Assembly (NCBI RefSeq): GCF_020510565.1
Contig: NZ_CP075189.1
Location: forward strand, 2,526,501 to 2,590,500
From: Ferribacterium limneticum
GTDB lineage: Bacteria > Pseudomonadota > Gammaproteobacteria > Burkholderiales > Rhodocyclaceae
Direction: 5' to 3'
DNA length: 64,000 nucleotides
Shown piece by piece: positions 1 through 64,000 of this stretch; the stretch's first letter is position 1, and each line of letters opens with the position of its first letter. The position numbers were made by a program, and so were the translations under genes. The notes under the pieces are model-generated. The model ran no database searches, was not told where the DNA came from, and saw only the letters and a list, made by a program, of their open reading frames with translations.

Positions 1-2
1 GG

Positions 3-263
3 GGCTCGGCCGCCGAAGTGCCGGCCCTGGCCCTGGCCGGGCTGCCGGTGTCGCCGAGCATCGTCATGCAGACCGGCAACCAGAACACGCTGATGATCTC
101 CGACCTGCCCGGCCCGACCGGCGGCATCCTGCTCAAGACGATGACCGGGGCGATGATCTCGATCAGCGAAATCGGCATCACCATTTCCAACGGCCAGGGC
201 GCCACCATCATGCTCACCGGCCCGACGGTGAATATCAACAACGGCGCCCTGACGGTCATCTGA
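3..263 (+). CDS. Contractile injection system spike protein, C-terminal end (partial)
   Basis: This is the 3' end of a reading frame already open at the left edge, so its N-terminus is outside the window; the GTG at 18 need not be a start. The visible 86 residues end in short alternating strands with repeated hydrophobic and Gly/Asn positions (GNQNTLMISD, GATIMLTGPTVNINNG). This is the pattern of the triple-stranded beta-helix ending VgrG/gp5-type spike proteins (baseplate assembly protein V). It lies 12 bp upstream of a PAAR-like tip gene and at the head of a baseplate gene run, which supports the spike role. The C-terminal beta-helix would carry the PAAR tip. Confidence 0.7.
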   Translation, partial: GSAAEVPALALAGLPVSPSIVMQTGNQNTLMISDLPGPTGGILLKTMTGAMISISEIGITISNGQGATIMLTGPTVNINNGALTVI

Positions 264-275
264 ACGGAGACAACC

Positions 276-599
276 ATGCCCGGATTCCTCCTTCACCTCG
301 GCGCCACCGTCCTCTGTGCCCACGGCGGCCAGGCCACGCCCAGCGCGCCCAACCCGCGCGTGCTGCTCTCCGGCCAGCCGGCCACCACAATGGGCCCACC
401 CTACATGATCGCCGGCTGCGCCATGCCGCCACCGACTGCCGGCAACGGCCCCTGCGTCACCGGCCAGTGGCTGATGGGCGCGACTCGCGTTTTGATCGGC
501 GGCCAGCCGGCACTGCTCCAGGCCTCGCCCTCGATCTGCGCGCCAACCGGCACACCGATGACGGTCGCCGTGACGCAGACGCGCGTGATGGGAACCTGA
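276..599 (+). CDS. PAAR-like spike-tip protein
   Basis: A 107-aa protein starting at ATG 276 behind a GGAG-type ribosome site. It is rich in Gly, Pro and Ala with evenly spaced Cys and His residues (CAHGG near residue 14, AGCAMPPP near 48, GPCVTG near 60, SICAPTG near 88). This is the composition of PAAR-like proteins that cap the membrane-puncturing spike and bind a metal at the tip. It sits between the spike C-terminus and gp25, its usual place in phage-tail-like clusters. I see no fused toxin domain. Family assignment rests on composition and context rather than a strict PAAR motif. Confidence 0.7.
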   Translation: MPGFLLHLGATVLCAHGGQATPSAPNPRVLLSGQPATTMGPPYMIAGCAMPPPTAGNGPCVTGQWLMGATRVLIGGQPALLQASPSICAPTGTPMTVAVTQTRVMGT

Positions 600-600
600 A

Positions 601-960
601 ATGAACCTCCACTTTCCCTTCCAGCCCGACCAGCGCGGCCGCAGCGGCGAGGCCGACAACGACGCGCATCTGCGCGACATGATCGAACAGGTGTTGTTCA
701 CCGTCCCCGGTGAACGCGTCAATCGGCCCGATTTCGGTTGCGGCCTGCTGCAACTGGTCTTCGCGCCGAACAGCGACACGCTAGCCGCCGCCGTCCAGAT
801 GACGGTGCACAGCGCGCTGCAGCAATGGCTGGGCGACCGCATCGTGGTCGAAGGCGTCAATGTCGAGCACGACGAAGGCACGCTGGCCGTCGATGTCCAG
901 TACATCGTCCGCCGGGGCCAGGAGCGCAGGCTGACCCGATTCACCCGGGGTGCGCCATGA
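601..960 (+). CDS. GPW/gp25 family baseplate wedge protein
   Basis: A 119-aa protein starting one base after the PAAR-like stop. Residues 23-60 carry the family hallmark: an acidic helix (HLRDMIEQVLFTVPGER), then RVNRPDFGCGLLQLVF, which matches the R-x-x-x-P-x-F-G-C/S-G-L core of T4 gp25 and GPW proteins. In contractile tails gp25 nucleates the sheath at the baseplate wedge. The C-terminal half has the expected strand ending in basic residues. Its stop overlaps the ATG of the next gene (ATGA), which points to translational coupling. Length is typical. Confidence 0.88.
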   Translation: MNLHFPFQPDQRGRSGEADNDAHLRDMIEQVLFTVPGERVNRPDFGCGLLQLVFAPNSDTLAAAVQMTVHSALQQWLGDRIVVEGVNVEHDEGTLAVDVQYIVRRGQERRLTRFTRGAP

Positions 961-3413
961 ACCGCCAGTTCCGCAGCGACAACCCGCGCCGCCTGCAATT
1001 GCTGCGCGACCAGAACCCAGTTGGCAAGAACGGCATCGATTTCGTCGAGATCACCTCGGTCGACCAGCGCAGCCTGCGCGTCGTCTGCGCTCATCCGGTC
1101 AGCGGCATCGGCCGCGCCAATGTGCGGATCGACGGCGGCGTGCGGATTACCGGAATCACGCTGGCCGCTGAGCCGGTCATCAATGGCCGCGAAATTCGCC
1201 TCAAGGTCGAGCAGGCTGGCGATTTCTCGTGGTACACGCTGAGCCTGATCGACCCGGCTGACGCCGAAGCGCCAGCGCCCGGCTTCGACATCTGCCTGTC
1301 CACCATCCGCATCAATTTCAAGGCCGGCTGCCCCTCCGAATTCGACTGCGCCGACGTTCAGGATTGCCCGCCAGCCACGCCGCCCGAACCGCGCCTCGAC
1401 TATCTGGCCAAGGATTACGACAGCTTCCGCCGCCTGATGCTCGACCGCATGTCGCAACTGGTGCCCGGTTTTGCCGAGCGCAGCCCGGCCGACTTCACGG
1501 TGGCGCTGGTCGAAACCCTGGCCTATGTCGGCGACCATCTTTCCTACACGCAGGATGCCGCGGCCACCGAAGCCTACCTCGGCACCGCCCGCCGCCGCAC
1601 TTCCCTGCGCCGCCATGCCCGGCTGCTCGACTACCCGCTGCACGACGGCTGCAACGCCCGTGTTTTCGTGACGGCTACGGTCGACGCCGCTGCCGAGGCA
1701 AAAACCATCCCGGCCGGCACGGCGCTGCTCGCTGCGGCTGGCGCCGGCGACCCGGTCCGCCGCACAGACCTGCTCGACCAGTTGCCGCTACCCGGCATCG
1801 AGGTCTTCGAAACCCTGCACGACCAGGTCCTGCACGCCGCGCACAGCGAAATCGCCATCCACGACTTTGCCGACCCGGCCTACTGCCTGCCACGCGGCAC
1901 GACGGCGGCGGCGCTGGTCAACACGCCTGCCCTGGCGCTTGCGGCCGGCGACGTGCTGATCCTCGAAGAAGTACTCAGCCCGACCACCGGCAAGCCGGCC
2001 GATCTCGATGCCAGCCACCGCCACCCTGTGCGCCTGACCGCCGTCAGCCCCGGCCACGACGACCTGACCAACACCGACCTGTTGCTCATCAACTGGCACA
2101 ACGAAGATGCGCTGCCCTTCCCGCTTTGCGTCAGCCATGAATTCGAAATCGGCGGCGCCCTCGTCAAGCAGACCATCGCCGTCGCCCGCGGCAATGTCGT
2201 GCTGGCCGACCACGGCCTGACGCGGCCCTGGCAAACAATGGAACCGCCCGAGGTGGGCGATGGCGGCACCGCGTCCCTGCGCCTGCCTTACCGGCCGCGC
2301 CTCAGGGAATCCGGCCTCGCCTTCGCCGAGCCCTACGATCACGACGTGGCGACCAACGACCAGCAGCCGCTCTCGGCCAGCCGCGTCCTGACGCAGGAAC
2401 CCCGCCGAGCCCGCCCGGCCGACATGATGCTGCTGGCCGATGATTCCAGCCTGTTCGGCGACCAGCCCGATCCCGACGAAACGCCGTGGACGCCGCAACG
2501 CGACCTGCTCGGCAGCGAGCGCTTCGCCCGCGAATTTGTCGTCGAAACAGAAAACGACGGCAGCGCCTGGCTGCGTTTCGGCGACAACCAGTTCGGCGCC
2601 GCGCCGATCACCGGACAGCGCTTGCTGGCGAAATACCGGCTGGGCGGCGGGCCGCGCGGCAACGTCGGCGCCGAAGCCATCAGCGCCCTGGTCAGTGATG
2701 ATGCCAGCCTGATGCTCGGCATCCAGTCCCTACGCAATCCGCTGCCGGCCCAGGGCGGCGCCGAGCCGGAAACGCTCGACGCCATCCGCCTCAATGCCCC
2801 GGAAGCCTTCCGTACGCAGGAGCGCGCCGTCACCACCGACGACTATGCCCGCGCCGCCGAACGCCACCCTGACGTGCAACGCGCGGCTGCCCGCCTGCGC
2901 TGGACGGGCAGCTGGTACACCGTTTTCCTGATGCTCGACCGCCGCGCCGGCAAGCCGGTCGACGCTGCATTTAAAGCGACCATGCGCGCCTTCCTCGAAC
3001 GTTTCCGGCTGGCTGGCTACGACTTCGAATTCGCCGATCCGGTGCATGTCCCACTCGATATCCAGCTGCAAATCTGCGTCGCCAGCGGCTACTTCGCCGC
3101 CGACGTCAAAGCCGCGCTGCTCGAAGCCTTCACCGCCGGTGTCGACCGCCATGGCCGGCCCGGCTTCTTCCACCCCGACGGCTTCACCTTCGGCACGCCG
3201 CTCTATTTGTCTGCCGTCGTCGCCCGAGCCATGGCCGTGGCCGGCGTCGCCTCGGTCGATATCCGCCGCTTCCAGCGCTGGGGACGCAGCGCCAAGGGCG
3301 AACTGGCGGCTGGCGTCATCACTGCGTCGCAACTCGAAGTCCTGCGCGCCGACGGCGACCTCAATTTTCCTGAAAACGGCCAGATCAGCTTCATTGTGGA
3401 GGGCGGATCATGA
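957..3413 (+). CDS. Putative baseplate assembly protein (J-like, Afp11-type)
   Basis: An 818-aa protein. The frame is open further upstream, but ATG 957 overlaps the gp25 stop and gives the conserved N-terminus. Residues about 130-165 contain a Cys-rich stretch followed by PRLDYLAKDYDSFRRLM, typical of the large eCIS/phage baseplate J family. The middle (about 500-640) has the J-like segment with FVVETENDGSAWLRFGDN and GGGPRGNVGAEAI. The C-terminal third includes a TTDDYARAAERHPDVQ motif seen in J proteins. It would form part of the baseplate wedge joining the central hub to the periphery. Its stop overlaps the ATG of the second baseplate gene. Confidence 0.83.
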   Translation: MNRQFRSDNPRRLQLLRDQNPVGKNGIDFVEITSVDQRSLRVVCAHPVSGIGRANVRIDGGVRITGITLAAEPVINGREIRLKVEQAGDFSWYTLSLIDPADAEAPAPGFDICLSTIRINFKAGCPSEFDCADVQDCPPATPPEPRLDYLAKDYDSFRRLMLDRMSQLVPGFAERSPADFTVALVETLAYVGDHLSYTQDAAATEAYLGTARRRTSLRRHARLLDYPLHDGCNARVFVTATVDAAAEAKTIPAGTALLAAAGAGDPVRRTDLLDQLPLPGIEVFETLHDQVLHAAHSEIAIHDFADPAYCLPRGTTAAALVNTPALALAAGDVLILEEVLSPTTGKPADLDASHRHPVRLTAVSPGHDDLTNTDLLLINWHNEDALPFPLCVSHEFEIGGALVKQTIAVARGNVVLADHGLTRPWQTMEPPEVGDGGTASLRLPYRPRLRESGLAFAEPYDHDVATNDQQPLSASRVLTQEPRRARPADMMLLADDSSLFGDQPDPDETPWTPQRDLLGSERFAREFVVETENDGSAWLRFGDNQFGAAPITGQRLLAKYRLGGGPRGNVGAEAISALVSDDASLMLGIQSLRNPLPAQGGAEPETLDAIRLNAPEAFRTQERAVTTDDYARAAERHPDVQRAAARLRWTGSWYTVFLMLDRRAGKPVDAAFKATMRAFLERFRLAGYDFEFADPVHVPLDIQLQICVASGYFAADVKAALLEAFTAGVDRHGRPGFFHPDGFTFGTPLYLSAVVARAMAVAGVASVDIRRFQRWGRSAKGELAAGVITASQLEVLRADGDLNFPENGQISFIVEGGS

Positions 3414-6400
3414 GCACTTCCGACAACTGCGGCTGCTGTGCCGGCGTCACGCCGCTCACCCCGGTCGACGACATCCAGCCGCCCGGCCAGCCGGCGTTGG
3501 CGCTGCGCGTTGGCACCCACGGCCGCTTCCGGCAAAGCATGCTGGCCGACCTCGCTGACGAACCCGCCCTCGAAAGCCTGACCACCCGCGCCAGCGACGA
3601 CCCGGCCATCGCCCTGCTCGACAGCTGGGCCGCCGTACTCGATGTGCTGAGCTTCTACCAGGAACGCATCGGCAACGAGAACTACCTGCGTACCGCCACC
3701 GAACGCCGCTCGGTGCTCGAACTGGCCCGCGCCATCGGCTACGAACTGCGCCCTGGCGTGGCGGCATCGACCTGGCTCGCCTTCACACTCGAAACCGCAC
3801 CCGGCGCGCCGCTCGAAACCCGCATCGACATCGGCGCCCGCGCCCAGAGCGTGCCCGGCCAGGACGAAACAGCACAGACCTTCGAGACACTCGAAGCGAT
3901 CGACGCCAAGGTGCGCTGGAATTCCCTGCCGGTGCTGGCCGCCGAGGCTGTCCCGCCGCGCATGGGCCTGCGCACGATCTACCTGGCCGGCACGGCAACC
4001 CGCCTGCAGGCCGGCGACGCCCTGCTCATCGTCGGCGACGAACGTGCCAAGGACCCCGGCAACGAAAACTGGGATTTCCGCCGCGTCACCCGCCTGCGCG
4101 AAGTGCTGCCCGCCGACCCGAGCGACCCGAAAGACATCGGCTACACGGTCGTCACGCTCGATCGGGGCCTGGGCAAACCCTGGCATGGCGTCCATCCGGC
4201 CCGCACCAATCCGCGCTGCTACGCCCTGCGCGCCCGCGCCCACCTGTTCGGCCACAATGCCCCCGACTGGCGGGCGATGCCGGCCAACCTGCGCGCCACC
4301 TACCTCGGCATGGACGACGATGCGAGGCCGCCGATCAGCCAGCATCCGGAATGGCCGGGCTTCACGCTGGCCGATATTTCCGATCCGCCAGCCGGCAGCG
4401 CCAGCGGCACCGGGCTCCTTGGTCAGTACTACCGGGGCAAGGGATTCCGCGAACTGATACTGAGTCGAACCGACGCGACCGTCGACTCGTCGACCTGGAC
4501 CGGCGGCAGCCCTCACCCGAGCGTTCCCACCGACAACTTTTGCGCCCGCTGGTCGGGCTGGGTCGAGGCGCCAAGCAGCGGCTTGTATACCTTCTATGCA
4601 ACCATCGACGACGGGGTCCGCCTGTGGATCGATGGCGAATTGCTCATCAACGACTGGACCGACACCCCAGGCGTACATACCTGCACAGTCAGCCTGCGCG
4701 CCAACCACAAACACGACATTCGCCTCGAGTTTTACGAAAATGCTGGCGGCGCCACCTGTCAGCTGGCGTGGTCCGGACCAGGTGTCACGCAGGCCATCAT
4801 TCCCGCCGCCCGCCTCTACCCGCGGGACATCCATACCGTTCACCTCGACGCCAGCTACCCGAAATGGCTGGCCGACGGATGGGCCGTCATGTCCATCCCG
4901 AATTACGAAGAGGTCTATCGCATCGTCAGCACCGAGGACGACGCCCGGGCCGACTTCACCGTCTCGGCCACCGCCACCCGCCTGACGCTGAGCGGCGAAA
5001 ACCTGCGCGACACCTTCAACAACCATGTCCGCAGCACCACGGCTTTCGGCCAGTCCGAGCCGCTCGACTGGGCCACCCGGCCGCTCTCCGGTTTCCTGCA
5101 GGGTCACCTGATCGACCTCGCCAGCTACGAGCCGGATCTACCGGAAGGCCGCTGGCTGGCCATCTCCGGCCTCGTGCTGGCTGACGTTCCGGCCAATGCC
5201 AAGGCCCTGAGCCGGCTCAAGAAAGGTGACGCGCTGGCCGCCATCCGCATCGCCCGCGACCGCAAGACGGCCAATTTGGAATTTGAGGATTTTTTCCGGT
5301 TGACCGTGGCACTCGCCCCGGCTGCCGAAATCGTCCGCATCCAGCATAACGACAGCACTAGCGGCCGCACGCAATTGCTGCTCGACAGCGATCTGACCCA
5401 CGCCTACCTGCCATCCACCGTCCGCATCAACGCCAACCTTGCCCCGGCCAGCGCCGGCGACAGCAAGCAGATGCGCATCCAACCCGAGCCTCTGGGCAGC
5501 GGCGACGGCAGCCGCAGCCTGCAACGTTTCGCCCTGCGCCAGGGGCCGCTGACCTACATCACCGCCGCCACGCCGAGCGGCACGGCGAGCACCCTCGAAA
5601 TCCGCGTCGACGGCCTGCTCTGGCAGGAAGCGCCGCGCTTCACCGCACCCGGCCCGACCGAGCGTGCCTACACCGTGAAGCTCGACGAAAACGGCAGTGC
5701 CACCGTGCAGTTCGGCGACGGTGTGCATGGCACCCGCCTGCCCACCGGCAGCGGCAATGTCGAAGCGCGTTACCGCGTCGGCCTCGGCACGGCCGGCAAC
5801 GTCAAGGCCGAGCAGATCAGCATGCTGCTCACCCGGCCACCCGGCCTTAAAGCTGTCACCAACCCGGTCGCCGCCAGCGGCGGCACCAATGCCGAAGCCG
5901 GCGACGAAGCCCGGCGCAACGCCCCGCTGCGGGTCAGAACGCTCGACCGCATCGTCTCGCTACGCGATTTCGAAGATTTCGCCGCCGCCTTCACCGGCAT
6001 AGGCAAGGCCCAGGCCGTCTGGCTCTGGGACGGCGAACAACGCATGGTCCATTTGACCGTCGCCGGCACCGACGGTGCCCCGCTCGACCCGAATGCCGCG
6101 CTCTATCGCAACCTGCTCGTCGCCATCGACGGCGCCCGGCCGCCGTACCAGCCGCTGCGTGTCAGCCCCAGCCGCGACCTGCGTTTCGGTCTGACCGCCG
6201 GGCTGTGGATCGCTGCTGACTACGAAGCCGAGAAAGTTCTTGCCGCTGCCAGCCAAGCCCTTGCCACCGCCTTCGGTTTCGCCGCCCGCGCCTTCGGCCA
6301 ACCGGTCACCGGCAGCGAGGTACTGGCCGCGCTGCAAGGTGTCGCCGGCGTTATCGGCGCCGATCTCGACAAACTGATTCAAGTCGACTCCGGCCTCACC

Positions 6401-6532
6401 ATCCTCACCTCGAACGGCCCCGATGGCAGCATCCCGGCTCGCAGCGCCCGCTGGCAGGGCAACAGCCTGCAACCGGCCGATCTGCTGCTGATCGACCCAA
6501 CGGCCGTCACCCTCACGGAGCGCACGTCATGA
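3410..6532 (+). CDS. Second baseplate assembly protein with inserted PA14 domain
   Basis: A 1040-aa J-like baseplate protein (Afp12-like position) overlapping the previous stop by four bases. The N-terminal part has LADEPALESLTTRASDDPA and a YQERIGNENYLRTATERRS helix typical of this family. The C-terminal half repeats the J motif (VQFGDGVHGTRLPTGSGN, then GTAGNVKAEQIS). Between residues about 333 and 470 a complete PA14-type beta-barrel interrupts the family fold. It breaks the sequence between RLFGHNAPDW-like and IHTVHLDASYPKW segments that I expect to be nearly adjacent. A copy of the dispersed 40-bp repeat is translated at about residues 620-635 (FEDFFRLTVAL). The stop overlaps the next ATG. 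Confidence 0.82.
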   Translation: MSTSDNCGCCAGVTPLTPVDDIQPPGQPALALRVGTHGRFRQSMLADLADEPALESLTTRASDDPAIALLDSWAAVLDVLSFYQERIGNENYLRTATERRSVLELARAIGYELRPGVAASTWLAFTLETAPGAPLETRIDIGARAQSVPGQDETAQTFETLEAIDAKVRWNSLPVLAAEAVPPRMGLRTIYLAGTATRLQAGDALLIVGDERAKDPGNENWDFRRVTRLREVLPADPSDPKDIGYTVVTLDRGLGKPWHGVHPARTNPRCYALRARAHLFGHNAPDWRAMPANLRATYLGMDDDARPPISQHPEWPGFTLADISDPPAGSASGTGLLGQYYRGKGFRELILSRTDATVDSSTWTGGSPHPSVPTDNFCARWSGWVEAPSSGLYTFYATIDDGVRLWIDGELLINDWTDTPGVHTCTVSLRANHKHDIRLEFYENAGGATCQLAWSGPGVTQAIIPAARLYPRDIHTVHLDASYPKWLADGWAVMSIPNYEEVYRIVSTEDDARADFTVSATATRLTLSGENLRDTFNNHVRSTTAFGQSEPLDWATRPLSGFLQGHLIDLASYEPDLPEGRWLAISGLVLADVPANAKALSRLKKGDALAAIRIARDRKTANLEFEDFFRLTVALAPAAEIVRIQHNDSTSGRTQLLLDSDLTHAYLPSTVRINANLAPASAGDSKQMRIQPEPLGSGDGSRSLQRFALRQGPLTYITAATPSGTASTLEIRVDGLLWQEAPRFTAPGPTERAYTVKLDENGSATVQFGDGVHGTRLPTGSGNVEARYRVGLGTAGNVKAEQISMLLTRPPGLKAVTNPVAASGGTNAEAGDEARRNAPLRVRTLDRIVSLRDFEDFAAAFTGIGKAQAVWLWDGEQRMVHLTVAGTDGAPLDPNAALYRNLLVAIDGARPPYQPLRVSPSRDLRFGLTAGLWIAADYEAEKVLAAASQALATAFGFAARAFGQPVTGSEVLAALQGVAGVIGADLDKLIQVDSGLTILTSNGPDGSIPARSARWQGNSLQPADLLLIDPTAVTLTERTS
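4406..4822 (+). other. PA14-type domain inserted in baseplate protein
   Basis: This segment encodes residues about 333-470 of the baseplate protein. It has the order of PA14 signatures: GLLGQYYRGKGF at the start, then DNFCARWSGWVEAPSSGLY, then TIDDGVRLWIDGELLIND, then HDIRLEFYENAGGATCQLAW, and an IIPAARLYP exit. The acidic DDGVRLWIDG core is the usual sugar and calcium-binding region of PA14 adhesin and glycosidase domains. A short Gly/Ser linker (GSASGTG) precedes it, as expected for a module dropped into a loop. Confidence 0.85.
5271..5313 (+). repeat. Dispersed 40-bp repeat, copy 1 (in baseplate gene)
   Basis: Contains the core TTTTTTCCGGTTGACCGTGG preceded by an A/T-rich arm (CAATTTGGAATTTGAGG). 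It is inside the coding sequence and read as FRLTVA in the gene's frame. Orientation is plus (GGTTGACC on the top strand). Confidence 0.75.
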
Positions 6533-8667
6533 AGCTCGACGCCGATACCCTGCTTGCTCTGCTCCCCGCTTTCTACCGCGAGCGTGACGCCGAAGCGGGC
6601 GACCCGCTGCGCGCCCTGCTCGGCGTCATCGCCCGCCAGGGTGCGCTCGTCGAAGCCGACATCGAACGGCTCTACGACAACGCCTTCATCGAAACCTGCG
6701 AAGACTGGGTCGTCCCCTACATCGGCGACCTGCTCGGCGTGCGCGCCCTCTATCCCGTCGGTGGCACCGCTGCCTTCGGCCCGCGCGCGCTCGTCGCCAA
6801 CACCCTGCGCCTGCGCCGACGCAAGGGCACTGCGCTCGTCCTTGAAGAGCTGGCCTTCGACACCACCGGCTGGCGCGCCCGTGCCGTCGAGTTCTTTGAG
6901 CGGGTGTCGACGACGCAATACCTCAATCACCTGCGCCCGCATTCCCTGCGTACCCCGGACCTGCGCCAGCCCCGGCCACTCGACCGCATCGACGGCCCGT
7001 TCGGCACGGAAGCCCACACCGCCGACATTCGCGCCCTGCCGGCCGGTCGCTACAACCTGCCAAACGTCGGCCTGTTCCTCTGGCGCCTGCAGGCCTACCC
7101 GGTGCAGCGCGCCACCGCCCGCCCGGCGACGACGCGGCCCGGTTTTTACACCTTCGACCCGCTCGGCCTCGACCAGCCGCTGTTCAACCGGCCACGCACC
7201 GAGACGGACATCAGCCATCTGGCCGAACCAATCAACGTTCCGGAAGCCCTGCACTGGCGCGACCTGCACGCCGAACTCGAAGCCCGCCGGCAAGCGCTGA
7301 CCGACGGCGAAGACCCGGACGACCAGTATTTCGCCGAAGCCGGCGGCGGCCCGGTGCTGCGCGTCTGGATCGACGACAGCGAAGTGCTGGTCGAACACCT
7401 GGTCATCTGCGACCTCAGCCCGATTCCCACGGTCGTGCCTGAAGAGTGGCGGCGCCCGCCAGCCACGCTCACCTTCAAGGTCCACAAGGTTGGCCCACTG
7501 ACCAAGACTTTCCCGGCCGCCGGCGGCGTGCTAGTCGGCATCGACCCCCGGCGCGGTCGCCTGGCGCTGCCTGACGGCGTCACGGCGAGCAGTGTCGAAG
7601 TCGGCTACGCCTACGTTTTCCCCGGCGACATCGGGGCCGGCCCCTACGACCGGCGCCCTGGCCCAGGCGACAACGATCCGCTGGCGGCCCTGCCCGCGGC
7701 GGCCGATTTCGACGTCGTCATCCAGATCCCCAGCGCCGCGGTGCCGACACTGGCCTCGGCCTTCAATGCCCCGGCCAACCCGGCCGATACGGTCAACCGC
7801 GTCATCGCTGGAAAACGCACGCTGGTCGTCCTCAACACCGACGCGACGGAAACCGTCGCGCCCGTGCTCAACCTGCCCGACAGCCACCTCGCCATCCAGG
7901 CGGCGCCCGGCCGGCGCCCGGTGCTCGTAGGCGATTTTTCGCTCAAAGGCAACGCCAGCACGCGGCTCAGCCTCGGTGGCCTGTTGCTTGATGGCGCCCT
8001 GAATCTGCAAGGGCAGTTGAACGCCGTCACGCTACGCCATTGCAGCCTGGTTCCGAACAAGGGCGGCGTCGCCCACACGGGCACCGGCACCGACCTCACG
8101 CTGAGCCTGTACCGCTGCCTGAGCGGCCCGCTGCGCAGCAAGCGGCCACTCGCCGCCGTCGTCTTGCGTGACAGCCTGATCGATGGCGAAGGCGGCAACC
8201 TCGCGCTCGATGTCGACGACAGCCCGCTGAGCGTCATCGCCAGCACCCTGCTCGGCACGACGGCTGCCGGCCGGCTGGAGGCCAGCAACTGCCTGTTCGA
8301 TGGACTGGTCACCATCGCCCGCCGGCAAGAGGGCTGCGTCCGTTACAGTTATCTGCCGCCGAAATCAGTGACCCCACGCCGCCATCGCTGCCAGCCCGAT
8401 CTGGTCATGGCCGACTTGCCCGCCGCCGAGGCCGCCCGCGAAGCAACGCGGGTGACGCCCGCCTTCACCAGCACCCGCTTCGACACGCCGGCCTATGGCC
8501 AGCTGACGCGAACCACTGCCCCGGAAATCCGCACCGGCGCCGACAACGGCGCCGAGATGGGCGTCTGGAACCTGCTCCAGCAGCCGCAGCGCGAAGCCAA
8601 TCTGGCGCTGGCGCTCGATGAATACCTGCGTTTCGGCCTCGAAGCGGCCGCGATTTTCGTCAATTAG
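6529..8667 (+). CDS. Phage tail protein I-like baseplate component
   Basis: A 712-aa protein overlapping the preceding stop by four bases. The N-terminus (LLALLPAFYRERDAE, then LYDNAFIETCEDWVVPYIGDLLG) matches the P2 gpI-like tail protein family used at the baseplate periphery of eCIS and phage tails. The central part is long and poorly recognisable. Residues about 430-590 show short repeated hydrophobic and Asn/Ser strands (ASTRLSLGGLLLDGALNLQG, LDVDDSPLSVIAST) suggestive of a beta-helix. Such a region could serve as a fibre attachment surface. Length is well above a classical gpI, in line with the enlarged versions found in bacterial injection systems. Confidence 0.72.
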   Translation: MKLDADTLLALLPAFYRERDAEAGDPLRALLGVIARQGALVEADIERLYDNAFIETCEDWVVPYIGDLLGVRALYPVGGTAAFGPRALVANTLRLRRRKGTALVLEELAFDTTGWRARAVEFFERVSTTQYLNHLRPHSLRTPDLRQPRPLDRIDGPFGTEAHTADIRALPAGRYNLPNVGLFLWRLQAYPVQRATARPATTRPGFYTFDPLGLDQPLFNRPRTETDISHLAEPINVPEALHWRDLHAELEARRQALTDGEDPDDQYFAEAGGGPVLRVWIDDSEVLVEHLVICDLSPIPTVVPEEWRRPPATLTFKVHKVGPLTKTFPAAGGVLVGIDPRRGRLALPDGVTASSVEVGYAYVFPGDIGAGPYDRRPGPGDNDPLAALPAAADFDVVIQIPSAAVPTLASAFNAPANPADTVNRVIAGKRTLVVLNTDATETVAPVLNLPDSHLAIQAAPGRRPVLVGDFSLKGNASTRLSLGGLLLDGALNLQGQLNAVTLRHCSLVPNKGGVAHTGTGTDLTLSLYRCLSGPLRSKRPLAAVVLRDSLIDGEGGNLALDVDDSPLSVIASTLLGTTAAGRLEASNCLFDGLVTIARRQEGCVRYSYLPPKSVTPRRHRCQPDLVMADLPAAEAAREATRVTPAFTSTRFDTPAYGQLTRTTAPEIRTGADNGAEMGVWNLLQQPQREANLALALDEYLRFGLEAAAIFVN

Positions 8668-8707
8668 CCCCATTCAGTATCCCTAGACAAAAACCGGGAG
8701 AGACACA

Positions 8708-11700
8708 ATGAAAGCCGACCTCAGCCGCGCCACCTTCGACAAGGCCAGACGCTACCGCAGCGTGCGGATGCAGCAGGGCCGCGTGCAGCTCGACGCCGAT
8801 TTCAACGAGCAGCAGGACATCCTCAACCATCGCATCGAGATCGAGACGCGCGACAGTCTCGGCCCGGTCGCCGTGCCCATCGACAACCCCGGCTTTGGCC
8901 TGACGCCTGCCGGCACCGATCTGAGCATCTCGGCCGGACGTCTCTACGTCGATGGTCTGCTCTGTGAAAACCCGGCTGCCACGACGGTTGCCAACCAGCC
9001 CGACCTCCCCGACACCGCCTCGCCGGTGCTGCCGGCCGGTGCATCGCTGTTACCGCTACCGCCGGTCGGCGTCACGGCGGCGAGCATCACCGGCGTCGTC
9101 GTCTTCAACGCCGGCAATGCGGTGGCGCCGGCCGATGGCACCTACCTGGCCTATCTTGAAGCCTGGCAGCGCCACCTGAGCCCGCTCGACCTGCCGGTGG
9201 GTGACACCAGCATGCGCGAAGTGGCGCTCGGCGGGCCCGATACCTGCACTCGTGAAAAGACCGTCTGGCAGGTCAAGCTGCTGCGCGCCGGCGACCTTGG
9301 GGCGCCGCTCACCTGCCTGTCATCGAATATTGCCGCCTGGAACACGTTGACCGCAGCACCCGACGGTCGCCTGGCCGCCCGGGCCGAAGCCAGCATCCCG
9401 CCCAAAACGCCCTGCCAGTTGCCGCCGGAAGCCGGCTACCGGCTGCTCGAAAATCATCTCTACCGCGTCGAGATTCACGACGACGCGAGCGTCACCGGCA
9501 AGGCCAGCTACAAGTGGTCGCGCGACAACGGCAGCCTGGCCAGCCGGGTCGTCCGCTGGCTCAACGACCCGATCGCCAACGAATTCGAGGTCGCCAGCAT
9601 CGGCCGCGATGACGTGCTGGCCATCACCGCCGGCTGCTGGGTCGAGTTCTACGACGACACGCACGAACTGCTCGGCCAACCGGGCCCGCTCGTGCCGGTG
9701 ATCCGCACCGAAGGCAATGTCGTCACCGTCGACCTGACCAAGCTGATCGGCCATGCCCTGGACCAGGCCATGTTCCCAAGCAATCCGCGCGTCCGGCGCT
9801 GGGATGGCGTCGCCGAAATCAGCACCTCGGCCATCAACTCGGCTACCGGCTGGGAGGAACTGGCGCAGGACGGCATCGAACTGAAATTCGCCCCGGGCAG
9901 TTACCGGATCGGCGATTACTGGCTGATCCCGGCCCGTACCGCCACGGCCGCCATCGAATGGCCACTGGAAAACAATAAACCGGCCTTTCTCTCGCCGGCC
10001 GGAGTTTTGCGCGCCTTCGCCAAACTGGCCCTGCTCGAATTCAAGGCTGGCGCCTGGATTCTGAAGTCGGACTGCCGCCCGCTTTTCCCCAGCCTGACCG
10101 AACTGACCCAGCTCCATTACGTCGGCGGCGATGGTCAGAGCATCAAGACCAACCCGGCCAACAGCCCAGCCCAGGTCGCGCTGCCCAGCCCGTTGCAGGT
10201 TGGTGTTGCCAACGGCCAGTTCCCGGTCGTCGGGGCGCGGGTACGCTTTACGGCTAGCGATGGATTGCTGCCCAACGGCACAAAAATTCAGGAGGTCGAT
10301 ACGCTGGCCGATGGCGTTGCCAGCATCGCCTGGTCACTCGACTCCGATCCAACCAAACCCGTCCAGCACGTCACCGCCGAGTTGCTGGTCGCCGGCCAGG
10401 TGGTGGCCGGTCGCTACTTGCCGGTGCACTTCAGTGCCCAACTGGCGTTGGCCAGCGGCGTCGCCTACGACCCGAGCGATTGTGCCGACCTGCTGGCGGC
10501 CGAGGCCTACACCGTGCAGCTCGCCATCGACACGCTGTGCAAGCGGACCTCAGGCGGTGGTTGCTGCGTCACGGTCGGGCTGGCCGGCGAATACGAGAAT
10601 CTCGATGTCGCCCTGCGCGCGCTGATCAACGAAGGCCGCCGCGACATCTGCATCTGCCTGCTGCCCGGCAACCACAGCCTGGCCGACGGCCTGAGCCTGA
10701 CAGGAACGCCTCGTCACCACATCAGCATCCACGGCGCCGGCCCGGCCAGCCGTTTGATCCTCAAGCAGGAAGTGTTCAAATTCGACACTTTCGGGTCGCT
10801 GAGCCTGAAGGACTTCACGCTGGCCAACTCCGGCGAGCCGAGCAGTTTCAGCTTCCTGAAATGCCAGGACGTCGATTTCAGCAATGTCGATTTCCTTGGC
10901 CGATCGGCCACCGGCAGCAGCCTGCTGCAAATCGCCGGCAGCTCGCGTTTGTTGATCGAAGACTGCACCATTTTCGCCATTGCCCCCGACAACAACGAGA
11001 AACTGGACTTCATTGCCCAGCGCGTTCCCAGCCTGGCGCCACACCGGAACGCCTTCCGCGCCACCGCCACGCTTGATGGCAACCTCAACGAGGCGGCCGA
11101 AGCCATCGCCGCCCTCAGCGCGGCAGACCGCAAGAAAATGGTAGCCGAGATCAGCACCTTCCTGCGCAGCAACGACCTGGTCAACCTGAGCAGCCGCGAA
11201 CAGACCAGCCTCAACAACCTGAGCGTCGTAGTCGGCCGGAATTCAACGGCGGCGGCCCTGAACAAGGCGCTCGATCAACTTGCCAACGCCTTGCGCGCCG
11301 GCACCCCGGCCTTTGCGCTGGCGCTCGACGACACCGACGATGCCAGCCTGATCAACAACCGGGTGCGTGGCCGCATCACGCTGTTCGGCGAATCCGACGA
11401 ATTTCCCGATGTCACCGATAATCAACTGAAACGCCTGAGTGCCGCCCTCAAAGCGGGGGCCGTGACCTTCGATGACAGCGGCAGCCTGGTTCTCGAACGA
11501 AACGCGCTCCAGGCTGTACGGATGAGCGGCAAGGCGCTGTCCAAGGTGATCGATACGGCCCAGGGCACCCTGCCGGTCTGGCACAACCTGCAAGTGACCA
11601 ACAATCGCATCGACAGCGAGGAAGATCTCTATCCGGGCTTCAACTGCGCCTTCAATGGCAATACGCTGGAACCACAAGGCGATGTCGGTGCCCTGCTGGC

Positions 11701-11812
11701 GAATCAAGCCAAGGTCATCGGCAATTTCGCCCACAACGATTTCAGGCTGTTTGTCACAGGCACCAATCCCGAGAATTTCGGCAACGGTGGCTTGAATGTG
11801 GTGCCGATTTAA
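8708..11812 (+). CDS. DUF6519 / parallel beta-helix tail-fibre-like protein
   Basis: A 1034-aa protein with a clear GGGAGAG ribosome site before ATG 8708 and a 40-bp gap from the tail-protein gene. The first about 450 residues start with MKADLSRATFDKARRYRSVR and QGRVQLDADFNEQQD, the signature of DUF6519, a domain found beside contractile injection system baseplate genes. Residues about 615-770 form a Cys-rich entry (SGGGCCVTVG) followed by right-handed beta-helix turns (DICICLLPGNHSLADG, HISIHGAGPASRL). Two further strand-rich segments follow near 870-960. It is probably the fibre or receptor-contact component at the end of the operon. That role is inference from position and fold. Confidence 0.68.
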   Translation: MKADLSRATFDKARRYRSVRMQQGRVQLDADFNEQQDILNHRIEIETRDSLGPVAVPIDNPGFGLTPAGTDLSISAGRLYVDGLLCENPAATTVANQPDLPDTASPVLPAGASLLPLPPVGVTAASITGVVVFNAGNAVAPADGTYLAYLEAWQRHLSPLDLPVGDTSMREVALGGPDTCTREKTVWQVKLLRAGDLGAPLTCLSSNIAAWNTLTAAPDGRLAARAEASIPPKTPCQLPPEAGYRLLENHLYRVEIHDDASVTGKASYKWSRDNGSLASRVVRWLNDPIANEFEVASIGRDDVLAITAGCWVEFYDDTHELLGQPGPLVPVIRTEGNVVTVDLTKLIGHALDQAMFPSNPRVRRWDGVAEISTSAINSATGWEELAQDGIELKFAPGSYRIGDYWLIPARTATAAIEWPLENNKPAFLSPAGVLRAFAKLALLEFKAGAWILKSDCRPLFPSLTELTQLHYVGGDGQSIKTNPANSPAQVALPSPLQVGVANGQFPVVGARVRFTASDGLLPNGTKIQEVDTLADGVASIAWSLDSDPTKPVQHVTAELLVAGQVVAGRYLPVHFSAQLALASGVAYDPSDCADLLAAEAYTVQLAIDTLCKRTSGGGCCVTVGLAGEYENLDVALRALINEGRRDICICLLPGNHSLADGLSLTGTPRHHISIHGAGPASRLILKQEVFKFDTFGSLSLKDFTLANSGEPSSFSFLKCQDVDFSNVDFLGRSATGSSLLQIAGSSRLLIEDCTIFAIAPDNNEKLDFIAQRVPSLAPHRNAFRATATLDGNLNEAAEAIAALSAADRKKMVAEISTFLRSNDLVNLSSREQTSLNNLSVVVGRNSTAAALNKALDQLANALRAGTPAFALALDDTDDASLINNRVRGRITLFGESDEFPDVTDNQLKRLSAALKAGAVTFDDSGSLVLERNALQAVRMSGKALSKVIDTAQGTLPVWHNLQVTNNRIDSEEDLYPGFNCAFNGNTLEPQGDVGALLANQAKVIGNFAHNDFRLFVTGTNPENFGNGGLNVVPI

Positions 11813-11822
11813 GGGTTTTACG

Positions 11823-11852
11823 AAATGGCCAGCCCGTCACGGCTGGCCATTT
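11823..11852. terminator. Bidirectional terminator after the injection-system operon
   Basis: Perfect inverted repeat ATGGCCAGCC / GGCTGGCCAT with a 6-nt loop CGTCAC, flanked by A's on the left and T's on the right. It lies between the convergent DUF6519 and small lipoprotein genes. Confidence 0.7.
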
Positions 11853-11865
11853 GAGACAGTGCCGC

Positions 11866-11991
11866 TTACCTGCGGTGGCCGTAATGGCCATGGTGACCGT
11901 GGTGGCCGCCATGATGGCCAACCGGGACGAATATCGGGAAGCAACCGCTGAGCGTAATCGCGACGAGTAGGCCGGCAATAATTCTTTTCAT
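11866..11991 (-). CDS. Small His/Gly-rich lipoprotein (41 aa)
   Basis: A 41-residue frame on the minus strand with a strong AGGAGAG ribosome site seven bases before ATG 11991. The N-terminus is basic and hydrophobic (MKRIIAGLLVAITLSGC) and ends in a lipobox LSGC. The mature part is only about 24 residues: an FPIFVPVG segment, then a run of His and Gly (HHGGHHGHHGHYGHRR). This makes a candidate outer-membrane or periplasmic metal-binding lipopeptide. It shares the terminator at 11823-11852. I do not recognise a named family. A nickel, zinc or copper buffering role is inference from the His content. Confidence 0.72.
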   Translation of the reverse strand: MKRIIAGLLVAITLSGCFPIFVPVGHHGGHHGHHGHYGHRR

Positions 11992-12086
11992 CACTTCTCT
12001 CCTGCTGTGGGGTAGTAAGTGAATAACGCGGGGCGGACGCGAAGAACCGACGTCAAATTGTTACCGCTTGTAAGCGGCCGGCCAAC

Positions 12087-12129
12087 ATTTCAATTTTGGG
12101 CTTTTTTCCCGGTTGACCGTGGAAGTCAC
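12087..12129 (+). repeat. Dispersed 40-bp repeat, copy 2 (intergenic)
   Basis: CATTTCAATTTTGGG, then CTTTTTTCCCGGTTGACCGT and GGAAGTC. One of the fullest copies, located just beyond the stop of the zinc-ribbon membrane protein gene. Confidence 0.85.
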
Positions 12130-12143
12130 CCGGCCAAACCAAT

Positions 12144-13190
12144 TCAGCCGGCGCCACCCTGAGCCGCCGCTCCGCAGGCGTGGCAGAAATGAGCGAAGGC
12201 ACTCTTGCGTTCCTGGCAGCGACCACAATGGTCGAACAGGCAGATGCCGCAATGCGGGCAGTAATCAATGGCGGTATTGGCCAGATCGACCGGCCGCTCG
12301 CAGCCCGGGCAGACTTTCTTGGCCAGCCGGGCGAGCGCCGTGTCGTAGCTCAGTTCCTTGCGGCGCTCGACATCGGGCATCGCCTCGGCCTGCTTCTGTT
12401 TTTCGAGGTATCTGTTCAGCGCAATGATGGCGTAACGCCCGACGAGCACGGTGATGATGATACCTACCGCGTAGCGCACATAGCCGCCGTAACTCGGCAG
12501 GTAGGGCACGAGCTCGACGAAGAAGGCGAATAGCGCGAAATAGATGAAGCCCCAGACAAACGGCCACCACGTGCTCTGGCGCTTTTTGGCGAACAGCCAG
12601 CCGGCGACGGCGAGCAGCGGCAGGGTCAGCGTCAGGCGATAAAGGAAGACGCGCAACTCCTGGCTGCGCTGCTCGGAAACCAGTTTGGTCGACGCCTCCC
12701 GCTCCAGTTCGCGCAGGTCGCGCTGCGCCCGGTCCTCGGCCTGACGGGCGTCAAGCAGGCTCTGCTGCTGGCGCTCGACATCGGACAGCGCCTTGCGCTC
12801 AAGAATCTTCAGCTCATCAAGCCCCTGCGTGCGTTCAATCAGCTCGGCGTCCTGCTCCAGGCGCTTGGTGGCATGGCGCGTCGCCAGCCAGTTGTTGAAG
12901 GTGTCACGCGCCGCGGCCGAGTTGGCGCGGGCGCCGTTGTGCTTGAGCTGCGCCTGATCGTGGGCATCTTGGGCGATCTGGCGTTTCTCCTGCATCGCCT
13001 TGAGTTCGGCGCGCAGCGGCGCCGCTGCCTGCTGGTCGATGAAATCATCGAGCGTAACGTGGTGCTCAACCTTCGGCAGGTTCTCGACAATCGTCCCGCC
13101 CAGCCCGATCAGGAAGCTGGCGAAAACAAAGGCGACGATCCATAAACCAAAACGGAACCACTTTTCCGACAGACGCAGCGCCTTGCTCAT
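12144..13190 (-). CDS. Membrane protein with coiled coil and double zinc ribbon
   Basis: A 348-aa protein of unrecognised family. One membrane helix lies at residues about 13-35, followed by a long charged coiled coil (about 40-180, rich in Glu, Arg, Gln). Two or three further membrane helices lie at about 190-265. A cytoplasmic tail carries Cys pairs arranged as a double zinc ribbon (CPGC, CPHC, CGRC, CHAC, about residues 294-342). It overlaps the start of the DUF808 gene upstream by four bases (ATGA junction), so the two are probably co-transcribed. The tail resembles zinc ribbons of membrane-quality-control proteins, but I cannot assign a function. Confidence 0.7.
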   Translation of the reverse strand: MSKALRLSEKWFRFGLWIVAFVFASFLIGLGGTIVENLPKVEHHVTLDDFIDQQAAAPLRAELKAMQEKRQIAQDAHDQAQLKHNGARANSAAARDTFNNWLATRHATKRLEQDAELIERTQGLDELKILERKALSDVERQQQSLLDARQAEDRAQRDLRELEREASTKLVSEQRSQELRVFLYRLTLTLPLLAVAGWLFAKKRQSTWWPFVWGFIYFALFAFFVELVPYLPSYGGYVRYAVGIIITVLVGRYAIIALNRYLEKQKQAEAMPDVERRKELSYDTALARLAKKVCPGCERPVDLANTAIDYCPHCGICLFDHCGRCQERKSAFAHFCHACGAAAQGGAG

Positions 13191-14110
13191 GCCTGAACTC
13201 CCTTGAATTTGCCGCGCACGGCCGTAAACGCCAGCATGCCGAGCAAGGCCACGGCACCGGCCACGACGCCAACGACCGCATCGAGCGACATTGAAACGAC
13301 ACTGCTCATCATCCCGCTCATTTCAGCCACGTGCTCGATGCCGTGATGCACCGCCGGAATACCGTGCGACAAAATACCGCCGCCGACCAGGAACATCGCG
13401 GCCGTGCCGACAATGGTCAGCGTCTTCATGAGTTTCGGCGCCGCCAGCAGCAGCCCCTTGCCGATGACTTTCATGAAGCCGCGCCCCTTGAGCAGCAGCC
13501 AGGCGCCGACGTCGTCCATCTTGACGATGCCGGCGACGATGCCATAAACACCGATGGTCATGATCAGCCCGATGCCGGCCAGCACGGTCAATTGCGTGGT
13601 GAAGGGCTGGGTGGCGACGGTGCCCAGCGCGATGACGATGATTTCGGCCGACAGCACGAAATCGGTGCGGATGGCGCCCTTGATCTTTTCCGCCTCGAAA
13701 GCCGCCATATCGACCGTTTCATCGGCTACCGCGGCCAATTCCTCGGCATGGTGCGCGGCGTCTTCCGCTTCGCTGTGCAGCCACGGGTGGGCCAGCTTTT
13801 CGACACCCTCGAGGCACAGGTAAATTCCGCCGATCATGAGCAAGGGCGTCACGGCCCACGGGATGAAGGCGCTGATCGCCAGCGCCGCCGGCACGAGAAT
13901 CAGCTTGTTTTTCAGGGAGCCGACGCAGACGGCCCAGACCACCGGCAATTCGCGCTCGGCTGCGACACCGGCGACCTGTTGCGCATTGAGCGCCAGATCG
14001 TCCCCCAGCACGCCGGCCGTTTTCTTGGCTGCCACCTTGGTCAATACGGCCACGTCATCAAGGATGGTGGCAATGTCGTCGATGAGGACGAGCAGGCTGG
14101 CGCCGGCCAC
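13187..14110 (-). CDS. yedI: DUF808 (YedI-like) inner-membrane protein
   Basis: A 307-aa multi-pass membrane protein. The N-terminus MAGASLLVLIDDIATILDD and the following KVAAKKTAGVLGDDLALNA are characteristic of the DUF808/YedI family. Further conserved parts are the LILVPAALAISAFIPW helix, GGIYLCLEGVEKL, and the C-terminal helices (SHGIPAVHHGIEH). Length matches E. coli YedI. Biochemical function is unknown. It begins one base from the end of a small upstream frame and overlaps the downstream zinc-ribbon gene, giving a three-gene minus-strand unit. Confidence 0.85.
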   Translation of the reverse strand: MAGASLLVLIDDIATILDDVAVLTKVAAKKTAGVLGDDLALNAQQVAGVAAERELPVVWAVCVGSLKNKLILVPAALAISAFIPWAVTPLLMIGGIYLCLEGVEKLAHPWLHSEAEDAAHHAEELAAVADETVDMAAFEAEKIKGAIRTDFVLSAEIIVIALGTVATQPFTTQLTVLAGIGLIMTIGVYGIVAGIVKMDDVGAWLLLKGRGFMKVIGKGLLLAAPKLMKTLTIVGTAAMFLVGGGILSHGIPAVHHGIEHVAEMSGMMSSVVSMSLDAVVGVVAGAVALLGMLAFTAVRGKFKGVQA

Positions 14111-14111
14111 C

Positions 14112-14303
14112 TCAGGATTTCCGATCCGGCGACGTCTCGAGCGAGAATTCGCGAATCCACGAAGCCCGTCGGTCGATGGCCGAACGGCGGTCGGTCATTA
14201 CCCGACCATCGCGGGTCTCATACGGCGGCGGCGCAATATGCGTGCACACGCGGCGATCGGCGCGGCGCGGCTGATAGCTTGCATCGGACATTTTCTTTTC
14301 CAT
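14112..14303 (-). CDS. Small Arg-rich hypothetical protein
   Basis: A 63-aa frame starting at ATG 14303, with a GAGGAG ribosome site eight bases upstream that decides the start. It is rich in Arg and Asp with repeated DRR units (RRADRR, MTDRRSAIDRR) and no membrane segment. The repeated DRR pattern is seen in N-terminal tails of some PilZ-related proteins, but no PilZ domain is present. It lies directly upstream of the DUF808 gene and is likely to be translated from the same transcript. Function unknown. Confidence 0.55.
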   Translation of the reverse strand: MEKKMSDASYQPRRADRRVCTHIAPPPYETRDGRVMTDRRSAIDRRASWIREFSLETSPDRKS

Positions 14304-14401
14304 GATGACTCCTCGGCAAACCCGGAGGGACAGCAATTATGCCATGGCGCATAAGCCGTGCGCTTGCCCGGAAAACGGCTAGAATCCTGCCCGCACTCTC
14401 T

Positions 14402-14438
14402 CCTACGGTCGACCGGCTTTTTTGCCCAAAATTCAAAG
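14402..14438 (-). repeat. Divergent copy of the dispersed repeat before parE
   Basis: CCTACGGTCGACCGG followed by CTTTTTTGCCCAAAATTCAAAG. It keeps the ACGGTC-ACCGG core and the AAAATTCAAA arm but with several substitutions. It ends three bases before the parE start codon, where a ribosome site should be. Confidence 0.45.
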
Positions 14439-14441
14439 CGA

Positions 14442-16391
14442 ATGTCTGAATACTCCGCCTCCTCCATCCGTGTCCTGAAAGACCTTGAACCCGTCAAGGA
14501 ACGTCCCGGGATGTACACCAGGACGACCTGCCCGACCCACATCGTTCAGGAAGTCATCGACAACGCCGCCGACGAAGCGCTGGCCGGTTACGCCAAGAAA
14601 ATTTCGGTCGCCATCCGCGCCGATGGCGTTATCGAAGTCAGCGACAACGGCCGCGGCATCCCGGTCGAAATCCATCCGGAAGAAGGCCGGCCGGCCGTCG
14701 AACTGGTTTTTTGCAAGCTGCACGCCGGCGGCAAGTTCAACAAGAAGGACGCTGGTAACGCCTACCGCTTCTCGGGCGGCCTGCACGGCGTCGGCGTTTC
14801 GGTTACCAATGCGCTGTCGATCCGCCTCGAAGTCGAGATCAAGCGTGGCGGCGGCGTGCATCACATCGCCTTCGGCGCCGGTTTCGTCACCGAACCGCTG
14901 AGCCGGATCGGCGACTGCGGCCAGCGCAACACCGGTACGACAGTGCGCATTCAGCCCGACCCGAAGTATTTCGATTCGCCCAAGATCAATCTGGCCCAAC
15001 TTGAGCATTTGCTGCGCTCGAAGGCCGTGCTGATGCCCAACGTCACGGTCGAACTGGACATCGAAGGCCAGGAAAAGAAAGTCTGGTGCTACGAGAACGG
15101 CATGGCCGACTACCTCAACGAAATGATGGTGGGCACGCCGGTGGCACCGATTTTCGTCGGCGAAAAACATGTTGAAAGTGCCAACGGTTTCGCCGTCGGC
15201 GAAGGCGCCACCTTTGCCATGGCCTGGTTCGAGGAAGGCGGCGGCAAGCCAGAAAGCTACGTCAACCTTATCCCGACGCTCGATGGCGGCACCCATGAAG
15301 CCGGACTGAAGGCCGGAGTGTTCGAGGCGGTCAAGACTTTCGCCGAACACCATGCCATCCTGCCCGCCAAGGTCAAACTGGCGCAGGAAGACGTCTGCGG
15401 CCGCATGACCTACCTGCTCTCGGCCAAGGTCCTTGACCCGCAGTTCCAGGGCCAGACCAAGGAAAAGCTGACCAGCCGCGACGCCTACAAGCTGGTCACC
15501 CAGATGGTGCGCGACCCGTTCGAACTGTGGCTCAACAGCCACGCCGATTTCGGCAAAAAGATCGCCGAACTGGCCGTCAAGGCGGCGCAGAACCGCATGA
15601 AATCGACGCAGAAGGTCGAGAAAAAGAAATCGTCGGGCATTGCCACGCTGCCCGGCAAGCTGACCGACTGCGAATCCGACGACATCGCCCGCAACGAAGT
15701 CTTCCTCGTCGAGGGGGACTCCGCAGGCGGCTCGGCCAAGCAAGGCCGCGACAAGGAAACCCAGGCCGTGCTGCCACTGCGCGGCAAGGTGCTCAACACC
15801 TGGGAAGTCGACCGCGACCAGTTATTCAAGAACAACGAAGTGCACGACATTTCTGTGGCGGTCGGCGTCGACCCGCACGGCATCGAGCAGATCGACACGG
15901 TCGATGTCTCCGGCCTGCGTTACGGCCGCATCATCGTCATGTCCGACGCCGACGTCGATGGCTCGCACATCCAGGTCCTGCTGTTCACACTGTTCCTCAA
16001 ACACTTCCCGGCCCTGGTCGAGCGCGGCCACATCCACGTCGCCCAGCCGCCGCTCTTCCGCGTCGACGTCGAAGCCCGCGGCCATACGCGCAAGGTCTAT
16101 TGCCTCGACGAAGCGGAAAAGGAACAGACGCTGACCAAGCTGCGCGACGAAGGCGTCTCCGAAAACAAGATCACCGTCTCCCGCTTCAAGGGTCTCGGCG
16201 AAATGAATCCCGACCAGCTTTGGGAAACCACGCTGTGCCCGGACACCCGCCGCCTCGTCCCCTTCCAGGCCAGCCGCGAAACCATCAAGCAAATGACCGC
16301 CACCTTCACGCTGCTCATGGGCAAGGGCGAAGCCGCCGGCCGCCGGGCGTGGATGGAAAAGGATGGCGGGCTGGTTGAGGCTGACGTTTGA
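14442..16391 (+). CDS. parE: DNA topoisomerase IV subunit B
   Basis: A 649-aa ATPase subunit of topoisomerase IV, which decatenates daughter chromosomes. I chose ATG 14442 because the protein then begins with the conserved SASSIRVLKDLEPVKERPGMY. The GHKL ATP site is visible as IDNAADEALAGY, SDNGRGIPVE and GGLHGVGVSVTNALS. The Toprim motifs are EGDSAGGSAKQGRD and DADVDGSHIQ, followed by SRFKGLGEMNPDQLWETT. Length fits the family. The ribosome site is weak, and a degenerate dispersed-repeat copy occupies the leader. Its partner parC lies 24 kb away at 40530, so the pair is not an operon here. Confidence 0.95.
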   Translation: MSEYSASSIRVLKDLEPVKERPGMYTRTTCPTHIVQEVIDNAADEALAGYAKKISVAIRADGVIEVSDNGRGIPVEIHPEEGRPAVELVFCKLHAGGKFNKKDAGNAYRFSGGLHGVGVSVTNALSIRLEVEIKRGGGVHHIAFGAGFVTEPLSRIGDCGQRNTGTTVRIQPDPKYFDSPKINLAQLEHLLRSKAVLMPNVTVELDIEGQEKKVWCYENGMADYLNEMMVGTPVAPIFVGEKHVESANGFAVGEGATFAMAWFEEGGGKPESYVNLIPTLDGGTHEAGLKAGVFEAVKTFAEHHAILPAKVKLAQEDVCGRMTYLLSAKVLDPQFQGQTKEKLTSRDAYKLVTQMVRDPFELWLNSHADFGKKIAELAVKAAQNRMKSTQKVEKKKSSGIATLPGKLTDCESDDIARNEVFLVEGDSAGGSAKQGRDKETQAVLPLRGKVLNTWEVDRDQLFKNNEVHDISVAVGVDPHGIEQIDTVDVSGLRYGRIIVMSDADVDGSHIQVLLFTLFLKHFPALVERGHIHVAQPPLFRVDVEARGHTRKVYCLDEAEKEQTLTKLRDEGVSENKITVSRFKGLGEMNPDQLWETTLCPDTRRLVPFQASRETIKQMTATFTLLMGKGEAAGRRAWMEKDGGLVEADV

Positions 16392-16470
16392 TTGTCGACT
16401 CGAGCATTTGGAAAATGGCAACGGGGTGCATATCGCCTATTTCTTTACCCGCTAATGTAAGGCATCCCAA

Positions 16471-16998
16471 ATGCACAATGCCGCATCGATTCGCCCAGTA
16501 GCACAGATATTTCGCGGCCAAGCCATCGACTTGCCGGAAGAGCCTGGCGTGTATGCTTTCTGGTGGCTATCACCAAAAGCCGAATTGATGGCAGGAAACA
16601 GAAATATCGTCCTCAAAGGCCCAAAAGAGCAACCGGTTGACGTCGAGTACAGAGACTGGTGGCCGGCTAACCTCCAGTACCCATGCCTATACATAGGCAA
16701 GTCCACGAACATCAAGAAGCGCTTTTCTTTACATATTAAGCGCGGCTCTCCAGGCCGTCTGCATGAGGCGCACCCATTAAATATCAAGGCAAAGCCATGC
16801 ACTACGTCATGTCAGTTGCGCTTTGGAGTCGAACACATATTTCCCGACGAGCAGAATCCGCTGGATGTGATATTCCAATCAGTCGGTTTCTCGTTCAATA
16901 CAGACTTCCCAGAAAATGCAATCGCTGAACGTTTCTTTGAGGAAGACCGTTTGGTTGGCATTTGGCGACCATGGTTCAATGTTGATTCTGAACGCTAA
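16471..16998 (+). CDS. GIY-YIG-like domain protein, low GC
   Basis: A 175-aa protein. The N-terminal part reads GVYAFWWLS, then after a variable insert CLYIGKSTNIKKRFSLHIKRG. This matches the GIY...YIG-K-S-x-N-I-x-x-R layout of GIY-YIG nucleases, with Tyr, Gly, Arg and His positions present. The C-terminal part includes AERFFEEDRLVGIWRPWFN, where a late Glu is expected. Base composition and codon use are clearly more A/T-rich than both flanks (parE and the RIO kinase), suggesting recent acquisition. No mobile-element ends are visible. It could be a restriction-related or stand-alone nuclease. Catalysis is inferred. Confidence 0.6.
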   Translation: MHNAASIRPVAQIFRGQAIDLPEEPGVYAFWWLSPKAELMAGNRNIVLKGPKEQPVDVEYRDWWPANLQYPCLYIGKSTNIKKRFSLHIKRGSPGRLHEAHPLNIKAKPCTTSCQLRFGVEHIFPDEQNPLDVIFQSVGFSFNTDFPENAIAERFFEEDRLVGIWRPWFNVDSER

Positions 16999-17066
16999 GT
17001 ATGCCCTTTCAACCCTGAATCGCTTTCATCCCACGCAGTCCAAATAAGCAAAGCCTCCACCAACCA

Positions 17067-17903
17067 ATGAAAACCCCGAAAAGACTCACCACCCTCGTTG
17101 AAGAAGGCCTTGTAGACGAGGTGCTCGGGCAGTTGATGAGCGGCAAGGAAGCGACCGTCTATATCGTCCGCTGTGGCGAGCATATTCGTTGCGCCAAGGT
17201 TTACAAGGATGCCAAACAGCGCAGCTTCCGCAAGGCGACCTCCTATCAGGAAGGGCGCAAGGTCAAGAACAGCCGGCAGGCGCGGGCCATGGAAAAAGGT
17301 AGCCGCTACGGGCGCCAGATGCAGGAGGAAGTCTGGCAGAACGCCGAGGTCGATGCGCTGTATCGGCTGGCCGCCGCCGGGGTGCGCGTGCCGCAGCCCT
17401 ACATCTGCTTTGACGGCGTGTTGCTCATGGATCTGGTGGTTGATGCCGATGGCGGCGCGGCGCCGCGGCTGAACGATGTCGCCCTGAGCGAAGCGGTGGC
17501 ACTGGAGTTTCACGCCATGCTGGTCAATCAGGTGGTGCGCATGCTGTGCGCCGGGATCATTCACGGCGATCTGTCGGAATACAACATCCTCGTCGATGCA
17601 AACGGTCCGGTCATCATCGACCTGCCGCAAGCCATCGATGCCGCGGCCAACAGCACGGCGGCCGAAATGCTGGAACGCGACGTCAACAATCTGCGCAGCT
17701 ATTTCAGTACCTTTGCCCCCTCACTCGCCGACAGCCAGTACGGTAAGGAAATCTGGGCGCTGTACGAAAGCGGTTCGCTCCAGCCGGACCAGGTTTTGAC
17801 GGGTCATGTTGAAATCGACGAAAGCCTTGCCGATGTCGATGCCGTGCTGATGCAAATTGAAGAAGCGATCAAGGAAGACGAGATTCGTCGCATGTGCCAG
17901 TAA
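17067..17903 (+). CDS. RIO1-family protein serine kinase
   Basis: A 278-aa RIO-type kinase of the bacterial PA4780-like group. Visible landmarks are the nucleotide loop GKEATVY near residue 30, the AKVYKDAKQRSFRKA segment with the ATP-binding Lys, the catalytic loop HGDLSEYN (His166, Asp168), and the metal-binding IIDLPQAID near 185. Phosphorylation targets in bacteria are unknown. It starts at ATG 17067 after a 68-bp gap and seems to be transcribed alone. The C-terminal acidic helix (VDAVLMQIEEAIKEDEIRRM) is typical of this group. Confidence 0.9.
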   Translation: MKTPKRLTTLVEEGLVDEVLGQLMSGKEATVYIVRCGEHIRCAKVYKDAKQRSFRKATSYQEGRKVKNSRQARAMEKGSRYGRQMQEEVWQNAEVDALYRLAAAGVRVPQPYICFDGVLLMDLVVDADGGAAPRLNDVALSEAVALEFHAMLVNQVVRMLCAGIIHGDLSEYNILVDANGPVIIDLPQAIDAAANSTAAEMLERDVNNLRSYFSTFAPSLADSQYGKEIWALYESGSLQPDQVLTGHVEIDESLADVDAVLMQIEEAIKEDEIRRMCQ

Positions 17904-17948
17904 ACTCAAGGCTGACGCCTGAGCGAACCGCTCTGTTACAAGCAGTCA

Positions 17949-17974
17949 CTCCCGGACAGTCGTAAACCCGGGAG
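17949..17974. repeat. Inverted repeat after the RIO kinase gene
   Basis: CTCCCGG and CCGGGAG separated by 12 nt. It may act as a weak terminator or mRNA-stabilising hairpin for the kinase gene. There is no T-run. Confidence 0.35.
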
Positions 17975-18018
17975 AATCCGGCCTGAGAATTTCCGCAGAA
18001 TATTTCCGCAATCACCCC

Positions 18019-18282
18019 ATGGCCAAATCAGTCACCGCCCCCCTTATCGTCACCGCCGGCGTCATTGCCCTCGCCTTCGCGCTCAATCCGTCGCCGGAGA
18101 AACACCGGGACAGGATCAAGCAGGTCATCGCCGAACGCAGCCAGATCGAGCGCGTGCTCGGCATCGGCCACCTGACCTCCTTTGTCTCGCAATATCACTC
18201 GCTCGGCGTCGGCTCCTACACTACGGTCAATGACAAGCTCACCTCGGCCGGCGCCTTCGGCATGGTCTTCGTGTTGGATTGA
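18019..18282 (+). CDS. Small single-pass membrane protein, unknown
   Basis: An 87-aa protein with one N-terminal hydrophobic helix (APLIVTAGVIALAFAL, residues 8-23). A charged segment follows (PSPEKHRDRIKQVIAERSQ), then a Gly/Ser-rich C-terminus with a second weak hydrophobic patch (GAFGMVFVLD). It starts at ATG 18019 and ends two bases before the patatin gene, so the two are likely co-transcribed. I do not recognise a family with confidence. Confidence 0.6.
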   Translation: MAKSVTAPLIVTAGVIALAFALNPSPEKHRDRIKQVIAERSQIERVLGIGHLTSFVSQYHSLGVGSYTTVNDKLTSAGAFGMVFVLD

Positions 18283-18284
18283 AC

Positions 18285-19166
18285 ATGGCCAATCAGATCA
18301 CGCCCCTTCATTGCACTAACCGTCGCCGCCTGCTGAGCGCCAGCCTGCTCCTGCTCGGCGGCTGCTCTGTCTTCCAGCCTACCAAGCCCGCGGCACCTCC
18401 CCGCCCGAAAATCGGCCTCGCCCTCGGTGGCGGCGCGGCGCGCGGTTTTGCCCACATCGGCGTGATCAAGATGCTCGAATCGCACGGCATCGTTCCCGAC
18501 TACGTGGTCGGCACCAGTGCCGGCGCCGTGGTCGGTTCGCTCTACGCGGCCGGCTACGACGCCTTCACCATGCAGAAGATCGCCCAGCAGCTCGACGAAA
18601 AGATCTTCGCCGACTGGACGCTGGGCGGGCGCGGCCTGCTCAAGGGCGAAGCCTTGCAGGACTTCATCAACCAGCACCTGCACAATCGTCCGCTCGAGAA
18701 ATTGGGCAAGCCGTTTGCCACAGTCGCCACCGACCTCAATAGCGGCGAACGCGTCGTCTTCCGGACCGGCGACACCGGCATGGCCGTACGCGCTTCGGCG
18801 GCCGTGCCCGGTGTATTCCAGCCCACCCAGTTTCGCGGCAAGAGCTATGTCGATGGCGGCCTGACCAGCCCGATTCCCGTCCAGGCCGCACGCGACATGG
18901 GCGCCGACTTCGTCATCGCCGTCGATATCTCGGCCAGGGCCGAAGGCCAGCCGGTGGACAGCATGACTGCCATCATCTGGCAGACGACGACCATCATGGG
19001 CAGCGCCATCGGCACCAACGAGCTGCGTGGCGCCGATATCGTCATCCGGCCAAAGCTGCCCTACGTAAAATCCTGGGATTTCGCGGCCCGTAACGACGCC
19101 ATGATCGAAGGCGAGCGGGCAGCACAAATGGCCCTCGCCGCCATCAAGCAAAAACTCGGGCGCTGA
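18285..19166 (+). CDS. Patatin-like phospholipase lipoprotein (RssA-like)
   Basis: A 293-aa patatin-family hydrolase with an N-terminal lipoprotein signal (LLSASLLLLGGC, lipobox LGGC). This suggests anchoring to the periplasmic face of a membrane. Motifs in order: oxyanion loop GGGAARG from residue 48, nucleophile GTSAG with Ser78, and the Asp dyad partner in VDGG (Asp190). Start ATG 18285 is chosen over an in-frame TTG two codons upstream. The preceding small membrane protein ends two bases before. Many RssA relatives are cytoplasmic, so the lipobox version is worth noting. Substrate unknown, presumably phospholipid acyl esters. Confidence 0.85.
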   Translation: MANQITPLHCTNRRRLLSASLLLLGGCSVFQPTKPAAPPRPKIGLALGGGAARGFAHIGVIKMLESHGIVPDYVVGTSAGAVVGSLYAAGYDAFTMQKIAQQLDEKIFADWTLGGRGLLKGEALQDFINQHLHNRPLEKLGKPFATVATDLNSGERVVFRTGDTGMAVRASAAVPGVFQPTQFRGKSYVDGGLTSPIPVQAARDMGADFVIAVDISARAEGQPVDSMTAIIWQTTTIMGSAIGTNELRGADIVIRPKLPYVKSWDFAARNDAMIEGERAAQMALAAIKQKLGR

Positions 19167-19238
19167 CCACTCGCATTCGCCTAAGCGTAACGAATTTCTG
19201 CCAGAATTCCATCTTTGCTCCCACTCAGCGGATTCACC

Positions 19239-20177
19239 ATGACCTATAAAGTTTTTGTCGACGGCCAGGAAGGCACGACCGGCCTGCAGATCAACGAGTA
19301 CCTCGCCAAGCGCAGCGATGTCGTGCTGCTCAAGATCGACGCTGACAAGCGCAAGGATCTGGCCGAACGCAAGCGGCTGATCAACGAATCCGACGTTACT
19401 TTCCTTTGTCTGCCTGACGAGGCGGCCAAGGAATCGGTGACGCTGGTCGACAACCCGAATACCTGCATCATCGACGCCTCGACGGCGCATCGCGTCAATC
19501 CTGCATGGACCTTCGGACTGCCTGAACTGGCGCCGGAGCAACGGGCGAAAATCCGCGCCAGCAAGCGCATCGCCAACCCCGGCTGCCACGCCAGCGCCTT
19601 CATCCTGGCCCTGCGCCCGCTCGTCGCCGCCGGCCTGCTGCCGGCCGCCACGCAGATCGCGGCCAATTCCATCACCGGTTATTCCGGTGGTGGCAAGTCG
19701 ATGATCGCCCAGTACCAGAGCCCGGAACGTATCGATGCTCCCCGCCCCTACGGCCTTACCCTGGCCCACAAGCATCTGCCGGAAATGCAGGCATATACCG
19801 GGTTGACCGTGGCACCGATCTTCCAGCCTATCGTCGGGCCGTTCTACAAGGGTCTGGCCGTCACCGCCTATATCCACCCGCAGCAATTCACGCGCCAGGC
19901 AACGCCGGCTGATGTGCAGAAGATCATCGCCGACTACTACGCTGGCGAGCCGTTCATCCGCGTCCTGCCGGTCGATCTTGAAGCGACCACCGACGGCGGT
20001 TTCTACAACGTCGAAGCCAACAACGACACCAACCGCGTCGATATCGCTGTCTTCGGCAACGATGAGCGCATGCTGCTCATCGCCCGCCTTGACAACCTCG
20101 GCAAGGGCGCCTCGGGTGCCGCTGTACAGGCGATGAACGTGCACTTGGGCGTTGAGGAAAGCCTCGGGCTGATCTGA
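19239..20177 (+). CDS. argC: N-acetyl-gamma-glutamyl-phosphate reductase
   Basis: A 312-aa enzyme reducing N-acetylglutamyl phosphate to the semialdehyde in arginine synthesis. It belongs to the shorter family-2 type: it opens with [16 protein letters not shown] and carries the catalytic Cys116 in [10 protein letters not shown]. Further motifs are [18 protein letters not shown] and [11 protein letters not shown] 19239 gives the conserved N-terminus. A stretch at 19797-19815 (GGGTTGACCGTGGCACC) matches only the right half of the dispersed repeat and may be chance (TGLTVAPIF). Confidence 0.92.
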
Positions 20178-20188
20178 GCACCGCGCAT

Positions 20189-20635
20189 ATGACCAGGACC
20201 GTCCTGACTCGCCTTTGCCTGATGATCACGCTGTTGGTCTCAGGCTGGCCTGTCATGGCGCAGTCGATCCTGCTCGACCCGGCCAGGGCGACCTACGGCA
20301 ATCCCTGGGTCACCCCGTTTCCGAAAGGCTCAAGCGCAAACCCTCTCGATGCCAAGGTGCTCGTTACCACGAGCGCTCTGCCGGCCCAGGGTGAGTTCGA
20401 GCCGCTTGGCGCACTCCACGTTGAGTCGCGCTGGCCCGGCGGCACTGGCAAGGCCACAAAACTTCTGGCCGAACAGGCAAAAGGCATGGGCGCCAACGCC
20501 ATCGTCGAAGCGCGGGTCTGGCAGGCGCTGGCCTTCCCGGCGGTGGTCGCGCCACACGGCAGCGGCATCGCCGTGCGCATCAAGGACGATGATTTGCTGC
20601 GCAGCCTGGCCAATTCAACCAGCACGTGGGAATAG
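20189..20635 (+). CDS. Secreted hypothetical protein
   Basis: A 148-aa protein with a Sec signal peptide (LTRLCLMITLLVSGWPVMAQ, cleavage likely after AQ near residue 25). The mature domain contains a LAEQAKGMGANAIVEARVWQ segment. This resembles the alpha/beta heavy-metal-binding YbjQ-like or DUF4156 folds, in which a similar GANAI-V motif follows a helix. It lies 11 bases after argC and two bases before a DUF1330-like gene, so it may belong to a short operon. Specific function unknown. Confidence 0.6.
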   Translation: MTRTVLTRLCLMITLLVSGWPVMAQSILLDPARATYGNPWVTPFPKGSSANPLDAKVLVTTSALPAQGEFEPLGALHVESRWPGGTGKATKLLAEQAKGMGANAIVEARVWQALAFPAVVAPHGSGIAVRIKDDDLLRSLANSTSTWE

Positions 20636-20637
20636 TC

Positions 20638-20928
20638 ATGAACGTCGTGATCGGTCACATCACCGTCAAGGATGCCGAAAAATGGGCCAGCTACCGCAGT
20701 CAGGTGCCGGCGACATTGGCCCCGTGGCAGGCCGAACTGGTTTTTCGCGGCGAGAAGCTGGCCGTATTCGGCGGCGAGCATCGCCACAGCGATACGGTCG
20801 TCATCCGCTTTCCGAATGCCGAAGCGGCCGACGGCTGGTTCAACTCGGCGGCCTACCAGGCGCTGATCCCGCTGCGCACGGAAGCGGCCGAGGTCGATCT
20901 GATCAGTTTCAACGAAGCAGGCGCGTAG
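20638..20928 (+). CDS. DUF1330-like small protein
   Basis: A 96-aa protein from ATG 20638, two bases after the preceding stop. The pattern VIGHITVKDAEKWASYRSQVP, then FRGEKLAVFGGEHRHSDTVVIRFPNAEAADGWFNSAAYQ, fits the DUF1330 ferredoxin-like alpha/beta-barrel fold (dimeric, small-molecule binding). Function of the family is unclear. Its last 20 bases overlap the 3' end of the convergent PilJ-domain gene. Confidence 0.75.
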   Translation: MNVVIGHITVKDAEKWASYRSQVPATLAPWQAELVFRGEKLAVFGGEHRHSDTVVIRFPNAEAADGWFNSAAYQALIPLRTEAAEVDLISFNEAGA

Positions 20929-21760
20929 CTTCGCTGTAATCCCGGGCGTATTGCGAACTGGCAAGGTCGAGCACCTGGGCGATCCGTTCGCTGCTCGTCG
21001 CGACGTTCTGCACGGCCTTGCCGTCGCCGCGATCAGCAACGCGTAGCCGGTTGATGGCGCTCTCGAAAAATATCCATTGATTTTTGGCCAGGCCGATCGC
21101 GTCGCGGCTGGCTGCCGAGTTTTCGCGGGCCGTATCGAGTTCGCTGAGGCCGGTCGAAAACTCCTTGCGCGCCTGCTCGATGTCTACCGCCACCCCTTGC
21201 GAGAGATTGCCACCCTGAGCCAGCAGGTAGAGCCTGGCCAGACGCTGCGACAGCATGTTGAGGCGCGAGGAGAGGTCAATCAGGCGACCGACCGGCGTTT
21301 CGCCTTCAGCTTCGATGAGCATGCTCAGCTTGCCGGTATGGATCATCAGTTCGTCGGCCAGTTGATTGATCCGCTCGGTACTGACCGGGCCGGGCGCCAG
21401 TTTCAAGGCTGTACGCATTTCCTGCCAGAGCGCATCGCAACGCGTCAGCACCCGCCGCACATTTGGCTTCTTCACAGAAGCATCAAGGCGACCGAATTCG
21501 CTATCGATCTCGCTCGCCGAAACCTTGATCTGCTGCATCGCCTGCGCCGCATTCAAGCCCATGCCGGCCTGCTGGTAGAGTTTGGCCAGGCGTTGCGACT
21601 GCATGCGCAGGCGACCGGCGCTGACGATATCACCGGCAACCAGCCCGGTCCCACCCTCCTTTCCGGCAGCCAATGCACCGTGTGACAATGTCAGGAGCGA
21701 ACAAGCAAGGATCAGGAAAACCACGCGAATGGCCTGGCGAGCGACTTTGAATGGCAGCAT
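20909..21760 (-). CDS. Exported protein with two PilJ-type sensor domains
   Basis: A 283-aa protein with an N-terminal signal (about residues 8-32, ending AALAAG-like). Two copies of the type IV pilus chemotaxis transducer N-terminal domain (PilJ_N) follow. Each shows an S-x-R-x-x-x-x-S-Q-R-L-A-x-L-Y helix: AGRLRMQSQRLAKLYQQAG near 48-66 and LSSRLNMLSQRLARLYLLAQ near 160-180. No transmembrane exit, HAMP or signalling domain follows, so it is a free periplasmic all-helical protein and not a receptor. It may bind ligands such as nitrate or urea, as NIT/PilJ-like helices do. That is inference. Confidence 0.8.
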   Translation of the reverse strand: MLPFKVARQAIRVVFLILACSLLTLSHGALAAGKEGGTGLVAGDIVSAGRLRMQSQRLAKLYQQAGMGLNAAQAMQQIKVSASEIDSEFGRLDASVKKPNVRRVLTRCDALWQEMRTALKLAPGPVSTERINQLADELMIHTGKLSMLIEAEGETPVGRLIDLSSRLNMLSQRLARLYLLAQGGNLSQGVAVDIEQARKEFSTGLSELDTARENSAASRDAIGLAKNQWIFFESAINRLRVADRGDGKAVQNVATSSERIAQVLDLASSQYARDYSEATRLLR

Positions 21761-21819
21761 CTGGAAACAGTGTTAGGCATGAAAGGGCGGGCATTGAAAC
21801 ACGCCAAGGTTTCAGTCCC

Positions 21820-21847
21820 TTTACAAGCGCGCCGCTTCCCCTATCAT
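21820..21847 (+). promoter_or_regulatory. Candidate sigma-70 promoter for radical SAM gene
   Basis: TTTACA, 16-bp spacer, TATCAT, ending 10 bases before ATG 21858. This would leave almost no 5' untranslated region. Confidence 0.4.
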
Positions 21848-21857
21848 TCGCCCCACC

Positions 21858-23765
21858 ATGACTGCTGCCCCCCCCCGCATCCTGAGCATCATCCCGCCGA
21901 TGACCCAGCTCAACACGCCCTACCCGGCGACCGCCTACCTGACCGGTTTCCTGCGTTCGCGCGGCTTTCATGCCGAGCAGACCGACCTGGCCCTGGCGCT
22001 CGTGCTGGAACTGCTCTCGCCGGCCGGCCTGCCGAAGATCAAGGCGGCGGCGGAAGCGATCCCCGGCAAGAAGCGTTCGAATACGATCAAGATTTTCCTC
22101 AACGAGTTCGAGCGCTACCAAGCCAGCATCGGCCCCGCCGTCGCACTGCTGCAGGGTCGTGACGGCTCGATTGCCCACCGCATCTGCACCCGCGCCTTCC
22201 TGCCTGAGGGGCCGCGCTTCGCTTCGCTCGACAACTATCTCGATGAAGACGGCGGCGACCCGCTGGCCTGGGCTTTCGGCTCGCTCGGCGTGCAGGACCG
22301 GGCACGGCATCTGGCCACGCTCTACCTCAACGACCTTGCCGACGTGCTGCGCGAGGCGGTCGACACCCGCTTCGAATTCGTCCGCTACGCCGAATCGCTG
22401 GCCCAGAGCCAGGCCAGCTTCAATCCGCTGGCCACGGCGCTGGCCGCACCGCCGACCCTGGTCGATACGACACTTCAAAATTTGGCAAAATTTCCGGTTG
22501 ACCGTAGCAATCCGGACATCGTGCTCATTTCCGTGCCCTTCCCCGGCTCGGTCTATGCCGCCTTCCGCATCGCCCAGACGATCAAGGCTTACCGGCCAAA
22601 CATCATCACCGTACTCGGCGGCGGCTACGTCAATACCGAGTTGCGCGAACTGGCCGAGCCGCGCGTTTTCGATTACTTCGACTACGTCACGCTCGACGAT
22701 GGCGAAAAACCGTTGCTCGCGCTATTCGAACACCTCGCCGGTCAGCGCCCGCGTCTCAACCTCGTCCGCACCTTTACCCGCGTCGATGGCTCCGTGCGCT
22801 ACTTCAATGCCAGCGAGCCGGACATTCCCTTCGAGGAAGTCGGCACGCCGACCTGGGACGGCCTGCCGCTCGACCGCTACCTGTCGCTGCTCGACATGCT
22901 CAATCCCATGCACCGGCTGTGGTCCGACGGCCACTGGAACAAGCTGACCGTCGCCCACGGCTGCTACTGGAAAAAATGCAGCTTCTGCGACGTCAGCCTC
23001 GACTACATCGGCCGCTACGACGCCGCCAGCGCCAAGGTTCTGGTCGACCGCATCGAACAGATCATCGCCGAAACCGGCCACACCGGCTTTCATCTCGTCG
23101 ACGAAGCCGCCCCGCCGAAAGCCCTGCGCGCCCTGGCAGAAGAACTCCAGCGACGCAACCTGGCCATCTCATGGTGGGGCAACATCCGCTTCGAAAAATC
23201 CTTCACGCCCGAACTCTGCCTGCAACTCGCCGACAGCGGCTGCATCGCCATTTCCGGCGGGCTGGAAGTCGCCTCCGACCGCCTGCTCGAATTGATGAAA
23301 AAAGGCGTCTCGGTCGATCAGGTCGCCCGCGTCACGCGCGCCTTCACGGATGCCGGCGTGCTTGTCCATGCTTATTTGATGTACGGCTTCCCGACGCAAA
23401 CCGTGCAGGACACGGTCGATGCCCTCGAATACGTCCGCCAGCTATTCGCCGAAGGTTGCATCCAGTCCGGCTTTTTCCACCGCTTTACGTGCACCGTGCA
23501 TTCCCCCGTCGGACAGAACCCGGCCGAATACGGCATCAAGCTGCAACCGCTACCGCCCGGCAAGTTCGGCAAAAACGACGTGCATTTCATCGACCCCACC
23601 GGCGTCGATCACGACCGCCTCGGCAAGGCGCTCAACAAGGCGCTCTACAACTACATGCACGGCATTTGCCTCGACCAGGATGTGCGTAGCTGGTTCGACG
23701 AAAAAGTACCGAAGTCCCGCGTCGCCCGAAACTTCATCGCCCGGGCTTTGCAGACTCCTCGTTAA
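21858..23765 (+). CDS. B12-binding-domain radical SAM protein
   Basis: A 635-aa protein. The N-terminal part opens with PPRILSIIPPMTQLNTPYPAT, typical of class B radical SAM enzymes that track a cobalamin-binding fold. The middle contains PDIVLISVPFPGSVYAAFR and VLGGGYVNTELRE, the Rossmann-like cobalamin part. The radical SAM cluster is CYWKKCSFCD (Cys-x3-4-Cys-x2-Cys), followed by HLVDEAAPPKALRALAEEL and a GGLEVASDRLLELMKKG segment. Substrate unknown. A dispersed repeat copy at 22473-22510 is translated as LAKFPVDRS between the two halves. Transcribed alone. Confidence 0.85.
   Translation: MTAAPPRILSIIPPMTQLNTPYPATAYLTGFLRSRGFHAEQTDLALALVLELLSPAGLPKIKAAAEAIPGKKRSNTIKIFLNEFERYQASIGPAVALLQGRDGSIAHRICTRAFLPEGPRFASLDNYLDEDGGDPLAWAFGSLGVQDRARHLATLYLNDLADVLREAVDTRFEFVRYAESLAQSQASFNPLATALAAPPTLVDTTLQNLAKFPVDRSNPDIVLISVPFPGSVYAAFRIAQTIKAYRPNIITVLGGGYVNTELRELAEPRVFDYFDYVTLDDGEKPLLALFEHLAGQRPRLNLVRTFTRVDGSVRYFNASEPDIPFEEVGTPTWDGLPLDRYLSLLDMLNPMHRLWSDGHWNKLTVAHGCYWKKCSFCDVSLDYIGRYDAASAKVLVDRIEQIIAETGHTGFHLVDEAAPPKALRALAEELQRRNLAISWWGNIRFEKSFTPELCLQLADSGCIAISGGLEVASDRLLELMKKGVSVDQVARVTRAFTDAGVLVHAYLMYGFPTQTVQDTVDALEYVRQLFAEGCIQSGFFHRFTCTVHSPVGQNPAEYGIKLQPLPPGKFGKNDVHFIDPTGVDHDRLGKALNKALYNYMHGICLDQDVRSWFDEKVPKSRVARNFIARALQTPR
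22473..22510 (+). repeat. Dispersed 40-bp repeat, copy 3 (in radical SAM gene)
   Basis: CTTCAAAATTTGGC, then AAAATTTCCGGTTGACCGTA. Read as FPVDRS, a different frame from copy 1. Confidence 0.75.
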
Positions 23766-23790
23766 GCGCCGTCTATACACTTGATCCATC

Positions 23791-23861
23791 CGCTTTTTAC
23801 CGTTTTTTTACACCCCCACCCCCAGCTTTTTCGAAAACTTTGATAGCGCTTTTCCTAGTAT
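23791..23861 (+). promoter_or_regulatory. KdpE-type operator and promoter of kdpFABC
   Basis: Two T-tracts ending in TAC, CTTTTTACCG and TTTTTTTACACCCCCACC (23791-23820), resemble as I recall it the E. coli KdpE box (T-rich tracts followed by ACACCCC). A -10-like TAGTAT lies at 23856-23861, 44 bp downstream of the box. No good -35 is present, as expected for an activator-dependent promoter. Confidence 0.65.
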
Positions 23862-23894
23862 GACCCTGTCGCAATACCAACATGGGGTGTACTT

Positions 23895-23987
23895 ATGGAT
23901 CTCGTCTATCTCGCCGGTATCGGGCTGTTCTTTGCCCTGATGCTCGGTCTCGCTGCCGGCTGTGCCCGGCTCGGGGGTGCCAAATGA
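23895..23987 (+). CDS. Small membrane peptide preceding kdpF (30 aa)
   Basis: A 30-residue frame from ATG 23895 with one hydrophobic helix (LVYLAGIGLFFALMLGLAAG), then a short CARLGGAK tail. Its TGA overlaps the kdpF ATG (ATGA), so translation is probably coupled. It is the first gene downstream of the KdpE-type promoter. Similar peptides occur before kdpF in other betaproteobacteria as far as I recall. It may be an extra small subunit or regulator of the Kdp complex, but no function is known to me. Confidence 0.6.
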   Translation: MDLVYLAGIGLFFALMLGLAAGCARLGGAK

Positions 23988-24076
23988 CCTGGCTTTTCAT
24001 TCTTAGCGGCGCCGTCGCCGTTGGCCTGCTGGTCTATCTGATCGCCGCGCTGATCAACCCGGAGAACTTCTCATGA
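23984..24076 (+). CDS. kdpF: K+-transporting ATPase KdpF subunit
   Basis: A 30-aa single-helix peptide ([20 protein letters not shown], then [10 protein letters not shown]). The C-terminal Y-L-x-x-A-L-x-x-P-E-x-F pattern is that of KdpF, which stabilises the KdpABC complex. It overlaps the upstream peptide stop and the kdpA start (ATGA on both sides), fixing it as the second cistron of the operon. Confidence 0.88.
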
Positions 24077-25851
24077 GCAATCATGCCTGGATACTTCTCG
24101 GATTTTTTCTGGTCGTCCTGTTGCTTACCGTCAAACCCATGGGGACTTACATCGCCAACGTGATGGAAGGTCGCTTCCGTTTCGCCGGCAAGATCGAAAG
24201 TCCGATCTATCGCCTGTGCGGCATCCGCCAGGACGAGGAAATGGGCTGGCTGAAATACGCTTTCGCCATCCTGCTGTTCAATGTCCTCGGCGCCCTGGCC
24301 GTCTATGCCTTGCAGCGCCTGCAGGCCGATCTGCCGCTCAATCCGCAGGCTTTCGCCAATGTCAGCCCGGACTCTGCCTTCAATACGGCGATCAGCTTTG
24401 CCACCAACACCAACTGGCAAGGTTACGGCGGCGAGGCGACGATGAGCTACCTGACCCAGATGCTGGCGCTGGCCGTGCAGAATTTCCTGTCGGCGGCGAC
24501 CGGCATCGTCGTCGTCATCGCCCTGATCCGCGGCTTTGCCCGCCATACGGCGAAGACCGTCGGCAACGCCTGGGTCGACCTGACGCGCATCACGCTGCAT
24601 ATCCTGCTGCCGATTTCCATCGTCTACGCGGTCTTCCTGACCAGCCAGGGCGTCATCCAGAATTTCGACGCCTACAAGGATGTGACGACCCTGGAAGTGA
24701 CCAGTTTCGAGACACCGAAAGTCGACGATGCCGGCCAGCCGCTCAAGGATGAAAAGGGCGCTGTCGTCACCGAACCGGTGCAGACGCAAACCCAGACGCT
24801 GGCCATGGGCCCGATCGCCTCGCAGGAAGCGATCAAGATGCTGGGTACCAACGGTGGAGGTTTCCTCAACGCCAACTCGGCGCATCCCTTTGAAAACCCG
24901 ACGCCGCTGACCAACTTCATCCAGATGCTGTCGATCTTCCTGATTCCGGCTGCGCTGTGCTTCACCTTCGGCCGCATGGTCGGCGACACCCGCCAGGGCT
25001 GGGCCGTGCTCGCGGCGATGACCCTGATGTTCGTTGCCCTGGCCTATGCTGCCATGCACTTCGAACAGCAGGCCAATCCGTTACTCACCCAGCTGGGCGT
25101 CGATGCGTCCACCGGCAACATGGAAGGGAAGGAAACCCGCTTCGGCATCGCCGAATCCGGCCTGTTCGCCACCATTACGACGCTGGCTTCCTGTGGTGCG
25201 GTCAATTCGATGCACGATTCGTTCACACCGCTCGGCGGTCTGGTTCCGCTGATCGACATGCAACTCGGCGAAGTCGTGTTCGGCGGCGTTGGCACTGGCC
25301 TCTACGGCATGCTCGTCTTTGCCATCATGGCCGTCTTCATCGCCGGCCTGATGATCGGTCGCACGCCTGAATACCTGGGCAAGAAGATCGAGGCCTTCGA
25401 AATGAAGATGGTGTCCATCGCCATCCTGGTCACGCCGCTGCTCGTGCTGGTTGGCACCGCCATCGCGGTAATGCTCGCCGACGGCCGGGCCGGCATCGCC
25501 AATCCGGGTGCCCACGGCTTCTCGGAAATCCTCTATGCCTTCACTTCGGCCGCCAACAACAACGGCAGCGCGTTCGCCGGCCTGTCCGCCAACACGCCGT
25601 TCTACAACGTGATGCTCGGTATTGCCATGTGGTTCGGCCGCTTCGGCGTGATCGTGCCGGTGCTCGCTATCGCCGGTTCGCTGGCTGCCAAGAAGCGCAT
25701 CGCCGTCGGCGCCGGCACGCTGCCGACACATGGCCCGCTGTTCGTCACGCTGCTGATCGGCACGGTATTGCTGGTCGGCCTCCTGAATTACGTCCCGGCG
25801 CTGGCCCTTGGCCCCGTCATCGAGCACCTCGTGCTCTCGGCCGCTCACTAA
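24073..25851 (+). CDS. kdpA: K+-transporting ATPase, channel-like subunit A
   Basis: A 592-aa membrane subunit that binds and conducts K+. The four pore-loop signatures are visible: [12 protein letters not shown] near residue 115, [19 protein letters not shown] near 257, [12 protein letters not shown] near 375, and [12 protein letters not shown] near 495. Length is slightly above the E. coli form (557), with an extra soluble loop between residues about 200 and 245 ([16 protein letters not shown]). It overlaps kdpF by four bases. Confidence 0.97.
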
Positions 25852-25869
25852 GCGCTTGGGGAGAAAAAC

Positions 25870-27936
25870 ATGACACGCAAAACTTTTACCCTGTTCGATC
25901 CGGCGCTGGCCGTTCCGGCCGTCGCCGATGCCTTCCGCAAACTCAACCCGGCCGTGCAATGGCGTAATCCCGTGATGTTCGTCGTCTACGTCGGCAGCAT
26001 CCTGACCACCATCCTCTGGCTGCAAGCGCTCGGTGGCCAGGGCGAGGCACCGGCCGGTTTCATCCTGATGATCACCATCTGGTTGTGGTTCACGGTGCTC
26101 TTCGCCAATTTTGCCGAAGCGCTGGCCGAAGGCCGCAGCAAGGCGCAGGCTGCTTCGCTGCGCGGCCTGAAGAAGGAAACCTGGGCCAAGAAGCTGCTTG
26201 AGCCGAAGCATGATGCAAAGTGGGTGATGACCCCGGCGAGTGAGCTGCGGAAGGATCACGTTGTTCTGATCCAGGCTCATGAAACCATCCCTGCCGACGG
26301 CGAAGTCATCGAAGGCGTCGCCTCGGTGGACGAATCCGCCATCACCGGCGAATCGGCACCGGTCATCCGCGAATCGGGCGGCGACTTCTCGGCGGTCACC
26401 GGCGGCACCCGCGTGCTGTCCGACTGGATCGTCGTCCGGGTCACGGTGAATCCCGGCGAAACCTTCGTCGACCGCATGATCGCCATGGTCGAGAACGCCA
26501 AGCGTCAGAAGACGCCGAACGAAATCGCCCTGACCATCCTGCTCGTCGCGCTGACCATCGTCTTCCTTGGCGTCGTGGTTACCTTGCTGCCCTTCTCGAT
26601 GTTCAGCGTCGACGTGGCCGGATCCGGTACGCCGATCAGTATCACCGTGCTGATTGCGCTGCTCGTCTGCCTGATCCCGACCACCATTGCTGGCCTGCTC
26701 TCAGCCATCGGCGTCGCCGGCATGAGCCGCATGATGCAGGCCAACGTCATCGCCACCTCCGGCCGCGCCGTCGAAGCGGCCGGCGACGTCGATGTGCTGC
26801 TGATGGACAAGACCGGCACGATCACACTTGGCAATCGCCAAGCCTCCGCTTTCCTGCCAGCCGATGACGTCAGCGAAGCCGAACTGGCCGATGCCGCCCA
26901 GCTCGCCTCGCTGGCTGACGAAACCCCGGAAGGCCGTAGCGTCGTGGTACTGGCCAAACAGCGTTACCAGATTCGCGAGCGCGACATTCACGCCCTGGAT
27001 GCCCACTTTGTGCACTTCTCGGCCCATACCCGCATGAGCGGGGTGGACATGGCCGGTCGCCAAGTGCGCAAGGGTGCCGCCGATGCCATCAAAAAGCATG
27101 TCGAAGCCCTCGGCGGCAAATTCCCGCCATCCGTACTGGGCTATGTCGAGGAAGTCGCCCGCCGCGGCAGCACGCCGCTGGTGGTCGCCGACGGCACCCG
27201 CGTCATGGGCGTCATCGAACTCAAGGACATCGTCAAGGGCGGCATCAAGGAACGTTTCGCCGAACTGCGCAAGATGGGTATCAAGACCGTCATGGTGACT
27301 GGTGACAACCGCATCACGGCAGCCGCCATCGCCGCCGAAGCCGGGGTCGACGACTTCCTGCCGGAAGCGACGCCGGAAGCCAAGCTCGCCCTGATTCGCG
27401 AGTATCAGTCCGAAGGCCGGCTGGTCGCCATGACCGGCGACGGCACCAACGACGCCCCGGCGCTGGCCCAGGCCGACGTCGCGGTGGCCATGAACACCGG
27501 CACGCAAGCGGCCAAGGAAGCCGGCAACATGGTCGACCTCGATTCCAACCCGACCAAGCTGATCGAGGTCGTCGAAACCGGCAAGCAGATGCTGATGACG
27601 CGCGGTTCGCTGACGACGTTCTCCATCGCCAACGATATCGCCAAGTACTTCGCCATCATCCCGGCGGCTTTCGTGACGACCTATCCGCAACTCGCCGCGC
27701 TCAACGTCATGGGCCTGGCCAGCCCGGCCTCGGCGATCCTGTCGGCGGTGATCTTCAACGCCCTGATCATCGTCTTCCTGATCCCGCTGGCCTTGAAGGG
27801 CGTCAAATACCGCCCGCTCGGTGCGGCGACCCTGCTGCGCCAGAACCTGGCGATCTACGGCCTGGGCGGTGTCATCGTTCCCTTTATCGGCATCAAGCTG
27901 ATCGACCTGGCAATTGCCGCTGTTGGTCTGGCCTGA
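25870..27936 (+). CDS. kdpB: K+-transporting P-type ATPase subunit B
   Basis: A 688-aa P-type ATPase energising KdpA. Motifs in order: TGESAPVI in the actuator domain (with the Ser that in E. coli is an inhibitory phosphorylation site), phosphorylation site [11 protein letters not shown] (Asp313), [11 protein letters not shown] in the nucleotide domain, and [13 protein letters not shown]. The hinge [20 protein letters not shown] follows. The [18 protein letters not shown] segment near residue 80 is typical of KdpB. It begins 18 bp after kdpA behind a GGGGAG ribosome site. Confidence 0.98.
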
Positions 27937-27947
27937 GGAGAAAACCC

Positions 27948-28520
27948 ATGAAAACCCTGTTGCGTCCCGCCGTCAGCCTCTTCGTGCTGCTCACCGCCGT
28001 CACCGGCGTCGTCTATCCGCTCGCTGTGACCGGCATCGCCAAGGCCGCCTTCCCCGAGGCGGCCAGTGGCAGCCTGATCGTCAAGGATGGCAAGGCGGTC
28101 GGCTCCAGTCTGATCGGCCAGAACTTCACTGATCCCAAGTATTTCTGGGGCCGCCCTTCGGCCACCGGGCCGATGCCGTACAACGCCAGCGCTTCCGGCG
28201 GCTCCAATCAGGGGCCGCTCAATCCGGCCTTGGTCGATGCCGTCAAGGGGCGGATCGACGCCCTGAAGGCGGCCGATCCCGACAACAAGCTGCCGATTCC
28301 GGCCGATCTGGTCAATGCCTCGGCCAGCGGTCTCGACCCGCACATCAGCCCTGCTGCCGCCGATTATCAGATCGAACGCGTTGCCCGGATACGCAAGCTT
28401 CCGCGGGAAGCTGTCAGGACGCTGGTCGACCAGCACACCGAAGGCCGCCAATGGGGCGTCTTCGGCGAACCCCGCGTCAATGTGCTGCAACTCAATATCG
28501 CGCTTGATTCACTTCGTTAA
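27948..28520 (+). CDS. kdpC: K+-transporting ATPase subunit C
   Basis: A 190-aa subunit with one N-terminal membrane helix ([20 protein letters not shown]) and a periplasmic domain. Conserved family segments are [51 protein letters not shown] and [19 protein letters not shown]. KdpC assists K+ binding by the complex. It starts 12 bp after kdpB with GAGGAG. Confidence 0.97.
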
Positions 28521-28526
28521 GAAATC

Positions 28527-28568
28527 GGAGCGGGCTTCGTATGAGCAAAAAGTGGGGGTGCCCGCTCC
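28527..28568. repeat. Inverted repeat between kdpC and the EIIA gene
   Basis: GGAGCGGGC and GCCCGCTCC flank a 24-nt loop. It follows kdpC by seven bases and could reduce read-through or protect the upstream mRNA 3' end. No clean T-run follows. Confidence 0.45.
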
Positions 28569-28626
28569 CTTTCACCGCCAATGTATCGAACGATGGCGGG
28601 TGCATCATCCTGAGGAGGAACGCTAA

Positions 28627-29088
28627 TTGAATACCATCTCCGAACTTCTCGGTGCCGACGACATCATTTTCGACCTGCATGTGACGACCAAGAGCCAGCT
28701 CTTTGAAGAAATCGGCAGGCATATGGAGGCAAAGCACGGCATGCCGCAAGCCTGGGTCGTACTCAGCCTGTCCCGGCGGGAAGAAGTCGGATCGACCGGC
28801 CTGGGCAACGGCATTGCCGTACCCCATGCCCGCATCAAGGATCTTGAGCGGATACAGCTGGCCTACTTCCATCTCGCCTCGCCGATTCCCTTTGCTGCGC
28901 CCGATGGCGAGCCGGTCTCCGACGTTCTTGTCCTGCTCGTACCCAAGCAGGCCACCGAAGAGCACCTGCGCATCCTGGCCGACGCCACGCAAATGTTCTC
29001 CGACGCCGGATTCCGCGAGCGCTTGTGCCGATGCTCCCTGCCTGCCCAGGCCAAGAAGCAGTTCGACGCCTGGCCGCTCCCGGCCTGA
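28627..29088 (+). CDS. PTS EIIA(Ntr)-like protein in the kdp locus
   Basis: A 153-aa PtsN/EIIA type-2 domain protein. The phosphorylatable His67 lies in NGIAVPHARI, preceded by LSLSRREEVGSTGLGNG and followed by VSDVLVLLVPKQATEEHLRIL, the standard layout. A TTG start at 28627 is supported by GAGGAGG ten bases upstream. No ATG gives a complete domain. In E. coli, unphosphorylated EIIA(Ntr) binds KdpD and stimulates its kinase activity (established). A dedicated paralogue between kdpC and kdpD suggests local control of KdpDE, which is inference. Its C-terminus has two Cys (CRCSLPAQ). Confidence 0.87.
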   Translation: MNTISELLGADDIIFDLHVTTKSQLFEEIGRHMEAKHGMPQAWVVLSLSRREEVGSTGLGNGIAVPHARIKDLERIQLAYFHLASPIPFAAPDGEPVSDVLVLLVPKQATEEHLRILADATQMFSDAGFRERLCRCSLPAQAKKQFDAWPLPA

Positions 29089-29103
29089 TTCCGACCGTCC
29101 GGA

Positions 29104-29170
29104 TTTTTACGTTCTTTTTATGTCCGGCATTCGATATTTTGCAAAATCTTGAAATCGATTTGCCTAACAT
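29104..29170 (+). promoter_or_regulatory. Second KdpE-type promoter inside the kdp locus
   Basis: TTTTTAC at 29104-29110, three bases, then CTTTTTAT to 29121. This is the same arrangement as upstream of kdpF. A -10-like TAACAT at 29165-29170 lies 43 bp downstream, against 44 bp at the first promoter. The intervening DNA is also alike (TTTTGCAAAATCTTGAAATC versus TTTTCGAAAACTTTGATAGC). Confidence 0.55.
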
Positions 29171-29204
29171 TCTTCGTGTGTCTGGTCCGTTAAACGGAGA
29201 AAAC

Positions 29205-29288
29205 ATGGATACCGTCAATTTCCTGCTGGCCGTGGGGGCCATCCTCGTTCCTCTGGGACTGGCCTGGCTGTTTATCAATCGAAAGTGA
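29205..29288 (+). CDS. Small membrane peptide (27 aa)
   Basis: A 27-residue single-helix peptide (VNFLLAVGAILVPLGLAWLF, then INRK) with a GGAGA ribosome site seven bases before ATG 29205. It is the first gene after the second KdpE-type promoter, mirroring the small peptide that opens the kdpF operon. Positive residues at the C-terminus predict a cytoplasmic tail. Unknown family; a modulator of a nearby transporter is possible. Confidence 0.55.
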   Translation: MDTVNFLLAVGAILVPLGLAWLFINRK

Positions 29289-29296
29289 AGGACAAC

Positions 29297-29596
29297 ATGA
29301 ACTCGGACTTATGCATCGGCATCGCCTCGACCAATGACTCGCTGGAAATCGCCGCCCTGGAACCCGGCAAGGCTGCCGTGGTAACGAAGTTCCCGGCAAC
29401 GGGAATGGGGATTGAAGGCATCAGGGCCTTTCTGTCCGGTTATGCAAATCCGGTGCGGATGGCCGTGGCAGGTGTCGCGGCGGTGAGTCTGGCGCTGAGC
29501 CTGGGCAATGTTCGCGGCCGGGAAACCTTTATCGTTTCGTCGGCGATCGCCGATCAGGCGGTGGCCTTGGCGCGTTATGCCGAACATGCAGCCTAA
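29297..29596 (+). CDS. Hypothetical protein in the kdp locus (99 aa)
   Basis: I chose ATG 29297 (AAGGA six bases upstream) over an in-frame GTG at 29285. The product (NSDLCIGIASTNDSLEIAAL, later MAVAGVAAVSLALSLGNVRG) has a central Gly/Ala-rich hydrophobic stretch and alternating short strands. This suggests a small soluble alpha/beta domain. I do not recognise it. Position between a small membrane peptide and a zinc-ribbon protein, all upstream of the CorA-like gene, suggests a shared transcript. Confidence 0.5.
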   Translation: MNSDLCIGIASTNDSLEIAALEPGKAAVVTKFPATGMGIEGIRAFLSGYANPVRMAVAGVAAVSLALSLGNVRGRETFIVSSAIADQAVALARYAEHAA

Positions 29597-29602
29597 GTTG
29601 CC

Positions 29603-29797
29603 ATGGCATTTCATATCTGTCCGGTTTGCGGCAGCCGGCATGCCGTGCATCCGCTCCTTGACCGTTTGGCCTACGGACATCAATTGACCTGCTCTCCTCA
29701 CTGCAAGACGATTTTCCCCAGCCTGGTCCGGGCCCGGGTGCTCGCTGAAACAGGTAAAAACGGGCAGGATGGGGGTTGTCGTCAAGAACGGGGATAA
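29603..29797 (+). CDS. Small Cys/His zinc-ribbon-like protein
   Basis: A 64-aa protein starting at ATG 29603, six bases after the preceding stop. Cys and His pairs occur as CPVCGSRHAVH and CSPHC separated by about 20 residues, which fits a small zinc-binding treble clef or ribbon. The C-terminus is basic and Gly-rich. It ends three bases before the CorA-like gene. Function unknown. The tight spacing implies co-translation with the transporter. Confidence 0.55.
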   Translation: MAFHICPVCGSRHAVHPLLDRLAYGHQLTCSPHCKTIFPSLVRARVLAETGKNGQDGGCRQERG

Positions 29798-29800
29798 AAC

Positions 29801-30766
29801 ATGCTGATCAATTGTGTCGCCTACGAAAACGGCTCGCGCCTGGCCGACATGGCTGTCGAGGAAATCAGCGACTATCTGGCCAAGCCGGATTGCTTCGTCT
29901 GGGTGGCGCTGCGCGATGCGACAGCGCAGGAACTGGATCAGATGCAGGAAGAGTTCGCCCTGCACGAACTGGCCGTCGAAGATGCCCGGCATGGTCACCA
30001 GCGGCCGAAGATCGAGGAGTATGGCGATTCGGTGTTCGCCGTCATGCACCTGCTGGAAGAGAACAATGGCGAGTTCAATATCGGCGAGGTCAATGTCTTC
30101 GTCGGCCGGAACTACGTTCTGTCGGTCAGAAACCATAGCCAGCAGGGTTTTCTCGGGGTGCGCGAACGCTGCGAGCGGGAGCCGCATCTGCTCTGTCACG
30201 GGGCGGGCTTCGTCCTCTATGCCCTGATGGATGCGGTTGTCGACCGCTACTTTCCGATCATGGACCGGCTGGAGTCGGAACTCGATGAAATCGAGCAACA
30301 AATATTTGCCAAGGGCGCGGCCCGCAGCAATATCGAACGGCTCTATGACCTGAAACGCAAGATCACCCTCCTCAAGCATGCCGTCGCGCCGACGATGGAG
30401 GCCGCCGCCAAGCTTTCGGGCAGCCGTGGGCCGGAGGTGTGCGCCAACAGCCGCGACTACTTCCGCGACGTCTACGATCACCTCGCCCGGATCAACGCCT
30501 CGCTCGACAACATCAGGGACACCATCGGCACTGCCATCCAGGTCAATCTTTCCATGGTGACCATCGAAGATGGTGAAGTGAACAAAAAATTGGCGGCCTG
30601 GGCCGGCATTTTTGCCGTCGCCACCGCTTTTGCCGGTGTCTGGGGAATGAACTTCAAGGCCATGCCCGAACTGCAATGGGAGTTTGGCTACCCGCTGGCG
30701 CTGCTGGCTATCAGTGCCTCCTGCACGGCGCTGTACGCGAATTTCAGGCGTGTCGGATGGCTTTGA
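29801..30766 (+). CDS. CorA-family divalent cation transporter
   Basis: A 321-aa CorA-like protein. The long cytoplasmic N-terminal domain includes LHELAVEDARHGHQRPKIEEY, a family hallmark. The stalk helix (MDRLESELDEIEQQIFAKGA, later DHLARINASLDNIRDTIGTA) leads to TM1, which ends in the pore signature WGMNF (GMN), then acidic MPELQWEFGYP before TM2. The C-terminus is short and basic. Substrate is probably Mg2+, Co2+ or Ni2+, though efflux ZntB-like activity cannot be excluded. Position directly before kdpD is unusual and ties divalent cation transport to K+ control. Confidence 0.88.
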   Translation: MLINCVAYENGSRLADMAVEEISDYLAKPDCFVWVALRDATAQELDQMQEEFALHELAVEDARHGHQRPKIEEYGDSVFAVMHLLEENNGEFNIGEVNVFVGRNYVLSVRNHSQQGFLGVRERCEREPHLLCHGAGFVLYALMDAVVDRYFPIMDRLESELDEIEQQIFAKGAARSNIERLYDLKRKITLLKHAVAPTMEAAAKLSGSRGPEVCANSRDYFRDVYDHLARINASLDNIRDTIGTAIQVNLSMVTIEDGEVNKKLAAWAGIFAVATAFAGVWGMNFKAMPELQWEFGYPLALLAISASCTALYANFRRVGWL

Positions 30767-30780
30767 CAGGATAAATACGA

Positions 30781-33501
30781 ATGGCTGACCAACGTCCCGA
30801 TCCCGACCAACTGCTGAATCGCCTCAATGAGGCGGAGGCGAAGGCCAAACGCGGCAAGCTGAAGATCTTTTTTGGCGCCTCGGCCGGCGTGGGCAAGACC
30901 TACGCCATGCTCGGCGCGGCCCGGCAGCAATTGCTGGCCGGGGTGGATGTGGTTGTCGGTATCGTCGAGACCCATGGCCGGATGGAAACCGAGGCCATGG
31001 CCGATGGCCTGGAGTATCTGCCCTTGCGGGATATTCCCTACCGGGATCGCATCCTCCGGGAATTCGACCTCGACACGGCGCTGATTCGCAAGCCGGCGCT
31101 GATCCTGATGGACGAACTGGCCCATTCCAACGTCGCCGGTTCGCGCCACGCCAAGCGCTGGCAGGACATCGACGAATTGCTGGCGGCCGGCATCGATGTC
31201 TATTCGACCGTCAATGTCCAGCATCTGGAAAGCCTCAACGACGTGGTCAGCGGCATCACCGGCATTCGTGTCTGGGAAACCGTGCCGGACAAGGTCTTCG
31301 ATGCCGCCGACGAGGTCGTGCTCGTCGACCTGCCGCCGGATGAGCTCCTGCAGCGCCTGAAGTCGGGTAAGGTCTATCTGGCCAATCAGGCCGAGCGGGC
31401 CATCCGCAACTTCTTCCGCAAGGGCAACCTGATCGCCCTGCGCGAACTGGCCCTGCGCCGCACGGCTGACCGGGTCGACGACCAGATGTTGCAGTATCGG
31501 CGTGACCAGTCGGTTTCGCCCGTCTGGCAAACCAGGGATTCCTTGCTTGCCTGCATCGGAACAAGTGCATCTGCGGAGAAAGTTGTCCGCACCACAGCCC
31601 GCGTGGCCAGCCGGCTGGAAGCGCCGTGGCACGCCATCTACATTGAAACCCCGGCCCTGCAGCGCCTTTCGGAAGCGAACCGCCACCGCATCCTGCGCAA
31701 CCTCAAGCTGGCTGAAGAAATGGGCGCCCAGACGGCGACGCTGTCGGGAAACATTGCGGAAGAAGTCGCCGTCAAATACGCCCGCGACCACAATCTGTCG
31801 AAAATCTTTGTCGGCCGGGATCACCCGCGTCCATGGCACCCCTGGTACCGCTCTTTCGCCGACCGTGTCGGCCAGCGAGCCCCCGACCTTGACGTCCTTC
31901 AGGTAGCACGTTCCGATACAGAAAGGGAGCCGGCCAGGTCGGATGAGGAAAGTGTGGTCGACAACATCGCCCAACAATGGCCGGCCTACGCCAAGGCGGC
32001 CGCCGGTTGTGCACTGGCCGGGTTTGGCGCCGCCCTGATCTTCCCGATTGTCGATCTGCCCAATATCGTCATGGTCTTTCTGCTCGCGGTAGTGCTGGTC
32101 AGCGTGCGCTATGGTCGTGGCCCGGGCGTTCTGGCCTCCTTTCTGGCAGTCGCCATTTTTGACTTTTTCTTCGTGCCGCCGCGCTTCACCTTCGCGGTAA
32201 ACGACGTGCAATATCTGATGACTTTTGTCGTCATGCTCGTGGTTGGCCTGATTACCGGCCAGCTGACGGCTGGCTCGAAATACCAGGCCAAGGTGGCGAT
32301 GCGCCGCGAGCAGCGTGTTCGCTCGCTTTATGAAATGTCGCGCGATCTGTCGGCGGCGCTGATGCCCGAGCAGATTGCCGAAATCGGCGAACGCTTCATT
32401 GTGGCCGAACTGGGCGCCAAAGCTGCCTTTCTGCTGACCGACGACAACGACCGGCTGCAACCGGCCCTGCCCTCGCCCAATGGCCTGCCCGCCGTGGACA
32501 TGGGCATTGCCCAGTGGGCCTTCGATCATGCCGAGCCAGCCGGCCAGGGCACCAATACGCTGGCCGCCAGCCCCATCCTGTATTTGCCGCTCAAGGCGCC
32601 GATGCGTTTGCGTGGCGTGCTGGCGCTCGAAGTGCGCCATACGGATCGCCTGCTGGTCCCGGAACAGCGCCGACTGCTCGACACCTTTGCCTCGCTGATC
32701 GCCATCGCGCTCGAGCGCGTGCACTACGTCGAGGTGGCCCAGAACACGACCGTGCAGATGGAATCCGAACGTCTGCGCAACTCGGTGCTGTCGGCCATTT
32801 CGCACGATTTGCGGACGCCGATGAGCGTGCTGGTCGGCCTTGCCGATTCGATGTTCCTGACCCGGCCGCCACCGACCGGCCCGCAGGCCGAGATTGCCCG
32901 CTCCCTGAAGGAAGAGGCGCTACGCATCAGTGGCCAGGTGAACAACCTGCTCGACATGGCCAAGCTGCAGTCCGGCCGGGTGGAGTTGAATCGGCAATGG
33001 CAGCCTTTGGAAGAGGTGGTCGTCAGCGCCTTGAAAACCCTCGAGCGCGCCTTTGCCGAGCACCAGATCAAGGTCTTGCTCGATGAAAACCTGCCGCTGG
33101 TCAATATCGACTCCGTGCTCATGGAGCGGGTCATCTACAACCTGCTGGAAAACACCGTGAAGTACACCCCGGCCGGCAGCCTGGTTGAAGTAGGCGCCAA
33201 GGTCGGGGAGCGCATGATCGAGGTCTGGGTCGACGACAATGGCCCCGGACTGCCGGCAGGCAAAGAGGAAGTCATTTTCAAGAAATTCGAGCGCGGCCAG
33301 CCGGAAGGCACCACCCGCGGTGTCGGGCTTGGGCTGGCCATTTGCCGGGCGATCATCGAAGCGCATGGCGGCGAAATCCATGCAAAAAACCGGGCGCAAG
33401 GGGGGGCGCGTTTCATGTTCACGCTGCCCAGGGGCAACCCGCCAGCGCTCGATGTCGAGGAAGATCCCGAGGAAGTTCTCGAGAAAAAGAAGAGCTGCTG
33501 A
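30781..33501 (+). CDS. kdpD: Sensor histidine kinase KdpD
   Basis: A 906-aa sensor of K+ limitation and turgor. The N-terminal KdpD domain carries Walker A FGASAGVGKTYAML (residues 31-44) and LMDELAHSNVAGSRHAKRWQ. A Usp-like domain follows (about 245-370, ACIGTSASAEKVVRTTARVA). Four membrane helices lie at about 405-500, then a GAF-like domain. The kinase core has SAISHDLRTPMSVL with phospho-acceptor His675, NLLENTVKYTP, and DDNGPGLPAGKEEVIFKKF with GVGLGLAICRAI. The stop is immediately followed by kdpE. Normally it phosphorylates KdpE under low K+. Confidence 0.97.
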   Translation: MADQRPDPDQLLNRLNEAEAKAKRGKLKIFFGASAGVGKTYAMLGAARQQLLAGVDVVVGIVETHGRMETEAMADGLEYLPLRDIPYRDRILREFDLDTALIRKPALILMDELAHSNVAGSRHAKRWQDIDELLAAGIDVYSTVNVQHLESLNDVVSGITGIRVWETVPDKVFDAADEVVLVDLPPDELLQRLKSGKVYLANQAERAIRNFFRKGNLIALRELALRRTADRVDDQMLQYRRDQSVSPVWQTRDSLLACIGTSASAEKVVRTTARVASRLEAPWHAIYIETPALQRLSEANRHRILRNLKLAEEMGAQTATLSGNIAEEVAVKYARDHNLSKIFVGRDHPRPWHPWYRSFADRVGQRAPDLDVLQVARSDTEREPARSDEESVVDNIAQQWPAYAKAAAGCALAGFGAALIFPIVDLPNIVMVFLLAVVLVSVRYGRGPGVLASFLAVAIFDFFFVPPRFTFAVNDVQYLMTFVVMLVVGLITGQLTAGSKYQAKVAMRREQRVRSLYEMSRDLSAALMPEQIAEIGERFIVAELGAKAAFLLTDDNDRLQPALPSPNGLPAVDMGIAQWAFDHAEPAGQGTNTLAASPILYLPLKAPMRLRGVLALEVRHTDRLLVPEQRRLLDTFASLIAIALERVHYVEVAQNTTVQMESERLRNSVLSAISHDLRTPMSVLVGLADSMFLTRPPPTGPQAEIARSLKEEALRISGQVNNLLDMAKLQSGRVELNRQWQPLEEVVVSALKTLERAFAEHQIKVLLDENLPLVNIDSVLMERVIYNLLENTVKYTPAGSLVEVGAKVGERMIEVWVDDNGPGLPAGKEEVIFKKFERGQPEGTTRGVGLGLAICRAIIEAHGGEIHAKNRAQGGARFMFTLPRGNPPALDVEEDPEEVLEKKKSC

Positions 33502-34194
33502 ATGTCTACCGCCACACCGACCGTGATCGTCGTCGAGGATGAAGCGAAGATTCGCCGCTTCATCAAACTGGCGCTGGAGGCCGAGCAACTGGAGGTCTTC
33601 GAGGCTGATTCGGTGGCACGGGGGCTGATCGAAGTCGGCACCCGGCAGCCCGATCTCGTCGTGCTCGATCTTGGCTTGCCTGATGGCGACGGCATCGACC
33701 TGATCCGCGATTTGCGGACCTGGTCGGAAATTCCCATCATCGTCCTCTCGGCCCGCACGGCCGAAGCCGACAAGGTGGCGGCGCTCGATGCCGGGGCCGA
33801 TGATTACCTGATCAAGCCATTTGGCGCCGCCGAGCTGCTGGCCCGGGTCCGCGCCCACCTGAGACGGCGTTTCCGGGCTGGAACGACGGGCCTGTCGGTG
33901 TTCGAATTCGGCAATGTTCGCGTCGATCTGGGCAAGCGCATCGTCGAAAAGGATGGGCAGCAGATTCACCTGACGCCGATCGAGTTCCGGCTGCTCGCCT
34001 ACCTGATCGCCAATCCCGATTCCGTCCTGACCCATCGCCAGCTCTTGAAGGCGGTCTGGGGGCCAAACCATATCGAGGACAGCCACTATGTTCGTGTTTA
34101 CATGGGGCATGTCCGGAAAAAAATCGAGGACGATCCGACGCGGCCCAAGTTCATTCTGACCGAATCCGGTGTCGGCTACCGGTTTGTCAGCTGA
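33502..34194 (+). CDS. kdpE: Response regulator KdpE
   Basis: A 230-aa OmpR/PhoB-type regulator directly abutting kdpD (stop TGA then ATG). The receiver has VVEDEAKIRRF and phospho-acceptor Asp56 in VVLDLGLPDGDG, then LSARTAEADKVAALDAGADDYLIKPF. The C-terminal winged helix shows IHLTPIEFRLLAYLIANPDS and THRQLLKAVWGPNHIEDSHY, with VRVYMGHVRKKIEDDPTRPK. It should bind the T-rich boxes at 23791 and 29104. Ends 20 bp from the convergent LRR-kinase gene. Confidence 0.97.
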   Translation: MSTATPTVIVVEDEAKIRRFIKLALEAEQLEVFEADSVARGLIEVGTRQPDLVVLDLGLPDGDGIDLIRDLRTWSEIPIIVLSARTAEADKVAALDAGADDYLIKPFGAAELLARVRAHLRRRFRAGTTGLSVFEFGNVRVDLGKRIVEKDGQQIHLTPIEFRLLAYLIANPDSVLTHRQLLKAVWGPNHIEDSHYVRVYMGHVRKKIEDDPTRPKFILTESGVGYRFVS

Positions 34195-34213
34195 GACAGT
34201 TTTCCGCGCGTGG

Positions 34214-35545
34214 TTAGCGCGGCATTAACGCACTGAGCTGAGTAACGATTTCGGCAAACAGCGGGCGGGCCGAGACGTTTTCCTGCGCGCAATCGGCTTG
34301 CAGGCATTTCAATTTTTGAGCTTTTTTCCGGTTGACCGTGGAATCGGCACTCTGCCCGCAAAGTTCGAGCAATTCTTCGAGTAAACACGAAAACGCCCGC
34401 ACCTCGATACGCTGCAGGGCCTTGGCGACGAGCGGATCATCGGACGGCACGAAGGACGCGGCGCCGAAGTCACCGAGCAGCGCCTGTCCATCGGTACCAT
34501 GCAGGATGTTGTGGCCGTACAGATCGCCATGCGTGATGCCCTGGGCGTGCAGGTGTTCGGCCGCCGAGGCGATGCCGAGCGCGAGGCGAATGGCGTCGTC
34601 GAGGTCGAAACTGGACTCGGCCGGATAAACGTCGCGCGTGCAGGAATCGAGGCTGGGCGGCCCGGCCAGGTTGCGGAAGTTGCTGTCGATCAGCGCCATG
34701 ACCAGCCCGTGCGCCGCCTCCGGGTGCGCCGCCAGCTTGCCGAGGACCGGAATCAGATTGGGATGCGCACCGGCTGTCATGCAGGCGTTCATCTCGTTGA
34801 GCGGCAAACCATCGCTCGTCATCGCGCCCTTGAACAGCTTGAGCGCTACCGGCTGCGCGCCGCCGGCCGAGCGCCATTCGGCATGATGGATGACGCCGGA
34901 AGCGCCCTCGCCCAGTTGATGACTGACGTGGAGGTCATCCCAATGAATGGGTGAAACGCCGTTCTGAACCGGCACATCCTGGCAAAACGGATTGCCGGCG
35001 AAGGCCAGCCAGGAAAGTTTCGGCAGCGTCAGCAGCCAGTCGGGCAAAGCCGCAAGCTCGTTGGCCGCGATGCGCAGCAACTCCAGCCCAGTGCAATTGG
35101 CCATCTCGGCCGGCAGCGCACGCAACTGGTTGCCGGCCAGCATGAGCTTCTGCAAACGGGTGCAGCGGCCAATTTCGCGCGGCAGTTCGACCAACTCGTT
35201 GTCAGTCAGGATCAGCCAGCGCAGCCTGGCCGGCAGCGCCGCAGCCGGCACCAGCCGAATCCGGTTGGCCTTGAAACCGACCATGTCCAGCGCGGCACAC
35301 TGACCGAGCACCGCCGGCAATTCGGTGAACCGGTTGTCCGAACAAAACAGGATGCGCAGCTTGTACAGCCGTGGCAGATCGTCGGGCAGCGTGGCCAGCG
35401 CATTCCCAGACAAATCGAGAATCTCCAGCGTCTCGGCCAGACCAAAAATTTCGCGCGGAAACTCGCTCAGGCCACTGGCCAGTTTGAGGCGACGGCTCCC
35501 GGCCAGCTTGCCGGCGCGCAGGTCTTCAAGGGTGTTCAGTGGCAT
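34214..35545 (-). CDS. Leucine-rich-repeat and protein kinase fusion
   Basis: A 443-aa protein. Residues about 15-205 hold seven or eight leucine-rich repeats of about 23 residues (LEILDLSGNALATLPDDL, LRWLILTDNELVELPREI, LQKLMLAGNQLRALPAEM). Residues about 220-430 form a Hanks-type kinase: glycine loop LGEGASGVIHHAEW, VALKLFKG with the ATP-binding Lys, catalytic loop HGDLYGHNIL and DFGAASF for metal binding. HGD in place of HRD is a non-RD feature. The dispersed repeat is translated near the C-terminus as TVNRKKAQKLKC. Such LRR-kinases are sporadic in proteobacteria. Targets unknown. Confidence 0.85.
   Translation of the reverse strand: MPLNTLEDLRAGKLAGSRRLKLASGLSEFPREIFGLAETLEILDLSGNALATLPDDLPRLYKLRILFCSDNRFTELPAVLGQCAALDMVGFKANRIRLVPAAALPARLRWLILTDNELVELPREIGRCTRLQKLMLAGNQLRALPAEMANCTGLELLRIAANELAALPDWLLTLPKLSWLAFAGNPFCQDVPVQNGVSPIHWDDLHVSHQLGEGASGVIHHAEWRSAGGAQPVALKLFKGAMTSDGLPLNEMNACMTAGAHPNLIPVLGKLAAHPEAAHGLVMALIDSNFRNLAGPPSLDSCTRDVYPAESSFDLDDAIRLALGIASAAEHLHAQGITHGDLYGHNILHGTDGQALLGDFGAASFVPSDDPLVAKALQRIEVRAFSCLLEELLELCGQSADSTVNRKKAQKLKCLQADCAQENVSARPLFAEIVTQLSALMPR
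34305..34346 (+). repeat. Dispersed 40-bp repeat, copy 4 (in LRR-kinase gene)
   Basis: CATTTCAATTTTTGAG followed by CTTTTTTCCGGTTGACCGTG. It is antisense to the gene and read there as TVNRKKAQKLKC. Confidence 0.85.
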
Positions 35546-35606
35546 TCAGGGCATTCCGCCGGGCGGCCGTGATAAGGTGCGGCAGGATAACAAAAGATGG
35601 TGAAAA

Positions 35607-35981
35607 ATGACTTGGGAGAAGCCTGCCAGCCCGTCGATGACCGAACGCGGCATGCGCATCGCGCTGATTTTCGCGTTGGCCGCCGAGCGCCTGACGGCTT
35701 TTTACGAATACGGCCAGTGGCTGACCGAAGCCCAGGGCGCCAGCCTGGCCGCCGACTGGCTGTCGCGCTCGAAAAACAAGATGCCGCTCGCCGAACGCCG
35801 GCAACTCTCAGGCCTTAGCGACCAACTCGCCCGCCAGATTCAGGGCAGCCTGTCGCGCGAAGCCGGCATGTACACGGCCCATGAAATGATGGAATCGCTC
35901 GACCCCAACCATCACTCGGAAATCGCCGAGTCACTGATGGTCGAATGCGAACGCCTGCTTGACGAAAACCTCGCCGGTTAA
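35607..35981 (+). CDS. Hypothetical alpha-helical protein (124 aa)
   Basis: A soluble, helix-rich protein starting at ATG 35607 (an in-frame ATG at 35637 is an alternative). Segments such as MRIALIFALAAERLTAFYEY and YTAHEMMESLDPNHHSEIAES alternate hydrophobic and charged residues. No metal or nucleotide motif stands out apart from the HH in NPNHH-like context. It is divergent from the LRR-kinase gene and convergent with a DUF3597 gene. Family unrecognised. Confidence 0.55.
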   Translation: MTWEKPASPSMTERGMRIALIFALAAERLTAFYEYGQWLTEAQGASLAADWLSRSKNKMPLAERRQLSGLSDQLARQIQGSLSREAGMYTAHEMMESLDPNHHSEIAESLMVECERLLDENLAG

Positions 35982-35990
35982 ACCGCCAAA

Positions 35991-36016
35991 GAAAAAAGCT
36001 CGCCAGAAGCGAGCCT
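35991..36016 (-). terminator. Rho-independent terminator for the DUF3597 gene
   Basis: Stem GCTCGC / GCGAGC with loop CAGAA. The A-run on its left becomes a U-run on the minus-strand transcript ending at 36041. Confidence 0.65.
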
Positions 36017-36040
36017 TCGAACTGAACCCGGGCAGGAAAA

Positions 36041-36421
36041 TTACAGCAGTTCAGCCGGAATATTGCCGCCGTTTTCAGCCAGTTTCTGCAGCACGGTCTT
36101 GTGCAGCCACATGTTCATCTGCGCCGAATCGCCCATCTTGTCGGCCGGACAGCCGAGTTCGGCAGCCAGTTCCTTGCGCACACCGAGGCTGCTGTCCAGA
36201 CCGAGCAGCTTGAGCAGATCGACGATGGACACCTTCCAGTTGAGTTTTTCCGGATTGGCCTTGGCCAGCGCTTCCAGCTTGGCCACGACATCGACGGCAC
36301 TAATCGCCACCGGCGCGGCGGCTACGGGCGCCTCGACGGCGGCCGGAGCGGCCTCGGCGACCACTTCCGTCTTGTCATCGCCAAAACCCAGTTTGGCCAG
36401 AATGTTACTGAAAATTCCCAT
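36041..36421 (-). CDS. DUF3597 family protein
   Basis: A 126-aa protein from ATG 36421, chosen for the GGAGAAA site upstream and the family start MGIFSNILAKLGFG. An Ala/Pro/Val-rich linker (residues 22-42) precedes the conserved C-terminal domain (AKANPEKLNWKVSIVDLLKL, then LDSSLGVRKELAAELG and SAQMNMWLHKTVLQKLAENGG). The domain is a small helical fold of unknown function, often near LysM-like or stress genes. It has its own terminator. Confidence 0.82.
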   Translation of the reverse strand: MGIFSNILAKLGFGDDKTEVVAEAAPAAVEAPVAAAPVAISAVDVVAKLEALAKANPEKLNWKVSIVDLLKLLGLDSSLGVRKELAAELGCPADKMGDSAQMNMWLHKTVLQKLAENGGNIPAELL

Positions 36422-36576
36422 GCTATTTCTCCTGTGCGACCGATTGAACAAATGCTGCCCGTAAAAACCCGGGCACCAAGTTCATGTTAGATGCATTCGA
36501 CGACAGGTTGGGTGAATTTATATGAAGGGATTTTTACAAATCCCAACCTTTCGGCAATGAGCCTCCGTGGCCAGGC

Positions 36577-36622
36577 AAAATTTCATTTTTTGCCGTTATT
36601 TCCGGTTGACCGTGGGAGTCAC
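36577..36622 (+). repeat. Dispersed 40-bp repeat, copy 5 (intergenic)
   Basis: CAAAATTTCATTTTTTGCCG, then TTATTTCCGGTTGACCGTGG and GAGTCACGG, in the gap between the DUF3597 gene and the 3' end of the isochorismatase gene. Confidence 0.85.
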
Positions 36623-36645
36623 GGCTAACCGACTTCAACCTGCCG

Positions 36646-37269
36646 TCAAACCACTTTCATCGCCGCCAGCGTCGCCACATCGACGATTTCGGCAATCCTG
36701 TCTCCCAGCCCGGCGAGCACGGCAGCGTGTACCGTCGCCGCCGGAATCGTCCGGCCATCCGGCCCCGGCAGATCGCGCGTGGCGCTGGCATCGGCCACGA
36801 TGCCGACCCGGTAGCCGCGGTGGAAGGCTTCGCGGGCGGTTGAGTCGACGCAATTGTGGGTCATGTAGCCGGCGATGATCAGCGTTTCGACCCCGCGTGC
36901 CTGCAGTTCATCGAGCAGGCCGGTGCCGGTGAAGGCCGAGGGCAGGTTTTTGTGGATGACGACTTCGCCCTCGCCCGGAGCCAGGCCGGCGATGGGCGCG
37001 GCGCCTTCGGAATCCGGGGCGAAGATCAGCGCGGTGGCCGGCGCGCGATGCAGAACGTGGATGACAGCAATGCCAGCCTGGTCGGCCCAGGCGCGCAGCT
37101 GGCGGGCGGCGTTGCTGGCGGCCGGCTCGTTAGGCAGCGCCAGCGGGCCGCTGCGGTATTCGTTCTGGTAGTCGATGAAGACGACGGCGGTTTTGGCGGC
37201 ATCCAGGGTGGCGCCGGCGTGCAGGCTGGCCGGGACGCCGACGATCTGGCGCAGGGTGCGGGCGGTCAT
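36646..37269 (-). CDS. Isochorismatase-family cysteine hydrolase
   Basis: A 207-aa hydrolase. The catalytic triad is visible as Asp33 in VVFIDYQNEY, Lys107 in VIHKNLPSAF and Cys140 in GYMTHNCVDSTAREAF, with the usual GTGLLDELQARGVETLIIAG. Such enzymes cleave amides or isochorismate-like substrates (nicotinamidase, N-carbamoylsarcosine amidase relatives). The exact substrate is unknown. The start overlaps the stop of the tautomerase gene (four bases), so the two form an operon divergent from a LysR regulator. Confidence 0.9.
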   Translation of the reverse strand: MTARTLRQIVGVPASLHAGATLDAAKTAVVFIDYQNEYRSGPLALPNEPAASNAARQLRAWADQAGIAVIHVLHRAPATALIFAPDSEGAAPIAGLAPGEGEVVIHKNLPSAFTGTGLLDELQARGVETLIIAGYMTHNCVDSTAREAFHRGYRVGIVADASATRDLPGPDGRTIPAATVHAAVLAGLGDRIAEIVDVATLAAMKVV

Positions 37270-37667
37270 GCTGCTTCTCCAATCAGCTTCCCGGCTTTGC
37301 GCGCCGCCTGCGTTTGCCCATCGTAACCCCAGCTTTCGGCCGGCAGTTCGTGCAGCGCGACGTAGATCGGCGCGGCGGTTTGGCCGATTGCTACGGTCAA
37401 CAGGGATTTTGCGGCAAAAATGAAATCAGCCTTTTCGGCCGCGCTGTTGGTGCCGGCGGTAATCATCGCCTGCAGGCTGGCTGCAGCGGCGACGGCCTGT
37501 CCGTTGGCCGAGAAGGCGCCGGCCGGCAACTGCGTGAAGCTGACCACGGTGAGCGCCGCTTCCTTGCGCAGGATGCTCTGCATGAGGCGTGTCGTTTCCT
37601 GCTGCAAGTGCTGAATGGTGCTCGGCGCGAGGCTGGCGCCGGCCAGGGTGATGTTGATCAGGGGCAT
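37266..37667 (-). CDS. Tautomerase-family protein
   Basis: A 133-aa protein. ATG 37667 is chosen so that the processed protein starts with the catalytic Pro (MPLINITLAG), as in 4-oxalocrotonate tautomerase and MIF relatives. The rest shows QHLQQETTRLMQSIL, SFTQLPAGAFSANG and YVALHELPAESWGYDGQTQ, the last being the substrate-side loop of this family. The dispersed repeat at 37390-37428 is translated as DFIFAAKSLLTVA. It is first gene of the operon with isochorismatase. Confidence 0.83.
   Translation of the reverse strand: MPLINITLAGASLAPSTIQHLQQETTRLMQSILRKEAALTVVSFTQLPAGAFSANGQAVAAAASLQAMITAGTNSAAEKADFIFAAKSLLTVAIGQTAAPIYVALHELPAESWGYDGQTQAARKAGKLIGEAA
37390..37428 (-). repeat. Dispersed 40-bp repeat, copy 6 (in tautomerase gene)
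   Basis: GCTACGGTCAACAGG, then GATTTTGCGGCAAAAATGAAA. The second base of the CC pair and part of the A-run are altered. It lies in the same sense as the gene on the minus strand and is read as SLLTVAI. Confidence 0.65.
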
Positions 37668-37754
37668 GGTTTTCTCCGGTTGAAGTGACGCCTGCATCAT
37701 TTCACCAGGCGTTATTCGCTACAATCAGCTAAATAAATAACGGTTTGTTTCTAT

Positions 37755-38672
37755 ATGGACACAATCAACCCACTCGATCATTTGTCCGACCTTGCCGTTT
37801 TCGTCCGGGTCGTCGATACGCAAGGCTTTTCAGCGGCGGCGCGGGCCATGGGCCTGACCAAATCGGCCGTCAGCAAGCGTATCAACCGGCTCGAAAAGCA
37901 GCTCGGCCTGCGCCTGCTGCAGCGCACGACACGCGCCATGTCGCTGACCGAACCCGGCCGCGTGCTTTATGAACGCGCCGCACAGGGCGTCGCGCTGCTC
38001 GACGAAAGCGCCCGCCTGGCCGCCGGTCTGGTCGAGGCGCCGCGCGGCACCTTGCGCGTCACCGCCTCGGTCACTTTCGGCAAGCTTTGCCTGGCGCCGC
38101 TGATCCCCGAATTCCTCGCCCGCTACCCGGAAATCGAGCTGCAACTGACCCTGCTCGACCGCTTCGTTGATCTCGTCGAGGAAGGCTACGACGTCGCCCT
38201 GCGCCTGACCCGCACGCCGCCCGACCAAGTGGTGGCCAAGGCGCTGATGCCCGTACGCTACCGGCTATGTTCCACGGTCAACGCGATAAAAGGCCAAAAA
38301 ATCGAAACGCCGGCCGACCTCGCCGGCCACAACTGCCTGCATTACGGCCTGCGCGAACTGGGCAGCGAATGGCGTTTCCAGCGCGCTGGCGAAGAGGCGC
38401 GGGTGCGCGTAACGAGCAACGTCGTGGTCAATAACAGCGAAGTCGTGCGCGACCTGCTGCTCGCCGACATGGGCATCGGGCTGGTCTGGAACTACGCCGT
38501 CGATCGCGAAATCGCCGATGGCCGGCTGATTCCGCTGCTTCCCGAATGGACGCCGGTCAGCCCCTTCGGCCAGACGGCCTGGGCGATCTGGCTGCCGCAA
38601 ACCCACCTGCCGCCGAAGATTCGCGTCTTTGTCGATTTCCTTGCCGAGCGTTTGGGCGAAACGCCGGCCTAA
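37755..38672 (+). CDS. LysR-family transcriptional regulator
   Basis: A 305-aa regulator. The N-terminal winged helix is LSDLAVFVRVVDTQGFSAAA, RAMGLTKSAVSKRINRLEKQ and LGLRLLQRTTRAMSLTEPG. The substrate-binding domain has GTLRVTASVTFGKLCLAPLI, typical of the CrgA-like subgroup. It is divergent from the tautomerase/isochorismatase operon, which it probably regulates (inference from position). A dispersed repeat copy (38271-38308) is translated as STVNAIKGQKIET in the effector domain. ATG 37755 is preceded by an A/T-rich stretch holding overlapping promoters for both directions. Confidence 0.92.
   Translation: MDTINPLDHLSDLAVFVRVVDTQGFSAAARAMGLTKSAVSKRINRLEKQLGLRLLQRTTRAMSLTEPGRVLYERAAQGVALLDESARLAAGLVEAPRGTLRVTASVTFGKLCLAPLIPEFLARYPEIELQLTLLDRFVDLVEEGYDVALRLTRTPPDQVVAKALMPVRYRLCSTVNAIKGQKIETPADLAGHNCLHYGLRELGSEWRFQRAGEEARVRVTSNVVVNNSEVVRDLLLADMGIGLVWNYAVDREIADGRLIPLLPEWTPVSPFGQTAWAIWLPQTHLPPKIRVFVDFLAERLGETPA
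38271..38308 (-). repeat. Dispersed 40-bp repeat, copy 7 (in LysR gene)
   Basis: TCCACGGTCAACGCG, then ATAAAAGGCCAAAAAATCGA. The CCGG is mutated but arm and core align. It is read as TVNAIKGQKIE, the same frame as copies 4 and 11. Confidence 0.55.
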
Positions 38673-38701
38673 GCACCCCACTTCGCGCCCCGTGCAGCGA
38701 A

Positions 38702-38741
38702 TGCCACGGTCAACCGGAAATTTCGGCAAAAATTGAAATTT
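38702..38741 (-). repeat. Dispersed 40-bp repeat, copy 8 (intergenic)
   Basis: TGCCACGGTCAACCGG, then AAATTTCGGCAAAAATTGAA. It lies 30 bp after the LysR stop and just before the terminator. Confidence 0.85.
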
Positions 38742-38750
38742 GCGCGCATG

Positions 38751-38780
38751 AAAAAGGCGCCTGCTTAGCGGCGCTTTTTT
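38751..38780. terminator. Terminator between LysR and CsgG-like genes
   Basis: AAAAAGGCGCC and GGCGCTTTTTT around a short TGCTTAGC loop, with one bulged G. A's on the left and T's on the right allow use from both sides. Confidence 0.65.
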
Positions 38781-38810
38781 CCATTGCGCTTCGTCGCGCT
38801 GAAACCCGGA

Positions 38811-39629
38811 TTAATTCACCTTCAGCGTACCGCCCCGACCCAGGCCGCCCTTGACGTCCTGCGCCTTGTAGTTGCGCAGCGAGATAACCATGCTGTTGTA
38901 GGCATCGACGAAGGCGGCGACGGTCGCTTTGCCTTCCGGCGTCTGCGAGAAACCGCCCAGGCCGCCGGCCGCACCGCCGCCGAAGGCGCCGAGCACGGCA
39001 CCGAAGTTGGTGGCCGTCGAATTGCCTTCAGAAATGGCAATCTGCACCGAAGAGCGAATGTCGAACAGCGACAGGGTGACGACCGAAACCCTGCTTTCCA
39101 TGCCAGCACCGATCACCTGGCCGCCACGACCGCCGAGCAGCGCACCGCCAACGGCACCAGCCAGACGGCCGGTCGGCGACTGATCGACGACGATTGACGG
39201 CTCCATGAAGTAATCGGCCGCGACACGCTGGCCCTTCTGCTGCTTCGACCCGGCCCGGTATTCACCGGAGTTGCGCTGCTTGTCCGTAATCGCCGACATC
39301 TTGTTGTCCAGGCGCTCATTGCCGATGGAGGTGATGATGAAGCAGTTGGACTGCTGCACGGCCAGACGGATCAGCGGCTCGATGGTGGTGACCTTGGTCG
39401 CCCGGCCGAAGGCGCCGTACCAGTCCTTGTTGCGACCGTCATCGACGGCCAGCGTGCCGAGCGGCGCCGGGCAACGTTCCAGGCTCGGATTGGCGCCGAC
39501 GCTGGTGCCGCCCGCCGCCGCACCGGTCGCCGCCGTTGGCGCATTGCCGGTCTGAACCATGCCACCGCAACCAGCGAGCATCAAGGCTGCCGCAGCACTG
39601 ACAAAAAGAGGGGAATTCTTGGCGTTCAT
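38811..39629 (-). CDS. CsgG-like outer-membrane lipoprotein
   Basis: A 272-aa protein. The N-terminus has a lipobox (SAAAALMLAGC). The mature part has WYGAFGRATKVTTIEPLIRL and SNCFIITSIGNERLDNKMSA, then DYFMEPSIVVDQS and VVTLSLFDIRSSVQIAISEG. These resemble CsgG/HfaB-type proteins that assemble oligomeric export channels, with a Gly-rich hydrophobic stretch (GAVGGALLGGRGGQVIGAG) between them. ATG 39629 is preferred over an in-frame TTG three codons upstream. It follows a Sel1-repeat gene by about 35 bp, suggesting an envelope operon. The cargo is unknown. Confidence 0.72.
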   Translation of the reverse strand: MNAKNSPLFVSAAAALMLAGCGGMVQTGNAPTAATGAAAGGTSVGANPSLERCPAPLGTLAVDDGRNKDWYGAFGRATKVTTIEPLIRLAVQQSNCFIITSIGNERLDNKMSAITDKQRNSGEYRAGSKQQKGQRVAADYFMEPSIVVDQSPTGRLAGAVGGALLGGRGGQVIGAGMESRVSVVTLSLFDIRSSVQIAISEGNSTATNFGAVLGAFGGGAAGGLGGFSQTPEGKATVAAFVDAYNSMVISLRNYKAQDVKGGLGRGGTLKVN

Positions 39630-39663
39630 GATTTTCAACTTTCTGTTGGGTCATTAAATCGGT

Positions 39664-40251
39664 TCAATAATCGTCACGGTAGTACCAGCCGCTGTTGTTC
39701 CAGTACCAACGGTAGGTGTAGCGGCTTTGCCAGTACTCGCGCAAATACACACGCTGCGTATCCACCCAGCGGCGATAGGCAACTTCGTTCTTTTTGGCTG
39801 TGCTGGCCTGAGCAAGCAGCTTTTTGGCCTCCTTGTCGCCCCGTCCGGCGGCGATCGACAACCATTTTTCGGCCTCGGCCGGATCGGAACCCATTTCCTC
39901 CAGCCCCATCAGATAGAGCTTGCCGACTGCCGTCTGCGCCTTGAGATCGCCCCGCTCAGCCGCATCGCGCATCGATTGCAGCGCCTGGTAGCTGTCCTGG
40001 CGCACGCCATCGCCGCGGAAATAACGCAAGCCCAGATCATAGGCAGCGCGTGGATCCTTTTCGGCTTTCGCCTTCAGCGCAGCCAGGCGACGCTCGGCCT
40101 CGGGATCTCCGCCGGCATTGGGGTCGAAAGTGGTGGTACTGCGCGGACGATCAGAACAGCCGGTATCGTCGCAAATACGGATGGTGCGTTCCGGCTCTGC
40201 TTGCGCAAATACGGACGCACAAAGGAAGGAAAAAAGGAGAATCAGCCGCAT
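39664..40251 (-). CDS. Secreted Sel1-repeat protein
   Basis: A 195-aa protein with a signal peptide (RLILLFSFLCASVFAQA). An N-terminal Cys pair follows (CDDTGCSDRPRS), then two or three Sel1-like repeats (AAYDLGLRYFRGDGVRQDSY, AQTAVGKLYLMGLEE). The C-terminus is striking for aromatics (YLREYWQSRYTYRWYWNNSG, then WYYRDDY). It is probably co-transcribed with the CsgG-like gene downstream. It may act as a periplasmic adaptor, which is inference from repeats and location. Confidence 0.75.
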   Translation of the reverse strand: MRLILLFSFLCASVFAQAEPERTIRICDDTGCSDRPRSTTTFDPNAGGDPEAERRLAALKAKAEKDPRAAYDLGLRYFRGDGVRQDSYQALQSMRDAAERGDLKAQTAVGKLYLMGLEEMGSDPAEAEKWLSIAAGRGDKEAKKLLAQASTAKKNEVAYRRWVDTQRVYLREYWQSRYTYRWYWNNSGWYYRDDY

Positions 40252-40529
40252 GGGACAACTCCAAAAACGGCAGGGCGCCGCCCAAACCGTAAAAAATAAA
40301 CGTGATACGTTGTTTTTATCTTCAGTTACTTAGACAAAAGTCATATTCACATCGATTATCCCCAATAGATACGAACAGGGCAAGCGACACAACGACCATG
40401 CCGGGTCGCCGATCCTCATCTGTCACGGCTCAACGGAGTACAGACCGCATGACCGATACAGCATCTGCCGCTCTTTCGGTTACCATCCGCACGCACCTTG
40501 TTTAGACCGCGCCGTAAAGACAGAATTCC

Positions 40530-42950
40530 ATGACCGACCAGTTGAAACTTTTCGACCCGAACGCCCCACTTCCTGCCGCCGAGACAGAACTCGCAGCGAG
40601 TCCGGAACCACTTCCGGCTGCCGAAAACGCAGCGGAAACCGCCCTGCCAGTCATGAACGAATCCCCTGCCGGCGAAGCGGGCGACATCGACCCACCTGAT
40701 TTGCCCCCATCCGCCAGCGGCCCGGCCGGCGACATTCCCTCGCCAGCCGACTACGCCGCCCGCCGCTATCTTGAATACGCCATGAGCGTCGTCACCGGCC
40801 GCGCCCTGCCCTCGGCCGCCGACGGCCAGAAGCCGGTGCAGCGCCGCATTCTCTACGCCATGCACCGGATGGGCCTGTACAAGAGCCCGCGCCACGTCAA
40901 ATCGGCGCGCGTCGTCGGTGACGTCATCGGCAAATACCACCCGCACGGCGATTCGTCGGTCTATGACGCGATGGTCCGCATGGCGCAGGACTGGAGCCTG
41001 CGTTACCCGATTGTCGATGGTCAGGGCAACTTCGGCTCGCGCGACGGCGACAACGCCGCCGCCATGCGCTACACCGAAGCCCGACTGACGCCGATTGCCG
41101 AACTGTTGCTGGCCGAACTCGATGAAGGCACGGTCGACTGGAAGCCCAACTACGACGGCGCCAATGATGAACCAGCCCTGCTCCCGGCCCGCCTGCCCTT
41201 CTGCCTGCTCAACGGTGCTTCCGGCATTGCCGTCGGCATGGCCACCGAAATTCCCGCCCATAACCTGCGCGAAGTGGCGAATGCTGCGGTCAACCTGATA
41301 AAAGACCCGAATTTCACAGAAGAACAGGTGCTGGCGCTGATCCCCGGCCCGGATTACCCGGGTGGCGCTCAGATCATCTCGACAGCCGAAGAAATCGCCG
41401 CCACCTACCGCAGCGGCCGCGGCAGCCTGCGCGTGCGCGCCAAATGGAAAATCGAAAACCTCGCCCGCGGCCAGTGGAAACTGGTTATCACCGAATTGCC
41501 GCCGGGCGTGTCGACGGCCACCGTGCTGTCGGAAATCGAAGCCTGCTCGAACCCCGTCGCCAAGGAAAAAGCCGGCAAGAAGGTGTTCACGCCGGAACAG
41601 CTCAACCTGAAAGCCGCCTTCCTGTCGTCGATTTCGGAAAGCGGCGTGCGTGACGAATCGGGCAAGGAACACGCCGTTCGCCTGGTCATCGAACCGGCTT
41701 CGTCGCGCCAGGGCCAGGACGACCTCGTGCGCATGCTGCTCGCCCACACCAGCCTCGAAACCAACGCCTCGATCAACCTGACCGTCCTCGGCGTCAATGG
41801 CACGCCGCGCCAGGCATCGCTGTACAGCATGATCGCCGAATGGTGCCGCTTCCGGCTGGCTACCGTCGAGCGCCGCACGCGCCACCGCCTGACCGCCGCC
41901 GAAAAGCGGATCCACATCCTGGAAGGCCGCTTGGCGGTGCGGCTCGACATCGACAAGGTGATCAAGGTCATCCGCGAATCGGACGACCCGAAGGTCGATC
42001 TGATGGCGCACTTCAAGCTGTCCGAAATCCAGGCCGAAGACATCCTCGAAATCCGCCTGCGCCAGTTGGCGCGGCTGGAAGGGATCAAGATCGGCGAAGA
42101 GCTGGCCAAGCTGCGCGAAGAAGCGGCCGGCCTCAACAAGCTGCTCGATTCCGAAGAAGCCCTGCGCGCTTGCGTTGCGGCTGAAATCGAAGGCGACGCC
42201 AAGAAATATGGTGACGACCGCCGCACCTTCATCGAAGCCGCCGACAAGGTCACCATGTCGGATGCCAAGACCGTCTCCATCGTAGACGAGCCGACCACGC
42301 TGATCGTTTCGAAACACGGCTGGCTGCGCTCGCGCCAGGGCCACAACATCGATCCGACCCAACTCTCTTTCCGCTCCGGCGACGAACTGCTGGCCTGTTT
42401 ACCCTGCCGGACGGTCGATAACCTGATCCTGCTCGACACCAAGGGCCGCGCCTATTCGATCCCCGCCTCGGACATTCCCGGCGGCAAGGGCGATGGCGTT
42501 CCGGCCACCTCGCTGGCCGATTTCCAGGATGGCGGCAAACCCTGCCTGGCCATGGCGATCAAGAACGAAGCGCTGTATCTGGTTGCAGCCAGCGGCGGCT
42601 ACGGCTTCCGCTGCCAGGGTGCCGATCTCCTGTCACGCGGCAAGGCTGGCAAGGCCTTCATGACGCTGTCCGAAGGCGAAATGCCTGTCGTTTTCGCCCC
42701 GGCGCCGCAAGGCGAAATTGCCTGTGTGACCAAAGATGGCCGCGCGCTGGTCTTCAATATCGACGAAGTTCGCCAGCTGCCGAAAGGCCGCGGTCTCAAG
42801 CTGATCGATGCCGACCCCGGCAAGACGGCGCTGGAAGAAATCATTCCGGTCGTCGATGGAATTGCCGGCAAGCTCAAGGGCGAACGCCTGGAATTCTGTC
42901 GCGGCAACCGTGGCGGCAAGGGCAAGCCGATGAAAGCGCCGCGCAAATAA
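40530..42950 (+). CDS. parC: DNA topoisomerase IV subunit A
   Basis: An 806-aa breakage-rejoining subunit. A Pro/Ala-rich N-terminal extension (about residues 1-68) precedes the conserved start [20 protein letters not shown]. The drug-resistance region is [20 protein letters not shown] with the catalytic Tyr in [18 protein letters not shown]. The CAP coiled coil is followed by a degenerate C-terminal pinwheel ([38 protein letters not shown]). The long extension is unusual compared with E. coli ParC. It stands alone, 24 kb from parE. Confidence 0.95.
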
Positions 42951-42957
42951 GAAAAAA

Positions 42958-42994
42958 CCGGGCGGACTCGATATTGAGCCGGCCCGGTCGTCTT
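42958..42994 (+). terminator. Probable terminator after parC
   Basis: CCGGGC / GCCCGG outer stem with an imperfect GGACTC / GAGCC inner stem, followed by TCGTCTTTTC. It begins seven bases after the parC stop. Confidence 0.55.
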
Positions 42995-43008
42995 TTCAGC
43001 AAGCCCGA

Positions 43009-43188
43009 TCAGGCGGCTGTATCGCCCGCATGCAGGGCTTCAACCTCTTCATGCTCCCATTCCTTGATCGTGTCCGAAACAAGGCGGGCCTTTTCATGGG
43101 CGTCCGGCTGATGGTGGTGCGCCTCCTCGAAAACCTCAAGGGCCTCGTGGATGGCTTCCGCCTTCGTGTGGGCGTGGGTATGTGGCAT
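43009..43188 (-). CDS. Small His/Glu-rich hypothetical protein
   Basis: A 59-aa protein from ATG 43188 with AAGGA upstream. The sequence begins MPHTHAHTKAEAIHEALEVF and continues EEAHHHQPDAHEKARLVSDT. It is rich in His and Glu and largely helical, which may allow metal binding. Unknown family. It lies between parC and phasin and is bounded by terminators on both sides, so it is an independent unit. Confidence 0.6.
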   Translation of the reverse strand: MPHTHAHTKAEAIHEALEVFEEAHHHQPDAHEKARLVSDTIKEWEHEEVEALHAGDTAA

Positions 43189-43215
43189 GGCGAATCCTTC
43201 CAATGTCGAAAAGAA

Positions 43216-43244
43216 AAAAGCCCTTGATGACCAAGGGCTTTTTT
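43216..43244. terminator. Strong bidirectional terminator
   Basis: AAGCCCTTG / CAAGGGCTT stem with loop ATGAC, A-run left and T-run right. It lies upstream of the small His-rich gene and beyond the phasin 3' end. Confidence 0.75.
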
Positions 43245-43245
43245 G

Positions 43246-43277
43246 ATCAAAAACCGAAGGCAGGCTCCGGTTTTTGA
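43246..43277 (-). terminator. Terminator of the phasin gene
   Basis: TCAAAAACCG / CGGTTTTTGA with an 11-nt loop, 19 bp beyond the phasin stop. The A-run on the left would be a U-run in the phasin mRNA. Confidence 0.65.
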
Positions 43278-43295
43278 TGTCCAGGCAGAAGGTGC

Positions 43296-43850
43296 TTAGG
43301 CAGCCTTCTTGGAAGCCTTCGGAGCGGCGACGACGTTGGCAGCCTTCATCGTGGCGCTGGTAGCAGCAGCAACGCTGGCTTCGGCAACTTCAGCAGCCTG
43401 CTTGGCAGCCTTGTTGAGGCCTTCGTAGGCTTCGTTGGCGGACTTGATCGCGGTCTTGACGGCAGCGACGGCCACTTCGGAACCAGCCGGAGCGGAAGCC
43501 AGAGCCTTTTCGACCAGACCGGAAACCGTGGCGGCGTTTTCAGCAACCTTGGCTTCAACTTCCTTGGCCAGCTTGTCCTTGGTTTCGCCAGCGATGGCGA
43601 TCACGTTACGCGAGTATTCCATGCCCTTTTCGATGGACGGCGAAGCCAGTTCCTTCTGGATGCTGACGAAAGCCTGGACATCCTTGGCGCCGAGCAGGGC
43701 GGTGACGTTGGACATGGCGCCTTCGAAAACGGAACGGGCAGCGGCCAGATTCAACAGGGCCAGACGCTCGATGCCGTCAAAGGTGGTGTTGGCGAAGAAC
43801 AGAGCGGAATTGATGCTGGACTTGGCGAAATCTTCGGGTTTGGTGAACAT
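43296..43850 (-). CDS. phaP: Phasin (PHA granule-associated protein)
   Basis: A 184-aa phasin. The N-terminal family domain reads MFTKPEDFAKSSINSALFFA, then IERLALLNLAAARSVFEGAM and the AFVSIQKELASPSIEKGMEY segment. The C-terminus is an Ala/Lys-rich tail (AAKQAAEVAEASVAAATSAT, ending KASKKAA). Phasins coat polyhydroxyalkanoate granules, so the organism likely stores PHB. A strong AGGAGA ribosome site and a near-consensus promoter suggest high expression, as expected. Confidence 0.93.
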   Translation of the reverse strand: MFTKPEDFAKSSINSALFFANTTFDGIERLALLNLAAARSVFEGAMSNVTALLGAKDVQAFVSIQKELASPSIEKGMEYSRNVIAIAGETKDKLAKEVEAKVAENAATVSGLVEKALASAPAGSEVAVAAVKTAIKSANEAYEGLNKAAKQAAEVAEASVAAATSATMKAANVVAAPKASKKAA

Positions 43851-43917
43851 GATGAATCTCCTGAGGTTGGGGTGATCTATTCGCCTTGGCCTTTATGTTG
43901 CGCCGCAGCATGACTCC

Positions 43918-43965
43918 ATTCTAATCACAGGAAAACACTTGTCAACAGCTTTTTGTGCACTGCAC
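43918..43965 (-). promoter_or_regulatory. Phasin promoter with upstream palindrome
   Basis: On the minus strand TTGACA (43940-43945), 16-bp spacer, TAGAAT (43918-43923). The palindrome GTGCACTGCAC (43955-43965) lies 9 bp upstream of the -35 and could be a PhaR or other repressor site; that identity is inference. Confidence 0.6.
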
Positions 43966-44003
43966 CAATTACCTGAAAAAATGTGTTGGAAATTCCCAAC
44001 GCT

Positions 44004-44798
44004 TCAGCCGGAACGCGGCTCCAGGCCGACTCTTTCGAGGATCGCGGTCATCGCTTCGGCAGCACCGAGCGGCAGGTAAAAATCGACGATATCGGTGAGC
44101 ATGGTGCGCGCCGGATTGATCTCGACGGTCGGAATGCCGCTGCCGGCCGCCAACACGACCGGCTGGGTAATATAGGGAAAGATGCTCGACGTCCCAATGG
44201 TAAAAACGATGTCGAAACCTTGCTGAAAGGCGTCGATGAAACGATCCAGCGGTTCCTCCGGCAGGGCTTCGCCGAAAAGCACCACCTTCGGCCGCAAGAC
44301 ACCGCCGCACTGCGGACACAAGGGCGGCACTTCCCGCCCGCTCAGGTCGGCAGCGGCTTCTTCATGGCTGCATTCGGTACATTCCAGTTCCTGCAAGTTG
44401 CCGTGAATCTCGACGATTTCGCGACTACCGGCCTGACGGTGCAGGCCATCGACGTTCTGCGTGAATACCATGACCCGGTCGAGATGCTCGTCCAGGCTGG
44501 CAATGGCGAAATGTGCGGCGTTTGGTTTGGCACCACGGCAGTTTTCTTCGATCTGAATCAGGTATTTCCAGGTGATCTCCGGGTGCATGGCAAAAACCTC
44601 GCCCGACAAGGCATCCTCGATGCGCAAGCCCTCTTCCGTTGCCTCGCTGTCGTAGAGGCCGCCAACGCCACGATAGGTCGGCAGGCCGGAATCGGCCGAA
44701 ATCCCCGCGCCGGTAATGAACAAGGCGCTCCGCGCGTGGCGAAGGTGCTCGGCCACGGCATCAAGAGCCGCCTCTATCGGTGCTGAATACGACTTCAT
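44004..44798 (-). CDS. cobB: Sir2-family NAD-dependent protein deacylase
   Basis: A 264-aa sirtuin from ATG 44798. It shows the NAD site ITGAGISADSGLPTYRG, FTQNVDGLHRQAG, catalytic His in EIHGN, zinc Cys pairs CTEC and CPQC, and RPKVVLFGEALPEE, then IGTSSIFPY. The class is close to the bacterial form that removes acyl groups from lysine. A TTG two codons upstream is in frame but ATG is preferred. It ends 140 bp from the phasin promoter and begins 18 bp after a FliL-like gene, so the two may share a transcript. Confidence 0.9.
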   Translation of the reverse strand: MKSYSAPIEAALDAVAEHLRHARSALFITGAGISADSGLPTYRGVGGLYDSEATEEGLRIEDALSGEVFAMHPEITWKYLIQIEENCRGAKPNAAHFAIASLDEHLDRVMVFTQNVDGLHRQAGSREIVEIHGNLQELECTECSHEEAAADLSGREVPPLCPQCGGVLRPKVVLFGEALPEEPLDRFIDAFQQGFDIVFTIGTSSIFPYITQPVVLAAGSGIPTVEINPARTMLTDIVDFYLPLGAAEAMTAILERVGLEPRSG

Positions 44799-44816
44799 CG
44801 GCAACGGCAGTCCTGC

Positions 44817-45221
44817 TTACTGGATCAGAAACTGGGTAAACAAGGCTTCCTTGATCCCGGTTTTCTCGTCTTCATGAATGGCGTGGTTGGCCAGTTCAAT
44901 GAGCTCTTCGATCAGTTCCTTCTTGCCCGCCAGAGTGCGCAGCCCGGCTACCTCCTTGCCCGAGAGCAGCAGGATGATCTCATGCTGGATCCGCGGTTTG
45001 TAGGCAGCGATGGCGCCGGCTGCTTCCGGAACGGCAGGTTCCAGGATCAGCCCGAACTGCAAATAGTTTTCGGTACCGAGATTGACTGTAAATACCATCG
45101 GTTCCGGTGCGCCGCCACCGCCGCCATGATCGCTGGCCAGCGACGGCACGGGCAAAATCAGGGCGAGAACAAGCAGCATGGGCGCCAGAAGGGCATTTAC
45201 AACTCGGTGAGCGACGTTCAT
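44817..45221 (-). CDS. Orphan FliL-like protein
   Basis: A 134-aa protein with an N-terminal signal or membrane helix (LLAPMLLVLALILPVPSLAS), a short Gly-rich linker (HGGGGG), then a FliL-type domain. That domain shows MVFTVNLGTENYLQFGLILE, PRIQHEIILLLSGKEVAGLR, and the GIKEALFTQFLIQ terminus typical of flagellar basal-body FliL. No other flagellar gene is nearby, so its job here may be stator- or envelope-related rather than flagellar. It starts at ATG 45221 and is likely co-transcribed with the sirtuin. Confidence 0.8.
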   Translation of the reverse strand: MNVAHRVVNALLAPMLLVLALILPVPSLASDHGGGGGAPEPMVFTVNLGTENYLQFGLILEPAVPEAAGAIAAYKPRIQHEIILLLSGKEVAGLRTLAGKKELIEELIELANHAIHEDEKTGIKEALFTQFLIQ

Positions 45222-45446
45222 GACTATCCTGTGAATGATCGATATCTCATGGCGAGACCCGAACTTTATACCGTTTGAAAGTTAAAAAAGCCACCATTGC
45301 GGCGATCTTCGCCGGTCGACGGCCATTTTTCCTCCGGGGCTGGCGGCAATACTCCCCCTGACCGGCAGACCAGCGTATATTTCGCCCTTCGCTCACGGTT
45401 GCCGCCCAAAAACCCGGCCTGGCACCGCCAAAACTCCCGCTAAATC

Positions 45447-46535
45447 ATGCCTCTTCCCGTTTACGACCCCGCCACCTATCCGGCCCAACTCGCCGGCAAA
45501 CTCGCCCATTTCGAGCAGACCTTTGCGTCGCTCGGCGTGACCAATACCGTTGCCCATGCCTCGACGCCGCTGCATTACCGGCTGCGCGCCGAATTCCGCA
45601 TCTGGCACGATGGCGACCGCCTCGACTACGCGATGTTCGACCCGGAAGCCCCAAAGGTGCCGATCGCGCTCGACACCTTCCCACCGGCCGCCGAATCGAT
45701 CTGCACCCTGATGCCGCGCCTGCGCGACCGCCTTGCCGTCAGCCCGACGCTGCGCCGCAGCCTGTTCCAGGCCGACTTTCTCGCCACCTTGAGCGGCGAC
45801 ATGCTGGTCACGCTGATCTATCACCGCACGCTCGACGAAGCCTGGGAGGCCGCCGCCCGGGAGATGGCAGCCGAACTGGGCATCATGATCATCGGCCGCA
45901 GCCGTGGCCAGAAGCGCGTACTCGACCGTGACTGGGTGCTCGAAGAGTTCGAACTCAATGGCCGCCAGCTACGCTACAAGCAAGTCGAAGGCAGCTTCAC
46001 CCAGCCCAACGGCGGCGTCAATCGCCAGATGCTCGGCTGGGCCTGCCAGCAGGCGGCCGGCATTGGCGGCAATCTGGTCGAGCTGTATTGCGGCAATGGC
46101 AACTTCACCATCGCGCTGGCCCCACTCTTCGATAAGGTGCTCGCCACCGAAGTCAGCAAGTCGTCCGTTCATGCCGCGCAATTCAACCTGGAAGCCAACA
46201 AGGTCGAAAACGTTGCCATCGCCCGCATGTCGAGCGAGGAATTCAGTAATGCCTTGTCCGGCCGCGAGGAATTCACGCGCCTCAAAGACATCGACCTCGC
46301 CCCCTTCCGCCACGCCACGCTCTTTGTCGACCCGCCGCGCAGCGGGCTGGACGCCGTGACGCTCGAACTGGCTCGCGGCTTCGACCGCATCCTGTACATT
46401 TCCTGCAACCAGCAGACCCTGCTCGAAAACGTCACCGCCCTGCAAGATACCCACCAGATCGCCGCTTCCGCCGTCTTCGACCAGTTCCCCTACACGCACC
46501 ACCTGGAGTGTGGCCTGCTGCTGACGCGGCGGTAA
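45447..46535 (+). CDS. trmA: tRNA (uracil-54-C5)-methyltransferase
   Basis: A 362-aa enzyme making ribothymidine-54 in the T loop. Visible motifs: RGQKRVLDRDWVLEEF and SFTQPNGGVNRQML in the TrmA-specific N-terminal part, SAM site LVELYCGNGNFTIAL, and DPPRSGLD. The catalytic Cys lies in ILYISCNQQTL, and the C-terminal DQFPYTHHLECGLLL is present. Length matches E. coli TrmA (366). ATG 45447 follows a 200-bp leader with no recognisable feature. Confidence 0.93.
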   Translation: MPLPVYDPATYPAQLAGKLAHFEQTFASLGVTNTVAHASTPLHYRLRAEFRIWHDGDRLDYAMFDPEAPKVPIALDTFPPAAESICTLMPRLRDRLAVSPTLRRSLFQADFLATLSGDMLVTLIYHRTLDEAWEAAAREMAAELGIMIIGRSRGQKRVLDRDWVLEEFELNGRQLRYKQVEGSFTQPNGGVNRQMLGWACQQAAGIGGNLVELYCGNGNFTIALAPLFDKVLATEVSKSSVHAAQFNLEANKVENVAIARMSSEEFSNALSGREEFTRLKDIDLAPFRHATLFVDPPRSGLDAVTLELARGFDRILYISCNQQTLLENVTALQDTHQIAASAVFDQFPYTHHLECGLLLTRR

Positions 46536-46619
46536 TCGCGCTTCACGCTTGTCAGCCTGCCGCCGGCCGGCTGCAACCCAGTGGCGGTAACCAATACCGC
46601 CACGCACCCGAGCCTCCCC

Positions 46620-46889
46620 ATGAAAAGAACCGATCTCTACAAAAGCCTTGCCAGCAAGATTGACCGCAACATGAAACAAGCGGGAACCCCCGACCGTTTC
46701 GGCCAGGGCACCGTCCTCGACCGCAAGGAGCAGCGCAAGCTGGACCAGGCGAAGGGCCTCATCCCCTTCGCCGTCAAACTCGATGCCGAGTTGGCCGAAC
46801 AACTGCGCACGCTCGCTGAATCCAGCGAAGGCGGCATTAACGAAGTGGTCGACATGCTGCTGCGCAAAGGCCTCGCCGCCGGCGTTTAA
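46620..46889 (+). CDS. Small hypothetical protein (89 aa)
   Basis: ATG 46620 is preferred over an upstream in-frame ATG (46581) because the conserved-looking part starts MKRTDLYKSLASKIDRNMKQ. The sequence then runs VLDRKEQRKLDQAKGLIPFA, and a C-terminal helix-loop-helix (DAELAEQLRTLAESSEGGIN, then EVVDMLLRKGL) resembles a ribbon-helix-helix-like or copG fold. It could be a small DNA-binding regulator. It lies 67 bp before rhlE in the same direction. Confidence 0.6.
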   Translation: MKRTDLYKSLASKIDRNMKQAGTPDRFGQGTVLDRKEQRKLDQAKGLIPFAVKLDAELAEQLRTLAESSEGGINEVVDMLLRKGLAAGV

Positions 46890-46955
46890 ACGCTCGCTAC
46901 ACGGGCGGGTTAAACTCGCCCCTTCATTGCCCATTTGCTTTCCCCCTCCCCGCCC

Positions 46956-48308
46956 ATGACCTTCTCCGCCCTCGGCCTTGCCGAAACGCTGCTCCAGTCC
47001 CTCGAAACGCTCGGCTACAAGACGCCGACGCCGATTCAGGAGCAAGCCATTCCCGCCATCCTTGAAGGGCGCGACGTGATGGCCGCAGCCCAGACCGGCA
47101 CCGGCAAGACCGCCGGCTTCGCGCTGCCCATCCTGCACAGCCTGGCCACCGATGATATCAAGGTCGGCAGCAATTCCGTGCGCGCCCTCGTCCTCGTGCC
47201 GACGCGCGAACTGGCCGAACAGGTCCACGCCAGCTTCCGCCAGTACGGCGAACACAGCGGCGTCAGCACCTACGCGGCCTACGGCGGCGTCAGCATCAAC
47301 CCGCAGATGATGCGCCTGCGCCGTGGCGTCGATGTCCTCGTCGCCACCCCCGGCCGCCTGCTCGATCTGTATAGCCAGAACGCCCTCAAACTCAACAAGG
47401 TGCAGGTGCTCGTCCTCGACGAAGCCGACCGCATGCTCGACCTCGGCTTCTCGAACGAACTCGACGCCGTCTTTGCCGCCCTGCCCAAAAAGCGGCAAAC
47501 CCTGCTCTTCTCGGCCACCTTCTCCGAAGTCATCCGCAGCCTGGCCAAAGCCCGCCTGCGCAACCCGCTGACCATCGAAATCAGCCCGCCCAACAGCACC
47601 GTCAAGGCCGTCAAACAGTGGATGGTGCCCGTCGACAAGAAGCGCAAGACCGAACTCTTCCTGTTCATGCGCAAGGACCGGAAATGGGGCCAGGTGCTTG
47701 TTTTCGTCAAGACCAAGCGCGGCGCCGACGAACTGGTTAGCATCCTGCACGCCAAGCGCATCAAGGCCGATGCCATCCACGGCGACAAACCGCAACCGGC
47801 CCGCCTGCGTGCGCTGGAAAGCTTCAAGGCCGGCGAAGTGCAAATCCTCGTCGCCACCGACGTCGCCGCCCGCGGGCTGGACATCGACGACCTGCCGCAA
47901 GTCGTCAATTTCGACCTGCCCATCGTCGCCGAAGACTACATCCACCGCATCGGCCGCACCGGCCGCGCCGGCGCCACCGGCGAAGCCATCTCGCTGGTCT
48001 GCGCCGACGAAGCCCCGATGCTCGCTGCCATCGAAATACTGCTCAAACAAACGCTAAGCCGCGAAGAAGAACCGGGCTTCGAACCCGACCACCGCATTCC
48101 GCTGACCGGCGCCGCTGCAATCGCCGCCAAGAAGATCAAAAAACCAAAGGTAGCCGGCGGCCGAGGCGGCAAAGGCACACCGAGCAACTGGGTCGGCTTC
48201 GACGACGCCCCCAAACGTCCCGGCGCCAGGCCGGCAGCCCGCCCGGGTGGAATGCCACGGTCAACCGGAAAAAACGGCCAAAAACAAAATCGGTCGGGCG
48301 GGCGCTGA
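46956..48308 (+). CDS. rhlE: DEAD-box RNA helicase RhlE
   Basis: A 450-aa helicase. I chose ATG 46956 for the conserved MTFSALGLAETLLQSLETLG start. Motifs: Q motif YKTPTPIQEQAIP, Walker A AAQTGTGKTAGF, PTRELAEQ, TPGRLLDL, Walker B VLDEADRMLDLGF, FSATFS, then C-terminal domain with VFVKTKRGADEL, DVAARGLDID and HRIGRTGRAGATG. It assists rRNA maturation and cold adaptation. The basic tail (about residues 400-450) contains a translated copy of the dispersed repeat (RSTGKNGQKQNRSGGR) as its very end. Confidence 0.94.
   Translation: MTFSALGLAETLLQSLETLGYKTPTPIQEQAIPAILEGRDVMAAAQTGTGKTAGFALPILHSLATDDIKVGSNSVRALVLVPTRELAEQVHASFRQYGEHSGVSTYAAYGGVSINPQMMRLRRGVDVLVATPGRLLDLYSQNALKLNKVQVLVLDEADRMLDLGFSNELDAVFAALPKKRQTLLFSATFSEVIRSLAKARLRNPLTIEISPPNSTVKAVKQWMVPVDKKRKTELFLFMRKDRKWGQVLVFVKTKRGADELVSILHAKRIKADAIHGDKPQPARLRALESFKAGEVQILVATDVAARGLDIDDLPQVVNFDLPIVAEDYIHRIGRTGRAGATGEAISLVCADEAPMLAAIEILLKQTLSREEEPGFEPDHRIPLTGAAAIAAKKIKKPKVAGGRGGKGTPSNWVGFDDAPKRPGARPAARPGGMPRSTGKNGQKQNRSGGR
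48252..48290 (-). repeat. Dispersed 40-bp repeat, copy 9 (3' end of rhlE)
   Basis: ATGCCACGGTCAACCGG, then AAAAAACGGCCAAAAACAAA. Read as PRSTGKNGQKQN, the last residues of RhlE before RSGGR. Confidence 0.85.
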
Positions 48309-48328
48309 ACGAAAATCAAAGGCTGAAC

Positions 48329-48363
48329 AAATGGCACTTCGTTGGAAGTGCCATTTTTTTGTT
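48329..48363 (+). terminator. Rho-independent terminator of rhlE
   Basis: AAATGGCACTTC / GAAGTGCCATTT stem with GTTG loop and a T-run, 20 bp beyond the rhlE stop. Confidence 0.85.
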
Positions 48364-48555
48364 TGACCAGCGCGCCCGGAGTGATTTCCCCCCAACCGCC
48401 TAGTTCATAGTTGATCAGCGCAAATACAGTCCAATCAGAGGCTGTTTCATTGCGAATTGATAGATTCTGAAGGCATAATCCAAATATACATATCTGTTTA
48501 TATTCGGACTGATCGGCTTCAGCTAACAACCGTGAGCCCCCTCTAGGATTCAGAA

Positions 48556-48906
48556 TTGAAAAAAATTCTCTTCATTGCCGTCATTATTTTTGGAGCATGG
48601 CAGTTCTACCATGAAAAAAACACTCACTCGTTATTGGGCAAAGATATCCAAATCGAGGAGCCACGCAAAATAGGAAAAAATCAGCAGTCTGATTTGCCCC
48701 CCAGTCGACTTTCCCAGTCAGAACAGCCCCGCGACACAGCACAGATCGCTCCCGCTCCACCTCAACAATTTGCCTGTGACGGGCGACAGCATTGCAGCCA
48801 AATGACATCAAGAGCGGAAGCTGAGTTTTTTACGAAGAACTGCCCTGGCACCAAAATGGATGGCGATCATGATGGGATTCCCTGTGAAAACGACTCCAGG
48901 TTTTAA
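48556..48906 (+). CDS. Excalibur calcium-binding domain protein
   Basis: A 116-aa protein with an N-terminal membrane anchor (KKILFIAVIIFGAWQFY), a Pro/Gln/Ser-rich linker, and a C-terminal excalibur domain. The domain reads FACDGRQHCSQMTSRAEAEF, then NCPGTKMDGDHDGIPCEND, with the D-x-D-x-D-G calcium loop and paired Cys. The start is TTG 48556; no ATG gives the membrane segment. The region is more A/T-rich than its neighbours, consistent with separate origin. Likely periplasmic or surface-exposed. Confidence 0.82.
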   Translation: MKKILFIAVIIFGAWQFYHEKNTHSLLGKDIQIEEPRKIGKNQQSDLPPSRLSQSEQPRDTAQIAPAPPQQFACDGRQHCSQMTSRAEAEFFTKNCPGTKMDGDHDGIPCENDSRF

Positions 48907-49021
48907 CGCTTAAGGGCACAAACAGCTGCCAACATTCTTTGGCATAGGCGCCGAGGCATTACTGCTCATTTATCGGGCGCTTAGACCAAAGAGCGAGTTG
49001 AACCCTATTTTTTTCCCACAG

Positions 49022-49052
49022 GAAACAAAAAAGCCACCCGAAGGTGGCTTTT
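49022..49052 (-). terminator. Terminator of the tRNA-Arg pair
   Basis: AAGCCACC / GGTGGCTT stem with CGAA tetraloop. The A-run on the left forms the U-run of the minus-strand transcript, 12 bp beyond the first tRNA gene. Confidence 0.8.
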
Positions 49053-49063
49053 TCATGAATTTT

Positions 49064-49140
49064 TGGTGCGCCCGGAGCGATTCGAACGCCCGACCCCTTG
49101 GTTCGTAGCCAAGTACTCTATCCAGCTGAGCTACGGGCGC
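49064..49140 (-). tRNA. tRNA-Arg(ACG), downstream copy
   Basis: A 77-nt cloverleaf with acceptor GCGCCCG / CGGGCGC and encoded CCA. The D arm is GCTCAGCTGGATAGAGT, the anticodon stem is CTTGG / CCAAG around CTACGAA, and the T loop is GTTCGAATC. The anticodon ACG (read as ICG) decodes CGU, CGC and CGA. Confidence 0.95.
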
Positions 49141-49200
49141 ACACCTAAACTGCTTTTTACTGCTTTGCCGAAATTTTCAACCTTCGGCGGGTTGTTCTGC

Positions 49201-49277
49201 TGGTGCGCCCGGAGCGATTCGAACGCCCGACCCCTTGGTTCGTAGCCAAGTACTCTATCCAGCTGAGCTACGGGCGC
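49201..49277 (-). tRNA. tRNA-Arg(ACG), upstream copy
   Basis: Identical in sequence to the copy at 49064-49140, with a 60-bp spacer between them. Both are on the minus strand and should be cut from a single transcript. Confidence 0.95.
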
Positions 49278-49342
49278 ACTGTCAGAGCGGCGCATTATAC
49301 GGAGGCTGGCGTAGAATGCAAGGTTTCCGCCGAAAAAAGCTG

Positions 49343-49609
49343 ATGTCTTTCTCCTTCGTTCGCATGCCGAAATACCCCGAGTGCTGGTCGAGTTGCGGCT
49401 CGTGCGCGAGCGGTGACGTCTTCATTCTGGAGTTGCTGGTCAAGATCGGCGACATGGTGGAGCGCGACGACAACATTCTGACGCTGGAAACCGGCAAGGT
49501 GGCGCTGGATATTCCCAGCCCGCACGCTGGCCGGGTGGTGCAAATACACGTCATAGAGGGCGATACAGTCGCCGAAGGGGCCCTACTGGTAACTCTGGAA
49601 TCAGTCTGA
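49343..49609 (+). CDS. Stand-alone biotinyl/lipoyl-domain protein
   Basis: An 88-aa protein from ATG 49343. The fold is a single lipoyl or biotinyl hammerhead: GDVFILELLVKIGDMVERDD, then NILTLETGKVALDIPSPHAG with attachment Lys52 in ETGKV, and VHVIEGDTVAEGALLVTLE-like end. The N-terminus adds a Cys-rich segment (PECWSSCGSC). E-T-G-K-V-x-x-D-I-P-S-P favours lipoylation over biotin. It has no fused enzyme, so its partner is elsewhere in the genome. Confidence 0.8.
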   Translation: MSFSFVRMPKYPECWSSCGSCASGDVFILELLVKIGDMVERDDNILTLETGKVALDIPSPHAGRVVQIHVIEGDTVAEGALLVTLESV

Positions 49610-49645
49610 GCAGCGCCCTCGGGAAGCTGGAATCGCCCCCTCCCC

Positions 49646-49987
49646 TTACTTTGGGACGTCGACCTCCATGGCGTTGCGCACTTCACGCACGCCACGCACG
49701 CCGCTGGCGAGGTCGAGGGCCCGGCGCAGCGCATGTTCGTCGGGCACCGAGCCGCCAACGGTAACGACGGCGGATTTGGCAAGGATGCGGAACTGCGAAC
49801 CGGCCAGGTCGATGTCGGTGCGCAGCAGGGTTTCGACTTTGTCGATGAGGGCCGCGTCCTGCGCTTCGGTGTTGGCCACCATGGCGGCCAACAGTTGCGG
49901 GTCGTCGGTGGCGAAGGCGGAAAGGCCGAGGCCGGCAAAGGTGGCTGCAGCGGTGATGCTGGCGACCATGAGGTGACGTTTGAACAT
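49646..49987 (-). CDS. Exported BON-domain protein
   Basis: A 113-aa protein with a signal peptide (VASITAAATFAGLGLSAFA) and one BON-like domain. The domain shows DKVETLLRTDIDLAGSQFRI, SAVVTVGGSVPDEHALRRAL, then ASGVRGVREVRNAMEV. BON domains bind phospholipid and support the periplasm and outer membrane under osmotic stress. It is shorter than OsmY (one domain against two). Transcribed alone. Confidence 0.83.
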   Translation of the reverse strand: MFKRHLMVASITAAATFAGLGLSAFATDDPQLLAAMVANTEAQDAALIDKVETLLRTDIDLAGSQFRILAKSAVVTVGGSVPDEHALRRALDLASGVRGVREVRNAMEVDVPK

Positions 49988-50158
49988 GGCTATTCCCTTT
50001 TATTGTTGATTGCCATCAGACTATTGCGAAGTCCGTGCCAGCCATTTATTTTTGTTTTAAATCAACGCACTAAATAAGTATTGCGTTTTCAACGACGGGC
50101 ATTCCGTCGTGCGGCAACGACAGCTGTTTTTGGCGCGAGGAGAAATCCCCGGGAAACT

Positions 50159-50184
50159 GTCATCCCCGCGCAAGCGGGAATGAC
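50159..50184. repeat. REP-like palindrome
   Basis: GTCATCCCCGCGCAAGCGGG followed by AATGAC. This imperfect palindrome matches the common extragenic REP/BIME-like motif (GTCATTCCCGC, GCGGGAATGAC). It sits between the BON-domain gene and the GlrR-like gene. Confidence 0.6.
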
Positions 50185-50196
50185 GGCGCTGTTTCG

Positions 50197-51606
50197 CTAG
50201 GCCGGCCCCGGCCTGTCTCCGCCTGACGGCGGGCTATCGCCTTCGCTGCGGAACATGGCTGGCGTCAGGTCGTGTTTCTGCAACAGACGGTAGAACTCGG
50301 TCCGGTTGCGTTCGGCCAGGCGGGCGGCGTCGGCGACGTTGCCGTCGGTCAGTTTGAGCAACTGGACGAGGTAGTTGCGCTCGAAACGCTGCTTGGCTTC
50401 GGCGTAATTCAGGGCATCCATGACCGGCACGCGCAAGGCACGCTGGACGAGCGTCAGCGGAATCAACGGCGTCGAGGTCAGCGCGCAGCTTTGTTCGACG
50501 ACGTTGAACAGTTGTCGGACGTTGCCCGGCCAGGCGGCCGTGGCCAGCGCTTCAAGGGCTTCGGGGGCAAAGCCGTTGACCGGTTTGCCGTATTTGCCGG
50601 CGAGCAGCTGGACGAAATGCAGGGCGAGCAGCGGGATGTCTTCGCGCCGCTCATCAAGGCGCGGCAGGGTCAGCGACACGACGTCGAGACGATAATAAAG
50701 GTCTTCGCGGAACTGGCCCTGGGCCATGGCGAGATCGAGGTCGCGATGGGTCGCCGAGAGCAGACGGACATCGACCGGCTCGGCCTTGGTCGTGCCGACC
50801 GGCCGGACGACGCGTTCTTGCAGGACGCGCAACAGCTTGACCTGGAGGGCGAGCGGCATGTCGCCGATTTCATCGAGGAAGAGCGTGCCGCCGTTGGCGG
50901 TCTGGAACAGGCCAACGCGACTGGCGCCGGCGCCCGTGAAGGCGCCCTTGGCGTGGCCGAAGAGTTCGGATTCGAGCAGTTGTTCGGGGATGGCGCCGCA
51001 GTTGATGGCGACGAACGGCCCCTTGGCGCGCGGACTGGCGCGGTGGATGGCGCGGGCCAGCACCTCTTTGCCGCTGCCGCTTTCGCCACGGATCAGCACG
51101 CTGGCGTCGGAGGCGGCAACCATGCGCGCTTCGGCCATCAGTTCGGCCATCTTGCTGCTGCGGAAGATGACGCCTTCCATCCAGGCGTCGTCGCCCTTCC
51201 CTGCCGCGCATGGCTCGTCACCGGGGTGCGAGGTTGGCGCCGAGAGTTGCAGGGCGCGGTCGATCTTTTCAAGCAGAATCTGGCTGTCGAAAGGCTTGGT
51301 CAGGTAGCCGAAAACGCCGCGTGAGGTGGCGGCAACGGCATCGGGAATGTTGCCGTGGGCGGTAAGCAGGATGACCGGCAGTGTCGGCCGGGTCCGGCGG
51401 ATTTCCTCGAACAGTGCCAGGCCGTCCAGCCCAGGCAGGCGAACGTCGCTGACGACGACGCGCGGCGGATCGACGGCGATCTGGGCCAGCGCCTGCTCGG
51501 CCGAGCCGACGGCGGTGATGCGGAAACCCTTGGCCCTCAGGCGCATGGTCAGCAGCTTGAGGATATCTTCGTCGTCATCGACGACCAGTACGTGGGCGCC
51601 GGCCAT
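50197..51606 (-). CDS. glrR: Sigma-54-dependent response regulator, GlrR/QseF-like
   Basis: A 469-aa NtrC-type regulator. The receiver has LVVDDDEDILKLLTMRL and phospho-acceptor Asp54 in VVVSDVRLPGLDG. The AAA+ domain has Walker A GESGSGKEVLARAIH, the sigma-54 contact loop GAFTGAGASRVGLF, and FLDEIGDMPLALQVKLLR. The C-terminal Fis-type helix-turn-helix (NVADAARLAERNRTEFYRLL) is a GlrR trait. It follows the QseG-like and GlrK-like genes (TAATG overlap), giving the order glrK-qseG-glrR as in enterobacteria. Two TGTC-N10-GACA sites lie 2.1 kb away in the divergent region. Confidence 0.9.
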   Translation of the reverse strand: MAGAHVLVVDDDEDILKLLTMRLRAKGFRITAVGSAEQALAQIAVDPPRVVVSDVRLPGLDGLALFEEIRRTRPTLPVILLTAHGNIPDAVAATSRGVFGYLTKPFDSQILLEKIDRALQLSAPTSHPGDEPCAAGKGDDAWMEGVIFRSSKMAELMAEARMVAASDASVLIRGESGSGKEVLARAIHRASPRAKGPFVAINCGAIPEQLLESELFGHAKGAFTGAGASRVGLFQTANGGTLFLDEIGDMPLALQVKLLRVLQERVVRPVGTTKAEPVDVRLLSATHRDLDLAMAQGQFREDLYYRLDVVSLTLPRLDERREDIPLLALHFVQLLAGKYGKPVNGFAPEALEALATAAWPGNVRQLFNVVEQSCALTSTPLIPLTLVQRALRVPVMDALNYAEAKQRFERNYLVQLLKLTDGNVADAARLAERNRTEFYRLLQKHDLTPAMFRSEGDSPPSGGDRPGPA

Positions 51607-52154
51607 TACCGCTTGCCTCCGTTCGGACTGACTACGCGCGGGCGCGGGATCAGCGTTTGTTCGATATTGGCCAGGCTGTCGAGTTTTTCCTGCAGCTCGG
51701 CGGTCTTGCGCTGGCTGTCTTTCAATTGCTGGCCCTGTTTTTCCAGCTGGCTTTCGAGTTTCATGCGTTCCTGGTAGTTGTCGGCGAGTTGCCGGGCCAG
51801 CGGGTGAAAAGGCGCCGCTGCCGGTTCGTTCGATTTGAGTACGCCTTCGAGCAGCGCCAGCCCCTTGCCGAGATCCTGCTGGACGCGCGGATGGCCAAGC
51901 AGCAGCGCCATCCTGACCTGCGTGAAGGGCGTCTGCGGCACGGCGACGAGCACCGACCGTTCGCGCCCCAGCTCGGCCGGCGTCAGGCGCGACAGGCTTT
52001 GGTTATAGAGCAGCGCGCCCTCCGGGCTGGGGTCGTCGAGGTGCAGTTTCCTGGCCAGCGGGCCGGAAGCGCAGCCTGCTACGGTCAACCCGAAAAACAG
52101 GCCAAAAATGAAAACCGCCACGCGGCGGGAAAACGTCGGGTATTTACTGCTCAT
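51606..52154 (-). CDS. qseG: QseG-like lipoprotein
   Basis: A 182-aa lipoprotein between the kinase and regulator genes. Signal and lipobox are VAVFIFGLFFGLTVAGC, part of which (FIFGLFFGLTVAG) is encoded by a copy of the dispersed repeat. The mature protein is helix-rich with a C-terminal coiled coil (ERMKLESQLEKQGQQLKDSQ). In E. coli, QseG binds the periplasmic part of the GlrK/QseE kinase and modulates it (established). ATG 52154 overlaps the kinase stop. Confidence 0.83.
   Translation of the reverse strand: MSSKYPTFSRRVAVFIFGLFFGLTVAGCASGPLARKLHLDDPSPEGALLYNQSLSRLTPAELGRERSVLVAVPQTPFTQVRMALLLGHPRVQQDLGKGLALLEGVLKSNEPAAAPFHPLARQLADNYQERMKLESQLEKQGQQLKDSQRKTAELQEKLDSLANIEQTLIPRPRVVSPNGGKR
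52079..52115 (-). repeat. Dispersed 40-bp repeat, copy 10 (in QseG-like signal peptide)
   Basis: CTACGGTCAACCCGAAAAAC followed by AGGCCAAAAATGAAAACC. Same sense as the gene and read as FIFGLFFGLTVAG, ending one residue before the lipobox Cys. Confidence 0.75.
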
Positions 52155-53547
52155 CAGGTATTTCCACACAAAAATGGGCGCCCGTTTCTTGCGGGACGAG
52201 GTACACCGTGCCGCCCATCGCCCGCACCAGCTCGCGCACGATGGAGAGACCAACGCCGCTGCCCTGGCGCGGCGCCGGTGCGACGCGCTGGCCCTGGACG
52301 AAGGGATCGAAAATGCGTTGCTGGTCCTCCTCAGCGACGCCCGGTCCCTGATCGATACATTCGAAGCGCCAGAGGCCTTCAATGTGACTGACCGAGAGGT
52401 GGATTTCACCGTTTTCCGGGCTGAAATCGATGGCATTGGACAACAGATTGTCCAGTACGACCGTCATTTTCTCGGCGTCGAGCATGGCCGTTTCCTGCGA
52501 GGACTCGATGACGATCTTCAACTGTCGCGACTGGCTGTGCAGTTCGCGGCGCTGGGCCACCGTACTGAGCAGCCGGCGCAGCCGGGTCGGGGCAATTTGC
52601 AGGCGACGCGCCTCGAAGGCGGCGGCATTGAGCGTCAGCAGGCTTTCGATTTGCTGCTGCAGGCCGATCACGTTGTGCTGGAGGATATCGACCACCTCGC
52701 GCTGCCCTGCCGCCAACGGTCCGGGGACTTCCTCGCGGAGCAGCGAGACGCCTTCCTTCAGTGCCGTCAGCGGCGTTTTGAGTTCGTGCGAGACATGGCG
52801 CAAGGCCCGCTCGCGGTCCGCCTCCAGCTCGGCCAGACGCTGGCGCAACCAGTCCAGCCGCTTGCCGAGTTGGCGCAAGTCGGCCGGGCCGCTGACCGTG
52901 ATGGCTTCATCGAAACGGCTGGCGCCGAGCCGGATGATGGCCTGCTCAAGGTGGCGCACCGGCCGAACCAGCCACCAGCCCATGGCCAGCGCGACGAGCA
53001 GCGCGCCACAGAGGGCCAGGGCAATGCGCCCGCCGAGACGCAAGCGGTTGGTCTCGAGGTCTTCCAGCGACTTGCGATTCTGCCCTTCGATCCAGCGCTG
53101 ACCAGCCTGCTTCAACAGGCCATCGAGCTCAGCCATGCGGGCCAGCAGCGGAATGATCTCGGCTTGCGGAATATTCTGATCAAGACCGCTGCGCAACGCC
53201 TCGGCCACCATGCGCCAACCGCCGAGCAAGGGCTGGAGCGGTTCGGCGGCCAGCGTATCGAGCCGGTCGACGACCGCCAGCGACTGGCTCAGGTGTTCGT
53301 CGAAGCGCAGGCGGAAAACGGGGTTGTCGAGCACCAGATATTGCCGCGCGCTGCGTTCGATATCGACGGTACGTTCGCCAAGCTCCTGGATCGACGCCGT
53401 CAACTGGATGGCCTGCTCGCTGCTGCGCCGGCTCTGATCGACCAGCCGCTCGACGACGAGCCAGCTTTGCACCGCCGCGCCGCCCAACAGCAGGACGATC
53501 AGGGCAAAGCCAAGCAACATGCCCTGGCGGAAGGAAATTCGATTCAT
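52144..53547 (-). CDS. glrK: Sensor histidine kinase, GlrK/QseE-like
   Basis: A 467-aa membrane kinase. TM1 lies at residues about 8-28 and TM2 at about 160-185. Between them is a periplasmic helical bundle (SIQELGERTVDIERSARQYL). A HAMP region (VRPVRHLEQAIIRLGASRFD) and dimerisation helix with H-box LRHVSHELKTPLTALKEGVS follow. The ATPase part shows LDNLLSNAIDFSPENGEI, ECIDQGPGVAEEDQQRIFDP and GSGVGLSIVRELVRAMGG. It probably phosphorylates the adjacent GlrR-like regulator. Its start is 356 bp from the divergent bactofilin gene. Confidence 0.9.
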   Translation of the reverse strand: MNRISFRQGMLLGFALIVLLLGGAAVQSWLVVERLVDQSRRSSEQAIQLTASIQELGERTVDIERSARQYLVLDNPVFRLRFDEHLSQSLAVVDRLDTLAAEPLQPLLGGWRMVAEALRSGLDQNIPQAEIIPLLARMAELDGLLKQAGQRWIEGQNRKSLEDLETNRLRLGGRIALALCGALLVALAMGWWLVRPVRHLEQAIIRLGASRFDEAITVSGPADLRQLGKRLDWLRQRLAELEADRERALRHVSHELKTPLTALKEGVSLLREEVPGPLAAGQREVVDILQHNVIGLQQQIESLLTLNAAAFEARRLQIAPTRLRRLLSTVAQRRELHSQSRQLKIVIESSQETAMLDAEKMTVVLDNLLSNAIDFSPENGEIHLSVSHIEGLWRFECIDQGPGVAEEDQQRIFDPFVQGQRVAPAPRQGSGVGLSIVRELVRAMGGTVYLVPQETGAHFCVEIPDEQ

Positions 53548-53680
53548 CGGCGCTTTGTGTCTTAAAACTGAAGTTTAAACCGCCATGCGGGCGAAGACGG
53601 CTGTTGGGGCGCTGGAAAAATCCGCTCACCAGTCGCCACGTAGACCGCTTTATCACTTATAAATCAATCGATTATAAACA

Positions 53681-53698
53681 TGTCGCAATTTCACGACA
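53681..53698. promoter_or_regulatory. GlrR-type site 1 (TGTC-N10-GACA)
   Basis: TGTCGCAATTTCACGACA, an exact match to the TGTC-N10-GACA consensus of the sigma-54 activator GlrR in enterobacteria (recalled). Located about 150 bp upstream of the sigma-54 promoter. Confidence 0.75.
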
Positions 53699-53746
53699 GG
53701 CTACTGATCTAGATTAGCTGCCTTTGCCGGGAAAACCAAAAATATC

Positions 53747-53764
53747 TGTCGCAATTTCACGACA
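53747..53764. promoter_or_regulatory. GlrR-type site 2 (TGTC-N10-GACA)
   Basis: Identical 18-bp copy of site 1, shifted by 66 bp, which is close to six helical turns and suits cooperative binding on one DNA face. Confidence 0.75.
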
Positions 53765-53838
53765 GATCTCGGCAATGAATCGCGAAACAACTTTTAATAT
53801 AAATCGTAAGCCATTGATTAAACAATGCTGTACATGCA

Positions 53839-53854
53839 TGGCACGCTTATCGCA
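53839..53854 (+). promoter_or_regulatory. Sigma-54 promoter of the bactofilin gene
   Basis: TGGCACGCTTATCGCA: invariant GG (-24) and GC (-12) ten bases apart, close to the consensus TGGCACG-N4-TTGCA. It lies 49 bp before the bactofilin start. Confidence 0.8.
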
Positions 53855-53902
53855 ATGGAGTTCCGGTCCGCCATTCACTGAAACCTCAAGACGGGAGTCA
53901 CC

Positions 53903-54463
53903 ATGTTCAACAAACCGATCCTCAACAACCGCAATGACGTCATCACCCGCAAGGAGGTCAACAACATTCTGGGCAGCTCCACCAGCACCCCTAACGCCTC
54001 TGCTGCGGCAAGCAGCACCGTGGCCGCGCCAGCTCCCCAGCCGGAAAAGACCGAATCGTTGGCGGAAAACGTCATGGGCGCCCGTCTCATCGTCGGGCCC
54101 GATGTCAAACTGAAAGGCGCCGAAATTCTTGATTGCGACACGCTGGTCGTCGAAGGCCGCGTCGAAGCGACCATGGACAGCCGCGTCATCCGTATCGCCG
54201 ACAATGGCTCGTTTTCGGGCAAGGTCAGCATCGACATCGCCGAAATCCACGGCCACTTCGAAGGTGAACTGACAGCCCGTTCGCAACTGATCATCCACGC
54301 CACCGGCAAAGTCACCGGCAAGATCCGCTACGGCAAGCTGGTCATCGACGAAGGCGGCGAACTATGCGGCGACATCAACGCCCTGTCGGCCGAGAAATCG
54401 ACGCCTTTTCACCTCCGCGATGAACCGGCGAAAACATTGAGTGCCGTTGCCGTCGCCGGTTGA
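53903..54463 (+). CDS. Bactofilin (polymer-forming cytoskeletal protein)
   Basis: A 186-aa bactofilin. An N-terminal disordered Ala/Ser/Pro tail (residues about 24-50) precedes the right-handed beta-helix core: GARLIVGPDVKLKGAEILDC, VEGRVEATMDSRVIRI, then SGKVSIDIAEIHGHFEGELT and TGKVTGKIRYGKLVIDEGGE. Bactofilins polymerise without nucleotide and shape the envelope or localise enzymes. A sigma-54 promoter and two GlrR-type sites lie directly upstream, which would make it a target of the neighbouring two-component system. That is inference from sites and position. Confidence 0.92.
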   Translation: MFNKPILNNRNDVITRKEVNNILGSSTSTPNASAAASSTVAAPAPQPEKTESLAENVMGARLIVGPDVKLKGAEILDCDTLVVEGRVEATMDSRVIRIADNGSFSGKVSIDIAEIHGHFEGELTARSQLIIHATGKVTGKIRYGKLVIDEGGELCGDINALSAEKSTPFHLRDEPAKTLSAVAVAG

Positions 54464-54486
54464 TTGCAAATAGCATAAACATTAGA

Positions 54487-55116
54487 ATGCAGACTATGCA
54501 GGACGTCATACCTTCGACCTCCCCGCTCAGCTCCGGCATCATGCCAGCCGCCTTGCTGGCGGGTTCGCTCGGGTCGGGCGAAGGTTTTGAGCTGCCGGAA
54601 CTGGTCGTTGCCCCGGCCGTGACCTACCACCAGCACAGGGCCTGCAGTGCCCTGGTACGCCGCATGTACGCCTGGCGCGGTTACCGGACTTCGCCGGCAC
54701 GACAGCTGATCGAAGACCCGAATCACGCCACGCTGGGTGTCTGGCTGGAGGGAGAACTGGTGGCGACGCTGACCGCTTCCCGCGATTCCAGCGCCGGCCT
54801 GCTCGCCGACAATCTCTATGCCGAGGAACTCTCCGGGCTGCGCAAGCCTTCCCGCGTTCTCTGCGAAGTGACGCGACTGGCGGTCGATGTCGATGCCCAT
54901 GACCCCGAACTGCTCAAATCGCTTTTCCGCTCGAGCTATCAATACGCCCGGGCAGTTTTTGGCGTGACCGACGCGGTGATCGAAGTCAATCCGCGACATG
55001 CGGCCTACTACCGCCGGGAATTCGGTTTCTCGCAGATCGGCACCGTGCGCACCTGCCCCCGGGTCGATGCGCCGGCCGTGCTGCTGCACCGTCCGCTGGG
55101 CAGTCTTCACTTCTAG
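54487..55116 (+). CDS. FeeM-like N-acyltransferase (GNAT fold)
   Basis: A 209-aa protein from ATG 54487 (an alternative ATG is nine bases later). It resembles the N-acyl amino acid synthase FeeM family: AVTYHQHRACSALVRRMYAW near the start, LGVWLEGELVATLTASRDSS in the core strand, CEVTRLAVD as the acyl-CoA/ACP loop, and IEVNPRHAAYYRREFGFSQI near the end. It starts 23 bp after the bactofilin stop in the same direction, so it probably shares the sigma-54 promoter. Product may be an acylated amino acid or lipid; substrate unknown. Confidence 0.7.
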   Translation: MQTMQDVIPSTSPLSSGIMPAALLAGSLGSGEGFELPELVVAPAVTYHQHRACSALVRRMYAWRGYRTSPARQLIEDPNHATLGVWLEGELVATLTASRDSSAGLLADNLYAEELSGLRKPSRVLCEVTRLAVDVDAHDPELLKSLFRSSYQYARAVFGVTDAVIEVNPRHAAYYRREFGFSQIGTVRTCPRVDAPAVLLHRPLGSLHF

Positions 55117-55130
55117 TCAGTTTTCCCTTC

Positions 55131-55188
55131 GCTTCAATGCAAATGACCAGCCCCCGAGCTTCGGGAGGCTGGTCATTTGCATTGAAGC
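55131..55188. repeat. Long hairpin, 22-bp perfect inverted repeat
   Basis: GCTTCAATGCAAATGACCAG plus CC pairs perfectly with GG plus CTGGTCATTTGCATTGAAGC, with a CCCGAGCTTCGGGA loop that folds further. It lies between the FeeM-like gene and ettA, 14 bp after the former's stop. No T-run follows, so it is not a standard terminator. Confidence 0.8.
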
Positions 55189-55238
55189 CTCGTAGACTCG
55201 CGCATCATTAATCTTTACGACGACAGGTAGGTTGTTCA

Positions 55239-56903
<1,665 letters not shown>

Positions 56904-56915
56904 AAACGAATGGCC

Positions 56916-56961
56916 GAAATTTCAATTTCGGCCATTTTTTCGGGTTGACCGTAGCAGTCAA
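56916..56961 (+). repeat. Dispersed 40-bp repeat, copy 11 (intergenic)
   Basis: GAAATTTCAATTTCGGCC, then ATTTTTTCGGGTTGACCGTA and GCAGTC. It lies directly after the ettA stop and before its terminator. Confidence 0.85.
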
Positions 56962-56964
56962 CGC

Positions 56965-56994
56965 AAAACGGGCGCCGCATGGCGCCCGTTTTTT
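56965..56994 (+). terminator. Terminator after ettA
   Basis: AAAACGGGCGCC / GGCGCCCGTTTTTT stem with GCAT loop. It follows the repeat copy and could serve both ettA and the convergent small gene. Confidence 0.85.
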
Positions 56995-57035
56995 CTTCTT
57001 CCCCCCGCCGACGCGGAAGGCCGAAACTTGAAGTC

Positions 57036-57314
57036 TTAGTGCTTGAGACTGGCGGAGAAAACCGCCTTGGACTTCTCGGAAAAATGGAATTCGTTGAAAG
57101 CGCGAGCAATTTCGGCTTCGTTGCGGCCTTCGGACTGATCTTCGAAGCTGATGCCGATGATCTTGCCGTTGGCGGCCAGGGTCTGGAAGGCAAAACGCCA
57201 GCGTTGTGCTTCAGCCAGCCGCTCGCGCAGTTCGGCTTCGTTGGAAATCGTAATACCGGCTTTCTTCAGGGAATCCAGGAATTGATCGAAGGATTCGTTG
57301 CTCAGACTGCCCAT
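57036..57314 (-). CDS. Hypothetical protein (92 aa)
   Basis: A helix-rich protein from ATG 57314 with GGAGATAG upstream. It begins MGSLSNESFDQFLDSLKKAG and continues NEAELRERLAEAQRWRFAFQ, with an AFNEFHFSEKSKAVFSASLK C-terminus. No signal peptide. The aromatic and charged pattern gives no family match I can support. It is convergent with ettA and sits between it and the methyltransferase gene. Confidence 0.55.
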   Translation of the reverse strand: MGSLSNESFDQFLDSLKKAGITISNEAELRERLAEAQRWRFAFQTLAANGKIIGISFEDQSEGRNEAEIARAFNEFHFSEKSKAVFSASLKH

Positions 57315-57426
57315 TTATCTATCTCCGTAGGTATGCGGTGTTTGATCACCATGAGCCGTATAACGACTCGACTTTGATTCGGTTGACACGAAAGTGACAG
57401 AAGTTTGAATGCGATAATGTCGCCCC

Positions 57427-58248
57427 ATGAAGAAGCCAAATATCACCGCCGAGATTCCCGAAATCCGTCCCGGGCAGTCCATCGAACTGCTCAAGGAACT
57501 CCACATCCTTACCCGTGACGGCAAGCTCAATCAGGACACGCGGCGCAAGCTCAAACAGGTCTATCACCTCTACCAATTCATCGAACCGTTGCTGGATGGC
57601 GCCGAGACGCTGGTCGACCATGGGGCCGGCAAGTCGTATCTCGGTTTCATCCTCTACGATTTATGTATCAAGAATCGTGCCCAAGGCGAGATCATAGGCA
57701 TTGAAACGCGCCAGGAACTCGTCGAGAAATCCCGCGAACTGGCCGCCCGGCTTGGCTTTGAGCGCATGCGCTTCCTTGCCTGCACGGTCGAGGATTCGCT
57801 GACTGCGAGCGAGCTGCCAGCCAGCGTCGATGTCGTGACAGCGCTACACGCCTGCAACACCGCCACCGACGACGCCATCCGTTTCGCCCTGACCAAGAAC
57901 GCCCGCCATATCGTCCTCGTCCCTTGCTGTCAGGCCGAAGTCGCCGCCACGATGCGGGCCAGAAAGAACGAATCGCTGTCGCAAAAACCGCTGTCCGAGC
58001 TTTGGCGACACCCGATCCATACCCGCGAACTCGGCAGCCACCTGACCAACGTCCTGCGTTGCCTGCTGCTCGAATCGCATGGTTACGACGTCACCGTCAC
58101 CGAACTGGTCGGCTGGGAACACTCGATGAAGAACGAGCTGATCATCGCTTCAAAGCGCGACGCGCCCCGCAAAAACGCCCGCGAACGGGCCGAAGCCATC
58201 CTGCGCGAGTTCAATATCGAAGAACTTGCGCCGCGTTTCACGTACTAA
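57427..58248 (+). CDS. SAM-dependent methyltransferase
   Basis: A 273-aa methyltransferase-fold protein. The SAM loop is LVDHGAGKSYLGFILYDLCI, followed by IIGIETRQELVEKSRELAAR and VDVVTALHACNTATDDAIRF. The ALHACN region with downstream VLVPCCQAEVA (Cys-Cys) is typical of the Methyltransf_32/GSTCD-like class linked to RNA or unknown substrates. It ends six bases before rlhA in the same direction, suggesting co-transcription and perhaps a role in RNA modification. Confidence 0.8.
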   Translation: MKKPNITAEIPEIRPGQSIELLKELHILTRDGKLNQDTRRKLKQVYHLYQFIEPLLDGAETLVDHGAGKSYLGFILYDLCIKNRAQGEIIGIETRQELVEKSRELAARLGFERMRFLACTVEDSLTASELPASVDVVTALHACNTATDDAIRFALTKNARHIVLVPCCQAEVAATMRARKNESLSQKPLSELWRHPIHTRELGSHLTNVLRCLLLESHGYDVTVTELVGWEHSMKNELIIASKRDAPRKNARERAEAILREFNIEELAPRFTY

Positions 58249-58254
58249 GGCGCC

Positions 58255-60147
58255 ATGACCCGAATTCAACACCCCCTCGAACTCCTCGCCCCGGCCAAGA
58301 ACGCCGATTTCGGCATTGAAGCCATCAAACACGGGGCCGACGCCGTCTACATCGGCGGCCCGGCTTTCGGCGCCCGTTACGGCGCCGGCAACGATGTCGC
58401 CGAAATCAAACGGCTCTGTGATTTCGCCCACCGCTTTCGCGCCAGGGTCTTCGTCGCGCTCAACACCATCCTGCGCGACGACGAGCTCGAAGACAGCCGC
58501 CAACTCGCCTGGCAACTTTACGAAGCCGGCGCCGATGCGCTGATCATCCAGGACATGGGTTTGCTTGAACTCGACCTGCCGCCGATCCAGCTCCACGCCA
58601 GCACGCAGACCGATAATCGCAACGCCGACAAGGTCAAGTTTCTCGAAGATGTCGGCTTCTCGCAGGTCGTTCTGGCGCGCGAATGCAGCTTAAACGAAAT
58701 TATCAATATTGCTTCGCAAACCAATGTTTCATTGGAATATTTTGTTCACGGCGCGCTGTGCGTTGCATTCAGCGGCCAGTGCTACATCAGCCAGGCCCAC
58801 ACCGGGCGCAGCGCCAACCGCGGCGAGTGTTCGCAGGCCTGCCGCCTGCCCTACACCCTGGTCGACGACAAGGGTAAAACCATCACCGAGAACCAGCATC
58901 TGCTGTCGATGAAGGACAACAATCAGACCGCCAACATGCTCGAACTGGCCCGCGCCGGCGTCTGCTCCTTCAAGATCGAGGGGCGACTCAAGGACCTCAG
59001 CTACGTCAAGAACATCACCGCGCACTATCGCGGCCTGCTCGACCAGATCATCGCCAATAACCCGGAATTCACCCGCGCCTCGAGCGGTCGCAGCACTTAC
59101 ACCTTCACGCCGCAGCCGGACAAGACATTCAACCGCGGCTACACCGATTATTTCGCCAACGACCGTCAGGACGACATCGGCGCCTTCGATTCGCCCAGTT
59201 TCGTCGGTGAACTGATCGGCGAGGTCGTCGAGATTGGCGACGGCTGTTTCACCGTCAATGCCGAAAAGCCCTTCAACAACGGCGATGGCGTCTGTTTCTA
59301 CGACGCCCACGGCGAAGTCGTCGGCATGCGCATCAACCGGGCCGATGGCAAAACCCTGTTCCCGGCCGAAATGCCTGAAGAACTGACCGAGGGCGCCAGC
59401 CTCTTCCGCAACCGTGACCAGGAATTCGAGCGCTCACTGGAGAAAGAATCGGCTGACCGTCGCATTTCAGTCAAACCGGTGCTGACCGAAACCGAAGACG
59501 GCTTCACGCTGACCCTGACCGACGAAGATGGCGTGAATGTTACGGTCAACCGGAAAAACGGGCCAAAATCAGAATGGCAACTGGCCCAGAACCCCGAAGC
59601 GGCGATGGCCAAGCTCACCGAAAACCTCGGCAAATTCGGCAACACCATTTTCGTCGCCGAGCCGGTTGAATTAAAGCTCAGCCAGCCCTGGTTCCTACCC
59701 GTCAGCGCCATCAACGCCCTGCGCCGCGAAGCCACCGAACAGCTCGAAGCCGCCCGCATCGCCAGCCACCCGCGCCCGCCGCGCGCCGCCCCGGCCGCCA
59801 ACCCGGCGCCCTACCCACAGGAAGAACTGACCTATCTCGGCAACGTCTTCAACGCCAAGGCCCGCCAGTTCTACGAGAAACACGGCGTCAAGCTGATCGA
59901 GGAAGCCTACGAGGCCGGCAACGAAAAAGGCATGGTCTCGCTCATGATCACCCGCCACTGCCTGCGCTACAGCTTCAACCTGTGCCCGAAGGAAGTGAAA
60001 CACCTCAAGCCGGACCCGATGACGCTGATCAACGGCAACGAAAAGCTGATTCTCAAGTTCGACTGCAAAGCCTGCGAAATGCACGTCGTCGGCAAGATGA
60101 AGAAGGGCGTGACGCTCAACCTCGGGACCATCCGCCCCGCCGCCTGA
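58255..60147 (+). CDS. rlhA: U32-family 23S rRNA hydroxylation protein RlhA-like
   Basis: A 630-aa U32 protein. The start ELLAPAKNADFGIEAIKHGA, then DAVYIGGPAFGARYGAGNDV, matches E. coli YdcP/RlhA rather than the shorter TrhP. Cys for the iron-sulfur or catalytic site lie in FVHGALCVAFSGQCYIS and RGECSQACRLPY; GVCSFKIEGRLKD is the DUF3656-side motif. RlhA hydroxylates C2501 of 23S rRNA with prephenate (established for E. coli). A dispersed repeat copy is translated as TVNRKNGPKSEW near residues 428-440. The C-terminal KFDCKACEMHVVGKMKKG is typical. Confidence 0.87.
   Translation: MTRIQHPLELLAPAKNADFGIEAIKHGADAVYIGGPAFGARYGAGNDVAEIKRLCDFAHRFRARVFVALNTILRDDELEDSRQLAWQLYEAGADALIIQDMGLLELDLPPIQLHASTQTDNRNADKVKFLEDVGFSQVVLARECSLNEIINIASQTNVSLEYFVHGALCVAFSGQCYISQAHTGRSANRGECSQACRLPYTLVDDKGKTITENQHLLSMKDNNQTANMLELARAGVCSFKIEGRLKDLSYVKNITAHYRGLLDQIIANNPEFTRASSGRSTYTFTPQPDKTFNRGYTDYFANDRQDDIGAFDSPSFVGELIGEVVEIGDGCFTVNAEKPFNNGDGVCFYDAHGEVVGMRINRADGKTLFPAEMPEELTEGASLFRNRDQEFERSLEKESADRRISVKPVLTETEDGFTLTLTDEDGVNVTVNRKNGPKSEWQLAQNPEAAMAKLTENLGKFGNTIFVAEPVELKLSQPWFLPVSAINALRREATEQLEAARIASHPRPPRAAPAANPAPYPQEELTYLGNVFNAKARQFYEKHGVKLIEEAYEAGNEKGMVSLMITRHCLRYSFNLCPKEVKHLKPDPMTLINGNEKLILKFDCKACEMHVVGKMKKGVTLNLGTIRPAA
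59538..59576 (-). repeat. Dispersed 40-bp repeat, copy 12 (in rlhA)
   Basis: GTTACGGTCAACCGGAAAAA followed by CGGGCCAAAATCAGAATG. Read as TVNRKNGPKSEW. Confidence 0.8.
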
Positions 60148-60858
60148 TCAGGCCGGCTTGCGGAGCAGATCGACGCGCTGCGGATTAAGGAAGGTGGCGC
60201 CGTCCGGTCCCATGAAGGACTCGAACTTTTCCTGCACTTGCCGGTAAAGTTCGGGGGCCAGTTGGTGATCAGTGTGCGTGACCTGGATCATCCGGATATC
60301 GAACTGGGCAAAACTCTCGAAATAGCTGCGGGTGTTGAAGAACATCTGCTTGTCGAGATTCAGGCTGCCAGAAGCCACCGCCTTGCAGATCGCCGCAAAG
60401 GCCGCCTCGCGGACCAGTTGCTCGTTGTGGAACAGGCGAAAGACCTCGTTCAAGTCGCCGGCAAAGACCGGTTCGGAAATCCACGCCAGGCCGCCCGGCT
60501 TGAGCACGCGGGCAATCTCGGCCAGGGCGCGATCCATGTCGGCCACCGGCACGTGATGCAGCGACTTGAACATGAGCACGATGTCGACGCTGGCGTCGTC
60601 GACCGGAATCGCCTCGGCACCACCGTGGCTGAAGCGCACCGTCGGCAGATCGGCAATCTCCAGATTGCGCGCGTGCTGGATGGTGTGGACTTCGAGGGCG
60701 ATGATTTCACTCGGCCGCCCGGTTTCCGCCAAAAGCCGCGTCTTTTCAGCCTTGCCGCAGCCGAGTTCGAGGACACGCGCGCCATCGAGCGGCAATGTGT
60801 CGAGCAACAGTTTGATTTCATTGCACAGCGCAGTCTGCGCGGGATCAGCGATCTTCAT
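60148..60858 (-). CDS. Class I SAM-dependent methyltransferase
   Basis: A 236-aa methyltransferase of the Methyltransf_11 type. The SAM site is VLELGCGKAEKTRLLAETGR, then acidic residue in EIIALEVHTIQHARNLEIAD. DDASVDIVLMFKSLHHVPVA and LAEIARVLKPGGLAWISEPV follow. Substrate unknown. Its stop abuts the rlhA stop (convergent, no gap), so the two transcripts must overlap at their ends. Start ATG 60858. Confidence 0.86.
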   Translation of the reverse strand: MKIADPAQTALCNEIKLLLDTLPLDGARVLELGCGKAEKTRLLAETGRPSEIIALEVHTIQHARNLEIADLPTVRFSHGGAEAIPVDDASVDIVLMFKSLHHVPVADMDRALAEIARVLKPGGLAWISEPVFAGDLNEVFRLFHNEQLVREAAFAAICKAVASGSLNLDKQMFFNTRSYFESFAQFDIRMIQVTHTDHQLAPELYRQVQEKFESFMGPDGATFLNPQRVDLLRKPA

Positions 60859-60974
60859 GGCACATCCGGGAAATTGGGTGGAGCCCGAATTTTAGCGGAT
60901 GCTGATGCAGGAAGGCGCGCCAGCACGCCCAAAGCCCGGCTATAGTCTTGCCTGTTGCCCCGTATCCAATCACC

Positions 60975-61691
60975 ATGAAACCCACGCCCTGCCCCTCCTG
61001 CCAGCAGCCGATGGTCAAAAAGACCTTCGAGCGCCTGTTGCATGGCACTGTCGTCCTTGACCTCTGTTTCAACTGCCAAGGCATCTGGTTCGACGAGTTT
61101 GAAAGCGTGCAGATCACACCGGGCGGCACCATCAAACTGTTCGAACTGCTGCATGAACACCACGACGACCAACGCACTCCGCTGCGCGACCCGCTGAAAT
61201 GCCCGCGCTGCAGTGAAAAGCTCCTGCATGGCCTCGATGTCGCCAAGCACGGCGGCAAGTTCAACTACCATCGCTGCCTGCAAAAACATGGTCGTTTCAC
61301 CACCTTCGCCCAGTTCATGATCGAAAAGGGCTTCGTCCGCCAGCTCAACCCGGCCGAAATCGACGAACTGTCGGCCAAAGTCGGCATCATCCGCTGCATG
61401 GGCTGCGGCGCCCCGGTCGATATCCGCAAGGACCACGCCTGTGGCCACTGCCGGGCGCCGATCACCATCCTCGACCCGTCCGCCGTCGAACAGGCGCTCA
61501 GCCGCTACCAGCATGCCGAAGTACGCCGCACGACACGCGACGTCGAAGCGCTCGGCGACGCCATCGTGATGCGTGAACGTGAAATCTCACGCCAGAAACG
61601 CCTGAAGGAGCCGGAAAACGCCGGCATCATCGACGCCATCGACCTGCTTTCAGCCGGCGCCGAATTTGTCTGGACGTTGATCAAGCGCTAG
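60975..61691 (+). CDS. Zinc-ribbon (zf-TFIIB-like) protein
   Basis: A 238-aa protein from ATG 60975. The N-terminal ribbon MKPTPCPSCQQPMVKKTFER and LDLCFNCQGIWFDEFE matches the zf-TFIIB class found in small bacterial membrane-stress proteins. Two further Cys pairs follow (KCPRCSEKLLHGLDVAKHGG; RCMGCGAPVDIRKDHACGHC). The C-terminus is a hydrophobic helix (IIDAIDLLSAGAEFVWTLIK) that may anchor it. Function unknown; three zinc ribbons suggest protein or nucleic-acid contacts. Confidence 0.75.
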   Translation: MKPTPCPSCQQPMVKKTFERLLHGTVVLDLCFNCQGIWFDEFESVQITPGGTIKLFELLHEHHDDQRTPLRDPLKCPRCSEKLLHGLDVAKHGGKFNYHRCLQKHGRFTTFAQFMIEKGFVRQLNPAEIDELSAKVGIIRCMGCGAPVDIRKDHACGHCRAPITILDPSAVEQALSRYQHAEVRRTTRDVEALGDAIVMREREISRQKRLKEPENAGIIDAIDLLSAGAEFVWTLIKR

Positions 61692-61831
61692 GCGAACGGC
61701 CGGAAGCAGAGGCCAGAGCGAGGCACGTCGTTCTTTCCGGATTGAGCCCAACAGCAAGCGAACTTAGGTAGCTACCCCATGTCCTAGGTTGATGCTGCAA
61801 ATTTACTCAACCCGAAGCGAAAGGATCCAAC

Positions 61832-62266
61832 ATGCCAAACCGCCTGGTTAGTGAAGTCATTAAAGGACGGCCATTCCCCACCACAGTCTCCGGCACCACC
61901 GTGCGTGAAGCTGCGATCATCATGAAGGAATGGCATTCATCGGCAATTCTCATCGTAGACAATGGCGTTCTCGCCGGCATCTGCACCGAACGCGACATCG
62001 TTTTTCGTGCGGTCGCCAACAACTGCGACCCGGCCAATACCGCAGTCAGCACCATCATGACCCGAAACATCCAGACCGTCGGCCTCGACAAGCCTTTCGG
62101 CCATGCCCTGCACCTCATGTACGAAGGCGGCTTCCGGCACATTCCCGTCGTTGATGAGGCCGGCCACCCGGTCGGCTTGCTGGCAGCGCACGACGCCCTC
62201 GATATGGACGGCCTGCAGATGGAACAGGATCTCGTCCGCCGCGAAGAAATCACCGTCATTCTTTAA
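61832..62266 (+). CDS. CBS-domain protein
   Basis: A 144-aa protein made of a CBS pair. The first (VSGTTVREAAIIMKEWHSSA, ILIVDNGVLAGICTERDIVF) and second (DKPFGHALHLMYEGGFRHIP, VVDEAGHPVGLLAAHDALDM) repeats each end in the G-x-x-T/S-x-x-D motif (the second lacks the T/S). Such pairs bind adenosyl nucleotides and regulate partners. It has an AAGGAT ribosome site and is transcribed alone. Confidence 0.88.
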   Translation: MPNRLVSEVIKGRPFPTTVSGTTVREAAIIMKEWHSSAILIVDNGVLAGICTERDIVFRAVANNCDPANTAVSTIMTRNIQTVGLDKPFGHALHLMYEGGFRHIPVVDEAGHPVGLLAAHDALDMDGLQMEQDLVRREEITVIL

Positions 62267-62277
62267 AAATGACCAGC

Positions 62278-62298
62278 CTGCGCGTTATAAGCGCGCAG
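62278..62298 (+). terminator. Hairpin after the CBS gene
   Basis: CTGCGCG / CGCGCAG stem with TTATAAG loop, 12 bp beyond the stop. It is followed by an A-run rather than T's, so termination strength is uncertain. Confidence 0.45.
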
Positions 62299-62348
62299 CA
62301 AAAACTCCCATCCCAGATACACGCAGCCTAGTGCAAACACAATTGGGA

Positions 62349-62729
62349 TTAGGCGGCCAATGGCAATTTGGGCGGCTGAATCAGGCACTCAGCGGAAATG
62401 CCCAGTTTCTGGTGCAGTTTCCAAATCATGCTCAAGGTCAGTGGCCGTTTGCGGTTCAGAATCTCATAGACACGATTCAGCCGGCCGATGGCTGGCACCA
62501 AGTCTTTCGGGGTCAGCCCAGCCTGTTCCATGCGGAACTTGATGGCTTCGACCGGATCGGGCAAATCAATCGGATAGCGCTTGGCTTCGTAGACCTCAAC
62601 AAGCGTCAGCAGGATTTCAAAACGGTCGCCATCCGGGGTACCGGGAGCCGGCTCATTGTCGAAATAGGCAGAGACTTCGCGTAGCGCCACCTTGTAGTCC
62701 TCCTCGGTGTGAATCGGGCGAATTTCCAT
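62349..62729 (-). CDS. higA: HigA-family antitoxin
   Basis: A 126-aa antitoxin of the larger HigA type. The N-terminal half (RPIHTEEDYKVALREVSAYF, then GDRFEILLTLVEVYEAKRYP) precedes a helix-turn-helix (IKFRMEQAGLTPKDLVPAIG and RLNRVYEILNRKRPLTLSMI). It neutralises the toxin and represses the operon. ATG 62729 lies one base from the toxin stop. Toxin-first order is usual for HigBA. Confidence 0.88.
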   Translation of the reverse strand: MEIRPIHTEEDYKVALREVSAYFDNEPAPGTPDGDRFEILLTLVEVYEAKRYPIDLPDPVEAIKFRMEQAGLTPKDLVPAIGRLNRVYEILNRKRPLTLSMIWKLHQKLGISAECLIQPPKLPLAA

Positions 62730-62730
62730 G

Positions 62731-63036
62731 TCAGACCTCCATTTCTACAGTTTCAGCGTCTATCGCATCGTATTGCTTGTGTGTACCGATGAATTTCACA
62801 TAGACCGCTTGGTATTGGTAGGCAACAGACACCACCAGTCGGTAATCATTGCCCTTGATGTTGAACACTACCCGGCGATTTTTGAGGATGCTTGCGCTCC
62901 GGTATTGCTCCTTGATTTCCGAGGGCTGCGCCCACCTGGCCCTCTTCGCTTCATCGGCCCAAGACTTGAGCGATTGTTCTGCATCCGGGTACTTTTCCCA
63001 GAACGCTCTCAAGAATTTGACGGCAACGATATGCAT
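62731..63036 (-). CDS. higB: HigB-family mRNA interferase toxin
   Basis: A 101-aa toxin. It begins MHIVAVKFLRAFWEKYPDAE and continues QSLKSWADEAKRARWAQPSE and VVFNIKGNDYRLVVSVAYQY, the HigB fold that cleaves mRNA in ribosomes. The conserved N-K-G-N-D-Y-R-L core is present. ATG 63036 sits six bases after a consensus -10, so the mRNA would be leaderless. Confidence 0.88.
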   Translation of the reverse strand: MHIVAVKFLRAFWEKYPDAEQSLKSWADEAKRARWAQPSEIKEQYRSASILKNRRVVFNIKGNDYRLVVSVAYQYQAVYVKFIGTHKQYDAIDAETVEMEV

Positions 63037-63042
63037 TGGTGA

Positions 63043-63070
63043 AGTATAGTCCCAAAATGGGACCAGTCAA
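63043..63070 (-). promoter_or_regulatory. higB: higBA promoter with palindromic operator
   Basis: On the minus strand TTGACT (63065-63070), 16-bp spacer, TATACT (63043-63048). The spacer holds the palindrome GTCCCAAAATGGGAC (63049-63063), a likely HigA/HigBA operator. The ATG is six bases after the -10. Confidence 0.75.
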
Positions 63071-63131
63071 CTTTCCACCCAATCCATGGGCCAGCCTCAG
63101 GAGTAAATACCAAACACGGATTTCACATGGC

Positions 63132-63158
63132 AAAAAAAAGCGAGCCATTCAGGCTCGC
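63132..63158 (-). terminator. Terminator of the OmpA-like gene
   Basis: GCGAGCC / GGCTCGC stem with loop ATTCA. The A-run on the left is the U-run of the minus-strand transcript. Confidence 0.75.
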
Positions 63159-63179
63159 CCTGCGCCAGACACAAAACCC

Positions 63180-63653
63180 TTACTGGACGCGGATTTCGAC
63201 CCGCCGGCCCTCTTCGGGGCTACCCGTACCCAGCGTCGATTCCGGCTTGCGGAACTTGATCCGCTCGGCAGCAACGCCGCCCGCCACCAGCGCATCGCGC
63301 ACCGACTGCGCACGGTGCTTGGCCAGCTGGGCATTCTGGGCCGGATCGCCGGAAGTATCGTGGAACCCGGAAAGCAGCACGATGGCCTTCGGGTTGGCCG
63401 CCAATGCCTCCAGCGTCTTGGCGACGACGCCCTTGTCCGCCTCGTCGAGCACCGCAGCGCCAAGGGCGAAATAAACCTTGGCCAGCGCCTCGCCTACCGG
63501 TGCGATCTCGCCCTGCTCGGCAACCGGCTTTGCCGCAGCCTGAACGTTCTTGCCGGCGCTCGCCCCATAAACCACCGCCACAACGGCCAGCACGATCCCG
63601 GCCAATACCCCGACGATTACCGCGGTTGATTCGTCTTCATCATTAGCAGCCAT
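63180..63653 (-). CDS. OmpA-family membrane protein
   Basis: A 157-aa protein from ATG 63653 (GAGAGG upstream; a GTG two codons earlier is in frame). One N-terminal membrane helix (STAVIVGVLAGIVLAVVAVV, then YGASAG) is followed by an OmpA-type peptidoglycan-binding domain: VYFALGAAVLDEADKGVVAK, VLLSGFHDTSGDPAQNAQLA, HRAQSVRDALVAGGV, and EGRRVEIRV. The HDTSG replaces the more usual HTD-x-x-G. It anchors to the cell wall from the membrane. Confidence 0.85.
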   Translation of the reverse strand: MAANDEDESTAVIVGVLAGIVLAVVAVVYGASAGKNVQAAAKPVAEQGEIAPVGEALAKVYFALGAAVLDEADKGVVAKTLEALAANPKAIVLLSGFHDTSGDPAQNAQLAKHRAQSVRDALVAGGVAAERIKFRKPESTLGTGSPEEGRRVEIRVQ

Positions 63654-63702
63654 AGTCACCTCTCAAGAAAGTTGCTCGGAGCCACAAAAACGTCTTCGGA
63701 TT

Positions 63703-63999
63703 CTATGCCGAATCGCTATCGAAGAGAACTCTCGGTGCCAGCTCGACGTGTTCCTGATCGCCACCGAGCCAGATCACCCCATCCTGAATCGTGCATTGCA
63801 GGCGCATGCCGCGTGCCGCCAGCGCAGCCAGCGCCTTGCCCTCCTCGACGCTCAACGACAGCACGCGCAGATTCTTCTGCCCCGACACCTTGCCCTGAGT
63901 CTGTTGCCACCACATTTCAGCGGTCCGCCCGCCATAACTGAGCACCATCACATGCCGCGAACGGTTGCAGGCCCGGCGAATCGCCTTCTCGTCAGGCAG
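63703..63999 (-). CDS. Hypothetical protein, N-terminus beyond the window (partial)
   Basis: The frame stays open to the right edge, so the true start lies outside; the GTG at 63951 need not be used. The visible 98 residues include AIRRACNRSRHVMVLSYGGR, AEMWWQQTQGKVSGQKNLRV, then LSLSVEEGKALAALAARGMR and LQCTIQDGVIWLGGDQEHVE. It is soluble, with no family I can name. It lies 49 bp upstream of the OmpA-like gene on the same strand and may share its transcript. Confidence 0.55.
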   Translation of the reverse strand: MPDEKAIRRACNRSRHVMVLSYGGRTAEMWWQQTQGKVSGQKNLRVLSLSVEEGKALAALAARGMRLQCTIQDGVIWLGGDQEHVELAPRVLFDSDSA

Positions 64000-64000
64000 C

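Follow-up and report, generated by a model that had tools for sequence, protein, structure and literature searches.

The window analysed here, a 64-kb stretch of a 4.15-Mb bacterial genome, carries 14 copies of a 41-bp motif, six on the plus strand and eight on the minus strand as located by a matrix scan (Table 1). By our own gene calling, nine of these lie in coding sequence and five between genes. The original prediction had proposed a dispersed repeat family that occurs in both orientations and lies inside many genes, at least eight copies being coding and translated in several reading frames, and the present analysis upholds each of these points. All 13 copies it listed were recovered, including those at 37390 and 38271 and the degenerate one at 14402, and a further copy was added at 41279 in a ParC/GyrA-like gene. 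The family is far above shuffle expectation, with TTTTTCCGGTTGACCGT (up to three mismatches) at 12 places in the window versus 0.09 expected. The only known RNA elements in the window at Rfam gathering scores are two tRNAs.

Table 1. Copies of the 41-bp motif in the 64-kb window
Position	Strand	Location	Matrix score	Remarks
5274..5314	+	coding, ORF 3410-6532 (Pfam PA14 + Baseplate_J)	54.7	
12087..12127	+	intergenic	61.6	
14398..14438	-	called intergenic	41.4	degenerate; ORF 14358-16391, whose start is uncertain, may extend over the copy
22472..22512	+	coding, radical SAM/B12-binding ORF 21858-23765	54.6	equal net length in compared relatives without the motif
34306..34346	+	coding, LRR/kinase ORF 34214-35545 (Pfam), opposite strand	54.9	
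36580..36620	+	intergenic	62.1	also in relative G080
37386..37426	-	coding, tautomerase-like ORF 37266-37700	49.7	present in G067, G080, G002; gapless replacement in G035, G026, G027
38267..38307	-	coding, LysR ORF 37755-38672	39.7	gapless replacement in G071, G035, G027, G026
38699..38739	-	intergenic, directly downstream of LysR ORF	63.1	
41279..41319	-	coding, ParC/GyrA-like ORF 40530-42950	37.7	weakest of the window; aligned against 20 relatives
48250..48290	-	called coding	62.8	
52074..52114	-	called coding, spanned by ORF 51606-52436	53.3	
56919..56959	+	intergenic	62.0	
59535..59575	-	coding, peptidase U32 ORF 58255-60147	52.4	

Hundreds of genomic copies had been anticipated, and the exact 15-base core TTTCCGGTTGACCGT indeed occurs 379 times in the genome (control, 0), with near balance between strands (195 plus and 184 minus, replichores pooled). 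The full matrix returned 104 hits in 537 kb of the genome and none with the reversed control. Its scores are well separated, as 98 of 111 hits above 5 also exceed 25. We estimate a load of roughly 800 copies per genome, or about one per 5 kb. When 30 further genome copies were registered on the core, information spanned 41 columns with the consensus ATTTCAATTTTGGCCnWWWTTTCCGGTTGACCGTRGVAWTC, within which GTTGACCG is conserved at 87-100% per position. The A/T tracts are spaced ~10-11 bp apart, all of them on the same side of the core. The earlier statement that the repeat is not a palindrome stands for this asymmetric unit, with its one-sided A/T tracts, but the inner core GGTYGACC is nearly palindromic, and G085, a relative, has many copies with the complete palindrome ACGGTCGACCGT. 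The asymmetric profile, together with the 43 genic copies among 89 placed, excludes REP and ERIC elements, in agreement with the original prediction.

Those 89 copies, found within 444 kb of larger stretches, comprise 43 coding, 45 intergenic, and one straddling instance, against a random expectation of 71.6, 14.3, and 3.1, respectively. Gaps between convergent genes are the densest type (18 copies in 14.6 kb), followed by co-directed gaps (19 in 35.5 kb) and divergent gaps (7 in 18.5 kb). A hairpin adjoins the left edge of 9 of the 45 intergenic copies and the right edge of 5, with a background of 6.5%, so that the link to terminators is weak. Close inverted pairs, which are common in known DNA uptake signals and often act as terminators there, are missing from the sample of the window's genome, where none of 86 spacings is below 60 bp; head-to-head pairs listed in relatives include one in G002 (359188+/359211-) and four overlapping ones in G070. 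A single 33.7-kb mobile element inside comEC of G002 contains no copy where about six were expected. In the viral_contigs set, just five stretches hold the exact core, and a phage origin was rejected on that count.

Among the genomes searched, the motif is restricted to one genus, Azonexus/Dechloromonas, in which its presence is patchy, with 44 of 76 genomes being motif-rich. None of 393 sampled genomes from other genera of the order gave more than 11 hits to a search pattern that would miss motifs with a different core. Motif-poor relatives include G035 (13 hits; control, 2) and G026 (7; control, 0). Six sampled motif-bearing genomes share the core YGACCG and spell its surroundings in five ways: CCGGTTGACCGTRGVA in G000, GTCGACCGTGAAA in G085, GTCGACCGCGnCA in G030 (a set that also takes in a single 20-kb stretch from its close sister, G032), GTCGACCG in G063, where the right side differs, and CCGACCGTAGCATT in G029 and G093, the last also counted in G097. 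In all six, an A/T tract sits in the same register, 15-20 bp upstream of the core, and the core-proximal A/T segment is weak in G030 and G063. A candidate dialect of G018 built on TGTCGGAAAT (8 copies) was rejected, as its flanks lack the shared A/T tracts, and no other dialect stood out in ~100-120-kb samples of G035, G016, G071, G084, G064, and G018. On a ParC tree, the rich and poor labels are not clearly clustered (47-50 of 500 shuffles scored as low), and motif-poor G035 groups with eight rich genomes.

Comparison with orthologues, which lack the motif in many cases, speaks to how copies arise. Rickettsia palindromic elements (RPEs) likewise lie within many genes and are translated in several frames, and RPEs are palindromic insertions. 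The motif could by analogy be a mobile insertion element, whether RPE-like, a MITE, or a retroposed unit, that enters genes and gaps; its dispersal through genic and intergenic DNA, both orientations, and patchy presence among relatives would fit. Of 104 copies, 102 had enough flank for alignment and 47 were aligned, the search for relatives' loci covering at least 120 stretches. The resulting site-length set was thinned from 153 alignments to 127 by keeping a single row for each site in each genome, with part of the loci deduplicated by locus rather than by genome. Net length change was zero in 62 of 78 motif-absent comparisons, none of these 78 alignments contained a gap of ~41 bases, and the flank-to-flank distance was 41 bases in 104 of 124 cases (smallest 14, none near 0), where a site scored as motif-present requires 41 bases and is thus of equal length by definition. 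No empty site was seen among the aligned orthologous sites. Since motif-free sites keep their length, the bases have been rewritten in place, and the motif originates by replacement rather than insertion. It also overrides protein sequence: with identical rows and alignments gapped at the motif left out, amino-acid identity to relatives without the motif is 0.61 in motif codons versus 0.91 in the flanks, compared with 0.87 versus 0.93 for relatives that have it. The asymmetric, non-palindromic unit and the existence of dialects with matching register further oppose mobility. An insertion element is thus scarcely credible, and the RPE-like behaviour suggested earlier is not borne out.

A binding site for a genus-specific chromosome-organizing or global regulatory protein, acting in nucleoid structure, segregation, or domain formation, is a more serious contender. 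The fixed 41-bp frame, the spacing of the A/T tracts by one helical turn, and the near-palindromic core all resemble a protein site, the copies are chromosome-wide, and absence from a mobile element is also what such a protein would predict. This reading is nonetheless unlikely: one genus holds several dialects, each genome-wide; G035 and G026 nearly lack the motif; the strands are balanced; and density peaks in convergent gaps and is lower in the divergent gaps that bear promoters. We know of no nucleoid protein with 800 sites respelled between sister species. Another DNA transaction, such as recombination at a Chi-type hotspot, the directing of replication, or marking for restriction-modification or methylation, would account for the very strong over-representation, and the core GTYGAC fits GTYRAC, a known recognition site. 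Chi and KOPS-like sites, however, are short and strand-biased, unlike a 41-bp motif with pooled strand balance, and A/T tracts 20 bp away would be needless for methylation. We regard explanations of this kind as improbable, more so than a chromosome organizer.

This abundant motif of fixed layout, divided into dialects, patchily present, and absent from one mobile element, is probably a DNA uptake signal of the USS/DUS type, belonging to the environmental betaproteobacteria Azonexus/Dechloromonas. Under this model, the core (YGACCG with its dialect-specific neighbours) would be recognized by a receptor belonging to the type IV pilus or DNA uptake machinery, while the A/T tracts, set off to one side by one to two helical turns, would ease bending or melting of the duplex as it passes the outer membrane. 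Uptake would favour motif-bearing fragments, which would then recombine with the chromosome; copies born by mutation or recombination would in this way be retained and spread through the population. We infer such recognition, biased uptake, and drive from the genomic pattern; preferential uptake with recombination would explain the ~800 copies in both orientations, genic and intergenic, concentrated where they do the least harm. Drift in receptor specificity could rewrite a genome stepwise into a new dialect, and loss of specificity or of competence would leave copies to decay. The binding protein raised as a side suggestion in the original prediction comes closer to this receptor than its insertion idea does.

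ComEC was found in 71 of the 76 genomes of the genus, and the window's genome has a fimT-pilVWXY1E-like cluster. ComEC is unsupported as a switch between rich and poor states, as many poor genomes encode it at full length and it is broken in the rich G002 and G008. In motif-poor G035, however, the open frame of comEC shifts. Neither of two minor pilins considered as candidate receptors follows the dialect. Among genomes of the same dialect, PilE-like identity reaches 65% in G077 and otherwise lies at 36-51%, and the motif-poor G018, G022, G027, and G072 show 48-50%; FimT identity is 81% in G077 but far lower in the others. Both are accordingly unsupported as the receptor. We count the ComEC pattern, the off-dialect pilins, the ParC tree, the absence of close inverted pairs from the sample of the window's genome, the weak hairpin link, and the low density against the uptake reading. 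Among the matches listed by a literature search, with subscription journals mostly and bioRxiv preprints wholly outside its scope, there was no report of a Rhodocyclales uptake motif and, by title, no paper on natural transformation or competence in Dechloromonas; the listed papers that contain the letter strings concern other subjects by title.

Uptake signals have so far been reported in two bacterial families only, the Neisseriaceae (DUS) and the Pasteurellaceae (USS), and published accounts of them describe features matching the motif (PMC12616744, PMC1626085, PMC2397512, PMC3630211). The layout is closest to the USS, which, according to PMC1626085 and PMC12616744, has a strong core with A/T-rich segments (two) on one side at helical spacing, is shown not to arise by insertion, is commoner between genes though present within them, and exists in two types (Hin and Apl) with a common inner core, much like the dialects here. 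The motif differs in its core, YGACCG rather than AAGTGCGGT or ACAAGCGGT, its length (41 nt versus up to 32 nt), its third A/T block, its lack of close inverted pairs in the genome sample, and its host, which belongs to another class of bacteria. It is also sparser, at ~1 per 5 kb, than known systems, for which PMC1626085 gives roughly one copy per kb. With the DUS, as described in PMC3630211, PMC12616744, and PMC2397512, it shares family specificity, a copy number in the hundreds to thousands, and dialects built on a conserved inner core, which is CTG in the DUS. Further points in common are absence from recently acquired genes and new copies that often differ too much from the homologous sequence to have arisen through point mutation alone. 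The DUS, in contrast, is continuous, up to ~13 nt, without A/T segments, and different in core, and its receptor is ComP, whereas that of the motif is only putative. The inner cores GCGG (USS) and CTG (DUS) are not matched, and with its YGACCG core, the motif is therefore a member of neither sequence family. On balance, though less firmly than we assign it to uptake signals at large, we favour a third, independently evolved code for self-DNA uptake, with at least five dialects in one genus and repeated loss. Its receptor would be at most a distant relative of ComP and ComN/PpdA, and its helically phased A/T design would be convergent with that of Haemophilus.

Neisseria and Pasteurellaceae inhabit host mucosal surfaces, according to PMC2397512. 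If the uptake reading is true, Azonexus/Dechloromonas would provide a third case in environmental bacteria (from waste water and aquifers, by paper titles), and the trait would be bound neither to mucosal life nor to two lineages. The 76 genomes of a single genus, which vary in dialect or are motif-free, would constitute a natural laboratory for the origin, switching, and decay of such a code. They would also lend themselves to finding the receptor by co-variation and to asking whether uptake in general physically requires A/T segments. In practice, motif-marked DNA may, on the same premise, ease the transformation of Azonexus/Dechloromonas.

The original prediction of a dispersed repeat in this DNA was borne out, as its right half has 12 near matches in 64 kb, where 0.09 would be expected. 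When 30 additional copies from the genome were registered on the conserved 15-base core, the information spanned 41 columns. A matrix trained on the genome recovered 104 copies in 537 kb, 14 of them in the window, and none in reversed sequence. The copies stand clear of noise, since 98 of the 111 matches scoring above 5 also scored above 25. Genome-wide, the exact core occurs 379 times (195 and 184 by strand; control 0), and a looser, dialect-neutral pattern matches 825 times (control 3). From 5' to 3', the motif reads ATTT, CAATTTT, GGCC, a variable base, WWWTTT, CCG, GTTGACCG, T, RG, V, A and a weak WTC, with each position of GTTGACCG conserved at 87-100%. The main A/T blocks lie at positions 7-11 and 17-22, roughly 10-11 bp or one helical turn apart. 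Within these blocks A and T often interchange, which points to DNA shape counting for more than the letters. Read on the opposite strand, the core precedes the A/T segments, as in the layout given for the uptake signal sequence (USS) of Pasteurellaceae in the cited part of PMC1626085.

The repeat had also been likened, in behavior though not in sequence, to in-gene insertion elements. We aligned motif sites to relatives, one row per site and genome; 49 comparisons showed the motif, and 78 (35 sites) lacked it. Motif-free sites keep their length, so the motif is not an insertion: net change was zero in 62/78 (maximum loss 6 bases, maximum gain 20), and none of the 78 had a gap of about 41 bases. 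Control windows behaved alike (net zero in 159/168). With present and absent comparisons taken together, the flank-to-flank distance was 41 in 104/124; the remainder ranged from 14 to 68, plus two above 1,300, with none near zero. Sites without the motif have an identity of 0.64 across its positions, against 0.83 in the flanks, so that about 15 of 41 bases differ. This fits the DNA uptake sequence (DUS) of Neisseria, for which the relevant part of PMC2397512 describes new copies as often too diverged from the homologous sequence for point mutation, making recombination probable. By the same logic, USS was shown to be non-insertional (PMC1626085, in the part cited).

Within genes, amino-acid identity to motif-free relatives was 0.61 over motif codons and 0.91 beside them (42 alignments, 19 sites); for relatives that carry the motif, the values were 0.87 and 0.93 (33 alignments, 12 sites). 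In these alignments, a DNA-level function of the motif overrides protein sequence. One codon offset is favored in 13/17 same-strand copies and another in 16/26 opposite-strand copies. Using genes called by our own hexamer-based caller rather than a standard annotation, 45 of 89 copies were intergenic vs 14.3 expected (444 kb), with 18 in 14.6 kb of convergent gaps, 19 in 35.5 kb of co-directed gaps, and 7 in 18.5 kb of divergent gaps. Spacing has a median of 3.6 kb, with 3/86 intervals below 500 bp and, in the sample of the window's genome, 0/86 below 60 bp. Head-to-head pairs do occur in the relatives G002 and G085, and also in G070, where four pairs overlap about a core that is palindromic.

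Features of the window and its relatives, with motif dialects
Genome	Feature	Position	Description
Window	Protein gene	3410-6532	1040 aa, PA14 and Baseplate_J domains; among four large same-strand ORFs (738-11812)
Window	Protein gene	34214-35545	Bacterial protein, leucine-rich repeats joined to a protein kinase domain
Window	tRNA genes	49064-49277	tRNA-Arg(acg) x2, tandem
G000 (window's genome)	Longest motif-free gap in sample	2674585-2716249	41.7 kb
G002	Element interrupting comEC	C33, ~109.6-143.3 kb	33.7 kb
G085	Dialect		GTCGACCGTGAAA
G030	Dialect		GTCGACCGCGnCA; set takes in 20 kb of sister G032
G063	Dialect		GTCGACCG, right side not fixed; top-scoring word GTCGACCGCT
G029 and G093	Dialect		CCGACCGTAGCATT

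The element within comEC of G002 encodes a large serine recombinase and a family-B DNA polymerase, along with defence-like products: a Type ISP restriction enzyme and CHAT and DUF4917 proteins. It carries no motif copies, with about 6 expected from 719 in 4.2 Mb. Two comEC pieces in G068 likewise lie ~32.5 kb apart. By disabling DNA uptake, an element resident in comEC might shield itself from removal by transformation. In the sample of the window's genome, the longest motif-free gap has toward one of its sides both a phage-type integrase and a ParM-like actin gene, and holds ordinary signalling genes too; it is perhaps an integrated element together with adjoining genes. The exact core was found in five viral contig stretches.

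Scanning GTDB species genomes for the motif returned at least 120 stretches. Among the 80 matches listed, the carriers were about 12 genomes titled Azonexaceae, Azonexus, Dechloromonas, Rhodocyclaceae, or more loosely (Betaproteobacteria HGW-4 and HGW-6, 'Gammaproteobacteria' OSL_B.mb.10, Proteobacteria CTSoil_121), along with one match apiece in Stenotrophomonas and Pseudomonas. The host genus is presumably that named Azonexus/Dechloromonas, with Azonexus placed in the Betaproteobacteria, Rhodocyclales. Of the 76 genus genomes, the neutral pattern places 41 at 100 copies or more (maximum 921; control 0-8 per strand), 12 at 20-86, and 20 at fewer than 20; another three use the G029/G093 dialect (188-336 copies). 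None of 393 sampled genomes from other genera of the order, 7 of them from the same family, exceeded 11 copies. In a 30-genome ParC tree, the motif-rich or motif-poor label requires 7 changes, 3 forced by well-supported branches, and the poor genome G035 sits in a group with eight rich ones. Clear clustering of the label is lacking on this tree, which has many weak branches (47-50 of 500 shuffles were equally low).

Dialects, read from word counts in 100-120 kb samples, show that relatives keep the same design in other spellings. YGACCG is common to all sampled dialects, as is an A/T block that lies 15-20 bases upstream of where the core begins. Closer to the core comes a second block, which G000, G029, and G093 show strongly, G085 moderately, and G030 and G063 weakly. 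G012 holds 362 exact 15-base cores, of which just 53 carry RGNAW on the right, indicating a further right-hand variant. In its left part and core G012 follows the window's dialect, whereas its right side differs (two copies inspected).

ComEC is present in 71/76 genus genomes and in 51/51 good ones. It does not account for richness: in many poor genomes its open frame is long, and in rich G002 and G008 it is fragmented. An apparent comEC frameshift occurs in poor G035. The window's genome contains a cluster of genes that we take, by resemblance and gene order, to be fimT-, pilV-, pilW-, pilX-, pilY1-, and pilE-like. PilE-like and FimT proteins are too variable among same-dialect genomes to stand out as the receptor. 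Even close species have very different fimT/pilE-like regions, in sequence as well as in arrangement: the best matches are separated by ~7.4 kb in G000 and G077 and by ~0.5 kb in G002 and G095 (weak matches), as if the region had been exchanged between lineages.

To our knowledge, no other bacterial motif class combines in-place origin, coding-sequence override, and genome-wide dialects. Taken together, the motif's traits make up the profile of uptake sequences, as described in the cited portions of PMC12616744, PMC1626085, PMC2397512, and PMC3630211: the motif is abundant, has a strong consensus, is balanced between strands, and prefers permissive sites, and it shows in-place replacement, a fixed inner core with dialects, absence from foreign DNA, and helically spaced A/T segments. 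From this analogy, we infer biased uptake of motif-bearing DNA as the functional step. Because its core differs, the motif falls outside the USS and DUS sequence families; if the uptake reading is right, it would therefore represent a third, convergent uptake-signal system.
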